NCBI GenBank assembly: GCA_036245805.1
Contig: BTRK01000003.1
Coordinates: 8,618,001 to 8,682,000, forward strand
Origin: Pristionchus mayeri
Taxonomy: Eukaryota; Nematoda; Chromadorea; Rhabditida; Neodiplogasteridae
DNA: 64,000 nt
Direction of reading: 5' to 3'
The position numbers and the translations under genes were made by a program. This document shows, piece by piece, positions 1 through 64,000 of this stretch. A model generated the notes under the pieces. The model ran no database searches and was not told the DNA's origin. It was given only the letters and a program-made list of their open reading frames with translations. How positions within the stretch are numbered: the stretch's first letter is position 1; each line of letters starts with the position of its first letter.

Positions 1-57
1 TTTATCCACTGTAAAGATTTATTGAGGACTTAGAATTTATGTCAGAACTGGCGGTAT

Positions 58-812
58 TTATTCACCACTATTAACGGTGATATTCAGTTTGCTCGTGTAA
101 CAAGGGTAGCGTGCGAAGTATGACTCCTCACTCATTGCTCTCGCCAGGTCCTCGATTGCCTTCCTCTCGTCACTCTCGAGTCGTCTGACCTGCACACAAA
201 TTTCATCATTAGTTACACCTCAGCAGCAATATATATCAAATTTAAATCTTAATCATATGAAGAAAGATATTCAGGTAATGCGATACAACTTAATGAGCAT
301 ACAAAATAAGAGGGTAATATTCTTACCTCCTTAATCACTGTGCCGACCATGCCAAGAATCATGCCGGTGCGGGTGGAGTTGTACTCGACCAGAAGTGGCT
401 GGTAGCCCAACAATGCAGAGAAGATCTGAGAAAATTATTAACTACTACCATGGTTTAAATAATTTATAAAACTCCGTTCCTGCCATTCAAAATTTTATAT
501 ATTTTCTTATTCAATTTAACATTAGAGGAAACTCTCACTACCGTTAAGCTCTTCTAAAATTTCCGAATGTATAATAAAGCATTTCGTATTGGAATACTAG
601 ATACCACATTCAAGTGGTGCGCGAAGTTGTAGAGGATGAAGTCGAAGGCGAACGTGAAGAAGCTACCTGAAAATATCATTTTGTGTGTAGAAAAGCTGGC
701 TGCATTTACGAACATTTCAAGATGTTTTTATATAGTAAATAAATATGCTACCCACAACGTAGTAAACCACCACAGTAGCCGCCACCTTCAGCGTTTCGCG
801 GAGTGTCGGCAT
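58..812 (-). CDS. LCPA-family membrane protein, divergent C-terminus (4 exons)
   Basis: Not a recognised gene. Exons on the minus strand are 752-812, 605-666, 327-425 and 58-189, giving 117 codons plus stop. The ATG follows directly on a TTGCAG acceptor. The first two exons together encode 41 residues (start M-P-T-L-R-E-T-L), the same length and M-x-x-L-R start as the first exon at 63386 and 61782; here that exon is split by an extra ~85-bp intron. Residues about 9-30 are hydrophobic and likely span a membrane. Exon 3 is again hydrophobic and matches the P-S-L-L exon of relatives. The last exon is acidic/helical (R-R-L-E-S-D-E-R-K) and lacks the F-E-R and L-C-x-P-A-x-A-A tail. Function unknown. 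The family upstream motif lies at 868-881. Confidence 0.62.
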
Positions 813-1805
813 CTGCAACATAATATTTAAAAAAATAAAAGAAATATAAAAGTCACAGATATTACAACTGCCCTAGAACAGTTATGATGGAGAAACAAAC
901 GAAAACCATCTCAGAGTGTATTACTGAGTAGTACTGTGCACGACAAAATTTATGTCAAAGTATATCAAATCTGGTGACATAAATATAAGAGAGACTATCT
1001 GAGAGAATCGAGCAATTTTACCCATGACCCGTACAGCGAAAAATAGATTTCCAATTTGAATACCTATCCAGGGTCAACTTTTCACGTAGATCAAGAAAAT
1101 CGACCTTACAGAGCCGTATCTCTGACCCCTCATTCTCTGTGGTGCGCCGAACGGGGCGGTCGGTTTTTGAAACTTTTGAACGGCTTATCCAAACTCCATA
1201 CATTTATAGTTATGCTGAAAGAGCTCGACGAGATAAGAATTTTTCCTGTTGGGTGTGAAGGGCTAGCTCATCAGTGAAAAAAGTTATGGCCGATTGAATT
1301 TAAAAAATGTCGTCCTGAAAAATTTTTCAAAAAAAGGGGAAAAATAAACAATTTCATTAGATTCCTCATGCAAAAGTACCCCCAGTGTACCAAATTTGAT
1401 TGCAAAACGTTTTCTGGCATCCAGTCAAATGGTCGACCGAAGACCTCGGACTTGAACGTTTTCGAACGAAAAAATTAGTTTTTTGAGGAAATCTTTTTTT
1501 AGATCAACTTCTCGTGAACTGTGATGTGCAAATTCGGATTCTACGAGGGAAAACACACCAGAAATTGTATTTCTCGTAAAATTCTGAGATATCAAATTTT
1601 TCGACTTTCTCGACCTCAAAGGTGCGAAATTCTTTCCCTAAAATTCCAAGCATAGGAGCATTTAGGGTTTTTTTGTGCATGAATGAATGTCAAAATTTGA
1701 ATACTCAAGGGCTCACGAAACGAGTTGCCTTCCTAATCATACAGCTAAAGAATTTGGCTTTGGGATATTAGAAAAACGTCACTAATCGATAATGTACACT
1801 CTAAC
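813..1805. other. Non-coding stretch between two family genes
   Basis: No convincing exon on either strand. On the minus strand 868-881 is a variant of the family upstream palindrome, 56 bp before the start at 812. About 1018-1740 is AT-rich with long A/T runs and looks like interspersed repeat, but I see no terminal inverted repeats. The last two exons expected for the gene to its right should lie here and were not found. Confidence 0.4.
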
Positions 1806-3126
1806 CTGGCAAAGTGCACTATGTGAAGAGCGTAGTTCTCACAGATAGCACTAACGTGATTGATAGGCACACCGACGGCGAGCAAGTTCACAGCGATCGT
1901 GTGGACAAGGTCTGCAAGCATTATTATCGACTCATTTTGCACAAATGTATTTTTTAACATTGTTTTCATCCCCTAATATCGAGGGCATATAATATTTACA
2001 TATTTACAATGTTCTCCCGAAAACACAGTCACAGTCTCGACACAGTCTCGACTTTTTTTCTTGACGACAGCTTATTTTACCAAAGAAATACTCACTCGAC
2101 TCGGCCGCCAGTTCATCGATTTTCTTCCTCAGATTCACTTTGAGCCTCCATTCGGTGACCTCTTTGAATAAAGCAAAGACGAGGAAGAAGGAGCGGCCGA
2201 TGTTGAAGGCGAGTAGAGAAGGAGGGGAAGTATCACCAAGGAAGATCTGAACAATGATTTATCAGTATTGTACTTTCATATAGTAGCATGTCAGTTCGAA
2301 TGAATTAGTGTAAACAAGAATTGATTTCATTTGGAATCCTTGAGGGAAAGGAAAAGTGGCGAGAGAGTGGAGAGAAAAAGAACTATTTCAATCTTAAACG
2401 TAATGACATTCACAGCGTTCTGACCCCCATTGTTCTCTCCAGATAAGGGTAGATAAAGGGATTAATATTTTGAATTTTCCCGCGAAAACCCAAACTGCAA
2501 ATAGGCTGTTTGAGAGCGCTTCGATAATTGATAATCCTCTGAAACGTAAAACAAGGGCCCCAATTTGATCACTCTGAGCACTTTTGCATCTCATAGTTGG
2601 AGTGAAACATAAATCAGTCTGGTCAGTTCCGTTCACCGAGAGGGCGATTGACGGAGGTAGATTTAATATTTCAGAAGGATTTCAAGTATACTGATTGCAC
2701 TTCGACACAGCTCCCTTTTCTGTCGAGTCAGAATGCTGTGCATTGAACTATCGTGTTTCTAATTTCACTGTAACATCGATTTCTTCGCTAAAACTACCGC
2801 ATGATACAGTTTTTTTTATTATTTAAACTTGACCAAAAACCAGTGCACGGCCCACCTTCTTCACCAGGCTTATCAAAATGTGAAGAGCTACAATAAACTA
2901 GGAATATTCTCCGCAACCGTATCTTCCGATTCTTACTTGTGGAGCGAATAGTACAGATACTCACCTTCAACGCGAGGCAGGTCCAGCTGTTGAGCTGGAA
3001 ATCGATGCCCCAAAACATTCCGAATCCAATTACGATAATCAGGATCATATGCAGTAGAGAGGGAGAAGAGTTGGCAGAAGCCATGCTCTTCCTGAGAGAA
3101 CCTATAAATCTGAAAAAATCTTCCAT
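1806..3126 (-). CDS. LCPA-family membrane protein, 3' exons not found
   Basis: Minus-strand exons 2965-3126, 2096-2246 and 1806-1911 join in frame. The ATG at 3126 follows a TTTTCAG acceptor. Exon 1 encodes 54 residues with a hydrophobic segment at about 24-40 (H-M-I-L-I-I-V-I-G-F). Exon 2 contains P-S-L-L-A-F-N-I-G-R and then a charged stretch, and exon 3 reads A-V-G-V-P-I-N-H-V-S, both matching the gene at 38579-40753. A possible upstream exon (3330-3384 region, M-I-I-V-F-Y-M-W-W) has an acceptor and a donor but was not connected. The expected exons ending in F-E-R and L-C-x-P-A-x-A-A are missing from 813-1805, so the gene is probably truncated or ends differently. Function unknown. Confidence 0.5.
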
Positions 3127-3652
3127 CTGAAAACTTTAAAATGTTAGACGAAAATTCAGCAAAAATGCTTGAGTTCACTTCTAACCTTGTACTATACTGC
3201 ATTATTCAAAAATACAAACCAATATTATAAACATATAATCAATAACGCAATTAATTAGGAACAAAATAGAACGTTAAAGGAAAGCCCATCTATGTTATTA
3301 TTAAATGTAAATATCATTAAGCACCTGTGTATGGTCGCAGGATGATCCACCACATGTAGAATACGATGATCATCTCGGATCTGAGAATTAAATTAAAACA
3401 TAAGCAATTGCATAATATGTAGAGGTACAATCGGAGCAGTGGCAACCAAGTTCGAATAGTAACGAAATAAACAGAAAATTCAACAAGTTTATTATCAGAA
3501 CATCAGGATTACAAGAAAATTGTACAGAACAACATTAAAATCGTTTTATAAAATCAAATGTGAGGTGATACAATTCAACAAGGTAATTTATCGACTACCG
3601 TATCTGTAAAAATACCATAGAATATGTTATTTATCGTTAGAAAAAAAGAAAA
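3127..3652. other. Non-coding spacer
   Basis: AT-rich sequence with one possible small exon on the minus strand near 3330-3384 (see the gene to the left). Nothing else is supported. Confidence 0.4.
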
Positions 3653-5650
3653 TATGAGGCGAATCGCGAGAGAATCGACCATTTGAGGGGGGCCAGCGGC
3701 GGTAGGATTCAAGTTTGCTCAATCTTGATGAAAATGTGGTTACAAGTACTTCAAATGATGCTCTTTCAAACTGCGTTGTCAGAATTTCGATATCTATCGT
3801 TGTCGTCGAGATTCAGAAGGCCAAAGTTGGTACTATCAATTTTCGACCATCAAATCGCGCTCACTTAAAGGATCATAAGTCCGTTTAAAATGTCGATAGA
3901 AAGTCGCTCTTTTTTTCCAAAGAAAGCTACCATCATGCGCTACAACTTTCATGTCAACGTAATCATTCCTGGTCCTCATCCTGGTTCGGGGTGGTCGGGA
4001 GAACCAAAAGTGACGTATCTTTCGAAATCGGAAATTAGTTTTGAGTTATCATGTTTAAGTTGTAGGGCATACATGTGTCTCACTTCTCGCCAAAAATTAG
4101 GCAAATCGGAGTTGGAACAAAAAAAAGCGCTCACTTTCGTACAACGACCTGAAAATGAGTTCAGGACAAGGCAACTTCCGAATCTTCAATTGCCCTCATT
4201 TAGGCTCAAAACCGTCCATAAACATCCAAAATAACATTATAAGTTGTTTCCCCCATATTATAACACTTCCATTGGTCATGAATGGTCGCCAGACTTCAAA
4301 ATCAAAAATCGATATTTTGACCCCCTTCAACTTGTGGGATGGGTCCTGCTGCACTAAATGGGTTTAGAATAATGTAAATACATTCCTAGAAACAGCTCAA
4401 AGAAAAAGGGCTTCTGAAAAGAGGATTGTTTCCTCGAGGAATCCAGAGAAAGGCGTGAAACTGTAGCCCAAGTCAAAATCGACGTAGAGACTCGGCTTAT
4501 GGAAAGAAATGTAGAGCGCGATGAGCTAAACATTTCATCTGTTGAAAGTGAGTCTCTATCTTTTCGTTGAAGCGTGCTACAGATCCTAGAAGATGGTCAG
4601 AAACGACGGCGGAGGCGCGCGATAGAGCGGTAAATAGAGGGGAGGGAGAGTGAGGTCAGGCGGCGAGAGCGACAGACGGTTAGAGCGCGCACTCTCAGGT
4701 GGTTATGGCCAGTTTTTGACCATCTTCTTGGCTCTGTAGCACGCTTCAATGAAAAGATAGAGACTCACTTTCAACAGATGAAATGTTTAGCTCGTGCTCT
4801 ACATTTCGTTCCATAAGCCGAGTCTCTACGTCGATTTTGACTTGGGCTACAGTTTCACGCCATTCTCTGGATTCCTCGAGCAATCTATCCTCTTTTCAGA
4901 AGCTCGTTTTCTTTGAGCTGTTTCTAGGAATGTATTTAGATTATTCTAAACCCATTTAGTGCAGCAGGACCCATCCCACAAGTTGAAGGGGGTCAAAATA
5001 TCGATTTCTGAATTTGAGGTCTGGTGACCATTTATGACCAATGGAATGCTATAATATGGGGGGAACAACTTATAATGTTATTTTGGATGTTTATGGACGG
5101 TTTTGAGCCTAAATGAGGGCAATTGAAGATTCGGAAGTTGCCTTGTCCTGAACTCATTTTCAGGTCGCTGTACGAAAGTGAGCGCTTTTTTCTTGTTCCA
5201 ACTCCAATTTGCCTAATTTTTGGCGAGAAGTGAGGCACATGTATGTCCTACAACTTAAACATGATAACTCAAAACTAATTTCCGATTTCGAAAGATACGT
5301 CACTTTTGGTTCACCCGACCATCCCGAACCAGGATGAGGACCAGGAATGATGACGTTCACATGAAAGTTGTAGCGCATGATGGTAGCTTTCTTTGGAAAA
5401 AAAGAGCGACTTTCTATCGACATTTTAAGCGGACTTATGATCCTTTAAGTGAGCGCGATTTGATGGTCGAAAAGTGATAGTTCCAAGTTTGGCCTTCTGA
5501 ATATCGACGATGACGACCGATATCGAAATTCTGACAACGCAGTTTGAAAGAGCATCATTCATAGTACTTAAAACTGAAATTTCGGCCAGATAGGACAAAC
5601 ATGATTCCTACCGCCGCGGAGTGGTCGATTCTCTCGCGATTCCTCTCATA
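3653..5650. mobile_element. Long foldback element, copy 1
   Basis: Ends are inverted copies starting TATGAGGCGAATCGCGAGAG at 3653 and its complement finishing at 5650. The two arms, about 0.9 kb each, are nearly complementary for most of their length (for example 3890-4370 against 4930-5430). They flank a central spacer around 4590-4730 rich in GAGCGCGC and GAGAGTGAGG. The arms' open frames are shadows of one another, and no transposase is seen. Same family as 30961-32732. It sits in what would be the first intron of the broken gene at 5745-5875, so it may have removed the rest of that gene. Confidence 0.82.
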
Positions 5651-5744
5651 TGGGCAATGTGAAAGCAAATCAAATGAAACCGATGTAAAAAATTCGAATT
5701 CTATAAAGATACTCGACTATCCTCTTTTTGACGGATATACTGAC

Positions 5745-5875
5745 CGTATTCAGGCAGTTGAGGCACTTTTCGATGAATTCATCGAGGATGACGACGATTA
5801 AATGAAGAGCGACGAGAATAGAGAGAGCAGCAGAGCGGTCGCCGTGGACCACAACGACTCGCGAAGCGTCAGTAT
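5745..5875 (-). pseudogene. Broken first exon of LCPA-family membrane gene
   Basis: Minus-strand counterpart of the intact first exon at 63386-63508. It keeps the CAG acceptor, the L-T-L-R-E-S-L-W-S-T-A-T start, the I-L-D-E-F-I-E motif and the GTCAGT donor. The start codon is ATA instead of ATG, and the exon is 131 rather than 123 bp, so the frame is lost. No downstream exon is present; the foldback element begins in the following intron. Confidence 0.75.
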
Positions 5876-5968
5876 CTGTCAAAATTATATTAAATTTACA
5901 GATTTTAATATATTTATGAATAAATAAATAAATAATATACGAGTAGGACTGAAATCAAGGTATAACAA

Positions 5969-5982
5969 TTGTAGCTAAACAG
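5969..5982 (-). promoter_or_regulatory. Family upstream palindrome (degenerate)
   Basis: Minus-strand CTGTTTAGCTACAA, 94 bp upstream of the broken exon at 5875. Its mirror partner at 63248-63261 reads CTGTTTAACTACAG. Confidence 0.5.
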
Positions 5983-6301
5983 ATTGAAAGAACTAACAAA
6001 CGTTAAAACTTCAAAATTTATCGTTCATTGTGAGTCCACTCAAAACTACTGAAAATGTACAAGGTAGAACAAACCTTCTAAACAATGTATATGGGGAATA
6101 AGGGTTGTGATTAGTAATGTATGATATTAGCAGCAGAAAACAAAACCGAGCGTTTAACGAATTCAATGTATATCATAAAACTAGAGAGAAACAAACGAAT
6201 ATTTGAAAAAGATACACCGAATCAATAGGAAGGCAAAAGTTTTTGAAGATTACGGTAGTTCTGTTTGCTGCTCAGCTCGGTCATGACTCTGATTATTGTA
6301 C

Positions 6302-7652
6302 TCAAGCAGCAGGAGGACGGCACAGCTCGAGCGTTCTGGAAGTAGAATTATAAAGTTCCCTACTAAAAATTTAACGAATACACTTTCATAATAATACGTC
6401 GTTGATAATGGCCTAGCACTGTTCATTCGCGAGCCCAGTCTCGAAGATGGAATGTACCTTTACTTTTCCTTTTTACGTTCTTACTCCGAAAATGATAAAT
6501 TTATAAATGTGAAAATCACAGAGCACACACTAAACATTTAAAAGTGGAAATAGACGATCAAATGTGACTTTACCTCTCTCCAACGGCGATGGTCTCCTCC
6601 AGATTGGGAATAAACTTCTTATGCATGACAGAATTACCGATCCTCTGGACGATCCACAGAGTTTCTCGCGTATAGCTGAGCTCGAAAGTCACCGTTTCCT
6701 GATAAAAATAAATTAACGCCGAGTTTAAATAATAAAAGGAACAACAGCTTCGAACATAAGATTTCACAAAAAATACTAGTTAAAGAGTTCACAAAAAATA
6801 CTAGTTAAAGAGCTTTTCTGTTTAATCTATTGATACACGCGAATGGCATATTCAAAAGCTCCCTAGGAGAAACAGGGCTCAGAAATATCACTACCGTAAA
6901 ACTTTCCAAACGCCTCAAAGTTTGTCTTACCTCATATTGGAGGCGAACTTGTCCAATTTGTTGTCCCGATACGAGACAACTGAGCACGAGAGAGTGGAGG
7001 TGCTTGAGGTTCGTAACGCAAAAGTCGACTTCCCTCCTGCAATAAAATCGAAAAATGACGATTTAGTGAGAGAAATAAACAAAAACGAAGTAGAATGAAT
7101 ATAATTAAGAACTCACATGATAGTAAAACATGAATAATAGATAGAAATGATATGAAATCAAATAAAATGTATAAACATGAAGTAGCCACACCTGAGAAAC
7201 CAGCCGATCATGAGTGGAATACACCTGTGGATACCCACAAGGGCGAGCGATCGGCCGATGTTGAGAGCGAGTAGAGAAGGCACACAACAGTCACTGTGAA
7301 CGACACGCTGAACACAGTCAGGATTACAGTGATAAAGCAAAGAATATTGCTTAATTTTGTAGACGAACGGCCTACCACCCTATGCAAAATTAATACGCAA
7401 GCAAGTAAAATTATTTATATATTAAAGGTGAAATACATTAACCGGAACAATCTCACATACACGCAGCGCATATGCAACGCGTCCAATCTTAGGATCAGGG
7501 CATCGTCCTTATTGGGTACCATCGATGTATAAATACCGCAACATAAATAAGAAACTCACTGATTTCATGAAGCACAGACACATTCGAATGAATCGATCGA
7601 CGAAGAAGGCAAAGAGACGAAGGACGAATCGAGAACTGAGCACGATCAGCAT
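6302..7652 (-). CDS. LCPA-family membrane form, start region damaged
   Basis: Minus-strand exons 7560-7652, 7192-7307, 6931-7036, 6574-6698 and 6302-6335 join with compatible phases into 157 codons plus stop. Exon 1 carries a hydrophobic segment (M-L-I-V-L-S-S-R-F-V-L-R-L-F), exon 2 P-S-L-L-A-L-N-I-G-R, exon 3 G-Q-Q-I-G-Q-V-R-L-Q-Y-E, exon 4 F-I-P-N-L-E-E-T-I-A-V-G-E-R, and exon 5 ends T-L-E-L-C-R-P-P-A-A-stop. Compared with the mirror copy at 61782-62961, the normal ATG and the next few bases (about position 7680) are deleted and a 1.1-kb foldback element lies just upstream. The in-frame ATG at 7652 could serve, but would lose ten residues including M-x-x-L-R. Function unknown; possibly a decaying gene. 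Confidence 0.58.
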
Positions 7653-7694
7653 CCACCACAGAAACCCGCGAAGAGTCTTTAATAAAGATATTAG

Positions 7695-8832
7695 AACACA
7701 CTATCTGAGAAAACCAACATATTTCTTCAGCGACTTGGCACAGGCTGAAAATTCGACTTCCTTCTAACTTCGCCAATAGGACGTATTCATTGAGGGAAAC
7801 ATACGAGCATCGGTAGAAATTCGATCCGCGTCCGCGCGGGCGCGGGAACGGATTTTGAAACAAAATACAGTAATCCACGAAAATTTTTAAATTGATTCCA
7901 ATCAGGGCGGCGGTAGGTGCGCTGCATTCCTTGACAAATTTTATGACTTTTTTACTTCGGGAAGTTTTTCGGTTGGATTCCATTGAAAGGCAGAAATCAA
8001 TATGTCCACTTTTATTTCACACATTCATTTAATTTTCACTTATTTCCCATGGCCGACTCCCATTTTTTATTGCCGTAATCGATGCTACATGCATAATCAC
8101 ATCTTCCATTAGAAAGGCGTCATTTATAATTTGATTCATATTTGTCAACTTTATTTAAAACGGTGCCCTAGTCGAAATATGGTGTAAAGAATACTGTAAC
8201 CGCTTTTTTTCAAACTTTTAAATTCTGACGAATGGAACAAAAGTGTGCATAGCTGGGATGATGGCTCAGTGGGCAAGTTGATTAGAAATGCATTCGGAGT
8301 TCATTTAATGAAAAATAACAAAGTTCGGAAAAAGCGGTTACAGTATTCTTTACACCATAATTCGACACGGGCACCGTTTTAAATAAAGTTGACAAATATG
8401 AATCAAATTATAAATTACGCCTTTCTAATATAAGATGTGATTATGCATGTAGCATCGATTACGCCAATAAAAAATGGGAGTCGGCCATGGGAAATAAGTG
8501 AAAATTAAATAAATGTGTGAAATAAAAGTGGACATATTGATTTCCGCCTTTCAATGGAATCCAATCAAAAAACTTCCGTAAGTAAAAAAGTCTTAGAATT
8601 TGTCAAGGAATGCATCGCCCCTACCGCCGCCGTGATTGGAATCGATTTAAAGATTTTGGTGGATTACTGTATTTTGTTTTAAGATCCGCGCCCGCGCCCG
8701 CTCGGACGCGGAACGAATTTCTACCGATGCTCGTATGTTTCCCTCAACGAGTACTTCCTATTGGCGAAGTTAGAAGGAATTCGAATTTTCGGCCTGTGCC
8801 AAGTCTAACTCGATTCTGTCAGATAGTGTGTT
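7695..8832. mobile_element. Foldback element with TTAG target duplication
   Basis: Inverted ends AACACACTATCTGA at 7695 and its complement at 8832, flanked by TTAG at 7691-7694 and 8833-8836. The arms stay complementary through about 8150/8400, with a short central spacer. The mirror locus near 61760-61782 lacks it, which confirms insertion beside the first exon of the gene at 6302-7652. No transposase is encoded. Confidence 0.8.
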
Positions 8833-8938
8833 TTAGCACATTCTAGTTAGATAAATTACTAATAATAAAACAGTGTACCTTGTAGCCGACAACGGATCGT
8901 ATGGGATACAGTTTTATCCACAATAAATAGGGGAACTA

Positions 8939-10230
8939 CAGGGTGTCCAAAAAGTATTGTTACACGGATAAAACCATGTATCTTTCTTTAAAAGCAACAT
9001 AGACAACTCAAACGGGGCACAGTATTTATCAGTGACCATATGAACATAACAATGCACGATCACTCGATCTGGCCTCCATTGGCCGCGATGACCTCTCTGA
9101 GACGACGAGGGACCGAGTCGATGACGGCCCGCAGGTAAGGGACGTCGATCTTCTCCCATGCCTTGAGAACGGCTGCCTTGAGGGAATCGCGGTTCTTGTG
9201 GCGAGTAGAGCAGGCCTCCTTCTCCAACACTGACCAAATGCTGAAGTCCAGAGGGTTGAGATCGGGGGAGTTCGAGGGCCATTCCTCACTCGAGATGAAG
9301 TCGGGCAGATGGGCGCGACACCATGCCTGCGTCACTTTTGCCGAGTGAGCAGGCGCTGAATCCTGTTGGAAGGTCCAGCGAGCCCCTTTGAAGTGGGAGC
9401 GGGACCAAGGGAGAAGGGCCTTCTGGAGAATTGCCCTGGTGTAGTACTCCTTGTTGATCTTGACCCCGGGATCCACGAACACGAGAGGAGTCTTGCCCGT
9501 CGAGCACACACCAGCCCAAACCATCAGTGCCTGGGGGTGGGCAATGCGAGAGATGATTCTACCTCTGGCGTCAGCTTGCTGAGGAGACTTGGCGATGATC
9601 CTGGTGTTCTGACTGTTGTAGACCTCCTCGACTGAGAACAGCTTCTCGTCAGAGTAAACGGTAGTCAAGTGCTCCCCACGATCGGCCCGCTGAAGGAGCA
9701 GCTTGCATCTCTCCAGGCGCTTCTGCTTGTGGACATCAGTGAGGCCATGGCCCTTTCTCATCTTGTAGGGGTAGGACTTGAGAAGAGAATGAACGATGGC
9801 ACACACGGATCCTTTGGAGATCTTGAGATCCTTAGCCATCTTCCTGATGGATCGTTTGGCATTGCGATTCACTCTCTTCTCCACGATTCTCCTGTTCTTC
9901 TGAGTGAGAGCGGTCTTGGGTCTTCCTGATCTTGGACGGTCCTTCGCAGTGCCCAACTGCTTGAAACGGGAGATGGTGCGATAGACTGTCATTCGGGAAA
10001 TACGAAGCTTCCTCCTGATGGAATCTGGGGGGTCGCCGAGGGTCCAAAGGTTGACAATAGTTTGACGATAGCGATTTGGACGAACCATGACTATGGAAAA
10101 CTAATTAGTAGGTTCCCTCAACGCACCGAAGGGTGGGCTCAAACGTGTTATTACAGGTTTTGACAACTCGACCTACATGTTAAAAAAAATTCGCGTTTCA
10201 AAAGTGTAACAATACTTTTTGGACACCCTG
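8939..10230 (-). mobile_element. Complete Tc1/mariner-superfamily transposon, DD37D type
   Basis: Terminal inverted repeats CAGGGTGTCCAAAAAGTATT at both ends, flanked by TA at 8937-8938 and 10231-10232. One uninterrupted transposase frame lies between them (9060-10088). All parts needed for movement look intact, so this copy may be recent or active. It is absent from the corresponding place in the mirror arm. Confidence 0.9.
9060..10088 (-). CDS. DD37D (maT-like) Tc1/mariner transposase, 342 aa
   Basis: Cut-and-paste transposase that binds the element's inverted ends and inserts at TA. The N-terminal ~110 residues hold paired helix-turn-helix regions (S-I-R-R-K-L-R-I-S-R-M-T-V-Y) with a G-R-P-K hinge. 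The catalytic triad is visible as Y-S-D-E-K, F-Q-Q-D-S-A-P-A-H and S-P-D-L-N-P-L-D-F-S-I-W. By my count 37 residues separate the second and third catalytic aspartates, which places it with the D37D group rather than Tc1 (D34E) or classical mariner (D34D). Length is normal for the family and no stop or frameshift is seen. A degraded relative lies at 43482-44768. Confidence 0.92.
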   Translation of the reverse strand: MVRPNRYRQTIVNLWTLGDPPDSIRRKLRISRMTVYRTISRFKQLGTAKDRPRSGRPKTALTQKNRRIVEKRVNRNAKRSIRKMAKDLKISKGSVCAIVHSLLKSYPYKMRKGHGLTDVHKQKRLERCKLLLQRADRGEHLTTVYSDEKLFSVEEVYNSQNTRIIAKSPQQADARGRIISRIAHPQALMVWAGVCSTGKTPLVFVDPGVKINKEYYTRAILQKALLPWSRSHFKGARWTFQQDSAPAHSAKVTQAWCRAHLPDFISSEEWPSNSPDLNPLDFSIWSVLEKEACSTRHKNRDSLKAAVLKAWEKIDVPYLRAVIDSVPRRLREVIAANGGQIE

Positions 10231-10428
10231 TACTAAGTGAAGAAAGAGAAGCAACTGTCCTCTACTCGAGAGGGAACTAGACTGAGGATGGGAAGAGGGT
10301 GAGGCGAGGGAAAGGGAGAGGGAGACAGAGCGCGAAGCGATAAACAAGGGAGATCTCGAGTGAGCAAACTACACTCTACGGCAGCTACACCGTCTTGTGA
10401 GTAGGGGCAACTCCACTATGCTAAATAC

Positions 10429-10920
10429 AAAACAATCACTAAATTAAAAGATTACCTAGGTTAGTATAATTTTGTTGAAAAATTGAACAGGGCTTAAAGC
10501 AACACAAATATTTGAACTGTCTTTCAACAGATTCCAATGGTGAGCATATTACAGTACTTCAACATTTATCGTATAGACTGAATTAACACAATTCCCATTA
10601 AAAATATGGAACTTTCTACGTGCAACAGAGCAGTAACAGAAAAAAGGTCAACTGATAATTACATCATCATTTAAAAGAAATTTGGCTAGACGAGCATAGG
10701 ATATGAGATTATTGGAGCAACAATAGCAAAAGATAACAGTACGGAAAAACACATATTAAGGCTTCTTGTTATTGAATTGTACGACATTATTATGGTAGAA
10801 TCGAAGATTCTATTTATTGTAATATCAAGCGCTTTCACCTATTGTATTTGCATTAACTACATAAACATGATAAAAGTTTTAATTAAGTTACCGTACTTGC
10901 ATTATCAGTAGACGAAAAAT
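10429..10920. other. Spacer with family upstream motif
   Basis: No gene. Minus-strand 10517-10530 reads CTGTTGAAAGACAG, the motif shared by family members; its partner is 60104-60117. It lies about 430 bp before the gene at 7652 once the two inserted elements are subtracted. Confidence 0.5.
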
Positions 10921-12273
10921 TCAAGCGCCCACTGCTGGACGACACAGCATGAGCGTTCTGAAATTGGAAGATCGCGACAATTTTTAAATCAATTTTAATT
11001 AGTTAATTTTTACATAATGAACTGATATGTTTAAATTTGGATCCTTGCGAAAATGGCTGATCTACATGCCAAACATTGGAATTAGATGAAATAAATAAAT
11101 ATCAATCAATACCTCTCGAAGATGTCGATGATCTCCTTCAGCTTGGGAATTAGCGCCCTGTGTCATTTAATTTACAACGAACCTTTCAGTTGTTTCTAAT
11201 CAGATATGATCTACTGCTATGCTTACCATTATAAAAGCTAAGCGAAGATTCTACTTATTCAAACCTACCATTGAGGAATCCTAACGGGAGCGAGCGTAAC
11301 TCAATTAGTTTTTGTCGAGAAGTGTGGTAATTTTTTGCGATCGAGAGTCATTCTTACCCTGCTCTACATTTCCCGTTAATCTCGGGTTTTTTTTATCTTA
11401 TTTATAAGTTTATCTATCGGAAATTGATGGGTTTCGGAACCGCTCACCTCAAATGGTTCCGATGCGTGTATCTAACGTACCTGACAGCTTGAGTGACACA
11501 TTCCTCGATCATTGATATGCCGCCTCTGATTTTGCGTAGTGCTCTAATTGCTCGGATCTGATATGGAATGCCTTTTTTGGTTATTTTTCAATAATATGCG
11601 GATATTTGTCAGGTGCGCGAAATGTTTAACGAGTTTATAATTGAATTCTGTGCGCATTTCCGTAAGAATAATGGAGTGTGGGGAGGGGACTGAGAGGTCA
11701 GTGATCAAGAAACTGGTAATTCATAGTGGCAGCAAGAAAAAAACAGAAAGTGAAATTTAACTGACTTCAAAAGGACTGGTAATCAAAGTGGCAGCGGGGA
11801 GCAAAAACAAAAAGTGAGATTTGACTAATTTGAACATTACTAACTATAAATACATGAACAGTCCCTCTTCTACTTTCTCTATTATTTTCCCGTAATACGC
11901 CCCTTTCCCACTCGCCATGCTCGTGTTTCGCAATTGATTAATTAAGTTAATTAGACGAAAAATATCATACGTTTGAATAATACCTCATAGATAGCGAGAA
12001 GCGCTCGCACTTGATCGGTGGACTGACGGGAGTTCAGCGCAGTCATAGCTGCCGATTTTATAGACTTGGCCATCTGATCGAAGACGTCCATCCTCTCCTC
12101 GACCTCCCTGCAAACCAAAAGAATTTCGACCATATATTAAGATTTCCCTTTTTGGATAATTTTGTATTTTGATCGGGTATGTTTTAGGTGTTCTATTAGA
12201 CAGCCAACTGATGAGTTATGTTCGCTTTGATTGATGTACTTTAAAAAAGAACCTACCGTATCAGCGCATTCAT
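10921..12273 (-). CDS. LCPA-family soluble form, 99 aa (5 exons)
   Basis: Minus-strand exons 12257-12273, 11984-12107, 11481-11557, 11113-11157 and 10921-10957 total 300 bp, 99 codons plus stop. The first exon encodes only M-N-A-L-I; upstream in frame is I-P-K-L-R-N-S-T, as if an older ATG (now ATT) had started M-P-K-L-R. The main helical exon reads R-E-V-E-E-R-M-D-V-F-D-Q-M-A-K and A-L-N-S-R-Q-S-T-D-Q-V-R, followed by L-K-E-I-I-D-I-F-E-R and T-L-M-L-C-R-P-A-V-G-A. No membrane segment; probably helical and possibly coiled-coil. The mirror copy is 48785-59730. The upstream palindrome is at 12483-12496. Function unknown. Confidence 0.62.
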
Positions 12274-12482
12274 AGTAGAATTCCGGAGCTTCGGAATGCG
12301 AATAACTGAACATTCATTGAAAATCATTTGAAATTTTGAAAAAATAGGGAGCACACAAAAACTAGTATAATTTTCAGAGTGAGATTTAATCAATACCCAA
12401 TTCCATCAACTTTCATCCTATGAAAAAGTATACACGATATATAAAAATTAAAAAAAAGATAATAGCAATTCAGATATTTTAA

Positions 12483-12496
12483 CTGTCTTTCAACAG
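12483..12496 (-). promoter_or_regulatory. Family upstream palindrome
   Basis: Minus-strand CTGTTGAAAGACAG, 210 bp upstream of the start at 12273. Confidence 0.5.
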
Positions 12497-12729
12497 AATC
12501 GACGAGCGAGCATCAAAACACTAACTTCAGAATTTATAATACTGAATGAAACATAGCACTTCATGAATCTATCGGAAAATATCAATGTTCAGAAGATATA
12601 CAAACGGCGTGATGTATAATAAACATCGCATAATGATTGAATAACAAATCATGGTTGTAATAGACGTTGCCAACAAGTACAGTAAAATATCACTGCACTT
12701 GCACTACTAGTCGACGAGTATTTCTGGAT

Positions 12730-13709
12730 TCAAGCCGCCTCAGCAGGACTGCACAACACGATGGTTCTGACAGTGCACTATCATTAGAAAATACATCTAG
12801 TTTATAGACCACCCTTTTTTCATTATAAATGTGATATTTGAGGAGGATAAACGTTAATGACCACCTCTCGAGGATGTCGATGCTCTCCTCAATTGTGGAA
12901 ATGCTTTCCCTGGCTGGATGGGTGGCGTCGTTGACGAGAATCCTGAGCATGCGTCTCAGCCCGTGGACTCCCGAAATCGCTTCTCTCTGAATTACATACA
13001 GATTGAACAATAGAGAGAATCAAATTCTTCTTGGCGGCGATTTTCCTGCAAAATTAGTTCCAGAATTTCTCGTGCTATGTGAATCCAATACAATTGTCAA
13101 TGTATCGATTTTTGAATTACATGTTTCGCGTTAATATTTTCACATGATCGCATTGGATAGTGGATTTTAAAAAATGGACTCAATACAGGAGTGTTCGGTA
13201 AACCATTTTCCATATTCCGTAAAAAAATCAATGCAGTTTGTGGGATTTTGTGGTATTTATCTTATAAATATATCCTGAATGAATACAACAAAAGCTCCTT
13301 GCCTTGATATGGGCCAGGGTCAATCGCACTCGAGCTGCGGGCTGACGCGAGTTGAGTGCTCGAATGGCGGCCAATCTTCTTCTCTTGGCAAGCTGATTCA
13401 GAGAGTCCAAGTTCTCCTCGATTTCCCTGTATAGGAGGTTTCATTGTATAAATTGAAAGTCGTCGAGTGTTTGCCTATGAATGGTATTTCAACGATATCA
13501 TCACTAGTCCTCAAAAACATGGCCTCTGTACATAAAACACGGGGAAATAGATCACGCAGATATACTACCGCAATATGAATCCTACGGTGGTAGCCCATTT
13601 AGAATTTGTAAAAATGGCGTCAGCCTTTTTCGCGCCACCTGAGCCTTCGTAATAGGACTTACTGAAGCAGCCTCGCTCTACGTCGCGATGAGTCGCGAAG
13701 TTCTTCCAT
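12730..13709 (-). CDS. LCPA-family soluble form, 109 aa, intact (4 exons)
   Basis: Minus-strand exons 13663-13709, 13303-13426, 12865-12986 and 12730-12766 give 109 codons plus stop. The ATG follows a TTCTAG acceptor. The start is M-E-E-L-R-D-S-S-R-R-R-A-R-L-L, strongly basic. Exon 2 reads N-Q-L-A-K-R-R-R-L-A-A-I-R-A-L-N-S-R-Q-P, exon 3 ends I-E-E-S-I-D-I-L-E-R, exon 4 is T-I-V-L-C-S-P-A-E-A-A. The second intron begins AAG/GCAAGG, a GC-AG intron, also GC in the mirror copy (44909-48377). All helical, no membrane span; peripheral membrane or nucleic-acid contact through the basic start is only a guess. Unrecognised family. Upstream palindrome at 13866-13879. Confidence 0.68.
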
Positions 13710-13865
13710 CTAGAACTATCGTATGTTAATCAAGAAAATAAAACATTATTCTGCATCGCAGACCGCAAAAAGCGATGAAAATGGGGTACAAGGAGAGTTT
13801 ATCATTGACAATTCGAAATTTTTTCAAAATATAAACAATATTATTAAGCACATCAGATATTGCAA

Positions 13866-13879
13866 CTGTTTTCAAACAG
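13866..13879 (-). promoter_or_regulatory. Family upstream palindrome
   Basis: Minus-strand CTGTTTGAAAACAG, 157 bp upstream of the start at 13709. Confidence 0.5.
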
Positions 13880-13990
13880 ATTAGAAGGATAAACAAATAT
13901 TGAAATTTCAGAATTTATTGTGCTTGTTGAAATAATACCATGTACAAATTTTGTGATAACATAAACCAAAAATGAATAACTAACAAAATA

Positions 13991-15251
13991 TTAGGTTGAC
14001 TAGAAAGTTCTGTCGCATTTTCTGGTTTCACTTCAATCCGTTCGATCTCAATTATATGTCGATATGAGACGCCCCAATTTTTCAAGTTAAGGAGGGGTAA
14101 ACAGGGGTGTTTTAGATATGTTTTAGATTTGGTAGTCCTAATCAGTTTAAACCAGATAATTGCACAAGTTCTTCAAGGAGTGCTCTTGTTTTTACGACAT
14201 AATTATATTTTTTCATTCTCCGCTTTCAAACTAAAGGCAAGATAACTCCCTATGGCGTATATGTATCAGATACATATCCCCTCTCTACCACTGCGTGAAG
14301 TTGGTTGAACGATGTCGATAATATGGTGGTAGAACAAATAGATTAGGTTGGAGCAGAGGGATCTCCCTCACTAGAACTCCTTTGTCTTCGATTAGATGCA
14401 AACAGTGGCCTCAACCATATTATGTGCGATCTCACCATCACTGTTGGGGACAACCATCCCACCTTAAATCATGTACTTGAGATATTCATAAACGTGAGAA
14501 AATACGAAAAATATTTTCTTGGATTATTCCCAGATTCTGACAAAAACACAATGTTGACCGTGTCTCTGACTTTGTCCCTTCTCTATGGCTCTTCAATTTG
14601 CCTAGACAATGCTACCACATGAGATGATTACTAAGTGTTGTGCAAAAAATGAGCGCAATTAGTCACATGCTCTTGCTGCTTGGTAGGCAGTATATCATTC
14701 CAAACACCAATTTCGACGTAAAATACCACTATTCGACTAGATATGTAGAAAACACGTTGATTCAAACTATTCCCCAACTTTGTATATGGTTATCGTGTAT
14801 ATTGTCTTTGTTCACTACTTTCACAATTTAAAGCTATAAATCGCAAGGACCCATCTAGGACGTGATATTATCTCCCTCCCACTCAACATGGTCCGTGCCT
14901 TCCCATAAGATCGTCACTTCCTGGGATGGCCTGCTAGCACTAATAACTTCTACTGCTCTTGGCATATTCCTTGACCATTGCTCATTCCAAGTATCACTTG
15001 CTCGCTGGTCTGGTTAACTTCTAATATGAGCAGTAAATCAAAGATCAGGAGTCGTTGAAATGCAGTTGGTCAAATTGTTCGAATCATAGATCCCGTAACA
15101 TTGACACTGAGGTATCCGAAAAGGTATAAATTTGTAGCAGGGGACTATCCCTATCATTCTTTATAGTACTTAGAGGATGCATCCTTTTGAACTGTATTAG
15201 TGACCAAAGTTGAAATACGAAAAATACGACAAAACTTTCTAGTCAACCTGA
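13991..15251. mobile_element. Non-autonomous mariner-type element, 1.26 kb
   Basis: Ends TTAGGTTGACTAGAAAGTT and, inverted, TCAGGTTGACTAGAAAGTT, with TA at 13989-13990 and 15252-15253. The TTAGGTTG terminus is characteristic of mariner elements. Two short open frames inside (14422-14622, 14640-14831) show no transposase motif. Related ends occur at 28107-29551 and 60492-61757. Confidence 0.82.
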
Positions 15252-15551
15252 TAGATAATTCACGATTGTGAGAATAATTGAAGTTGTTCTAGCAATTGAC
15301 AACAAATAGAGAACAGCATCCCGCAATCACTATCTCCTACAGTACATATATAAAAATCGGAAGTATTAACACAATTTTCTTAAATCGTCCTTCAAATGAC
15401 TACAGTTCGAATGCTCGCATCATTTGTCCGGATAATTTTGCATCAGAGCATTTAGAAATTTTCAATTGTAAAGCACCTATTGGATTTGGAAAACGTTCGT
15501 TTTTATCTGTTGATAGAAAGGCCAGTTTAATATTCTACTTTTATTTCACAC

Positions 15552-15675
15552 CTTATTGTCGGCCATGGTCTCTCGCACTTCATCTACGGGCTGACGGGAG
15601 TTGAGAGCTTGAATAGCGACCAATCTTCTTCTCTTAGCCATATGATTTTGAGGGTCCACTTTCTCCACGAGTTTC
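15552..15675 (-). pseudogene. Lone middle exon of LCPA family
   Basis: A 124-bp minus-strand block with a TACAG acceptor and GTGTGA donor, exactly the length and phase of the second exon in soluble-form genes. It reads M-A-K-R-R-R-L-V-A-I-Q-A-L-N-S-R-Q-P-V-D. No other exons are found nearby: the mariner-type element is on one side and the RTE retrotransposon on the other. Probably a remnant. Confidence 0.65.
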
Positions 15676-15722
15676 CTGTACACGCAATTTCTGGAATTTT
15701 CCAAGTCTGACAAGCATTTTCA

Positions 15723-15779
15723 AATTTAGGTTAGCTTTATGAATTTAGGTTAGCTTTATGAATTTAGGTTAGCTTTATG
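15723..15779. repeat. Three 19-bp tandem repeats
   Basis: The unit AATTTAGGTTAGCTTTATG is repeated exactly three times immediately before the RTE element. Confidence 0.9.
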
Positions 15780-15784
15780 ATCAT

Positions 15785-17330
15785 TCTGGGTTCTCAAGTG
15801 TGTGGCGAGCGGTTGAGTGCGATTTCGTCTCTCCGTCTCCGGTTCCGCCCGCCCGGATTCCCTCTCCCAGACGCGTTGGCACGCGGGAGTTGTACGCCGC
15901 CACGATGGGTCGCCACTTCTACATCGGCACCATCAACGCCAGGACGCTCGGCCCAAGGGAGAAGCAGTCGGAGATGGAACTCGCCCTCGATAAGATCAAG
16001 TGGGACGTGGTTGCAGTGCAGGAAGCCAGGATTGTGGGTTGTGCCTCGTTCAATCTTACATCCTCAGGCACTGTAGTCTACCACTCGGGCGGGCCCACTG
16101 CTTCCCATGGCGTGGCATTTTTGCTTCGACCGCAGCTGTGTTCAATGGCCTCTCCCCTCGTTTGGCCACTCTGCTCCTTCCCGACCTACGGCTCTTCCTG
16201 GTCTGCGCTTACGCCCCTACGTCTTCCTACGATGACGACGCGTATGAAGACTTCCTAGACCAGGTTGAGACCGCCCTGCGGAGTGCCCCAAAAGGCCATA
16301 TGCCAGTTCTGGTCGGTGATTTCAACTGTAGAGTGGCGAGGGAACCTGGCAATGAAAGATTTGTCGGTAACTTTGCCTCTCCCACACCGAACTCACGCGG
16401 ACGCTGCTTCACTGAGCTCTGCGTGAGGAACAAACTGCGCATCCTGAACACGTTCCCCAAGAGACGGCACGGTCGAATCTGGACCTGGCGATCCCCAAAC
16501 GGCTCCGCATTCCACCAAATTGACTACGTTGCAGCGCCCGCCACAGCGAGAGTAGTCAACTGTGGAGTCGTTGGTCGGTTTGAGTTTGACTCCGACCATC
16601 GCCTTGTTCGGATGTGCCTCTCCCTCCCTGGCAAGGCGAGGCAGAAAAGATGCAGGGAGTGGCTAGATTTCGATCGAACCGCTTTTACTGTCAACGCAAA
16701 CCTTCTCGCGTCACTGCCCCTTGCCCGCCCCAGTTCTGCCGCCGACGCCTATACTACGCTAAAGGCTTTCACGGAGACCGCGGCAACGAACTGCTGGAGG
16801 AAGCGCCAATCCCCTTCTTGGATCTCGAGTAGAACGCGGAAGCTCCTAGCGATGCGCCATGAATTGCAATCCAACTCCCAACAAGCTGTCGCCTACTCAG
16901 CTGCCTGCAAAGCTGCCCGGACGAGTTTCGTCGATGACATCAGGAAGCGAAAGGAGGCGCAAGCACGGCAAGCAGCAACCATGGGAAGGAGCATCGTGAA
17001 GAGCATGCTGAGTCTGCAAACCTCAAAGAAGCGCCTTCTAGTTCCCCACCCTGTAACTGGTGCTCTCTCTCAAGCAGCTACCAAGACAGTGGTCCAGAGC
17101 TTCTTTGACGGTCTCTACACCCCTGCAGTTCCGTGTCCACTCCCAGTCCCTCCTCAGCCTCTGGATCCCCTTCCTCCCTTCCTACCCGATGAGGTCAGCA
17201 AAGCGATGTCCCAACTCAAGTGTGGTCACTCACCCGGCTCGGATGGCATTCTCCCTGATATGCTATACCACTCTCGAAACCACCTTGCTCCCGTTATCGC
17301 TGATCTACTCAACTATCTGGTAGATGGAGA
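15785..17330 (+). pseudogene. RTE-type non-LTR retrotransposon, 5' half
   Basis: Encodes an APE-type endonuclease from about 15904: I-N-A-R-T-L, Q-E-A-R-I, V-G-D-F-N-C-R-V, Q-I-D-Y-V-A-A-P and S-D-H-R-L-V are in the expected order, followed by the linker to the reverse transcriptase. The frame changes near 16140 (after F-L-L-R-P-Q-L, continuing C-A-Y-A-P-T), so this copy is inactive. It stops abruptly at 17330, just before the reverse transcriptase fingers. 3' truncation is unusual for LINE insertions, which normally lose their 5' end. The matching 3' half is at 20656-22330. Confidence 0.85.
16801..17330 (+). repeat. 530-bp direct repeat, copy 1
   Basis: Nearly identical to 20656-21184; I see one single-base deletion (near 20992) and one C/T change. 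Both lie inside RTE sequence and bracket a 3.3-kb block of family exons. Confidence 0.9.
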
Positions 17331-17560
17331 CACTTTTATGATTGTCAGTCTACGTCCCTCTCGAGTAGAGGAAAGTTTCTTCCCTTTCCACTCTTAGCAT
17401 TTTCCCGAGTTATTGTTTATAAAACGATCCCATACGATCAGTTTTCGGGTACTAGGCACACTGTTGTATTCTCAGTAATTTATCTGACTAGAATGTGTAT
17501 AGCTTAATTGAGATGCCGGCTCTCCGCGGGTTATTGTGGTGGGTGTTGATCGTGCTCAGT
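17331..17560 (+). pseudogene. Upstream region and partial first exon of membrane-form gene
   Basis: 17331-17490 matches the LTR-like repeat seen upstream of the gene at 61782. At 17513 begins ATGCCGGCTCTCCGCGGG, matching the first exon at 61782 (M-P-x-L-R-G-L-L-W-W-V-L-I-V-L-S), but homology stops after about 48 bp. A scrap like the P-S-L-L exon (S-S-L-L-A-R) follows near 17675. Confidence 0.65.
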
Positions 17561-17705
17561 TCCCATTAAAGTTACCCAACAAGGGCGAAATTTTAGTGCT
17601 ATGGTAAAAATATTTTGGTATAGTATTCCACTTATTTGATAAAACTCGTGTGTTTACCGCGTCATTCACGGCAACTTTTGTGTGTCTTCTCTACTCGCTC
17701 GACCA

Positions 17706-18765
17706 GATGTTGTTCTGGGCCGAGTCGGGCCTATGATGTTCTGGGCCGAGTCGCTCGTTGCGGCGTAAAGCGAGACTGCTTCGGTAAGCATTCCTATGAA
17801 GAAATACTATAAAGCAATTAGATAGTGGTCTTGCTTGAGTAGATTGCGATTTTCTTCAGTATTTTTCAATGTTTCAATTTTACCTTCTTCCTTTCAATCT
17901 ATATCGTATACCCAACTTATGCAGGGAACTCGAACAGAATGTGGACGATATGAACCAAATGGCCAAGAGCAGAAGATTGGACGCCATTCAAGCTCTCAAC
18001 TCCCGTCAGCCCGCAGATCGAGTGCGAGAGACCCTGGCCGGCATCAAGGTGTGCAAGTTTTTTTTGAATATTATGCTCTGACTTTCATCACTTTAAAATA
18101 GAACATTTCTAACTATTCAGCTCTATAATTAGCCAGCCGCCACGATGTGCATGCGAAAAGTAGTCATCATGAAAAGTAGAAATTTAGATTCGGGTCACAA
18201 TTTTTAAAGTTTTTAATGCAGTTGCTCGTGTCTATGGAACGTCTCAATACGAGACTCCTGCGCTTGAATGCACTCCTGGATTTCCTGGATGAAGAAGCTC
18301 TGGATGCCACGGAAGTCTTTCGCAAACTGGAAGAGACCATCGGCATCTTCGAGAGGTAATCTTTGATTTGTGTGGTGATGGTACAAGTTGGAACTTTTCT
18401 TTGGAACTGGTCGTTTCGGAACTATTTTAGTGGAACTAGTGATTAAGTAATAAGATCTTATATAGACAATCTGTGAGATCGCATAATACAATCGTGATTA
18501 TTATAATATTTGAAAAAAATAAATATACCGAATGAAAAAGTTCCAAAACGACAAGTTCCAATGAAAATGTCCCTAAAAAATTTCGAAAATGCTAGTTCCA
18601 TTTTTCCAGTTACAATTCGAGCTATCACCATTTTATACGATCTTTTTAGCTTAAGTTTAAGTGAAATATACATAATCGAAACTGAAGAATTAATTTCATG
18701 GCAACAGCTAATCATCATCCTTGTACAGAACGCTGGTGTTGTGCAATCCTGCTGAGGCGGCTTGA
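17706..18765 (+). pseudogene. LCPA-family soluble form without a usable first exon
   Basis: Exons 17925-18048, 18222-18355 and 18729-18765 are open and almost identical to the mirror gene at 24427-25412 (M-A-K-S-R-R-L-D-A-I-Q-A-L-N; F-R-K-L-E-E-T-I-G-I-F-E-R; T-L-V-L-C-N-P-A-E-A-A). The first exon near 17706-17781 keeps S-G-P-S-R-S-L-R-R-K-A-R-L-L and its GTAAGC donor. Its 5' part is a duplicated scrap with a stop (TGA) and no ATG/acceptor of the normal type. Likely non-functional unless an upstream exon substitutes. Confidence 0.62.
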
Positions 18766-19091
18766 GATCAGAAATATTCAAAAACTGGTGATGAAAGCAC
18801 TGTAACTCCCCATAAACATTACGAATCTGTTTATTTTCTTGCGAGCACATCCTCGATTACCACTCACAATCGTTAAATATCAATTCTATATTGTGCTATT
18901 GTTGTTCGTTTTCTGATCTTCTGAATCCAACAATGAAATCCACTAGAAGTTTGCCAAATTGGTTCTTGAATACTATAATCCAATCTTCCTTTGTATGCGC
19001 TTTGGAAATTTATATTTTCTTCTAGTTTTGTGAAGTACGCTTATTAAACAAGTACGATAAATTCTGAAATTATGATGTTCGTTAATTGAAT

Positions 19092-19105
19092 CTGTTCAAA
19101 TGCAG
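19092..19105 (+). promoter_or_regulatory. Family upstream palindrome
   Basis: CTGTTCAAATGCAG, 126 bp before the ATG at 19231, preceded by the also-conserved ACGATAAATTCTGAAATTAT block. Confidence 0.5.
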
Positions 19106-19230
19106 TTGATATACCTGATGTGCTCAGTACTAGATCTGTATCGTCAACTCTTCTTGCCTTCCACTATTCAATAGTTTGTAATTTATCAATTGTTCAAATA
19201 TTTCACGTGGGGAATATTCGATCATTCTAG

Positions 19231-20000
19231 ATGGAGACACTTCGCCGACTGTTCTGTTGTTGTGGGCCGAGTCGCTCGTTGATACGTAAGGCGAAACTGC
19301 TTCGGTAAGTATGGTATCCGTCACTGGAAAATACGGAAATTTAACCAGATGATCTTATCTTATTACCACTTCCTTCAATATGGTTTTATACAATCTGTCA
19401 ATTTGAATTTCTTCCTAGCACTTTGTATCGTATACTAAACTTGTCCAGGGAACTGGAACAGAAGGTGGACGATATGAATATGGAAGCCATTCAAGCTCTC
19501 AACTCCCGTCAGCCCGTAGATCAAGTGCGAGAGACCTTGGTCGGCATCAAAATATGAACATTTTTGAACTATTAAGCTCGAACTGGTCTTATGTCTCTCA
19601 ACATTGAAAATTTTTAAATAATCAGCTCAATGATGCCACATTGTGGAAAAAATGGAGCATTCGAAAAGTAGCCGTTGAAAGATTAACTTATTCGACTCTT
19701 CCTATTTAAAAAATATGTAATGCAGACGGTTGTGGTTGGGGCACTGTTCACGACGAATATCCTGTACTTGAATGCACTCGTGGAGTTCTTCAATGAAGAA
19801 GCCGTCGATTCCACGGAACTCATGAGCAAATTGGAAGAGACCATCGACATCTTTGAGAGGTGATCTTCTATTTTTATTTTGATCTCTTTTGTTTAGGTTT
19901 ATTGAAATCAACATATTAAAAAAATAATTAGGTGCGCAAAAGCTAATGACCATCCATGTTCAGGACGCTCGTGTTGTGCAATCCTGCCGAGGCTGCTTGA
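19231..20000 (+). pseudogene. LCPA-family soluble form with lost splice donor
   Basis: Exon 1 (19231-19304) begins M-E-T-L-R-R-L-F-C-C-C-G-P-S-R-S after a TTCTAG acceptor and has a good donor. Exon 2 (19449-19551) lacks 21 bp (seven codons around M-A-K-R-V-R-L) and ends ATCAAA/ATATGA where relatives have AAG/GTATGA, so the donor GT is gone. Exons 3 (19726-19859) and 4 (19964-20000) are open, ending T-L-V-L-C-N-P-A-E-A-A. Mirror copy 23168-23964 is intact. Confidence 0.68.
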
Positions 20001-20344
20001 AAGAAGAAATATTCAAAGATTGGTAATGAAAACACTGTATATTTTTTAATGAAAGCACTCCTCATAATGATTTCGAATATTTTTTTAAAATTATTAATTG
20101 CTAGCACAACCTCGATTACCACTTACAATCGTTTAATACCAATTCTGCTATGTTCCATTCTTGTTCCTTTCTGACCTGCTGTTACGAACAATACAATACT
20201 CTAGAAGTTTGCCATTTTTGATAAAGAATCCTATGCAACACCTATATCTTCATTTGTGCATGTTTTGGTGCTCGATTTAACAAGGACATTTATTCAGCCT
20301 TTACGATAAATTCTTGAATTATGATATTTGTTTATTCCTTGAAT

Positions 20345-20358
20345 CTGTTCGAATTCAG
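20345..20358 (+). promoter_or_regulatory. Family upstream palindrome
   Basis: CTGTTCGAATTCAG, about 194 bp before the broken first exon at 20552. Confidence 0.4.
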
Positions 20359-20551
20359 ATGACATATCTCTGTTAATATTATAAATTTGAAATTAAATTC
20401 AGTTACTTTTATGAAGTTTCAAGGTCTTTCGAACGTATACGATTCCACGGCGTAGCGTGGAAAACCCCACTAATAGTTTAGAGCGTACTAAGTTACTAAG
20501 TACTAAGCGTACTAAGTATTATTTAGAGTTTAGGGCGTCATTCTAGAAAGA

Positions 20552-20640
20552 GGCACTCCGCCGACTGTTCTGTTGTTCTGGACCGAGTCGTGACTTGTTG
20601 CGACGTAAAGCAAAACTGCTTCGGGAAGTGTGATACGTGT
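20552..20640 (+). pseudogene. Isolated first exon, start codon lost
   Basis: Matches the first exon of the F-C-C-S-G-P-S-R group, but TCTAG/ATGGAGACA has become TCTAGAAAGAGGCA, removing the ATG. The donor is also altered (CGGGAAGTG). RTE sequence begins at 20656. An inverted copy lies at 22593-22665. Confidence 0.65.
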
Positions 20641-20655
20641 TGTGAATATTTTTGC

Positions 20656-22330
20656 AAGCGCCAATCCCCTTCTTGGATCTCGAGTAGAACGCGGAAGCTC
20701 CTAGCGATGCGCCATGAATTGCAATCCAACTCCCAACAAGCTGTCGCCTACTCAGCTGCCTGCAAAGCTGCCCGGACGAGTTTCGTCGATGACATCAGGA
20801 AGCGAAAGGAGGCGCAAGCACGGCAAGCAGCAACCATGGGAAGGAGCATCGTGAAGAGCATGCTGAGTCTGCAAACCTCAAAGAAGCGCCTTCTAGTTCC
20901 CCACCCTGTAACTGGTGCTCTCTCTCAAGCAGCTACCAAGACAGTGGTCCAGAGCTTCTTTGACGGTCTCTACACCCCTGCAGTTCCGTGTCACTCCCAG
21001 TCCCTCCTCAGCCTCTGGATCCCCTTCCTCCCTTCCTACCCGATGAGGTCAGCAAAGCGATGTCCCAACTCAAGTGTGGTCACTCACCCGGTTCGGATGG
21101 CATTCTCCCTGATATGCTATACCACTCTCGAAACCACCTTGCTCCCGTTATCGCTGATCTACTCAACTATCTGGTAGATGGAGAGGCTGTTCCAAGCGAC
21201 CTGACCGAAGCAATTGTCACTCTTCTGCACAAGAAAGGAGACCCTACCAACATTGGGAACTTCCGTCCCATCTCCCTCCTCACCGTTTCCCTGAAGACAA
21301 TGACCAAAGTCATTCTTCAGAGACTCGAAACTGTGCTTGAAGAAACAGAGTCCTCGACCCAAACCGGCTTCCGGCGCGGCTACAGTACTCTCGACAACCT
21401 GCATGCCATCAAGCAGGTCGCTGAAAGAACCTCCGAGTACGGTATCCCAATCTACTTGGCGTTCGTCGACTTCAAGAAGGCGTTCGACTGTGTGGAGTGG
21501 AATGCCTGCTGGCAAGCCCTCTTCTCGTTCGGAGCCCATCCCTCCCTCGTCCACATGTTGCGCCGTCTCTACGAGTCCTCCTCTACACTCATTCGAGTTA
21601 ATGAGGAGCTCGTTCCTGTGACTGTGCGTCGAGGAGTCCGCCAAGGGGATACCCTCTCCCCTCGTCTCTTCAACGCAGTGCTACGATCAGCCATGGACAA
21701 CATTGACTGGGAGTCAGATGGAATTAGAATCGACGGAAGGAACCTTTGCCACTTGGAGTATGCCGATGACGTGGCTCTCGTTGCCAAATCTCGACCGGAG
21801 CTGGAACGAATGCTGAAGAAGCTGATGGACGCGTGCAGCCGAGTTGGTCTCGAAGTGAATGCAAGCAAGACCAACCTCCTCACCTCCTGCACCTCTACCC
21901 GCAATCCAATAATCATCGGCAATCTGCGATTCGAATTCGTCGATAGCGCCACCTATCTCGGAGGGAGAATAGCTCTTCCCTTGGATCATTCCGACGAAAT
22001 AGAACACCGGATTCGATTAGGGTGGCTGGCCTGGAGTAAGCTCTCGCACCTCCTATCTTCTCGAATTCTGTCCATCAAGATCAGGAGGAGAGTCTTCGAG
22101 AGCTGCATCACGGCTACAGTTCTCTATGGGTGTGAAGTATGGGCTCTGAGATCTAGCGAGAAGGAGAGGCTGAGAGTCACCCAGAGGAAGATGGAAAGAA
22201 AGATGCTTGGAGTCACGCTGAGGGACAGATGGAGGAATGACCGCGTGAGAGGGATTACCAAGCTGAGAGACTGGAATGAGGAAGGATTGAAACGAAAAGC
22301 GCGCTGGGCCCTCAAGATCAGGAAATTATA
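20656..22330 (+). pseudogene. RTE-type retrotransposon, 3' half with reverse transcriptase
   Basis: Starts with the 529-bp repeat of 16801-17330, then continues into an RTE reverse transcriptase: F-R-P-I-S-L-L, F-V-D-F-K-K-A-F-D, R-Q-G-D-T-L-S-P-R-L-F-N, the catalytic Y-A-D-D-V-A-L-V-A, and the C-terminal V-L-Y-G-C-E-V-W region. From about 21000 to 22388 the frame is open (466 codons), but a one-base deletion near 20992 separates it from the upstream part, and the endonuclease is missing. It lies at the centre of the 17.9-25.4 kb palindrome. Confidence 0.88.
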
Positions 22331-22419
22331 TTGCCTTAGGCATTTTATTGGAGTTGTGAAGGTACAGAGATTAATTCGTACTTTTTAGTTAAACAACAAA
22401 TGATAATCAATTAACTTAC

Positions 22420-22439
22420 CGTATCAGCGCATTCGACAT
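22420..22439 (-). pseudogene. Fragment like the short first exon at 12257-12273
   Basis: Minus-strand ATGTCGAATGCGCTGATACG followed by GTAAGT; upstream in frame P-T-L-R-N-F-T is like the M-P-T-L-R start of membrane forms. No downstream exons belong to it. Confidence 0.5.
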
Positions 22440-22592
22440 CGTGAAGTTGCGAAGCGTAGGACTCTTAACATTGGAATGATCGTGAACAAATTAAATTAAG
22501 ATAGTAACCAACGTTTGTACGCTCTAAACTATTACCGGGGATTCCACGCAACGCCGTGGAATCAAATAAGTTCGAAAGTCCATGAAAGCAGT

Positions 22593-22665
22593 TTTGCTTT
22601 ACGTCGCAACAAGTCACGACTCGGTCCAGAACAACAGAACAGTCGGCGGAGTGCCTCTATCTAGA
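22593..22665 (-). pseudogene. Isolated first exon, inverted copy
   Basis: Reverse complement counterpart of 20552-20625, also lacking the ATG (TCTAGATAGAGGCA). The sequence after A-K-L-L is fused to other DNA. Flanked by inverted copies of the 20420-20550 sequence, including two copies of an ATTCCACGCAACGCCGTGGAAT palindrome near 22548 and 22745. Confidence 0.6.
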
Positions 22666-23167
22666 ATGACGCCCTAAACTCTAAATAATACTTAGTACGC
22701 TTAGTACTTAGTAACTTAGTACGCTCTAAACTATTACCGGGGATTCCACGCAACGCCGTGGAATCAAATAAGTTCGAAAGTCCATGAAAAAGTAACTGAA
22801 TTTAATTTAAAATTACCGTTAATATGAACTAAGATATGTCATCCGACCTCGAACAGATTCAAGGAATACACAAATATCATAATTCCAGAATTTATCGTAT
22901 AGTCTGAATGAATCTTCGAATCTTAAATCGAGCACCAAAACACGCACAAATGAAGATAAAAGTGTTGTATAGGAGTCTATAGCAAAATTGGCAAACTTCT
23001 AGTGTTGCAGTATTGTTGGTAAAAGTAGAAATGAACAAGAATGGAACAAAACAGAATTGATATTTAAAGAAAGTGAGTGAAAATCGAGGTTGCGCTAGAA
23101 ATTAATAACAACAGTGATAATGAGGAATTAGAGTGATTTCATTACCAATCTTCGAATATTTCTGATC
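22666..23167. other. Spacer, inverted copy of 20000-20550
   Basis: No gene. Mirror of the downstream region of the gene ending at 20000, confirming the local palindrome. Confidence 0.5.
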
Positions 23168-23964
23168 TCAAGCAGCCTCAGCAGGATTGCACAACATCAG
23201 CGTTCTGAACAAGAATCGCCATTAGCTTTTGCCCATCAAATTAATTCAGCTTCGAATATGTTGATTTCATTAAAACTTAAACTAAAGAGATCAACATATA
23301 AATTAAAAACCTCTCGAAGATGTCGATGGTCTCTTCCAATTTGCTCATGAGTTCCGTGGTATCGAGGGCTTCTTCGTCGAAGAACTCCACGAGTGCTTTC
23401 AAGTGCAGGATATTCGTCGTGATCAGTGCCCCAACCACAATCCTCTGCAGTGCATTTTTAAGAAAACTCGGAAGAATCGACTCCCAATTGTAAATTTACC
23501 TATTGATGGTTACTTTTCGAATGCACCATTTCTATCCACAATATGACTAGATCATCGCTGATTATTTAGAAATTTACAATGTTGAAGAGCAGTTCGAGCC
23601 TACTCTTCTAAAATTTTCATACCTTGATAATGGCTAGGGCCTCTCGCACTTGATGAACCGGCTGACGGGAGTTGAGAGTTTGAATGGCTTCCAATCTTAC
23701 TCTCTTGGCCATCTGATTCATATCGTCCACATTCTGTTCCAGTTCCCTGAATAAGTTTAGTATATGATACAGATTGCAAAAAAGAAATTCAAATTGGCAT
23801 ATTGTATAAAAACATACTGAAGGAAGTGGTAGTAAGATAAGATCATCTAGTTGCATTTCCGTATTTTCCAGTGACGGATATCATACTTACCGAAGCAATT
23901 TCGATTTACGTCTCAACGAGCGACTCGGCCCACAGCAACAGAACAGTCTGCGAAGTGTCTCCAT
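23168..23964 (-). CDS. LCPA-family soluble form, 122 aa, intact (4 exons)
   Basis: Minus-strand exons 23891-23964, 23623-23746, 23311-23444 and 23168-23204 give 122 codons plus stop. The ATG follows TTCTAG. Exon 1 is M-E-T-L-R-R-L-F-C-C-C-G-P-S-R-S-L-R-R-K: a basic leader with three adjacent cysteines, which could be a lipid-attachment site (inference). Exon 2 has D-D-M-N-Q-M-A-K-R-V-R-L-E-A-I, exon 3 L-M-S-K-L-E-E-T-I-D-I-F-E-R, exon 4 T-L-M-L-C-N-P-A-E-A-A. No membrane span. Mirror copy 19231-20000 is broken. Upstream palindrome at 24090-24103. Confidence 0.7.
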
Positions 23965-24089
23965 CTAGAATGATCGAATATTCCCCATGTAAAATGTTTG
24001 AAAAACTGATAAATTACAAACTATTGAATAGTGGAAGACAAGTAGAGTTAGCGATACAGATGTATTACTGAGCACATCAGGTATATCAA

Positions 24090-24103
24090 CTGCATTTGAA
24101 CAG
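24090..24103 (-). promoter_or_regulatory. Family upstream palindrome
   Basis: Minus-strand CTGTTCAAATGCAG, 126 bp before the start at 23964: same spacing and sequence as its mirror at 19092-19105. Confidence 0.5.
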
Positions 24104-24426
24104 ATTCAATTAACGAACATCATAATTTCAGAATTTATCGTACTTGTTGAATAAGCGTACTTCACAAAAATTGAATAAAATATAAATTTCCAAAACACGT
24201 ACAAAGGAAGTGCGGATTATAGTATTCAAGAACCAATTTGGCAAACTTCGGATTCTTTTGGTGGAAAAAAGTAGATTAGAAAACAAACAAGAATATCACA
24301 ATAGAGAATTGAAATTTAATAATTGTAAGTGGTAATCGAGGATGTGCTCGAAAGAAAATAAACAAATTCGCAATGTTTATGAGGAGTTACAGTGGGCTTA
24401 TTGCCAATCTTCGAATATTTATGCTT

Positions 24427-25412
24427 TCAAGCAGTCTCAGCAGGATTGCACAACACGACAGTTCTGAAAAAGGATGACCATTAGCTTTTGCGGCGCTTCT
24501 GCACAATCCCGGACAAACTTCAGAATAACCGGTGCATATGTGTAATAAGTATTACTAGATTGCTTATCAGTATCCTAATAACTGTCTTAGTCCGTAGGAT
24601 GAGTATTCGTATCTAAATAGCTTATGTAAATTAACTTCCGAATATTGAAATTGTCCGGGATTGTGCAAAAGCGCCGCTTTTGCACATCAAATTAATTCAG
24701 CTTCGAATATGTTGATTTCATTAAAACGTAAACTAAAGAGATCAAAATAAAAATCGAAAATCACCTCTCGAAGATGTCGATGGTCTCTTCCAGTTTGCGA
24801 AATACTTCTGAGGCATCCAGGGCTTCTTCATCCAGGAAATCCAGGAGTGCATTCAAGCGCAGGAGTCGCGTATTGAGACGTTCCATAGCCACGAGCAACT
24901 GCATTAAAAACTTTAAAAATTGTGATCCGAATCGAATTTTCTACTTTTCATGATGACTACTTTTCGCATGAACATCGTGGCGGCTGGCTAATTATAGAGC
25001 TGAATATTTAGAAATGTTCAATGTTAAAGTGATAAAAGTCAGAGCATAATATTCAAAACAATTTCATACCTTGATGGCCAGGGTCTCTCGCACTTGATCT
25101 GCGGGCTGACGGGAGTTGAGAGCTTGAATGGCGTCCAATCTTCTGCTCTTGGCCATTTGGTTCATATCGTCCACATTCTGTGCGAGATCCCTGCATAAGT
25201 TGGGCATACGATATAGATTTAAAGGAAGAAGTTCAAATTGGCACATTGTAAAATACTGAAGAAAATCGCACTCTACTCAAACAAGACCACTATCTAATTG
25301 CTTTACAGTATTTCTTCATTGGTAGGTAGCACACTTACCGAAGCAGTTTTTCTTTTCGTCTCAACGAGCGACTCGGTCCAGAACAACAGAGCAGTCTGCG
25401 GAGTGCCTCCAT
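24427..25412 (-). CDS. LCPA-family soluble form, 121 aa, intact (4 exons)
   Basis: Minus-strand exons 25339-25412, 25070-25190, 24765-24898 and 24427-24463 give 121 codons plus stop. ATG after CTATAG. Starts M-E-A-L-R-R-L-L-C-C-S-G-P-S-R-S. Exon 2 is one codon shorter than usual (L-A-I-K instead of L-A-G-I-K), still in frame. Exon 3 reads L-L-V-A-M-E-R-L-N-T-R-L-L-R-L-N-A-L-L-D and ends K-L-E-E-T-I-D-I-F-E-R; the tail is T-V-V-L-C-N-P-A-E-T-A. The last intron carries an 8-bp-duplicating MITE (24492-24675). Mirror copy 17706-18765 has lost its first exon. Upstream palindrome 25551-25564. Function unknown. Confidence 0.7.
24492..24675. mobile_element. hAT-like MITE, 184 bp
   Basis: Inverted ends GGCGCTTCTGCACAATCCC and GGCGCTTTTGCACAATCCC, flanked by perfect 8-bp repeats GCTTTTGC at 24484-24491 and 24676-24683. 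The paralogous intron near 23222 keeps the empty site (GCTTTTGC once). An 8-bp duplication is typical of hAT elements. Confidence 0.85.
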
Positions 25413-25550
25413 CTATAATATAATGATATTATATTCCTAAAGTAAATTTTATAAGACACCTCGGTAAATAGCAACATATTGAATAGTTGAAGTCAATTTG
25501 AGTTAATCGTTGACGATTGAAATAACATGTAATCACATCAGATATATGAA

Positions 25551-25564
25551 CTGTTTTTAAACAG
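25551..25564 (-). promoter_or_regulatory. Family upstream palindrome
   Basis: Minus-strand CTGTTTAAAAACAG, 139 bp before the start at 25412. Confidence 0.5.
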
Positions 25565-25847
25565 ATTGAAATATTTTACAAATACAGGAATTTCATAATT
25601 TATCGCACTGGTTGAATCAATGGAATAAAAAAATGGAATTTGTTGATACAACAAGAAGATTTAAATAAATAAGAACTGCAAAAGAATGGGAAAGGAGGGG
25701 TTGCTATTGTTATATCTACATAACAATATTGATGTTTAACTATTGTCATGGTTTGCCGTAGTTGTACTAGCACTTGGCAAAAAACTGTTTAACATTATTA
25801 TGAGAAGCAACTGAAATTTTATTAAAAGCCGAAGAGTACTTCTACTC

Positions 25848-27080
25848 TCAAGCGGCCTCAGCAGGACTGCACAACACGAGCGTTCTGAACATGGCATTTT
25901 GGAAAATTAGATTAGCACATCGAGCATATCACTATTCAATTTCTATAATGTTGCCATCATCTTAAAATTACCAATTTGAGATCAGCAAAAAATATCAAAG
26001 ACTACCTCTCGAAGATGTCGATGGTCTCCTTCAGTTTGGGATTGACAGCCTTGGCACGAGGAGAGGGGTCATCGGTGAAGGCCGAGAGTAAACGCCTCGT
26101 CGTGTGGAGTCCCGCAATCGCTAACCTCTGCGTTACAAAGTGAAATCAGTTAGATACACTTAATTTTTTGCATGCGAAATTACGAGAATTATGGCCATAA
26201 AAACAAGCGATGGCACACTGTCGCATGAGTTTCTCGGACTATTTCAATAAAAATTCGTGCAACAGTAAAGAATTGTGTATTTTAATGAAACGTGATCCGA
26301 AATATGTTAGGTTTTAAGTCTGCGATGTTGATGCGATATTTATACCATAAATAAATCGAAAATAAACACTATAAATAAATACCACGAGCCAAAATACCAC
26401 CTAACCTCCTCATTACGTCACTTACTTCCCATGTAAATGTTGGTGAATAAAGAATACGAATAAGAATGATAAATGCGTCATACCTTATTTCCGGCAAGGA
26501 TCAATCGCACTCGATCTGCGGGCTCACGGATGTTTAGTGCTCGAATGGCGACCAATCTCCTCCTCTTGGCCATCTGATCGAGTCCATCCGCCTTCTCCTC
26601 GAGCTGCCTGTATACTTGGATTTGTGGTTCAGATGGCTTCACAAAATGCACGGCCTATACTTATACTTATACTTTACATGAAAACTCATAACAAGGGCGA
26701 AAATTATAATTCCTCAGGGCAGAAAGCGCTCACCCCTAGTAATCAGCCGATACCAAACACAAAGCTATATAATCTCTCAGGACTGACAAGGAAATGGTAT
26801 GTGAGCTCGGTAAAATTACGGAATCTGGCATATTGGATATCAAACTGGACCATGAGTACATTCGAAACCTTGTTTCAGAAAATGCGCGATTTTTGTTTTG
26901 AGCCAGATAAATCGATAAATGTATCGGTGAGATATTTCGTTTACCCATTTGTCATTTGCTCTTGTGCCGTACCCCCACCCCCCAATTTGAGCAATTCCCT
27001 CATATTCTTTGAAGTGATAGATATCACACTTACTGAAGCAGCCACATCCTATATCGCGATGAGTCGCTGAGAGTCTCCAT
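25848..27080 (-). CDS. LCPA-family soluble form, 109 aa, intact (4 exons)
   Basis: Minus-strand exons 27034-27080, 26484-26607, 26006-26127 and 25848-25884 give 109 codons plus stop, with the same exon lengths as 12730-13709. ATG after TTCTAG. Starts M-E-T-L-S-D-S-S-R-Y-R-M-W-L-L. Exon 2 D-Q-M-A-K-R-R-R-L-V-A-I-R-A-L-N, exon 3 ends K-L-K-E-T-I-D-I-F-E-R, exon 4 T-L-V-L-C-S-P-A-E-A-A. The first intron carries an unrelated long open frame on the other strand with no exon support. Upstream palindrome at 27240-27253. Unrecognised family. Confidence 0.66.
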
Positions 27081-27239
27081 CTAGAATTGTTGCCCATTAA
27101 TGAAATAATTTACAAAGGTACTCAATCACAGCTTGCTAAATTAATTGAAAAATGGTTCACAAATATAGCAAAAAGATAGCGAATAACATGATATAAGCAA
27201 TAAATGCAATAATGGGGTCATACACAGCACATATTTCAA

Positions 27240-27253
27240 CTGTCTTTAAACAG
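27240..27253 (-). promoter_or_regulatory. Family upstream palindrome
   Basis: Minus-strand CTGTTTAAAGACAG, 160 bp before the start at 27080; identical core to 40857-40870 and 43417-43430. Confidence 0.55.
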
Positions 27254-27424
27254 ATCCAATGAAAAAAACGAAGTATAAAAATTTAAGAATTTATCGTACT
27301 GACTGATTTATCGTACTGAACTTATCGGTGCTGAAAATTAAAAGTACCAAAACACATGCAATAGAAGATGTGTTGCATAAGTAATTGACAATAGAAAAAA
27401 TGGGGTGAAAGCAACGATTATTTC

Positions 27425-27712
27425 AGAACTTCTAAGGATAAGGAAAAGGCTTCTAAGGATTCTAAGAACTTCTAAGGATAAGGACAAGGTTTCTAAGGAT
27501 TCTAAGAACTTCTAAGGATAAGGATAAGGCTTCTAAGGATTCAAAGAACTTCTAAGGATAAGGATAAGGCTTCTAAGGATTCTAAGAACTTCTAAGGATA
27601 AGGATAAGGCTCCTAAGAATTCAAATAATTTCTAAGGATAAGGATAAGGCTTCTAAGGATTCTAAGAACTTCTAAGGATAAGGATAAGGCTTCTAAGGAT
27701 TCTAATATGTTA
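27425..27712. repeat. 40-bp tandem repeat, about seven copies
   Basis: Unit begins ACTTCTAAGGATAAGGATAA and continues GGCTTCTAAGGATTCTAAGA. It repeats head to tail with few changes; within it TTCTAAGGA itself recurs. No coding frame is evident. Confidence 0.92.
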
Positions 27713-27810
27713 AAAGGATCTTTTGAGGAAGTTTAACAACTTTTCCCAAAAAAGATAAGCAAGATTTAACTACAACATAATTACAACAGTGAGCGACTGC
27801 AAAAATTAGG

Positions 27811-28083
27811 ATGAGAAGCATTGACTTATTCATTCTCATTCTTCTTCTAATCGGATCCTTTTCCCTTCTTCGCACATCCTGTATTTGCGATCTGGAACAC
27901 ACAAGTACACATGAAATATCGCCATTCACACGCCACCGAAGAAAATTAGAATTCGAATCCACACAAGGAAATTTTTTTTCATTAACGATTTACATATTTC
28001 AAGGAAACTCTAGCCAGCTTATCGACAGTCTCCTTCAACAGCCCATTGGCAGTCACCATATTTTTTGTATTATGAAATATTAA
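27811..28083 (+). CDS. Possible small secreted protein, 90 aa
   Basis: An open frame starting M-R-S-I-D-L-F-I-L-I-L-L-L-I-G-S-F-S-L-L has the look of a signal peptide with a likely cut after R-T-S-C. The rest contains no recognised domain (C-I-C-D-L-E-H, then R-H-R-R-K). It may be a single exon or part of a spliced gene, since an AAAATTAG acceptor precedes the ATG by one base. It ends just before the mariner-type element. Could also be chance; no relative is seen in the window. Confidence 0.3.
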   Translation: MRSIDLFILILLLIGSFSLLRTSCICDLEHTSTHEISPFTRHRRKLEFESTQGNFFSLTIYIFQGNSSQLIDSLLQQPIGSHHIFCIMKY

Positions 28084-28106
28084 TTAGGAAATATAAAAAA
28101 TATATA

Positions 28107-29551
28107 TTAGGTTGATGCAAAAGTCTTGCGGTTTTTTGATATTTTGCCTTCCATCTTCCTTTCAGTTTGACCGACGAACCTCCGTATATTAATTACTAAT
28201 GAGGCCTTGCATACTCTTTCATATGCTCACCCCATCAGCATTGCTCAATCGGAGAGGCAAGAGTAGGACAAAGTTAAAATTGCGAAAATTTTTCCATCGA
28301 AAACGTCACATTTCTCAATATTATGTTTCCTCTGAAGCATGAATGCTCAATTCCTGGTGGTTATATGAAGCTCCCATCTTTACCCTATACATACTTTTTC
28401 TCATGGATGATGGACGTTACATCCTTTTGAGGAATGCATTGATCAGTAAATGACCACATTTAGCATTTTTTCTGTTGATTTTGCGGGGGGGGGACAAAAG
28501 CACAACAATTCATCATTAATTTGCGATAGGACGTGGAACCTTGGGAGTTCCTTCATTGTAACCAGTATGTGCTCGCCTACATTTGCATACGCAATTCTTG
28601 TTGCTAGGCGATCATGAGTTTCACACGTCAACAATGACCGGGGGTTCATGGTCCAAAATTGAATATTTGAGTGGAAAATCATGCTTATATAATCACCAGA
28701 TGCCGTAACCACTCATTCACCATGTTATTAGTTTGGGATAGTTTCTGGGGTACTGGAATATCAATTGCTTACGGCATCTGGTAATTATCTAACCATGATT
28801 TTCTACTCAAATGTTCAATTTTGGACCATGAACCCCCGGTCATTGTTGACGTGTGAAACTCATGATCGCCTAGCAACAAGAATTGTATATGCAAATGTAG
28901 GGGAGCACATACTGGTTACAATGAAGGAACTCCCAAGGTGCCGCGTCCTATCGCAAATTAATGGTGAATTGTTGTGCTTTTGCCCGTTGTGCTTTTGTCC
29001 CCCCCCCCGATTTTGCACATTTTTGAAAAATGAGAAATTCAAATTTTCTGAAACGAGATAGATGCAGGCGCCAATATTTTTTATGAGAATAAAGCCTCTT
29101 GGTGGGTGAATATAGCGCACTCGTAGTGAACCCTGTATGCTTGGTCTTCGATGCAAAAAAAACCGAAAAAGTTTCATGTAGCTAGCATCGACAGCATATT
29201 TTCAATAGCATGTAATTCGGTCCAAACTTAATCGTGACACAGTTGAAACATATTTTCTGAACGAGTATACGTAATACTTCTTAGACATCAGTATGGGCAG
29301 GTTTCGTGAATTTTACCAACAAATAACCAGTAAAATACAATTAAATCAAAATTTTGAGCATCAATTACAATTGAGTTTATCATAATTTCTTGCGGTGATT
29401 TCGATATCGGTTTGATTGAAATGTGTGTATGTAAAGTACAAGCATACCTCTAAACACTGCAATGTTTGTTAGTCATTTGATTTGGGACAAGATAATTATG
29501 ATAGTTCAAAGTACGGACACAAAAAACCACAAAACTTTTGCATCAACCTGA
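28107..29551. mobile_element. Non-autonomous mariner-type element, 1.45 kb
   Basis: Ends TTAGGTTGATGCAAAAGTC and inverted TCAGGTTGATGCAAAAGTT, with TA at 28105-28106 and 29552-29553. The terminus closely resembles that of Hsmar1-like mariner elements. The interior (28440-29000) is itself a palindrome whose two arms encode the same shadow peptide on opposite strands. No transposase. Confidence 0.82.
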
Positions 29552-29591
29552 TAGAAATAAATATTTTATTTTCATGGCCCTACCCCCTAGG

Positions 29592-32500
29592 TCATACCTC
29601 TTCGTCATTATCCGTGAAGTGCTCAGAGACTATCGTGCGAGCAAGGTTGTGTACCTGATAGTAGATATATTAAACAACTTATTGTCATTCACTACAAATT
29701 TCCGACGAGTTTCGAGGGTAATAATTATTTTTTACTTGAAAAAGACAATCCATAAAGCTATGACTAAGAGAACGCAAACAAACCAGTTTATATTTGTATT
29801 GGTGCCGGTATGTTGCTCCACTACCGTAATCTGCGTGTACTGCACTGATGCATACCTTCTCGTTTGTAATCTCCCGTAGTTTCTTGAGATGACCGACTAC
29901 TCCGCTCTTCTCTGCCTCCTCCTTGAGTGTGTCCAATTGGTTTCCATTGACAGTGGACAGCAGTTTGTAGATCACTCCCAGTCTGCAGACAGCAATACAG
30001 ATATAGCTTACGAGAGGAATGAAGAATTGAGGAGTACCGTAAGCGTAACTACTGAGATAATGCTGAGGAAACGAAAGTGGCATATTGAAGAAGGAATGTT
30101 AGTAAACCATAATTAATGAACTAATGAAAAATTCAAAAAATTAACTTCTGGGTCTATTTTTATGGCTGAACTGAATTCCACCCATTTCCACTCCAACCAT
30201 AAAGTCTGAACTTCAGGGGTTAACTTTTAACGACTGTGTCATCTATTCTTTCCATTCTTTCCATTAACCTCCATTCTTTCGGAGACAGCGTTTTAAAGAA
30301 GGAAATATAACAAACCATAGTTTCTTGAAGCAATACATATGTTTTATATTTTTTAAAGATTATATTTTTGAAAAGCTAAAATATGAATTCTGAAAGCACT
30401 CACGCGCGGTAGATGATTTCATGGTTAGTATGCGTGAGTACGACGGAAAGGGCGGGCATCGGATCCTCGTCCGACAGCAAAAGGATCTGCGCCTTTGCGC
30501 CCCACTGAAAGATCAAGCGATGAGACAAACTTATAGGAGGAATAAAGGCAAAACAAAAACGTTTTTATCTCTGATCTGAACTGAATTATCGCAATTTGAC
30601 TGAGGCCTTGGATATCAGGGGAGATAGCTGGGGGGGGGGGGGGGCGAGCGCGTGACTCACGCGGCGTGAGGCGAGAGAGTAGTTTCTCTAACTGCGCGAG
30701 GTTTCATTGACTCCCTCTTTAAGTAATGCATTTATAATGTACCTCGACAAGAATGTAGAGTGCCCGACAGCACTGTTCCTGGCAGTCCGAGTCGCCCGTT
30801 TGCATGACCTCCAATCATCAATCATTTAATTAATATACGCATTATGCTCAAAGCCAAGACCTAGAAATCTAAAATAGTACCTTAACGATCTTCGTGAGGA
30901 GTCCGTTGTTGATGACTTCCTGTCGCTGATCCTCGGTTCCTGATGGGAAAGCAATATTAATATGAGACGAATCGCGAGAGAATCGACCATTTTAGGGGGT
31001 TCGGCGGCAGTGAAATTTAAACTCAACCAATCCCGCTAAGATTTTGGTACAAAGCATTTCAAATGATGCTCTTTCGAACTACGTCGTCAGAATTTTGATA
31101 ACCATCGTCATCTTCGAGATTCAGAAGCCCAAACATGGTACATTCACTTTTCGGCAGTCAAACCGGGCCTACTTAAATGACCATAACTTCGTTTAAAATT
31201 GAGATAGAAAGCTGTTCTTCGTTTCAAAAGAAAGCTACCATCATGCTCTACGAATTTCTTTTGTTATCATCATTCCTGGCACTCATCCTGGTGTGGCGCG
31301 GTCGGGTGAACCAACATTTTAAGTCGTTTCCCCAATAGCTATACCACTTTCATTGGTCAAAAATTACAGTATGACCTCACATTCAAAAATCGATATTTTG
31401 ACCCTTTTAAACGTATGACATGGTTCCAAATGCACTAAATCGGTTTCAAACAATGTACTAACATTCCTAGAAACGTCTCCCCAAAAGAGGGCAACAGTAA
31501 ATATGATATGTCATCTGAGGAATCTTTGAAATGGTGCAAAACTGCACCTTAGGTCAAAGTAGGCACTAGGACCTGAATATAGGCTAGAAATGTAGATAAC
31601 AACGAGCTGAACATTTCATCTGTTGAAAGTGAGATTCTATCTTTTCATTGAAGCGCGCTTGAGAGCCTGGAAGTTGAGAAGAAATGAGATAGCATCCCTC
31701 GAAGGCGCGCGCTCTAACCGTCTGTCACTCTCGCCGTCTGACCTCCCTCTCCCTCCCCTCTATTTAGCGCTCTCCAGGGCGCCTTTTCGTCGTTTTCTAC
31801 GAACTTCTAGGCTCTCTAGCGCGCTTCAATGAAAATATAGAATCTCACTTTCAACAGATGAAATGTTCACCTCGTTGTTATCTACATTTCTAGCCTATAT
31901 TCAGGTCCCAGTGCCTACTTTGACCTAAGGTGCAGTTTTGCACATTTTCAAAGATTCCCCAGATGATATATTATATTTACAGTTGCCCTCTTTTGGTGAG
32001 ACGTTTCTAGGAATGTTAGTACATTGTTTGAAACCGATTTAGTGCATTTGGAACCATGTCATACGTTGAAAATGGTCAAAATATCGATTTTTGAATTTGA
32101 GGTCATACCGTAATTTGTGACCAATGAAAGTGGTATAGCTATTGGAGAAACGAGTTAAAATGTTGTTATAGGTCATTTTGAATATATTTGAGCCCAATAG
32201 ATCCCAATTAGACTATTGGAAGTTTATCTGTCCGGTACTCATTTTGGGGGCTCCTTACTAAAGTGCCACCTCATTTTTTCCACTTCACGATTGGTCTAGT
32301 TTTTGGCGAAAAGTTAGGCACATGTGGGGACTAAAACATTCGTGCAATAACTTTGGGGGTTTTTCCGATTTGCTATGTGACGTCACTTTTGGTTCACCCG
32401 ACCGCGCCACACCAGGATGAGTGCCAGGAATGATCATAACAAAAGAAATTCGTAGAGCATGATGGTAGCTTTCATTTGAAACGAAGAACAGCTTTCTATC

Positions 32501-33215
32501 TGAATTTTAAACGAAGTTATGGTCATTTAAGTAGGCCCGATTTGACAGCCGACAAATGAATGTACCATGTGTGGGCTTCTGAATCTCGACGATGACGATG
32601 ATTATCAAAATTCTGACGACGCAGTTCGAAAGAGCATCATTTGAAATACTTCGTATCAAAATCTTAGCGGGATTGGTTGAGTGTGAATTTCACTGCCGCT
32701 TAGTAGTCGATTCTCTCGCGATTCGTCTCATATATTATATACACAAAAATAACGCATGTTGACTATGCTTAGAGTTATCTTCGAGAAAAAGCAACTTCAA
32801 GGCGATTGGTTGGATGCATCAAAGGATCCCCTGCCACCTCACCTGCCATCACATTCCTGATCATCCAGCAGCAAAGCTTGATGACCGAGGGGTTATTCGC
32901 CTTCTTCTCCATAATCCCTGGCAGAACTTTCAGTGTTCCCAGGTCGATAACTAACTGCTTCCGTACTTTGTCGCGCACAACGTAGTCGATGAATACCTAC
33001 ATTGTACATTGAGCGGGAAACTAATGATCAGTACAAAGCTTCTGTTTCGGTGGACGACGTACCGAGAGTGCGTTCTTCAAAAGTTGGTCGTCGTCATCGT
33101 CGAGGAGTTTGAAGACGAGAGGCAAGATTCCCGAGTCGTGAATGAACGTTTCCGTGCCGTTTTCATACGAGATATCCGCCAGTGCCCTGATCGCGCTCTT
33201 GCACACTTCTTGGTC
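29592..33215 (-). CDS. Importin-alpha-like ARM-repeat protein, C-terminal half
   Basis: Minus-strand exons 33063-33215, 32843-32996, 30881-30939, 30743-30808, 30404-30504, 29856-29982 and 29592-29654 join in frame to 240 codons plus stop. The reading matches ARM repeats about 5-10 of importin alpha, which carries cargo with nuclear localisation signals through the pore. Seen are A-I-R-A-L-A-D-I-S, C-C-W-M-I-R-N-V-M-A-G, Q-E-Q-C-C-R-A-L-Y-I-L-V-E and a C-terminal helix ending E-H-F-T-D-N-D-E-E. The Trp/Asn pair that holds cargo is kept in the C-C-W-M-I-R-N repeat but lost in the next (C-C-R-A-L-Y-I-L). The N-terminal importin-beta-binding domain and first ARM repeats were not found upstream, where an opposite-strand gene begins at 33412. 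So it is a partial duplicate or the 5' exons are unrecognised. A foldback element fills one intron. Confidence 0.78.
30961..32732. mobile_element. Long foldback element, copy 2, in an importin-like intron
   Basis: Inverted ends TATGAGACGAATCGCGAGAG (30961) and complement (32732). The arms of about 0.85 kb are highly complementary (for example 31080-31310 against 32400-32650), around a central spacer near 31680-31800 with GAGCGCGC-type sequence. Same family as 3653-5650. Inserted between the exons at 30881-30939 and 32843-32996. Confidence 0.85.
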
Positions 33216-33411
33216 CTAAAAACAGCCACAAATTATTTTGTCGGGACTTTCCTACTTCCGTACTAGGTTCCCTCCTTTCTCGGCCTCACCCTTCTTCCCT
33301 TATTATAAGATTACTTGGACTCTGACTTAGCTAGGCATATATTCATTTATTTTATTATCATTAGCTAGCCGCAGCGCCGTTCAGTTCCATATTGTGTGAG
33401 TAATTTAATCG

Positions 33412-35248
33412 ATGGAATACATTCTATACTTGCAGCCCGTGAATTCGTTGTTACGAAGAACTATGAATACTGATAACAGAGACTCCAAGGTTTGAATCTT
33501 TTCTATTTTGATTTTTTAAATGTTCTTCCAGAACTTTTTATGGACGTAATTGGTGTTCGACGTTTGTTAATGAAATATTTATTTTCAGAAGACTTCAATT
33601 ACGAATGACGACGGAGAAGACGGAGATGTGAAGAGGGAAGCAGTGGAGGTACAATTATTTATTTTTATAGATCCTTATTTTATAAAAACTGAACTTTATA
33701 TTATTATCGAAATAGATAGGTTGCTTTGTTGTCCCATTTATTAATATATATGAGAGAAATCGCGCGAGAGGCTCAGCGGCAGTAGAATTCAAGTTTGCTC
33801 TATCTGGCCGAAAAAACCATTTGAGTTTTCATGCTTAAGTTGTAGTACATTGTAGTTAGAGCGGTCCCCGCATGTGCTAATTCACAGTAACGTAGAAATG
33901 ACCCTATAAACTACCCAAAGAATCGAGGTACTGGTAATACCTTATTTCAGCTTATGATCCATCAAAGGTGCAAAACTGTAGCTTAGGTCAAAATTGACCT
34001 AACGACCTGGCCCTTGCACAGAAATATAGAGTATGATGAGCTAATCCTTTATCTGTTTAAATTTAGGTTCTATCTTTTCATGATGGAATGTTCCTTTACC
34101 TTTAATTTAGCCCGTCGACAGGAATCGTGCAGTGATGTCTTCTTCGTTCTCGTCTCACAAATTTGCTGATTCTAAATCGAGAATGTTCGGTGCCTTCGGT
34201 CGAGTGAGAATTTTTTTTTACTTCCTTCAAAGTGGTAATATCATATTGCGAAACGTATTTTCCCTAATTGCTACTTAAATTTTTCCCAGTTATAGGTTCA
34301 CCAAGGATAAACATATAAGAGGGTTGGTTACAACGATTGGCAAGTATAAACTCTTTCAACTCCTAAGCAACAGTTGAACGAAATTCACCTTTGCAAAGCG
34401 CTGAAAGTACCCGATATTGGTAAAATTTTACCGATATCGGGTACTTTCAGCGCTGTGCAAAAGATGAATTTCGTTCAACTGTTAGTTACGAGTTGAAAGA
34501 GTTTATACTTGCCAATCGTTGTAACCACCCCCCCCCCCCTTATATTGTTATTATCCAGCGTAATCTCTCTAATTTGTCTTCATCGTAAATCGCCTTCTCA
34601 GGTCTTCTCGTCCTGTTTTCGTCGTACCAATGACGTAGACACGCAGAAAGTTTGCAATGAGGATATCCTCAATAATAACCCGAAGTGAGTTCCTTCCCTT
34701 ACTTACACGAAACTATATCTTACAAGGTGTTTCCAATTATTGAGACTCATTCGATGCATAGCTTAGGAAGATTATAGTGATAGTACATATACTAAATATC
34801 ATTGTCATCACGAGGGAACAGTGTGCACACTATATTATTTTCGTATCGATTCATATTATTTTGTATCAGCATATGAATTTTGAATATTTAAATTAACCAT
34901 GAAATCTGGATACATGAAACGGAAATTTCGTTGTACTCGACATACTGGTCATGATATCTTTTTGCATGACATTTTATCTCAACATTGAAGGAAATTCTCG
35001 GAGCCAGCTTTTAGGCAGAAAATCGCGGAAACTCTCTATACGAAAGGATAGTAGACCTGAGATCAGCAGGATATGTGCTAGCTGGGAAGAGATCGGAGCA
35101 CTATAAACATTTTGTCCACCGCAATCTCTCATAAGACGTGTGATATATTCAGAGTGGTCGAACTGATGAATGAACTGAAAGTGGAAAGAAGACGAGCGAA
35201 TGAGGATAGGAAGAGAGGACTGGAGGAGAGAATGAGAGACCAAGAAAG
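33412..35248 (+). CDS. Unidentified gene, C-terminal coiled coil, 3' end not found
   Basis: Exons 33412-33489, 33589-33648, 34111-34203, 34602-34684 and 35153-35248 have good acceptors and donors (for example CCGAA/GTGAGT) and phases that join without a stop, giving about 136 codons. The product is polar: acidic T-N-D-D-G-E-D-G-D in exon 2, a Ser-rich stretch M-S-S-S-F-S-S-H-K-F in exon 3, V-F-S-S-C-F-R-R-T in exon 4, and a highly charged helix E-L-M-N-E-L-K-V-E-R-R-R-A-N in exon 5 that should form a coiled coil. It ends at a GTGAGA donor and the following exon is not found; repeats begin soon after. The ATG at 33412 could be replaced by a CAG acceptor at 33435. Function unknown. Confidence 0.5.
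33751..34090. mobile_element. Fragment of the long foldback family
   Basis: Starts TATGAGAGAAATCGCGCGAG and resembles one arm of 3653-5650, including the sequence around the inner arm (GAGCTAATCC, TTCTATCTTTTC). No second arm is present. It lies in an intron of the gene at 33412-35248. Confidence 0.65.
34293..34548. mobile_element. Hairpin MITE, copy 1
   Basis: Almost the whole 250 bp is one inverted repeat: ACATATAAGAGGGTTGGTTA and its complement at the ends, and ACCGATATCGGGTACTTTCA at the centre. The right end is decayed into a poly-C run. Sits in an intron of the gene at 33412-35248. Confidence 0.82.
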
Positions 35249-35464
35249 GTGAGATGTTTTTACAACAAAACGGCTAGAAACCTGCACATGTTTCAATTTA
35301 TAACTTTATACAACGGAGCTAGACTGAAGGCTCTTCAGTAATGGCTTTCCGAATCATTTTATATTCAGCTGATATGTGAATTTGCATAATGAATATAAGG
35401 GGAGTCTATTGTAGGGGGGGGGGGGCAAATTTACAACCTAGTTCAACCGGATAAGGGGGTTGTA
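35249..35464. other. Spacer
   Basis: No supported feature apart from a poly-G run near 35417. Confidence 0.4.
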
Positions 35465-35650
35465 ATAATTGAACAAGCGACCAATTATTACAGTGTACTA
35501 TTTGGTTGCTTGTTCAATTACTACAACATTTTTGATACCTTTAAAAATGCTTTAAAATGAGTTTCAAACATTTTTAAAGGTATCAAAAAATTGTAATAAT
35601 TGAACAAGCAACCAAATATTACAGTGTAATATTTGGTCGCTCGTTGAATC
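35465..35650. repeat. Cluster of three short palindromes
   Basis: Two copies of a ~50-bp palindrome (ATTGAACAAGC-GACC ... GGTTGCTTGTTCAAT) flank a third built on TTTTTGATACCTTTAAAAAT and its complement. The whole block can fold into one cruciform. Confidence 0.75.
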
Positions 35651-35664
35651 TCCTCAGGCTGCTC

Positions 35665-35930
35665 ACCAAGGATAAACATATAAGAGGGTTGGTTACAACG
35701 ATTGGCAAGTATAAACTCTTTCAACTCGTAACTAACAGTTGAACGAAATTCATCTTTTGCACAGCGCTGAAAGTACCCGATATCGGTAAAATTTTACCAA
35801 TATCGGGTACTTTCAGCGCTTTGCAAAAGATGAATTTCGTTCAACTGTTGCTTAGGAGTTGAAAGAGTTTATACTTGCCAATCGTTGTAACCAACCCTCT
35901 TATATGTTTATCCTTGGTGAACCTATAACT
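35665..35930. mobile_element. Hairpin MITE, copy 2, near-perfect palindrome
   Basis: Starts CACCAAGGATAAACATATAA and ends with its complement. The arms match the copy at 34293-34548 almost base for base, with centre GGTAAAATTTTACC. Better preserved than copy 1. Confidence 0.85.
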
Positions 35931-36252
35931 GGGGCAGCCGGACTAGTAAATAAATAAGCGAGAGGAGAGACAGGTCAATTATTCGGCGCAAGAGCTAAAG
36001 GAATAACTGAATGAGAGGTGCGAGAGAAGGGGCTCGAGTGATAGAGCGAGAGAGCGCGCGGGAGGAAGAGAGCGTTAGAGAAAGAGAGAACGCGCGCGAG
36101 AAAGATAGAATGCGCGCGAGTCAACAAGTATAGGATACGTAAACAAGTTGAGGGAAGGGGAATATGACTAAACATGTGAGCATTTGTGCATAGAAACAAT
36201 CAATTTAGGGAACTTAACTATTAGAGAACTCCTAACTCCTATACAACAGATG
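35931..36252. repeat. GA-rich direct repeat, unit 1
   Basis: Begins with GGGGCAGCCGGACTAG, the same end as the Helitron-like element at 36903. It continues TAAATAAATAAGCGAGAGG and a purine-rich GAGAGAGCGCGCGGGAGG tract to CAACAGATGTGAG. Repeated at 36904 and 37191. The long frames read from it are low-complexity and not genes. Confidence 0.75.
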
Positions 36253-36369
36253 TGAGCGGGTCGGAAGATTAAAGAGGTAGGGAATATAAAATTCAAATAA
36301 ATTCCAAATTGTGACATTTATATGTAGTAATACCATTAATATTAATTACAAAAGAGCTGGGTAATTATG

Positions 36370-36628
36370 TGTTGTGTCCCTGCCTTGTACCCGACGACGA
36401 TTAGTAAGGGATATACCTTTATCCACAAAATAGTCGGGAAATACTAAGAAGGGAAAGGGGAGCAACTACTCTCCGCTTGGGAGGAAACTAGACTGAGGAT
36501 AGGAAGAGGGTGAGGAGAGAGAGGGGGAGAGCGCGCGAGGCGGTAAACAAGGGACTCCTCGAGCGAGCAAACTACACTCGAGGGAGAGTACACAGTCTTG
36601 TGAGTAGGGGCAACTCTACGATGCAACA
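36370..36628. mobile_element. Solo LTR, 259 bp
   Basis: Begins TGTTGTGTCC and ends GATGCAACA (TG...CA), flanked by the 5-bp repeat TTATG at 36365-36369 and 36629-36633. Related sequence is at 8868-10428 and 60205-60478. No internal region remains. Confidence 0.72.
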
Positions 36629-36718
36629 TTATGAAATAAATTAAGGAATAGCTTAAGTGGGGAGTAGTATGTATCACATAGGGCGCGGATGTGAGAAAAC
36701 GCAATGGTTTACCACCAA

Positions 36719-36903
36719 TCTATACCTATATATAAAGCGCAGCTGTCCGTTTGACCGGATAGCCAAACAGCTGCGAAACTATTGCGAAATGTGGAGGGAG
36801 AGAGATCGAATTGAGAGATCAACAAGTTGTGAAACTAATGATTGCGAAACCTACTCTGCTAGGACGGGGCCCCCGCCGAAGGGGGGCGGGGCAGCCGGAC
36901 TAG
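36719..36903 (+). mobile_element. Short Helitron-like element, 185 bp
   Basis: Starts TCTATACCTATATATAAAGC after an A and ends CTAG before a T, with a strong GC hairpin (CCCCCGCC-GAAG-GGGGGCGGG) about 11 bp before the end. 5' TC, 3' hairpin plus CTRR and insertion between A and T are the Helitron hallmarks. Too short to encode Rep/helicase. The same 3' terminus recurs at 35931-35946. Confidence 0.68.
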
Positions 36904-37350
36904 TAAATAAATAAGCGAGAGGAGAGACAGGTCAATTATTCGGCGCAAGAGCTCAAGGAACAACTGAATGATATGTGCGAGGGAAGGGGCTCGAGTGATA
37001 GAGCGAGAGAGCGCGCGGGAGGAAGAGAGCGTTAGAGAAAGAGAGAACGCGCGCGAATCAACGTGTACAGGATATGTAAACAAGTTGAGGGAAGGGGAAT
37101 ATGAGTATACATGTGAGTATTTGTGTATAGAAACAATAAATTTAGGGAACTTAACAATTAGAGTAACTCCTATACAACAGATGTGAGTGGATAAATAAGC
37201 GAGAGGGGAGAGAGGTCAAGTATTCGGCGCAAGAGCTAAAGGAACAACTGAATGAGATGTGCGAGGGAAGGGGCTCGAGTGATAGAGTGAGAGAGCGCGC
37301 GGGAGGAAGAGAGAGTTAGAGAAAGAGATAGAGCGCGCGAGTCAACATAT
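36904..37350. repeat. GA-rich direct repeat, units 2 and 3
   Basis: 36904-37190 is a near copy of 35947-36240. 37191-37350 repeats its first half again (AAATAAGCGAGAGG through GAGCGCGCGAGTCAAC). Purine-strand bias is strong; no gene. Confidence 0.75.
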
Positions 37351-37399
37351 AAATGGTACGTTAACTAATCAGGCATCAAATCGGGAGGAATCAAGCCGT

Positions 37400-37745
37400 A
37401 GGGTTAGCTAAACGAGACCGAGATAACGAGTCCGTAACGCGCGCGCTTCCATTCCGGTCTCGTTACCTCGGGTAAGAGATAACGAGATGGGAAGCGGTCT
37501 CGTTATCTCTCGCCCCCCCTCGATCCAATACACTCCCCTCTCTGTACTCTCTCAATTTCCGATACTCTCTCGCCCTCTTCCCTTCTCCCCTAACTGGCGG
37601 CAACCGTAGCGAGAGATAACAATAATAAGGAGAATCACGAGACCGCTTCCCATCCCTCTCTCATATCGAGACAGTAACGCGCGCTCTCCTCTAAACCGGT
37701 CTCGTGACCTCGGATAGGAAGCGGGAGAGGCATTCCGGTCTCGTT
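37400..37745. repeat. Cluster of GGTCTCGTTATCTC motifs in both orientations
   Basis: At least seven variants of GGTCTCGTTAnCTC or its complement occur here (near 37404, 37457, 37482, 37494, 37645, 37695 and 37735), mixed with GGGAAGCGG. The spacing is irregular. Confidence 0.65.
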
Positions 37746-38578
37746 ATTATCGAATTGCCAACACTATCAAGCCGGCCTTCCATCAATATTTAAATAACGA
37801 ATAATGCGATATACGCGTTTAAATATAAAGAGCAAAAAAGTAAAGTAAGTGTTTCTCAAAACTTGTCGCGCCAAAAGACGTCGAGGAATAATGAGAAAGC
37901 AATCACATTATCACCAATTTATCAACTACTCGATCAATATCACGATTAGAGGTTACAAAGTCAACAGATAAAGAGCGTGATAACCATTAAATATATTATA
38001 TGAATCGGGTAAGAAGTTCGATCACACGGTGAAACTTCAGTGACGACCCGAAAATACATGAAAAAACGGTTTTACCGTACTTCAATTTTTGACTTACACG
38101 ATCGAAATATTTCCTCTTCATTTGAATTTTCCTTGCTCTCTTATAATTAACCTGCTCATTATCTTGCCATTTTTGCTACTAATCTAACTGTGGTATTGAA
38201 TAATTAGTTAATTTGTCTAAAAGTTGGATACTGCGCGTTCGTCCTCAACGTATTCGCATTAATCCACATCGCCTTAGTTTTTGTGATATCATACGCGCGT
38301 ACTCAATTTATTTCAATATCATTATCCTCTTTTTCGATCGAATTTTACTATAACTGTGATAAATACATTTGCTAGTATTCGGCCCGCGTTCGCTCGCTTG
38401 TTTTATCGTTCTTCAATGATGCTGCATGTTAGTGTTCTTTTTGCTTTGAGAGTTTGCATAATTGTTTACACGATTGGCATAACTATCTTTTTGTAATGAC
38501 TAATTTTCACTGTCACCTTTATTGTTGTTAGTAAACACGCCATGGGTGATAATTATATTATTATTAGATATCGACGTG
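37746..38578. other. AT-rich upstream region
   Basis: No exon or repeat identified. It is upstream of the gene at 38579 and presumably holds its promoter. The family palindrome was not recognised here. Confidence 0.35.
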
Positions 38579-40753
38579 ATGCCGGTGAGCGCGTCCTTCT
38601 CCTTCCTGGGCGGCTTCATCTTGTCCTTCGCCGTCGACCACATCATTGACGCCGGCCTCTACTTCTTAGAAGATGTTAATGACCAAATTTGACATTTCTT
38701 CATCAAGAAAAAATCGCGTGATAGAATCGAGAGATATGACAGAGTCTATTTAAATATGGCAGAGTTCTTGTATTTTATATATTTCTGAATGTATTATTAT
38801 CATGATGCTTCTGTTTTTGGCTTAACCAGATGTAAAATCAAAATAGTTACTCAAATTGACGGTTTGCTCTTGAAAGAGCGGTGCGTTCTTTGAAGACAGA
38901 CGAAACGTTTATTTTGAATTAATTATAGCGTTAAAAATCTTTTCTCGGTGTTGTTTCTGACGATAGTGCGCGTGATGGATTGAGTTTAACAATATTCTTT
39001 TTAATAGGAGAGCGCACGACTATTATTAGTCGCATTTAGTGTTGGGGGTACTGTAGCATTTGTAATTATGAAAATGTGCTCCTCGTATTACAATCTCTAT
39101 TCTGATGGTTAAAAAAACGTGGAAAATTAAGCGAGGAAGGCCTTATTGTCGGTATTAGATTACGGTAATGTTTGCAATTTAATAGCCTTCATACTTCTTT
39201 CGCAAGTTGATTATCGTGCTAGAGAGTTGTGTAAGATACATAATAGAACACCGTCCTGTCTCATATTTTATTGTTGTCCCCCTCCTTCTGCGGGGTTTCC
39301 GTGCTAGCGGTGTAGGTTTCGAAATCGTTAGTGACGAAACTTGGCGCGCGATTTCTCTCCCTCCCTGTTTTACAATCCTTCCGCAATCTGGTCATACACG
39401 AACGCACTGTGCTTTATATACAGATATAGATTTTTGTTTACCGTACTCTAGTGTGTTGCCTACACTTTTATACGGTAAATGCACAAGTAAACGAGTTCCT
39501 TTTTTCCAGTATAAACTAATTAAGCAATTCAGTCCCTTTTCGGCACTGCCCGTTCCCTGCCACCTCTTCTCGCCCTCAACATCGGTCGCGCTCTCTTCCT
39601 CATTTTCTCCGTTGCCTTCGAGATGCTCTTCTGCCTTCTTCCTTCTAAGATCGACCAATGGCGACTGAGGAAGATAACCCTCAGGTGAGTTATTTGCATT
39701 TCTTTTTTGAAGTCTTTTTTTGATATTTTATAATTAACGTGTATTTACGAGCCTTTATTAGGCAACACCTTTTTTGAAACTACCAAGAACCTATCAATTT
39801 ATCCCTGAGGGACGCGTTCGTGTTATTTCTACGTTTAGTGATACCAAATGCTGCCAAATATTGCCTGATATTGATATTTAAAATCCCGCTTTTCCATATC
39901 ACATGTTAACCAGGAAAGCGCGGGAAAGCGCACGTTATTTTTACATTTGCCGCACGGTTTCAATAACAGCATTATCCTTGGGGAGAGCCTGCGGAAGATT
40001 GTGAGAGCCTTGAATGCCGTGTTGGCCTCCGACGAACTATACAACGAACTGTGCTTAATATTTATTATAGTTCGACGAGGTCCAATCTTGCACTAGGCCT
40101 CCTCGAACTGCTCCAACTAGCGTAGTTATCTTCTTGCGACCTGCATGTACCTTTACTCTACTTCTAGAGAGGAGGCGGACTCTCTTGCGTCGATTGCGGG
40201 CAATTTGAAGAGACTCGCTATGCGTGCTAGGAGCCTGATGAGGATCGTTCTCAATCGACTCGCGGCCGGCGTCCCCGCCCGCCAACTTCGCGCAACGTAC
40301 GAGAATCGCGCGCTTTTCGATCTGCAACGAGTCAGGTACAAACATAGAATCTGCATCACTTCTTAATTATTTACCGCACTCATCCAAATTTCTATAGTAC
40401 AAATTTGTTAGTAGATTGTGCGATCTCGTTTAGAGAGATGCTGTTTGAAATCCAGTCAATTGGCGACTCTGCTCACCCGCGCAAGGCACTCATTCCCGAA
40501 CTGGAGGAAATCATCGATGTTTGTGAGAGGTGAGCGTCGATCTTTCATCCTTAGGAAAACATGGATTTTGCTACGTGTAACAGTGAATTTTGCTTTAATT
40601 TTTGTGCCGTTTTTTCTTCATTAAACAGGGCTTACTATACTTTATTGTTTTTAGGAAAAGGTGGATTGGGCTAACTGTAAATTGTTCTTAATCTTTTCTT
40701 ATAATTATCTTATCAGAACACTTGAATTGATTCGTCCTCCTGCAGCTGCTTGA
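38579..40753 (+). CDS. LCPA-family membrane form, 182 aa, intact (5 exons)
   Basis: Exons 38579-38674, 39533-39684, 40168-40335, 40434-40529 and 40717-40753 join with phases 0, 2, 2, 2 to 182 codons plus stop. Exon 1 starts M-P-V-S-A-S-F-S-F-L and is hydrophobic (G-G-F-I-L-S-F-A-V). Exon 2 reads P-P-L-L-A-L-N-I-G-R-A-L-F-L-I-F-S-V-A and forms a second likely membrane span. Exon 3 is long and basic/helical (L-M-R-I-V-L-N-R-L-A-A-G-V-P-A-R). Exon 4 ends L-I-P-E-L-E-E-I-I-D-V-C-E-R and exon 5 is T-L-E-L-I-R-P-P-A-A-A. Closest relative in the window: 1806-3126. The first donor (GAT/GTTAAT) is weak, so exon 1 is the least certain. Function unknown. Confidence 0.66.
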
Positions 40754-40856
40754 GATTTCTCCCATAACTACAGTAATTCCTCATTTCGTATCACCTGTTT
40801 TGCGATCTAACAAGTATGATAAATTCCTTAATAATCGTTTTGTATTTTCATTAAAT

Positions 40857-40870
40857 CTGTTTAAAGACAG
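40857..40870 (+). promoter_or_regulatory. Family upstream palindrome
   Basis: CTGTTTAAAGACAG, 235 bp before the ATG at 41105. A ~100-bp hairpin (40985-41078, GAGGTCGGATGAGA inverted) lies between them and may have widened the gap. Confidence 0.5.
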
Positions 40871-41104
40871 TTGTATATTTGATAATCCGTAAAATGTTTC
40901 TTTATATGCGTATATGGAACGTGAACTCTACTTATTCAAACTTCACGAACACAAGATTTTCTGGCTCGTTACGGTGGTTTAAGGTGCGAGGTCGGATGAG
41001 AACTATTTAGCTATGCCGCTTTAGATAAATCAAAAGCGGTATGACGAAAGATCTCTCATCCGACCTAGTGCCCCGATATAATGATAACTTGTCTATCAGT
41101 TAGG

Positions 41105-42038
41105 ATGGCGGAACTCAGGACGGCACTCCGCGACTTGTTGCTGGAAAAGCAGAGAATGCAGCGAGAGGCAGAGATAGAGCTACGGTAGGTAATATCGCCA
41201 CTCAAATTAGACTGTTAGATAGGATAGCGGCTGGAGAGAATTTAATATCCCGTCCAATCAAATTAACAGCTTTTGGGAAACTTCGACCGGTGTGCCAAGA
41301 GTGCAGAATCTGAAATATATGAATAAGCCTTGTCATCTATCCAGGCTATTCGAGGGGAATGTGGACTATCTCAAACGGACGGCTAAGAGAAGCAGATTGG
41401 GAGCCATGTGAGCACTCAACTCCCGCCAGCCTACATCTCGAGTGCGATTGTTGCTGGCTCCCATTAAGGTACGGAAGGTGTCGAATAGTAGCCATGTTAG
41501 TGTAATATTTATATTTGTGAAAATTGTCGTACATTTGTCCCACATACACATATCCATTGCATTATTTCGTAATTCGGGTCACATCATATTCACTTCACAC
41601 AGTGTCTCGACCGGTCGAGCGGCGAGAGTATGGGAAATGAAGAGAGGGTGACCCGAAATAATTACTAAATCTATGACGCAGGAGAGAGCGATTGGGGAAC
41701 TCAACGTATCGAGAGGGGCGCTCTCGGGTTTCGTCCCCCGAGATATCGACACGTTTCCACGCGCCGGAGAAGTCATTCTCAAACTGGTGGAGACCATCGA
41801 CATCTTCGAAAGGCAATTTTGTATCTGGTCTGTGGACATAAAATGAAGTTTTATTCTAAATTGAAGTACATACTACCAATGAAGAGCTATGTACTTCAAA
41901 ATTGTGTGAAGATTCTTGTTTAAAATTATGCTCCATGTCCCGGGATGGTCTAATAAGGGTCTAATTATCTAAATAAAATCGCAATGATCCCACATCTTCA
42001 GAACACTCGTGTTGTGCAATCCTGCTGAGGCGGCTTGA
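41105..42038 (+). pseudogene. LCPA-family soluble form with a nonsense codon
   Basis: Exons 41105-41184, 41345-41468, 41682-41812 and 42002-42038 have normal lengths and phases, but codon TGA at about 41408 (where relatives have CGA, R-A-L-N) ends the frame in exon 2. Exon 1 is M-A-E-L-R-T-A-L-R-D-L-L-L-E-K-Q. Exon 3 is divergent but ends L-V-E-T-I-D-I-F-E-R with a GC donor; exon 4 is T-L-V-L-C-N-P-A-E-A-A. One C-to-T change explains the loss, so it may be recent. Confidence 0.66.
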
Positions 42039-42175
42039 GAAGTTTGTCAATTTGGTTCTTGACTCCGCTGCATCACTTATCTTCTTTTATGTGTTTTCAT
42101 ACTTTTATTTTTTTGCGAATTCCGTTGATCAATACGGTAAATTCTGAAATTAAGATATTTGTTTATTACTTGAAT

Positions 42176-42189
42176 CTGTTCAAAGACAG
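42176..42189 (+). promoter_or_regulatory. Family upstream palindrome
   Basis: CTGTTCAAAGACAG, 128 bp before the ATG at 42317, preceded by TACGGTAAATTCTGAAATTA. Confidence 0.5.
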
Positions 42190-42316
42190 TTGAAATATCT
42201 GATGTGTATTATTATTATCATTAACTATGAACTCTACTTGTATTCCACTTTCCAATAATTTGTAACTTACCAAGTTGTTCAAATGTTGCATATTGAGGCA
42301 TATTTGATCATTCTAA

Positions 42317-43099
42317 ATGGAGACACTCCGCAGACTGTTCTGTTGTTCTGGGCCGAGTCGCTCGTTGCGACGTAAAGCAAAACTGCTTCGGTAAGTGCAA
42401 TATCTTCCATTGCAAAAAATACGGTGGTGCAATTAGATATCGTGGCGTTGTTTGAGCATGTTACCACTTCCTGCTATATTTTCTATCAGTAAATATGAGC
42501 TTCTGCCTTTCATTCAGCATCGTTTACTCAACTTATGTAGGGAATACGAGCAGACTATGGACGATCTTAATCAGATCGCCAAGGCGATGAAATTGGCCGC
42601 CATTCAAGCTCTCAATTCCCGTCAGCCAGTTGATCAAGTGCGAGAGACCCTGGCCAACATCAAAGTATGATACAATTTAAAGACTACGCTCGAACTGGTA
42701 CTTACAAAGTTGAAAATTGCTAAATAATAATCTGCTTATGATGATCTAGCAATATTTTGGAGAGTAATAGTGCATTCGAAAAGTATCCGTTCAGAGATGA
42801 ATTTTACAAGATTTAAAAAATGACATGCAGGTGGCTGTGATTAGGGAACTCTTTGCGACGATCTCTCTCCTGAATTTGACTGCACTCGCGGACTTCGATG
42901 AAGAAAAAGCCCTCGATACCACGGAATTCATTCGCAAACTGGAAGAGACCATCGACATCTTCGAGAGGTTATCTTCGATTTTTATTTTGATATCTTTAGT
43001 TTTTCATAATCTAAGCTAACGAGTTTAAATGGTGCTCAAACCTAATGCCCATCCTTGTTCAGAACGCTCGTGTTGTGCAATCCTGCTGAGGCTGCTTGA
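42317..43099 (+). CDS. LCPA-family soluble form, 123 aa, open (4 exons)
   Basis: Exons 42317-42390, 42541-42664, 42831-42967 and 43063-43099 give 123 codons plus stop. Starts M-E-T-L-R-R-L-F-C-C-S-G-P-S-R-S-L-R-R-K. Exon 2 reads Q-T-M-D-D-L-N-Q-I-A-K-A-M-K-L-A-A-I-Q-A. Exon 3 has one extra codon and ends I-R-K-L-E-E-T-I-D-I-F-E-R. Tail T-L-V-L-C-N-P-A-E-A-A. The base before the ATG is TTCTAA instead of the TTCTAG of its relatives, so the AG acceptor there is lost and trans-splicing, if used, must move to another site. Otherwise no lesion. Confidence 0.68.
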
Positions 43100-43416
43100 G
43101 AGCAGAAATATTCGAAGATTGGAAATGAAAGCACTCTAACACCTCATTATCATTTTTTTGTTATCAATTGCTAGCACAACCTCGATTACCACTCACTAAA
43201 TATCAATTCTATAATGTTCCATTCTTGAACGTTTTCTGATCTACTGATTCCATCAATAGAATCCACTAGAAGATTGCCCAATTTGTTCATATTCCACTGC
43301 ACTGATCTACTTTTTGCGTGATTTGGTACTTTAAACATTCTGCTATATTTGAGAAGTTCACTGATTCAGTCAATACGATAAATTCTAAAATTACGATATT
43401 TGTATATTCTTTGAAT

Positions 43417-43471
43417 CTGTTTAAAGACAGTTGATATATTTTGCTAAATCATCGAATCTGTTCAAAAACAG
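43417..43471 (+). promoter_or_regulatory. Two family upstream palindromes
   Basis: CTGTTTAAAGACAG at 43417-43430 and CTGTTCAAAAACAG at 43458-43471. Removing the transposon at 43482-44768 puts them about 192 and 151 bp before the ATG at 44909. Confidence 0.5.
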
Positions 43472-43481
43472 TTCTTATATA

Positions 43482-44768
43482 CAGGGTGCGGAGAAAGTAC
43501 TGTGACATGGATTTAACCATGTATCTTCCTTCAATGGCATCGAGTTTTTTGAAACAGTACACACTATTTATCAGAGACAGTAGGGAGATAACAACATGAT
43601 ATTACTCGATTTGGCCTCCATTGGCCTTGACGACAGCCTTGAGACGAGAAGGGACTGACTCGATGACGGATCGCAGGTAGTGGGTATCGATTTTCTCCCA
43701 CGCATTCTGGAGGGAGCTCTTGAGACTCTCCAGATTCGGGTGGCGAATGGAGCAAGCTTCCTTCTCCAGAACAGACCACACGCTAAAGTCGGGGGATTCA
43801 GATCGGGACTGTCGGAGAGCCACTTATTAGATGGGATGAATTCGGGAAAATGCCTCGCGCACCAGTTCTCGGTGAGTTTTGCGGAATGGGCGAGTGCAGA
43901 ATCTTGCTGGAAGGTCCGATGGCGCCCTTTGAAGTGGGAACGTGACCAGGGAAGAAGAGTCTTCTCCAGGATCTGCTTCATGTAGTAGTGCTTATCGACC
44001 TTCACATCGGGCTTGACGAAAATAAGGGGAGTCTTGCCGGTGGCACACACTCCTGCCCAAACCATCGCTGACTGCGGGTGGGAAACTCGAGAGACGATTC
44101 TTCCCTAGCATTGGCTTGCTGGGCAGACTGGGCAATCACTCTCGTGTTCTGACTGTTGAAAGCTTGTTTCACCATGAATATCTTCTCATCCGAGTAGAGA
44201 GTCGTGAGATGTTCGCCATGTGCGATCCTCCCTAGGAGCTTCTTGCATCTCTTGAGCCTCTTCTCCTTGTGAATGCTAGTCAGACCATGGCCCTTACGCA
44301 TCTTGTAAGGGTGGGACGTGAGACCAGAGTGAACTATCTTGCGCACCGAATGCTCGTCGATTCCGAGATCACGGGCCATCTTTCTCATAGATCGGATGGG
44401 ATCACGTGCAACTCGCATCTGCACGATTTTCTTGTTCTTCCGAGTGACAGCAGTGTGAGGTCTGCCCACTCTAGTACGGTCCTTAGTAGTGCCCAGCGCC
44501 TTGAAGCGGCAGGTGGTATTGTGAATGGTCTGACGGGAAACTCGGAGTTTCTTCGAAATTCCAGCTGGGGACTCGCCGAGGGTCCAAAGGTCAATAATGG
44601 ATTTCCGGTACTGGTGGGGTCGAGTCATTACTAGGGGATACTATTTGAAGTACGCATTGAACACCTCTCGTAGTATACTAAAACGTGCTATAACATGCAT
44701 TAACAGGTTGATAGGACTAATGAAATATTCGAGTTCAAGCTTTGTCAACGTACTTTCTCCGCACCCTG
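43482..44768 (-). pseudogene. Degraded DD37D Tc1/mariner-type transposon
   Basis: Inverted ends CAGGGTGCGGAGAAAGTACT with TA on both sides (43480-43481, 44769-44770). The transposase is related to that at 9060-10088 but split: the N-terminal 208 codons (44002-44628) contain the DNA-binding part and Y-S-D-E-K. A second frame holds F-Q-Q-D-S-A-L-A-H and a third the C-terminus. Frameshifts lie near 44107 and 43800, and the third catalytic aspartate region is deleted. Ends differ from the intact copy, so it is a different subfamily. It separates the upstream motifs from the start of the gene at 44909. Confidence 0.86.
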
Positions 44769-44908
44769 TATGTTGTGCTCAATAATATTTTTTTATATTA
44801 AAGTTTTTGTCAATGATGAATTCTCCTTGTTGCCCATTTTCATCCCTTTTTGCGTTCTGCGGTGGAGATTAATGTATTCTTTTCTTGATTAACATACTAT
44901 AGTTCTAG

Positions 44909-47900
44909 ATGGAAGCACTTCGCGACTCGTCACTGCGTAGAGCAAGGCTGCTTAGGTAAGTGCGATTACGAGGGCTCGGGTGGTGAGCAAAAGGCTGTAT
45001 AATAATTCTTTATCATGCGACAGTGCGGAGGTATAAAATAGATGTTACGGGGGCTAACGCAATTTTTATAATGGTAAATGGGCTATCACCGTAGTATTTA
45101 CGTTGCGGTAGTAGATCAGCGTGATCTCTTTCCCCGTGTTTTTATTCACAGAGGCCATATTTTGATGACTAATGATCATATCATTGAAATACAATTCGTA
45201 GGTAAATACTGGATGCCTTTAAAGCTACTCAGTAAACCCACCTATACAGGGAAATCCAGGAGAACTTGGACTCTCTGAATCAGCTTGCCAAGAGAAGAAG
45301 ATTGGCCGCCATTCTAGCACTCAATTCCCGTCAGCCCGTAGCTCGAGTGCGATTGACCCTGGCCGCCATCAAGGCTAGTGACATTCGTTGGATTCATAGA
45401 GGATATATTTACGACATATATATCACAAAATATATATATTACGGAACAGAAATGTGCGGAAATTGCCAGAATCATTTGGAAATCGAAAAATGGTATCCCG
45501 AACACTCCTGAACGGTGTCATTTTTGATTACTCAAAAAATCCGCTGTCCGATGCGATCATGTGGAAACATTGCATTCCAAGCATTTAATTCAAAAATCGA
45601 TTCATTGGCAATTGTATAGCATTTAATTCGCACGAGAAACTCAGGAGCTAATTTGCAAGAAAATCATGAGGAGTTTAATTCTCCCTATAGTTCAATATGT
45701 ACAGTAGCACTCATAAGTCATGGGAGACTTTTTGCTTTTATTGTAACTTTTTGCCCAGGAAATGCATCGTTCTGGCACTAAGGTACAATGTACCAAATCC
45801 ATTGGAGATTATGCTTATGAAATGGGGGTATGACTCAATAGCCTAGTTATTGCGTAGTGATGACGCAATGAAAGTGTACTTTTTCAAAACGGCATTATTC
45901 TTACATGGATTTTTTCCTACTCGCCAAACTTTATGAGGTTGTAGATATGTCTGAGGACTACTCAGAAAAAATTTTTGAAGTTGCTGCGCGACAGCACATT
46001 TGCTGCAGCCTTGCTGCAAAAACAAGGTCGCAAATTCGGAACTCGGCTTCTGGATGAGCTAGAGACCTGTTCAAGGCATCAAAATGATCGCTATCATGAG
46101 TACATGTGATCCTGAGAATATGACAAAAATATCTCGAAATGTGCCCTCAGGGCATGAAAAAATCTCTTTTTTATATGGCCATTATTTGGACATCCATAAC
46201 TTTGTAGGAAATGCAGGTAAAAATCTTATTTTTACATAGGGATGTTCAAAATGTATCGACGTACTGATTCCCAACTTTTTAGAGCGATTGGACACCTTTC
46301 CTGCCCGCGGCGACAGTTTTCCGGAGGGACACTAGGGTCAGGAAACACCCTGTTTACGCACTTTCGTCGTCTGCACTCTCTCGTCCGTAGTGGTAAACAA
46401 GGTGTTTCCCGACCCTGTATACCTCCGGGAAACGATCGCCACAGGCAGGAAAGATATCCAATCGCTCTAAAAAGTTGGAATTCATATCTTTAATAAATTT
46501 TGAACATTCCTATGCAAAAATCAGATTTTTACCTACCTTTCCCACAAAGTTATGATTGCCCAAAAAATGGTCATGCAAAAAGTGATATTTTCATGCCCTG
46601 AGGGCAAATTTAGAGATATTGTTTTCATATTCTCAGGATCATATGTACTCATGACGGCGATCATTTTGATGCTTTGAACGAGTGTCTATCTCATCTAGAA
46701 GCCGTGTTCTGAATTTGCGACCCTGTTTTTGCAGCAAGGCTGCAGCAAATGTGCGGTCGCACAGCAACTTCAAAAATTCTTTCTGGGTAGTCCTCAGACA
46801 TATCTACAACCTCATAAAGTTTGGCGAGTAGGAAAAAATCCATGTAAGAATAATGCCATTTTGAAAAAGTACCCTTTGATTGCGTCATCACTACGCAGTA
46901 ACTAGGCTATTGCGTCATACCCCAATATCATGAGCATAATCTCCAATGGATTTGGTACATTCTACCTTAGTGCCAGAATGATGCATTTCCTGGGCAAAAA
47001 GTTACAATAAAAACAAAAAGTGTCCCATGACTTATGAGCGCTACTGTATGTACAGGGTGGCTGATAAATATTGCGCCACTTTTCTTGTTTCTCAATCTCC
47101 ATTCTCTGTAGGCACCATTGCATCAAATTTGGTAACTATGTTGGTAAGGGACAAAAGTTATTAGCCTATAAATATTATCCGGATTGTTCAAGTATTTCAA
47201 GAGTTATCACTTCTGAAATATTTTGTTTTGGAATTGGGACTTTTCTGGGCACATAAACGTATCTGATAGTTTATGCCGCCTTACAGCAGGGAATTAGATA
47301 CAGGACTCATCCATTTATTCCTAATAAGAACAACCATCTACACGTATAAATATGTGATCAATTATATTATGAGCCTCGGAACTTTCTCAGAAATGCTTTA
47401 CAATTATTTCATTATGAACGGCGCTCTATAAAAAATAATAATATTTCGAAGCCGCATTCTTCGAACACATTAGCTATTGGAATTGTTCTATTTTATGCAT
47501 GATACTCCATCATTCTTTATTGTGAAAATGCATTCCATTTGCATAGGCATATTGATTCGGAACCAGAATAAGTTGCGAAATGCTGCGAAGCGCCGCTTTT
47601 AGCGATATTTTGAGGTGCCTACTTCTACCATTAATTCAACGTTTACATTCAATTTGATGCAGCAATATTTCATAACTCGACTCTGTTAATAGCTATGCAA
47701 CATTATACGGCGGTATCAACATTCAGAATAAGAAATTCCGAAAAGTGAGTTTTTTGCATATGCGTGACTGAAAGTCATCAAATTTATCTCTCTCAGTTTT
47801 CAGAGACCCTATATCGCATTTGACAAGATTATCACTTAGTGGAAGGGTTACTCTTCATATTCACCTCGGTTGCAATTTCGATGGACATTGAGATCATTTT

Positions 47901-48377
47901 ATATATCGAAAAATGTGAACGGCGCATTGAGTAAAAATGTAGACTACTTTTTGCCTCCATGCTAAGAGGCCATTCGATACCATGAAGCCTGCGTCTAGTA
48001 ATTGTTTTGCACGGTACTGATATACATTTAATCGCAATATGATAATTATCCTTTTATTTGTTTGCGAGATATTATTCAAAAGGTGGACGCAATATTTATC
48101 AGCCACCCTGTAATGCAGAGCGAAGCGATTGCGGGAGTCCACGGGTTGAGACGCATGCTCAGGGTTCTCGTTAACGACGTGACCCATCCAGCCAGAGCGA
48201 GCATTGCCATAATTGAGGAGAGCATCGACATCCTCGAGAGGTGTTCATTAACGTTTATCCTCCTCAAATATCATATTTATAATGAAAGAAAAGGGTGTTC
48301 AAAAAACTTGATGTAATTTCTAATGATAGTGCACTGTCAGAACGATCGTGTTGTGCAGTCCTGCTGAGGCGGCTTGA
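44909..48377 (+). CDS. LCPA-family soluble form, 109 aa, intact, intron full of transposons
   Basis: Exons 44909-44955, 45250-45373, 48119-48240 and 48341-48377 have exactly the lengths of the mirror gene at 12730-13709 and give 109 codons plus stop. ATG after TTCTAG. Starts M-E-A-L-R-D-S-S-L-R-R-A-R-L-L-R. Exon 2 N-Q-L-A-K-R-R-R-L-A-A-I-L-A-L-N, exon 3 ends I-E-E-S-I-D-I-L-E-R, tail T-I-V-L-C-S-P-A-E-A-A. The second intron begins AAG/GCTAGT (GC donor) and has grown to 2.7 kb by two insertions, the second ending 8 bp before exon 3. Unrecognised function; few replacements against its mirror copy. Confidence 0.68.
45702..47046. mobile_element. Non-autonomous TA-flanked element, 1.35 kb
   Basis: Inverted ends CAGTAGCACTCATAAGTCAT (left) and CAGTAGCGCTCATAAGTCAT (right, complement), TA at both sides. 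The arms are largely complementary over 0.4-0.5 kb, and a further palindrome sits at the middle (46240-46490). No transposase. Located in the second intron of the gene at 44909-48377. Confidence 0.82.
47053..48110. mobile_element. Non-autonomous TA-flanked element, 1.06 kb, next to a splice site
   Basis: Inverted ends CAGGGTGGCTGATAAATATT, TA at 47051-47052 and 48111-48112. No coding capacity. Its right end lies directly against TAATGCAG, the acceptor of exon 3 at 48119, so the element now supplies the sequence upstream of the acceptor. The mirror intron (12987-13302) lacks it. Confidence 0.82.
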
Positions 48378-48604
48378 ATCCATAAATACTCGTCGACTGA
48401 TAATGCAAGTACAGTGATATTTTACTGTACTTGTTGGCAATGTCTATTACAACCACGTTTTGTTATTCAATCATAATTCAATATTTCCATCACGTCGTTT
48501 GTATATGTTTTGGTACATTTATATTTTGTCCGATGAATTTGAGAAGTGCACTGTTTCATTCAGTATGATAAATCCCGAAGTTATTGTTTTGATGCTCCTG
48601 GATT

Positions 48605-48618
48605 CTGTTGAAAAACAG
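48605..48618 (+). promoter_or_regulatory. Family upstream palindrome
   Basis: CTGTTGAAAAACAG, 167 bp before the ATG at 48785. Confidence 0.5.
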
Positions 48619-48784
48619 TTAAAATATCTGTTAAAATATTTTCATGGACTTGGGTATTAATTACATATTCCCCTGAAAATTGTTTTGAAGTTGTTTTGAA
48701 GTAGGATCTCTGTTTATTTCAAAATTTCAAATGTTTTTTAATGATTGTTCAGTTATTCGCATTCCGGCGCTCCGAAATTCTACT

Positions 48785-51700
48785 ATGAATGCGCTGATAC
48801 GGTAGGTTCTTTTTTAAAACACCTACATCAAACCGAACTCTATATTCTTAATCAAAAAGTCAATACCTTTGTCAATTTAATAAAAAAAAAACTTAATCGA
48901 TCTAAAACAAAAATGACTAAGGTGTCTATTCTCGTGTTTCGTATTTTTCAGGCGCGCAACATAGCTCATCAGTTCGCTATCTAATAAAACACCTAAAACA
49001 TACCCGATCAAAATACAAAATTATTCAAAAAAGGAAATTTTAATATATTGTCGAAATTCTTTTGGTTTACAGGGAGGTCGAGGAGAGGGTGGACGTCTTT
49101 GATCAGATGGCCAAGTCTATAAAATCGGCAACTGTGACTGCTTTGAACTCCCGCCAGTCCACCGATCAAGTGCGAGCGCTTCTCGCCATCTATGAGGTAT
49201 TATTCAACATTTGATATTTCACGTGAAGTTACATACTTTGAACGTATTTAATTATGATACACGAGTGTAATGTGGGAACAGAATGGATAAAGTAGAAGAG
49301 GGACTGTTCATGTTTTTATAGTTAGTAATGTTCAAATCAGTCAAATCTCACTCTCTGTTTTTGTTCTCTGCAGCCACTTTGATTACCAGTCCTTTTGAAG
49401 TCAGTCAAATCTCACTCTCTGTTTTTTTTCCCTGCTGTCACTATTAATTACCAGTTCACTTGATCACAGACCTCTTAGTCCACTCCCCACACTCCATTAT
49501 TCTTAAGGAAATGCGCACAAAGAATTCAATTATCAACTCGTTAAACATTTTGCGCACCTGACAAATATCCGCACATTATTGACAAAAAAATCAAAAAGGC
49601 ATTCCATATCAGATCCGAGCTATTAGAGCACTAAGCAAAATCAGAGGCGGCATATCACTGATCGAGGACTGTGTCACTCAAGCTGTCAGGTACGTTAGAT
49701 ACGCGTTCCGGAACCATTTGAGGCGAACGGTTCCGAAACCCATAAATTTCCGATCGATAAACTTCATGGGTATAATAAAAAAAGCCCAACATTAACGGGG
49801 AAAATGTAGAGCAGGGTAACAATGCCTCTCCATCGCAAAAAAATGACCATGCTTCTCGGCAAAAAACTAATTGAGCTACGCTTGTTCTGGTTAAAGGATT
49901 CCTCAATGATGATGTGAGAACAGAAAGCGCAGTCCGTGGTGTGGTGCCGGGATTTAGTACATTTGATTCAAAATATACGCGGAATGCGGAAAAGAAAACG
50001 TTCCGCGTATATTTAGAACCAAATGTACTAACTCTCGCCAACACACCACGGACTGCGCTTTCTGTTCTCACAGTACGTTTGAATACGTATGACCTTCGTT
50101 TAGCATGTAAAATAGTAACCATAGCAGTAGATCATATCTGATTAGAAACAACCGAAAAATGGGTGGTAAATTAACTGCCACAGGGCGCTCATTCCCAAGC
50201 TGAAGGAGATCATCGACATCTTCGAGAGGAATGGATTGATAATTATTTACTTTATGTAATTCTAATGTTTGGCACATAGACAATCCATTTCCGTAAGGAT
50301 CCAAATTTAAAAATATATGTTAATAATGTAAAGGGGATCCCTCACCCTTAGCCAATTACTGATTATTTCCCCATCCCTGTGAATAATTAATTAGAATAAT
50401 TAATCTAATTAAATATCGTATTTAAATAATTTAAATATAATCAATCAATACTTATTACCGTAATCTCACCATTTGAATTCCCACCGTTACTTGACACGCA
50501 GTATACTCAGTTTACTTTTACGTATAATTTCGTAATTGTTTTTCTCTTCGATTTTGTCCGTTGTTTACGTGGCGTTGCTCGTTTTTCCTGTTTTGTGGCG
50601 ATAATAATTATTATAATTTAATACCATCGCATTACTTGAGTTCGTAAGAGGGCGTGAGAGTGTTTTGGTGAGAAGGTTTTTCTGTTCGTCGTCTCAGCAG
50701 TCGTCTTGTTTTCCTTTCGCAATCTTTTCCATTCTTGAGTCTTCTCTTTCCTTTCCTTTCTTGTCGAGCCAGTTAGCCACACTATCATTTGTGAGGTGTG
50801 CCAGCACTATCATTTGTGAGGTGCTGAACACTTGGTGTCAATTGTGAACCGGGAGTGTACTGCAGCTTGGTGTCAGTCGTGAGCCAAGTCGTAACCGTGT
50901 CTGGGTGACCGGTTCGATCAGTGATTTCATTTGTGTGCACGAAGTGCTGCCCAAATTCTGAATTCGCTGTCCGGACTCGAGCCTGATTCGGGATTTGCCG
51001 AGGCTAACCTCTTATTTTCCTTGAGTTGGATTAACTCTGAGAGGGGAATAGGAGTACGTAGTCCTTGCATGGGGGCCAAGCCAAGTTCGAAGAGAGGATA
51101 TTGAAGTGATTTGACGTGAGAATCGCCGATTTTCGAGTTAAGCGTTGCGTGTTCGCGTCGCGGTCGATTATTAAAATCAGCCAATTTTTGAGATTGATTA
51201 AAATTGACTCATTTTAATCGCGTGTCGTGTTCTGATCGTGATTGAGTAAGCAAGTGTACATTGCAGAATGGCCGACGAAGGTCTTCCCCAAGCTACCAAT
51301 GGTGTGGATAAGACTCTCGCCGCCCTTCAAGTGGGAGACAACAATGGTGTGGAGAAGCCTACAAGTGGTCAGTCTGGATTGAATGGCACGGATATTGTGG
51401 GAGGGGATAAGGAGAGTGGTCATGGAGATGGAATTACCCCGAGTGGTGACCAGGGAGAAACTAGTGCTGGTGGTGGAAATCAGATCAGTACGGAGCAAGA
51501 GCAGTCGAGTGGTAGTGATTCGGTGACTGATGGCAGTAATGGGACATTGGCCAAAGTGAACATGAAGAGAGGTGTTTCAGGAGAGATGGAGATCGACGGC
51601 GATGAGATCATAGATGTCGAGAAGCTCACCGCTGAGGAAAGAGAACGAATGAGCGCTCTCTTCTCTTTGAGGACGTTGGACCAGTCTGCTGCTGAAAGGG

Positions 51701-54700
51701 TGGGTCCAACTACTCGATTGAAACTGAGCGCTCTAGAAAAGAGTAAAAAACCTCGAGATGCTGTGAGAAGAATAGAGATGAGAGTAGAGAACCTGGAAGA
51801 GGCTGTAATGAAAAGGGGATGTTAGTGGTGGAAAGAAGGGAAGAGCTGAGTTGGCGAAACTGTTCGCTCCATTCAAGGGCAGAGTAAAAGCTGACCTCGA
51901 GCACGTAGATACAGTGTTGCTTTGTTATGCTACCATGAAGGCTCAGTGTGACGATGCGAAAGCTACTCTTGAGGAAGAGAGAGAAAAAGTGAAAGAGTTG
52001 TTAGAGGCAAAAGAGCGGTCTAGTGCCCTGCGGAGCAGCCTTACTGAAGAGAGAAAGATAGTAAGAGAGCTGACGGAAGCAAAGGATAGGGCGATAGACG
52101 GAACAGAATTCTCGTCCTTGGATGAGCTCCGTTTGCAATATGATCAAATTGTTGCGCTGGCTAGTCGTGAGGGAGATGTTGTGGAGAATCAGCAGGAAGA
52201 GAATGAAGATGATGATGATGACGATGGTAGTCTAGATATGAAGGTGGAGTTAAGGAGAGTGATCGATGAGCATCTGGAAAGAGTGGGACTGAAAACTCTT
52301 GTGTCTAGTTCAAACGAGATTCTTCGATTGAGATTGCGAGTAGCTGATCAGAAGAGACTGATTGACATCGTGATGGATGCTTTCCAAACAAATAATGTTG
52401 ATAGTCTGATCGAAGCTGTTCAGGTCGCAGCAATGGAGAAGGAAGAACTGCTGGCACTGAACGCTCGTCTGAGTAGTGATCTCGATTACTCCCTTCGCTG
52501 CTTCGAGAAGCTCGAGATGGAGAATCGTCAGACGGTGATCGAGAACAGGCAGCTGAGAAGAGAGAAAGAAGAAGAAGCAATGAGTGAGTGTCGGTTGAAT
52601 ACTTGTGATATGGAAACGCGTCTGATGAATAGGAGTTTCCTAGGGCATGAGGAGTTGGTGACTGAGACTCCCGTAGTTCAGAAGCCACCCAAGCCGAAGC
52701 CACGCAGCTCACTACGAGATGCGCAGTTGAAGCAGGATTCGGCGGAACTGATGTGGAGAAGATCAGAAGATGGAGAGCATCCCGGTCAGATGAGGATTGC
52801 CGGTCAGTACTCTAGTGAAACGGTGTACGAACGAGTTGAACAGAGTGCGGCTAAGCCTGCGCAGTTTTCTTTTCCGAAAACGGACAGTGTTGAGAATGGT
52901 TTTCACTCTGAAATTACACGGTCACCAGTGCTCGTGAGTGCATCTGATCTGCCGCCGATGGTTAAGTGGAATGGTTCCTTGGATAGGTGGAGGGAGTTCA
53001 AAGATGCGTTCCTTCTGCGGTTTGAGGCGAAGGGAGATTACATTGCAAAGAGGATTCTGCCAGAGTGGTTAGAGGGAAAAGCGCGAGTGGAATACAGGGC
53101 GCTTCCCGATGAGTTCAGTGAGGATGACAAGTCTATCAATGATTGCATAGAGTGGATACGGGATAGATGCGCTGGTGGAAAGATGTTCGAGAGACTTGAT
53201 CTAGATCGCAAGCTGACAAGTTTAGCTGTGAATGGGAGGAGAGTTGATGTAGTGACGGATGAGTTGGAGCATCTGATTTCCAAATTACATCCTGGTGATC
53301 TGCTGAAGCAAGAGGAAGAGAGACAAGTGAAACTGCTTCGCTTGTACCAGGGTTCGAAGGAGTACATCGAACTACTCAAGCTTTCTAGACAGAGAAAGTC
53401 ATACGATGATATGAAGGAACATCTGCGCACTGTGGAATATGTTGAGAGGATGGAGAAGAGCAACAGAGGTGTACCCCAAGGGAATGCTCGCCAGGGAAAT
53501 GCGCATAGATTCTCGAATGGTAGTAATGGTGGTTACGGAGGAATGAGGAATCGGCAGACGTGTGACGGTTGTGGTGGAATTGGACACTTCAGAAACAACT
53601 GTGGTACAGTGAATGCACAGAAGAGAGATGATGCATTCAGTTACGTTAGGAGGACGTGTGATGGGTGTGGAGGAGTAGGTCATGTGACGTACTTATGTAC
53701 AACTCCAGATCACTTGAAGAGACAATGGGGAGGTGGTGCAAGGGGTCCGAGGGATGTGCCCCAGATGATGAATGTACCCCGACCCCCACCCAATCAGAAT
53801 ACGATGATGGCTCCTAATACTGGCGGAGATAAACAAGTACAGCAGCCATTCACTACGATATACCAGCCTCCAGTGAATGGACGTGGTGGTGGTAACGGAC
53901 GAGGGAATGGATTCAGAGGACGTGGTAGAGGTGGTGGATACTCTCAGGATAAACCAGAGTGGTCAGCAAGGTAGTGGGACTGATGGAGGTAACAATACGG
54001 GAAATGCGTTCGCGGTGAAGTGCGAAATCGATGACATGGAAGGGAGTGATGATCGAGAGGTTCGAATTGCTTCAGTCAATCGATGGTTTGGCTATTGGAG
54101 AGGATGCAAGTCTAGAGGAGCTTGGCATGCCTCGTCCAGAGGATGATGAAGGAGTTGAGGGAATGGAAGAACCCGACAAACTCAAATCAGTCGACAATGT
54201 TGTCGAGAATCAGAATCTCGAACAAGTCAATGGTGGTGGTGATAGTGTAGTGGAAGTGAACGAAGTAGAAGACCCGTTGTTTATAAGGAGATCCAAGTGT
54301 GTCCAAGGTGAAATTGGTGGAGTCAAAGTGGAAGCTGTTCTGGATACTGGTGCTGAAGTGTCCCTCATTGATAAGAGAACAGTGGATAAGATGCAAGGAG
54401 TGCGCAAGGCAATCCTATGAAGACGCTTGGAGTAGTGGCATTGGATGTGAATATGGAGATAGGGAGGAAGTGCAAGGCTGGATTTTTCGTGGCGGAGAGT
54501 GCTCCCGCCATCCTTCTGGGAAGGAATGCACTGGCGAAGATGGGATTGGAATTGAGAGAGGAATGTCCACAGGTGGAGAGGAGTGTGGATAGTGCAGTGG
54601 TGTTGGGAACAAGTTGCATTGCCCCTGGAGAAATGGGAATGGTGCTTGTGGGGGGAGGCCTTCGTGGTCAGGGACCAAAGGTGCTCATCAGTGATCGAGA

Positions 54701-57700
54701 GGAAGTGGTTGAGGGAACCAATGATGGGGATGCGATTGTGCGAGTGCCTATATGGAATGGTACTGATGAGGATTTGCGATTCGAGAGACATGAAGTGATT
54801 GGTGAATGGCATCGTGTCAAGCAAAGTGGTGTTGAGAAGCATGATGTCTCGAGTGTTCTGAAGGTGAACATGGTTAGGAAGAGTGATCGGAAGATCAAGG
54901 CGAGAGCGGATGTTTTCGCGGTGAATGAGGATGATCTGGGGAGGTTGAAGAATATGAGTTGTGATGTGAGATTGAGTGGAGTTACTACTCCGATTCGTCA
55001 GAAGGAGAGACCTGTGCCTTTTGCACTCAAACCAGCACCGAGGAAACTGCTGGATAAGATGATTTCACAAGGTGTGATCAGAAGATCGAACTCACCTTGG
55101 TTGTCTCCAGTTGTCCTAGTGAAAAAGAAGGATGGCAGCATACGAATCTGCATTGATTTCAGACGAGTCAATGTGGTGACGAGGGAAGATGCTTTTCCTC
55201 TGCCGCTGATTGAACAGATTCTGCAATCCTTGCAAGGCAAGAAAGTGTTCACAGTGATGGATTTGGCTGCGGGGTTCTGGCAAGTGCCGCTCAGTGAAAA
55301 GAGCGCGGAGGTCACTGCGTTCGCGACGATGGGAGAACTCTATGAGTTCACGATGCTTCCATTCGGGTTGAACATATCTCCGGCAATCTTTCAGAGAGAG
55401 ATGAGTAAGGTGTTGGAAGATGAGTTGAAGAAGGAAGGAAGAGAAAGAGTTGTATTCTGTTATATCGATGATGTGCTTATTGCTACTGAGGATGTAGAGA
55501 AGCATGAACAAGTTCTCGCGAGAGTACTTGATCGATTGAGAGATAGTGGATTGCTATTGAACATGAAGAAATGTAAAGTGATGGTGGATGAGATCGAATA
55601 TCTTGGTCATAGATTGTCGAGTAGTGGGGTACAGATGGATGATAAGAAGGTTGTTGCTATTCGAGAGTATAAGAGACCTGGCTCAACTTTAGTCATTTCT
55701 TGGATTGACTGGATATCTCAGACGATTTGTACACTCGTATGCATCGATTGTAGCTCCACTTCAAAGATTGGTAGTGACTGCAGGTCGACGGTTACTTTGG
55801 ACAGATCAAGCGAATGAGGCATTCAATGTTCTGAAGGACAGAATTTCGTCTGCTCCAGTTTTGCAGCAGCCTGACTATGCTGGCGCAGAGGATGGTAGTC
55901 GGCCATTCATTATCACCAGTGATGCTAGTGGAAATGGGATTGGAGCAATGTTGAGTCAGAAGAGTGCAGATGGATTAGAGCGACCTCTCGCATTCTTTTC
56001 GAGGAAACTGAAGGATTGTGAGATGAGTCTGCATGTGGTTGACTCAGAAGCGCTCGCTGTCTACGAGGCTGTGATGAGGTGGAAATATCTACTCTATCAT
56101 ACTCGTACGATTGTTCGAACTGATCACCAACCATTAGTGACGTTGTTGAAAAGGAAGAACGTTGCATCCAGATTGTTGAGATTCGCAACTGAGCTGCAGG
56201 AATACCCCCTCGAGATAGAGCATATCAAGGGCAAATCAAACGTGGTTGCGGATGCACTCAGTAGGAATCCGCGAGAAGAGAAGCTTGGTGAAAGTGATGA
56301 GATAGAAGATGTGGGAGTTGTGTGTAACATGCTGACTAGAAGTAAGACAGCAGTGGCGAGATTAGAAGAAGAGGAGAGAAGGAGAAAGACTGAAGAGAAT
56401 GCTGTCGAGAATCAAATTCTGAAACAGTGGAGCATTGACCAGTCAAAGGATGAATGGGTTGTGTCGATGTTGGAGAAACTGAAGGAGGTTGAACGTGGGA
56501 AGAGAGAGATCACGGAGGAAGTGACAGTACCTGGAAGCACAAAGAGAACTTCTCTTGCTGATTGGGTTGTGCACAAGGGAGTACTGTATCTGCTGGGGAC
56601 TGATCACGAGAGACGATTGTATGTGCCAGAAGGGAAACGATTGGATGTTGTGGAGAATATTCACAGTTCACCTTTATCTGGACATCTTGGAACGAAGAAG
56701 CTTGTCCAGAAGATCTTGAACGAGGCATTCTGGGGAAGCATCTGCAAGGATGTTCAGACGGTTTTGAGGAGATGTGAGAGATGTCTGCAGGCTAATGCGC
56801 AGAAGAGGATGATTCCTCCTCTGCAGCCTCTCATAGTGAATTACCCAATGGAAGTTGTTGGTGTTGACTTGATAGAGATGGGTCGTGGGAAGAGCAATGG
56901 AAGGTATATCCTGACAGTGATAGACCATTTTACGAAATTCGCTGGTGCGTTTGTGTTGAAGGATAAGAAGGCTGAGACTGTTGCCGAGGTTTTCATGACC
57001 AAATGGGTGTTACAAGGTGGTCGAACCCCAAAAACTCTGATGTCGGATAATGGGACGGAGTTTGTGAATAAGGTAATGGCTGAGATTGCTAAGAGATTCG
57101 AGATCGAGAGAAGACAAACTTTGCCGTACCATAGTCGAGCGAATGGTTTGACGGAGAGATTCAATCGTACCATCGTGGAAATTCTGAGGCGGATCAAGAT
57201 GAGGGATGATGAATGGGAAGAGGCACTTCCATTCGCTTTATTTGCCTATAATGCATCGCCACATGGATCAACTGGCATTTCTGATGTATGGGCGTGATGA
57301 GAAGTTGCCGTGTAGTCAACTTCCCCAGTCGAATCCAGCATATACGGTGGACTTGGATGTCGATGAATATAAGAGACGGATGTGTTGGATGATGGAAAAG
57401 ACCAGAGGGGTTGTCGCTGCTGAGCTTGAAACGGAGAGGAGAAAGATGAAGGAGAAGTATGATGAGAAGCACAAGCATAATATGAAAGTGATGCCGAAAC
57501 CTGGTGATCGTGTCTATTTGAGAGTAGAGGCGAAGGTGGGAGATGTGAGGAAAATGATGGATCACTATGAGGGCCCTTACCGTGTTATTGCAACAAGCAA
57601 CACTACGGCGACAGTAGTACGTGCTGATGACGGGTTGGAGAATGGTAGAGAGAAGGATAAGAGAGTAGTGCAGTGGGATCGGTTGCGATAAGTTCCCAGG

Positions 57701-59730
57701 GAAGAGATGTGTGCACGATGACATGTGAGGAAAGAAAAGAGGTGAAAGAAGTTCATTACAGAGCTGGTGTGGAGAAGACCTCGATCCTACATCCAGATGG
57801 GATCTGCAATGAGTGCCGACCAACGAGGATTGGAAACGTCTTCGAGGATGACCCTCAGTTGGCGGCATGGAAGGACAAAAGATTCAGTACAATGAGAGAA
57901 CTCGCTGCATACCTAGATCGGAAGGACGACAGCAAGAAGCTGAAGAGTCTGGAGTTGTCCCAGGCGATTGATGATGCATGCATGGCAAAGGACTTCGAGC
58001 TTGAAGCTGGCGTACAAGAATGACCTGTGTGACTGTGCCATCGCCGAGACTCGCAGAATTGCCATCTGTGGAGTTGAGTTGGAGGGCGAAGAGGCACGAG
58101 TTTCTGACGCAGTCTCTGAGGTTGTTCCTCGGAAAGGCGGTCGGAGCTCTCGCAGGAAGATGATGGTGATGGTACCCGACGACTCCATCTTGACCAGATG
58201 TGGTGGAGCATGGAGAGAGGCAGAGGCCATCGAGTACGTGGATGAGCCTGATCTGTGCACTCGGTTCAGTGCCATGAAGAATGATAAGAATTGGCCGGAG
58301 AGTCTGGTCGTGATCCTGAAGCGGAGTTTCGGAGAGTCGACTCTGTTGAAGCTGAAGAGGAACTTGATCGGAATCGCCAAGGACATCGACATCTCGATCT
58401 ACGTTTGCGCGGACATTCTGCCCAAGAAACCTGATCTGCTGACGCAAGAGACCATCAATGCTAATCGAGCATGGCTGATGCAGTGGATCATGGAGGATCG
58501 CCCGGAGAACCTCGTGTTGCTGACAGTCTGCTCGGGTCTACTGGAGAAGAATTGCCCGCTGGCGCTGCTCTTCTACATCAGTCACAAGGAATGCAAGAAG
58601 CTCTTCGAGACAGCTATTCGACATATCGCATACGGAGAACCACTCCTGCCCCTTGTTGTGGAGAAGCCGATTGGGGAGAGTGAGAAGAATCTGGTACGAG
58701 CCGAGAAGGAAGATGGCGAGACAAGCTGCTCCTGTCGACAAGGATGTCACTACCAAGAAGAACGGACTTAGACCTCTCTCAACCGTCAATTGTTTCATCT
58801 GCAAGGAGTACGGACACTACTAGTGGGATTGCCCGAAGAACCCGAAGAATGGGGCCGATTGAGGACAATCGCTTCGAAGGAGGGGGGCATGTAAAGGGGA
58901 TCCCTCACCCTTAGCCAATTACTGATTATTTCCCTATCCCTGTGAATAATTAATTAGAATAATTAATCTAATTAAATATCGTATTTAAATAATTTAAATA
59001 TAATCAATCAATACTTATTACCGTAATCTCACCATTTGAATTCCCATCGTTACTTGACACGCAGTATACTCAGTTTACTTTTACGTATAATTTCGTAATT
59101 GTTTTTCTCTTCGATTTTGTCCGTTGTTTACGTGGCGTGGCTCGTTTTTCCTGTTTTGTGGCGATAATAATTATTATAATTTAATACCATCGCATTACTT
59201 GAGTTCGTAAGAGGGCGTGAGAGTGTTTTGGTGAGAAGGTTTCTCTGTTCGTCGTCTCAGCAGTCGTCTTGTTTTCCTTTCGCAATCTTTTCCATTCTTG
59301 AGTCTTCTCTTTCCTTTCCTTTCTTGTCGAGCCAGTTAGCCACACTATCATTTGTGAGTTGTGCCAGCACTATAATTTGTGAGGTGCTGAACTCTTGGTG
59401 TCAATTGTGAGCCGGGAGTGTACTGCAGCTTGGTGTCAGTCGTGAGCCAAGTCGTAACCGTGTCTGGGTGACCGGTTCGATCAGTGATTTCATTTGTGTG
59501 CACGAAGTGCTGCCCAAATTCTGAATTCGCTGTCCGGACTATAGCCTGATTCGGGATTTGCCGAGGCTAACCTCTTATTTTCCTTGAGTTGGATTAACTC
59601 TGAGAGGGGAATAGGAGTACGTAGTCCTTGCAATAATACAATAATTAGCTAATTAAAATTGTAACAAAAATAGTCGCGATCTTCCGTTTTCAGAACTCCT
59701 GTGCTGTGTCGTCCAGCCGCGGGCGCTTGA
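48785..59730 (+). CDS. LCPA-family soluble form interrupted by a retrotransposon; damaged donor
   Basis: Exons 48785-48801, 49073-49196, 49613-49689, 50184-50228 and 59694-59730 are the counterparts of 10921-12273. Sequences are close: R-E-V-E-E-R-V-D-V-F-D-Q-M-A-K, I-E-D-C-V-T-Q-A-V-R, L-K-E-I-I-D-I-F-E-R, T-P-V-L-C-R-P-A-A-G-A. The donor after exon 4 reads GAGAG/GAATGG where the mirror copy has GAGAG/GTATTG, so the last intron, which also holds the 9.3-kb Ty3/gypsy element, probably cannot be removed normally. Read-through would end about ten codons on. The product would keep all but the last 11 residues. Probably a recent pseudogene or a shortened gene. Confidence 0.58.
49914..50071. mobile_element. 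Hairpin MITE, 158 bp
   Basis: Ends GTGAGAACAGAAAGCGCAGT and its complement, with a second palindrome (TACGCGGAA ... TTCCGCGTA) in the middle. It lies in the third intron of the gene at 48785; the mirror intron lacks it. Confidence 0.8.
50327..51069 (+). repeat. 5' LTR
   Basis: Starts TGTAAAGGGGATCC and ends AGTCCTTGCA. It is followed at once by TGGGGGCCAAGCCAAG, which is in the right place for a tRNA primer-binding site (starts TGG). Confidence 0.9.
51268..53974 (+). pseudogene. gag of the Ty3/gypsy element (frameshifted)
   Basis: Structural capsid/nucleocapsid precursor. The first part (51268-51825) starts M-A-D-E-G-L-P-Q and is Gly/Ser-rich. The frame then shifts near an AAAAGGGG run at about 51811 and continues to 53974. 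The second part has a long coiled coil (E-E-E-R-E-K-V-K-E-L-L-E-A-K-E-R), a retrotransposon capsid region (W-R-E-F-K-D-A-F-L-L-R-F) and two CCHC zinc knuckles, C-D-G-C-G-G-I-G-H-F-R-N-N-C and C-D-G-C-G-G-V-G-H-V-T-Y-L-C, followed by an Arg/Gly-rich tail. About 900 codons, long for a gag. Confidence 0.82.
54031..57691 (+). pseudogene. pol: protease, RT, RNase H, integrase (frameshifted)
   Basis: Protease active site L-D-T-G-A-E-V-S-L-I-D near 54340; the frame shifts at 54420 inside the protease, whose C-terminal I-L-L-G-R-N-A-L is in the next frame. Reverse transcriptase has F-T-V-M-D-L-A-A-G-F-W-Q, L-P-F-G-L-N-I-S-P and the catalytic Y-I-D-D (near 55465). The frame shifts again near 55690. 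RNase H has T-S-D-A-S-G-N-G-I-G-A and R-T-D-H-Q-P-L. Integrase has an H-H-C-C zinc module and D, D, E catalytic residues in V-G-V-D-L, S-D-N-G-T-E-F and G-L-T-E-R-F-N; another shift occurs near 57285. Not translatable as one polyprotein as it stands. Confidence 0.87.
57673..58861 (+). pseudogene. Extra ORF after integrase, with a C-terminal zinc knuckle
   Basis: Between integrase and the 3' LTR is about 1.2 kb of coding-like sequence in at least two frames (57673-58023, then 57968-58771), with a likely shift near 58015 and another near 58700. It contains C-N-E-C-R-P, a helical middle part (N-R-A-W-L-M-Q-W-I-M-E-D-R) and, close to the LTR, C-F-I-C-K-E-Y-G-H-Y-stop-W-D-C, a CCHC knuckle interrupted by a TAG at 58821. 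There is no signal peptide or membrane span, so it is not envelope-like; it is more like a second gag-type nucleic-acid-binding protein. Function unknown. Confidence 0.6.
58876..58889 (+). other. Polypurine tract
   Basis: GAAGGAGGGGGGCA immediately before the 3' LTR, as expected for the plus-strand primer. Confidence 0.75.
58890..59632 (+). repeat. 3' LTR
   Basis: Same length as the 5' LTR and nearly identical (differences include C/T at 58993 and T/G near 59129). Confidence 0.9.
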
Positions 59731-60103
59731 TATTAATTTTTCGTCTACTGATAATCCAAGTACGGTAACTTCATTTAAATTTTTATCTGTGTTTATGTTG
59801 TTAATACAAATACAATAGGTGAAAGCGATTGCTATTACAACCATAACAATATCATATAATTCAATGACAAGAAGCCTTCATTTGTGTTTTTCCGTTTTGT
59901 GATCTTTAGCTAGTACTGCTCCAATCATCTCGTATCCAATGCTCGTCTAACCAAATTACTAGTACATGATGTTATAATTATATGTTGTTTTCCCCCTGTT
60001 ACTTCTCTGCTGCACGTAGAAGTTTCCATCTTTTTATGTGAAGTGTGTTGATTCAGCCTATACGATAAATCCTGAAGTATTGTAATATGCTCATTTTTGG
60101 AAT

Positions 60104-60117
60104 CTGTTGAAAGTCAG
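60104..60117 (+). promoter_or_regulatory. Family upstream palindrome
   Basis: CTGTTGAAAGTCAG, preceded by TACGATAAATCCTGAAGTAT. About 400 bp before the ATG at 61782 once the mariner-type element is subtracted. Confidence 0.45.
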
Positions 60118-60204
60118 TTCTAATATTTGTGTTGTTTTTAAGCCCTGTCCAATATTTTAGATTTTTTATACTAGCATCGGTAACCTTTTAATCTAGTGAT
60201 ATTT

Positions 60205-60478
60205 TGTATTTAGTAGAGAGGAGCTTCCCCTAGTCACAAGGCTGTGTAGTCGCCATAGAGTGTACATACTGTGCTCACTAGAGGTCTCCCTTGTTTACCG
60301 CGTCGCGCTCTCTCTCCCTCTCCCTCTCCATCGCATCATCCTCTTCCCATTGGCAGTCTAATTCCTTGTCGAGTAGAGGACAGTTGCTTCCCTTTCCCCT
60401 CTTTGTATTTCCCCGAAATATTGTGGATAAAACTGTATCCCATAAGATCCGTTGTCGGGTACAAGGCACACTGTTTTA
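60205..60478. repeat. LTR-like dispersed repeat
   Basis: Reverse-oriented relative of 36370-36628 and mirror partner of 8868-10428; contains CTCTCTCCCTCTCCCTCTCC and CCGTTGTCGGGTACAAGGC. Upstream of the gene at 61782. Confidence 0.6.
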
Positions 60479-60491
60479 TTATCAGTAACTA

Positions 60492-61757
60492 TTAGGTTGT
60501 AACATAAGTTTTGTCGCATTTCGGAGGTTCACAATATTTCCATGAAGGATACTTCTCAAACATTATCAATGCCTGACCTCCTAGTATATGTTTGGGGTGT
60601 TCATGCACATTCAAATCATAGGGTAGAGCTGAACTGCGCACGCTGGCTAGGCGAAAAATATTAATGTGAACTGATTTAAATTTGGTGCAGATTTTTTTAA
60701 TTCGTTTGATCAGGTGCTAGTTCGCAGAGATGAATAATGAACCAAACTTCTACAGCATGGTGATATACCCCGTCAATGCTCTTTCAAAATATACGCCAGA
60801 TATGGTGCTATGTTGAGCGGAATCAAAGATATACTTCACTGAGTGTAAGGTTAGCCGCTGATTCGTAGCCAACTTGACCAACTCTTCTGAATCCAGAATT
60901 GCAACAACAGTGACTAACATAAGTGCGTTCCAATTACCACTCATGGAGGTATAATTTATCATTAAACAAGTGAGAGAAAGAACACTCCACTTGTGGGAAA
61001 TTTGAATTTTTATTAATTCAATTCGCGCACAATTTTACCAAAATATGCAAGTTTAGGTGTTTCGAATTAAAGATTGTCATTCAAAAGCTATTTATTTCCA
61101 AACTTATCCCAAGTAGATACTAGTAAGGGAAGGGTTTATGGTTAGGATGGACACAACAAATCAGATATTGAACATGTGTGCTAGGTAGGAATATGAACAA
61201 AGTGCCGATTTCATTAGTTTAATTTACATACCATCGTTCTGAATGGAGCCACTTATCTCAACAGAACCCAATCTACCCCAAACTTTGTCTGCATACTGAC
61301 CACTTTGGGTGAACTATATTCCACCACAATTTGGATCTGGATATCTATTGAGAAGAAAATTCGGCTTGCGAAAGTTTTCGCGACCGTCACCAACCATCCA
61401 CATTATACAAACTCGTCTACATTTCTAGAACGATTTTCGTTTGTCATTATCCGTGAGTGGTTCAAAATTATGCACATATGTAGTACTTTACGTAAATCAC
61501 ACAAAATCTGCATAATTTATCCTTTTCAAGAAGAGCTGATGCGTGAAAATGATTTGTAATCCTTATCTCAGTACAACTTTGTCTGACTAATGTGCCTCCT
61601 CAACTGCCTTGACAGGACTGAAGTAAAGCGCGTAAGAAAGAGTACGAAAGCCCTCACTGATGATGAATAACGAAATTGAGATTAAATTAATTCGAAGAAT
61701 TTCTGGGGTTAAAATGCATAAGAGATTGGACGCGACAAAACTTATGTTACAACCTGA
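60492..61757. mobile_element. Non-autonomous mariner-type element, 1.27 kb
   Basis: Ends TTAGGTTGTAACATAAGTTT and inverted TCAGGTTGTAACATAAGTTT, TA at 60490-60491 and 61758-61759. No transposase. It lies 24 bp before the first exon at 61782. The mirror arm lacks it but has the foldback element near the same spot. Confidence 0.83.
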
Positions 61758-61781
61758 TAGAATGTGCTAAGCTTAATTAAG

Positions 61782-62961
61782 ATGCCGCCTCTTCGCGGTT
61801 TACTGTGGTGGGTGTTGATCGTGCTCAGTGCTCGATTCATACTTCGTTTCTTCGCCTTCTCCGTCGATCGATTCATTCGAATGTGTCTGTGCTTCCTGAA
61901 ATCAGTGAGTTTCATGTTAATGTTGCTGTATTCAGCCATTGAAGATACATATGAAAATTCTGATCGTGAGACTGAACATTCCTGTGCGTTGCATTTTACG
62001 AGAGAGAGTGTTCCGTTAACTGTGATAGTACTAGGCAGTTATATGATGAAATGCTGCGGTATAGTCTGTAACTCATGTGACGCTAATCCTGATTGCGTTC
62101 AGCGCTTCAATCACTATTGTGTGCCCTCTCTACTCGCTCTCAACATTGGTCGCTTACTCGTCATTGTGGGTGTCCACAGGTGTATTCCACTCATGATTGG
62201 CTGGTTTCTCAGGTTTGCCTACTTCATTTTTATATATTTTATTTTATGTTCTTCATATCTATCGATAATTTATTTAAGTTTTACTTTAATGTTTTTAATT
62301 ATATTCATTCTGCTTCCTTTATAATTTTCCTACTAAATAGTCACTAAATCCTCATTTATTTCCAATTTTTATTGCAGGAGGGAAGTCGACTTTTGCGTTA
62401 CTAACCTTAAGCACCTCCACTCTTTCGTACTCAGCTCTCTTGCATCGGGACAACAAATTGGACAAGTTCGCTTCCAATACGAGGTAAGGAAAATTTTGAG
62501 GCGTTTGTAAATTACGGTAGTAATATTTCCAGAACTGTTTCCGGAAGTTTTTCAAAAAGCCATTTGCGTATCTCAATAGATTACACAAAACAGTTTTGTA
62601 CTTTGCTTATCATCGAAGCTGTTGTTTAGCTTTATTGTTTGTACTCTCTCAATTCATTGTTATTAGGAAACGGTGACTTTCGAGCTATGCAAGAGAAACT
62701 CTGTGGATCGTCCAGAAGATCGGCAATTCTGCCATGCAGACTGAGTTTATTCCCGAACTGAAGGAGATTATCGCCGTTGGGGAGAGGCATGATCCCATTA
62801 AATCATATTGTGAATGTTGTGAAGTATGTTGTGAAAATTGAAGTAATTCGTTATTTATTAGTGGAAATCTTTAAAATTCGAATAAAAGCATCATATTTAC
62901 TATGTGGTAGTTTTATTCTACTCTCAGAACGATTGAGCTGTGCCGTCCTCCAGCAGCTTGA
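61782..62961 (+). pseudogene. LCPA-family membrane form with a frameshift (5 exons)
   Basis: Exons 61782-61904, 62103-62212, 62378-62483, 62667-62786 and 62928-62961. Exon 1 encodes 41 residues, M-P-P-L-R-G-L-L-W-W-V-L-I-V-L-S then a basic/hydrophobic part; exon 2 P-S-L-L-A-L-N-I-G-R-L-L-V-I-V-G; exon 3 G-Q-Q-I-G-Q-V-R-F-Q-Y-E. Exon 4 lacks 5 bp present in the mirror copy (6574-6698), so the frame shifts and stops within the exon. Its donor is GC (GAGAG/GCATGA) instead of GT. Exon 5 would be T-I-E-L-C-R-P-P-A-A. The start, lost in the mirror copy, is intact here; the two copies carry complementary damage. Confidence 0.66.
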
Positions 62962-63385
62962 GAGCTGAAATCATCGCCGTGACTGAGCAGAGAAGCAAGC
63001 AGAACTACAGTAATCTTCAAACATTTTCACTTGACTGTATATTCCTCTTTAATATTCCTCTTTTTCTCTCTAATTTTATGATGTACATTGAATTCGTTAA
63101 CCGGTCAGACATTACTAATCACAAACCTGTTATTTCTCACATACATCATTTAGAAGTTTTGCTCTACCTTGTACATTTCACTAGTTTTGCGTTGACACAC
63201 AAATAACGATACATGTTGAAGTTTTAACGTTTGTTGATTCTTCCAATCTGTTTAACTACAGTTATTATACCTTGCATTCGGTTTTACTCGCTTTTATAAT
63301 TGCCTTTACTTATTATATCGCATATTTCTTATAATATTTTCTCGAAAATATAAGAAAATCGTTCAATTTAATATTATTTTGGCAG
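62962..63385. other. Intergenic region with upstream palindrome
   Basis: CTGTTTAACTACAG at 63248-63261, 125 bp before the next start. Nothing else supported. Confidence 0.45.
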
Positions 63386-64000
63386 ATGCGGACGCTTCGC
63401 GAGTCGTTGTGGTCCACTGCGACCACTCTCGTTTCCCTCGTCACTCTTTATTTCATAATCGCTATCCTCGATGAATTCATCGAGAACTTCCTCATCTACC
63501 TGAATACGGTCAGTATTTTCGTTGAAATACGGGGGTTTTGGCTGATGTTTATTGAATTTGAACGTGTTGCTTTGGTTGGATGGGATTTTGTTGTATATTC
63601 CTTCTCTTTTTTTCACACGAGAAAATATGTGGCTGTTTTTCGATTTTTCGATATAATTTATTTCCATGGCACGCCGTGATAGCTTGATCATGTTCCTTTC
63701 AGGTTGTTCTTCTCAATGAATTCACTCTTCCCTCACTGCTCGTCCTCAACATCAGTCGTGTAGTATTCCTTTTGAAGCTTATGGTCGTCAATTTACTGCA
63801 AGCACTGCGACCGAGGAACCTCCAGTGAGCACTTCGAAAGAAATTAAGGCTACCACATTTTTAATTATACCGACTCTAAAAGCCGGTTGAGATTATCTAG
63901 CGTATTTTTGAATCTTTCGCCTCGTCACTACACATGCTTCATGCAATGGCAATCTTTAGCTTTATCGATTTATTCTTGCTAATTTTAGAGGATAGGAGCT
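63386..64000 (+). CDS. LCPA-family membrane form, runs off the window
   Basis: Exon 1 (63386-63508) follows GGCAG and encodes 41 residues starting M-R-T-L-R-E-S-L-W-S-T-A-T with a hydrophobic middle (V-S-L-V-T-L-Y-F-I-I-A-I-L). Exon 2 (63703-63824) reads T-L-P-S-L-L-V-L-N-I-S-R-V-V-F-L-L and ends at CTCCA/GTGAGC, phase 2, as in the membrane form at 38579. If that donor is not used a TGA follows at 63826 and the protein would be 81 residues. Later exons should lie beyond 64000. Mirror copy 5745-5875 is broken. Confidence 0.62.

Follow-up and report, generated by a model that had tools for sequence, protein, structure and literature searches.

What do the many small, similar exons encode that sit midway in a mirror-symmetric cluster of roughly 130 kb in the 291-Mb Pristionchus mayeri genome, and how might genes that lie there head to tail be expressed? 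The 64-kb stretch of DNA that was analysed, termed the window in the following, is the middle part of this cluster and holds about 20 copies or fragments of one small-gene family, whose arrays occupy the two arms of an inverted duplication. The best explanation is a real, fast-duplicating nematode gene family that has no recognised relative and was previously undescribed, some copies being apparently intact and others decayed.

Family extent and exon architecture

The window covers the inner part only of a larger family, including TM-type members, which extends past it. A genome search found the family in a few clusters only, the counts being lower bounds; positions 28601-37999 of the window were covered by scripts and a repeat search. 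The figure of about 20 copies given in the preliminary description is correct if TM-type genes and fragments are included, and the fixed architecture described there holds for the short type (13 models, two of them from a second cluster outside the window) and not for the rest of the family.

Exon models were rebuilt from splice signals and family boundaries (Table 1). The pattern 47/124/122/37 indeed occurs exactly three times (copies E, G and L), while 74/124/134/37, also described as recurrent, has one complete case (copy I) with the relatives 74/124/137/37, 74/121/134/37 and 74/103/134/37. Reading phase is kept throughout: with models N, O and X3 left aside and the boundary set by the family where a donor was lost, exon E1 is 2 mod 3 in 12/12, E2 is 1 mod 3 in 13/13, E3 is 2 mod 3 in 11/13 and E4 measures 37 nt in 13/13. 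The two remaining E3 exons belong to a five-exon form, whose frame is restored by an additional exon of 77 nt. The lengths of introns, unlike those of exons, spread over all three mod-3 classes. The exon sum is a multiple of three, as had been noted for most models, in all ten short-type window models with a first exon, which is no proof of function, as one of these ten has an in-frame stop and two have lost a donor.

The proposed ending T-L-x-L-C-x-P-A-x-A-A-stop is exact in six and varied in eight of 14 terminal exons in the window (12 genuine-looking exons among 18 pattern matches plus two found by eye). Of the 12 models that include a first exon, eight have the AG said to precede the start codon immediately ahead of ATG; the annotated copy D has lost it. 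This AG is best read as a trans-splice acceptor of an operon-like array.

Table 1 Family copies and intercistronic elements in the window (exon lengths in nt)
Feature	Position	Strand	Remarks
TM-type gene S	61..812	-	starts MPTLRETLK, ends VNSGE-stop; usual E4 absent; by-eye reading
Intercistronic element	845..927	-	65.4 bits; poly(A)-like signal region, hairpin, UAYYU
TM-type gene T	1800..3093	-	TM exons and E2-like exon; by-eye reading; 3' end not found
TM-type fragment R	5745..5869	-	
Intercistronic element	5946..6027	-	54.7 bits
TM-type copy P	6302..7676	-	five exons 117/116/106/125/34; open; without start codon
Intercistronic element	10494..10575	-	75.2 bits
Copy M	10921..12273	-	five exons 17/124/77/45/37; open; internal splice sites canonical; ATG without AG immediately before
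Intercistronic element	12460..12543	-	70.2 bits
Copy L	12730..13709	-	47/124/122/37; open; one GC donor
Intercistronic element	13843..13924	-	82.4 bits
Copy K	15552..15675	-	E2 exon; remainder degenerate
Copy A	17925..18765	+	open E2-E3-E4; unusable first exon
Intercistronic element	19051..19128	+	74.4 bits
Copy B	19231..20000	+	open frame; E2 donor lost
Intercistronic element	20300..20381	+	58.9 bits; after damaged copy B; stem minus two pairs
Copy J	22586..22660	-	fragment of first exon, without ATG
Intercistronic element	22820..22901	-	61.8 bits; before fragment J; stem minus one pair
Copy I	23168..23964	-	74/124/134/37; open; splice sites canonical
Intercistronic element	24067..24144	-	74.4 bits
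Copy H	24427..25412	-	74/121/134/37; open; splice sites canonical
Intercistronic element	25528..25609	-	71.2 bits
Copy G	25848..27080	-	47/124/122/37; open; splice sites canonical
Intercistronic element	27217..27300	-	60.3 bits; without UAYYU; upstream of open copy G
TM-type gene N	38587..40753	+	TM exons, E2-like, E3, E4 (40717-40753); by-eye reading, partial model
Intercistronic element	40813..40892	+	54.3 bits
Copy C	41105..42038	+	E2 with in-frame stop; GC after E3
Intercistronic element	42131..42212	+	75.8 bits
Copy D	42317..43099	+	123 aa; exons 42317-42390, 42541-42664, 42831-42967, 43063-43099; internal splice sites canonical; AA, not AG, before ATG
Intercistronic element	43372..43453	+	69.2 bits
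Copy E	44909..48377	+	47/124/122/37; open; GC donor, weak
Intercistronic element	48562..48641	+	60.8 bits
Copy F	48785..59730	+	mirror of M; donor after 45-nt exon lost; last intron interrupted by LTR retrotransposon
Intercistronic element	60059..60140	+	75.2 bits
TM-type copy O	61782..62961	+	mirror of P; fourth exon breaks frame
Intercistronic element	63203..63284	+	63.2 bits
TM-type gene Q	63386..63825	+	coding exons one and two; probably runs on past the window end

Coding constraint, public gene models and predicted proteins

Between duplicates, pN/pS is 0.37 over six pairs (p 2e-8). Together with the preserved exon phase and a public model that equals one copy, this bears out the view that the family is an unrecognised coding family under constraint. 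Part of the measured constraint may date from before the decay of copies. The broader claim of real coding genes in many members needs correction for damage in about half of the modelled window copies: five of the 11 modelled short-type copies have an open frame and canonical internal splice sites, and the remaining ones show stops, lost or GC donors, or lack a first exon.

The hypothetical protein PMAYCL1PPCAC_10538 (P0001) is identical to spliced copy D, PMAYCL1PPCAC_10567 equals a family member letter for letter, the public model P0002 is the family copy at C3 9.085 Mb, and P0003 matches the hand model of a flanking gene across all of its 151 aa. Two partial models, PMAYCL1PPCAC_10527 and PMAYCL1PPCAC_10548, respectively match a flanking family member and appear to shift out of frame part-way. 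Models of the P. mayeri annotation pipeline derive, according to the available text of its descriptions, from transcribed open reading frames or from P. pacificus homologues (PMC7992802, PMC11544036). Word-limited single-sequence protein searches found no P. pacificus relative; from this and the pipeline's sources, a transcript appears likely for the public models, and for copy D the pipeline suggests one without proving it.

In the same type of search the sole protein relatives found were hypothetical proteins of P. mayeri. The absence of a recognised domain family, as previously stated, agrees with Pfam, which gave no significant match in the 12 members scanned; the best E value, 0.0061 for PhoU, was obtained in two of them (cut-offs were not shown for members). 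A PDB sequence search gave a best E of 0.067, and IMG/VR yielded no relative. An AlphaFold model of P0001 with P0002 consists of helices (pLDDT 61), for which a fold comparison with the PDB gave no E below 0.001; P0003 modelled alone reached pLDDT 44, too poor for use. Exons E2-E3-E4 encode a core of about 85 residues common to the members; it is probably helical and ends in a short conserved C-terminal motif. Ahead of the core some members carry hydrophobic segments (two per member in two long members tested), in the place of which short members have a short first exon.

A conserved element between the genes

The genes are separated by an element with 50 matches in 294 kb, in which a poly(A)-like signal is followed after some 40 nt by a hairpin of up to five pairs and then by UAYYU; from there it is usually 50-150 nt to the AG preceding the next ATG. 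A poly(A)-like hexamer lies 35-42 nt ahead of the stem in 39/53 elements, and NATAAA is absent in 10/53. UAYYU is found in 50/53 elements, largely through selection, having been built into the patterns that picked 41 seeds and three added loci; among matches not chosen by it the frequency is 6/9. The full form UAYYUU occurs in 11/53.

The stem covaries. Its second pair is U-A in 40, C-G in eight and U-G in four of 52 rows and is never broken, whereas the fifth is broken in 11. The eight double changes at the second pair were reached by none of 500 shuffles, a count inflated by relatedness of the rows and by an alignment fitted to the structure; because six rows are three mirror pairs, they correspond to about five lineages. 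Double changes occur at this one pair only, a measure equalled by 452 of the 500 shuffles. Wobbles are strand-specific, with 35 U-G against one C-A (20 against one among distinct hairpins, p 2e-5). Double changes at one pair and sense-type wobbles are what a short stem-loop of sense RNA, as in the Ur element, would display. A first reading of the palindrome as promoter element was dropped because of these wobbles and the poly(A)-like signal. Stem pairs are missing from the elements next to the damaged copies B and J, though two cases are little proof.

Across the genome the element is associated with the family. A strict pattern, composed after elements had been seen, occurs 31 times in 244 kb and not once in 20 Markov simulations. 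A looser one has 60 matches genome-wide, compared with two when reversed as a control. Of the 60, the two C3 clusters of the family hold 33, and 12 fall outside all named clusters; of the 34 exact matches, 25 lie in the two C3 clusters. No Rfam family reached its cut-off in the window.

Proposed operon reading and alternatives

The Ur element region of nematode operons comprises, in order, a poly(A) signal, a short stem-loop, a UAYYU-type motif and a trans-splice acceptor. The between-gene element resembles it, and SL1 as well as an SL2-type leader (58 matches, 18 exact, none in a control) are present in the genome. The best reading, which we consider rather probable, is that the paralogues form polycistronic arrays resolved by SL2 trans-splicing. 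The arrays would be transcribed as polycistrons and cut at the poly(A) signal between genes, and the hairpin-UAYYU element would draw SL2 RNA, possibly by pairing of UAYYU with the SL2 5' splice site (CAAG/GUA), so that SL2 would be spliced to the AG before the next ATG.

Less probable is that real genes are transcribed one by one, as monocistronic units. The element would then serve each of them as a 3'-end or transcription signal, or would be a protein-bound DNA palindrome, and would have been duplicated along with the genes. In a tandem array each element follows one gene and precedes another, so that the family copies alone cannot separate a 3'-end from an operon role; the concentration of exact matches in the family's own clusters would likewise follow from joint duplication. 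By script, 25 of 50 elements have an AG-ATG in the 150 nt after the motif and eight have one further off, counts that may include chance AG-ATGs; for the other 17 none turned up within about 300 nt, which also suits monocistronic genes. Against this alternative, a DNA palindrome would account for the compensatory changes and sense-strand wobbles less well than an RNA hairpin does, and the space between element and ATG often leaves a promoter little room. Moreover, the element at C6 11.874 Mb comes after a family gene and before one that belongs to another family, and no family gene was seen on either side of the one at C3 34.025 Mb, though this match is weak (27.6 bits).

We regard it as improbable that the whole family is a graveyard of once-coding, unexpressed pseudogenes whose frames are open through recent duplication. 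Six of the 11 modelled short-type copies in the window, and both modelled TM-type copies, are damaged or doubtful, as this would predict, but it is opposed by the pN/pS value, by public models that are probably transcript-based and, to a small degree, by the lost pairs beside copies B and J. That a single transposon's gene accounts for all exons is very improbable: several transposons do occur mingled with repeats and inverted copies, yet the family was found in few clusters only, the transposon proteins present have transposase-like, endonuclease and integrase domains of their own, the members scanned contain no transposase, reverse transcriptase, integrase or other transposon domain, and transposons interrupt the family.

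Going beyond SL2-resolved arrays as such, the core might serve as an assembly interface, with short members as soluble partners of membrane members. In the full picture, put forward tentatively, multi-gene polycistrons made of paralogues for membrane and soluble proteins would be resolved by SL2 via a hairpin whose sequence was kept and compensated through some 50 duplicates, and the short members would have evolved into co-expressed partners or decoys of membrane members.

Significance and comparison with known systems

If the operon reading is true, a new gene family would be spreading together with its own RNA-processing signal, and every new copy would be expressible at once, a concrete route to activity for young genes. 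The arrays would then amount to a natural mutagenesis series: their roughly 50 related intercistronic elements would show which parts an SL2-recruiting signal needs. CRISPR works in the genus Pristionchus, according to the available text of PMC11544036.

Orphan (taxon-restricted) genes of Pristionchus, as characterised in the available text of PMC10348561, likewise have no domain; the present genes differ from them in that they form a multigene family, lie in clusters, keep a fixed exon phase and share an intercistronic RNA element. PMAYCL1PPCAC_10538, _10567, _10527 and _10548 are annotated without name or family.

Another parallel is with C. elegans, whose operons are reportedly resolved by SL2 with the help of the Ur element. 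By sequence the order of parts appears to be the same, and SL2 genes are also present here. In P. mayeri the gap between element and ATG is longer than in C. elegans operons, and few elements have the complete UAYYUU. What is new in P. mayeri is the set of roughly 50 between-gene elements; in most of them a covarying hairpin, followed by UAYYU, stands some 40 nt downstream of a poly(A)-like signal. In contrast to C. elegans, the neighbours are paralogues of one family, and conservation extends to the sequence of the hairpin, over about 50 copies.

Gene models and selection

The family is built on the core exons E2, E3, and E4, preceded by a first exon E1 in short-type copies; TM-type copies carry hydrophobic segments. 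Six-frame searches of the window recovered 13 E2-like stretches representing 12 copies, one of which is split, 14 E3-like exons, and 18 matches to the E4 pattern, of which 12 look genuine and to which two E4 exons read by eye were added. The rebuilt models bear out the exactly recurring exon lengths of the preliminary description, and they follow the phase rule that exon lengths, unlike intron lengths, preserve the reading phase. An open frame with canonical internal splice sites is present in five of the 11 short-type window models (copies D, G, H, I, and M), and AG immediately precedes the ATG in G, H, and I but not in M or in D, where it was lost. Copies L and E each have a GC donor, the first exon of A is not usable, C carries a stop, and the donor is lost in B and in F, the latter with an LTR element within an intron. 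Among the TM-type copies, P is without ATG, O is frameshifted, and the models of N, Q, R, S, and T, made by eye, are incomplete. Hydrophobic stretches, defined by a Kyte-Doolittle mean of at least 1.4 across 19 residues, number two in a flanking 198-aa protein, two in P, one in D, and none in L and M. No significant relatives of the family were detected in Pfam, NCBIfam, PDB, or viral sequences.

The constraint that had been suspected in many members is reflected in dN/dS ratios of 0.19 to 0.79 for 14 pairs (Nei-Gojobori counts), the bootstrap upper bound being below 1 in nine. Six pairs were picked as separate duplications (H-A, I-B, D-X1, L-E, M-F, and O-P, the last with one exon only); pooled, they show 71.5 nonsynonymous changes in 1318 sites versus 60.5 synonymous changes in 416 (p 2e-8). 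With A, B, E, F, O, and P being damaged or doubtful copies, the signal may in part be older than their decay.

Two public hypothetical proteins, PMAYCL1PPCAC_10538 and PMAYCL1PPCAC_10567, are identical in every letter to copy D and to X1, respectively. A third, PMAYCL1PPCAC_10548 (stretch L020, 1-3000), apparently departs part-way from the family reading frame. According to passages of PMC7992802, transcribed ORFs and P. pacificus proteins are the input aligned by the PPCAC pipeline, which retains the two best places and discards models with fewer than three exons or 60 aa; passages of PMC11544036 describe the P. mayeri annotation as this pipeline with mixed-culture transcripts. Since no P. 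pacificus protein came up in two word-limited protein searches, we infer from these passages that transcripts, from either of the two retained places, underlie the first two models.

Genomic arrangement

The window spans C3:8618001-8682000, and family members continue into both of its flanks. An imperfect inverted duplication was detected by blastn of 244 kb against its own reverse. Its arms consist of collinear pieces that are 77-97% alike. None of the terms operon, gene cluster, inverted, palindrom, and gene family occurs in the main text of PMC11544036, which reports the P. mayeri genome.

Locations of family members, intercistronic elements, and repeats (C1, C3, and C6, contigs; W, window positions)
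Feature	Location	Remark
Family members in flanks	C3 ~8.590 to 8.720 Mb	left, minus strand; right, plus strand
Inverted duplication	C3 8.593-8.718 Mb	~125 kb across; centre near 8.65 Mb; window roughly central
Nested inversion	near C3 8.640 Mb	about W 17.7-25.6 kb
Further family members	C3 9.081-9.085 Mb	copies X1, X2 at 9.084-9.085 Mb
Further family member	C1 15.524 Mb	
Family E3 and E4 exons	C6 11.875 Mb	
Family E4 exon	C1 0.600 Mb	
Element matches	C3 8.59-8.72 Mb	29 of 60; cluster
Element matches	C3 9.08 Mb	4 of 60
Element matches	C1 0.59-0.61 Mb	7 of 60
Element matches	C1 15.52-15.57 Mb	2 of 60
Element matches	C6 11.87-12.05 Mb	4 of 60
Element matches	C3 34.0 Mb	2 of 60
Element matches	elsewhere in genome	12 of 60; none exact
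Family gene, element, second-family gene	C6 11.874 Mb	in this order
Second-family gene	C6 12.054 Mb	~190 nt after element
Second-family match	C3 34.02 Mb	weak (E 0.003); ~2 kb before element
LTR retrotransposon	W 50326-59188	interrupts the final intron of copy F; carries an RNase H and an integrase domain; direct repeats 99% alike across at least 300 nt; probably a recent insertion
LINE-type element	W 15994-17394, 20527-22385	endonuclease domain; two pieces sharing an identical 300-nt stretch
Tc1/mariner-like transposase frame	W 9063-10100	open over 346 codons (scanned)
Tc1/mariner-like transposase frame	W 44005-44640	only read
Long inverted repeats	W 3696-5617, 7732-8805, 28492-28985, 31004-32699, 45700-47048	91-95% complementary; possibly non-autonomous DNA transposons
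Tandem repeat, period 40	W 27385-27759	upstream of copy G; seven overlapping copies listed

The intercistronic element

Between the genes lies an element proposed to recruit SL2 in polycistronic arrays. A pattern search yielded 52 candidates, of which 41 were retained by eye for alignment; these show N-ATAAA followed, after ~40 nt, by a 14-nt hairpin and GTTNNNATAYYT. In this seed set 95% of the stem cells are paired, with double changes in three cells. The covariance model found 50 elements within 294 kb, or 53 with three loci added and thirteen matchless loci dropped. In 52 distinct rows the second stem pair is U-A in 40, C-G in eight, and U-G in four and is never broken, and its eight double changes were matched by none of 500 shuffles; this alignment, having been fitted to the structure, is biased toward it, and kinship among rows inflates the count, six of the eight C-G rows being three mirror pairs. 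The number of stem pairs with a double change was reached by 452 of 500 shuffles, and 11 of the 52 rows have a break at the fifth pair. Wobbles in the stem are of the sense type (35 versus 1).

Of 50 elements, 25 have an AG-ATG no more than 150 nt from the motif and eight have one farther away; for the other 17 none was found within ~300 nt. Transposons occupy some gaps between element and next gene. Across the genome (290.8 Mb, 73 contigs), a pattern with one mismatch permitted gave 60 matches, 34 of them exact, versus two for the reversed control. Some elements neighbour a second, different family (MADNEDRPTG..., stretch L041), which has no Pfam match and gave 135 matches genome-wide at E ≤10, many of them weak.

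Trans-splicing and comparison with the Ur element

Repeated units in the genome scored at best 48 bits with the Rfam SL1 model, versus a cut-off of 75, and these sub-cut-off units contain the exact SL1 sequence and a GT donor. An SL2-type sequence, GGTTTTAACCCAGTATCTCAAG directly followed by GTA, gave 58 matches at up to three mismatches, 18 of them exact, versus none for the control. The presence of both sequences therefore marks P. mayeri as a trans-splicing nematode.

The Ur element of C. elegans, as Lasda et al. in 2010 are said to have described it, consists of a short stem-loop followed by UAYYUU, for which pairing with the SL2 5' splice site was reportedly proposed. Pairing of UAYYU with the SL2 donor follows from how the motif is defined and is not independent evidence. 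The sixth base mostly disagrees with the C. elegans motif, being U in 11 of 53 elements, whereas, judged by sequence, the order and the features of the P. mayeri element resemble those of the Ur element.
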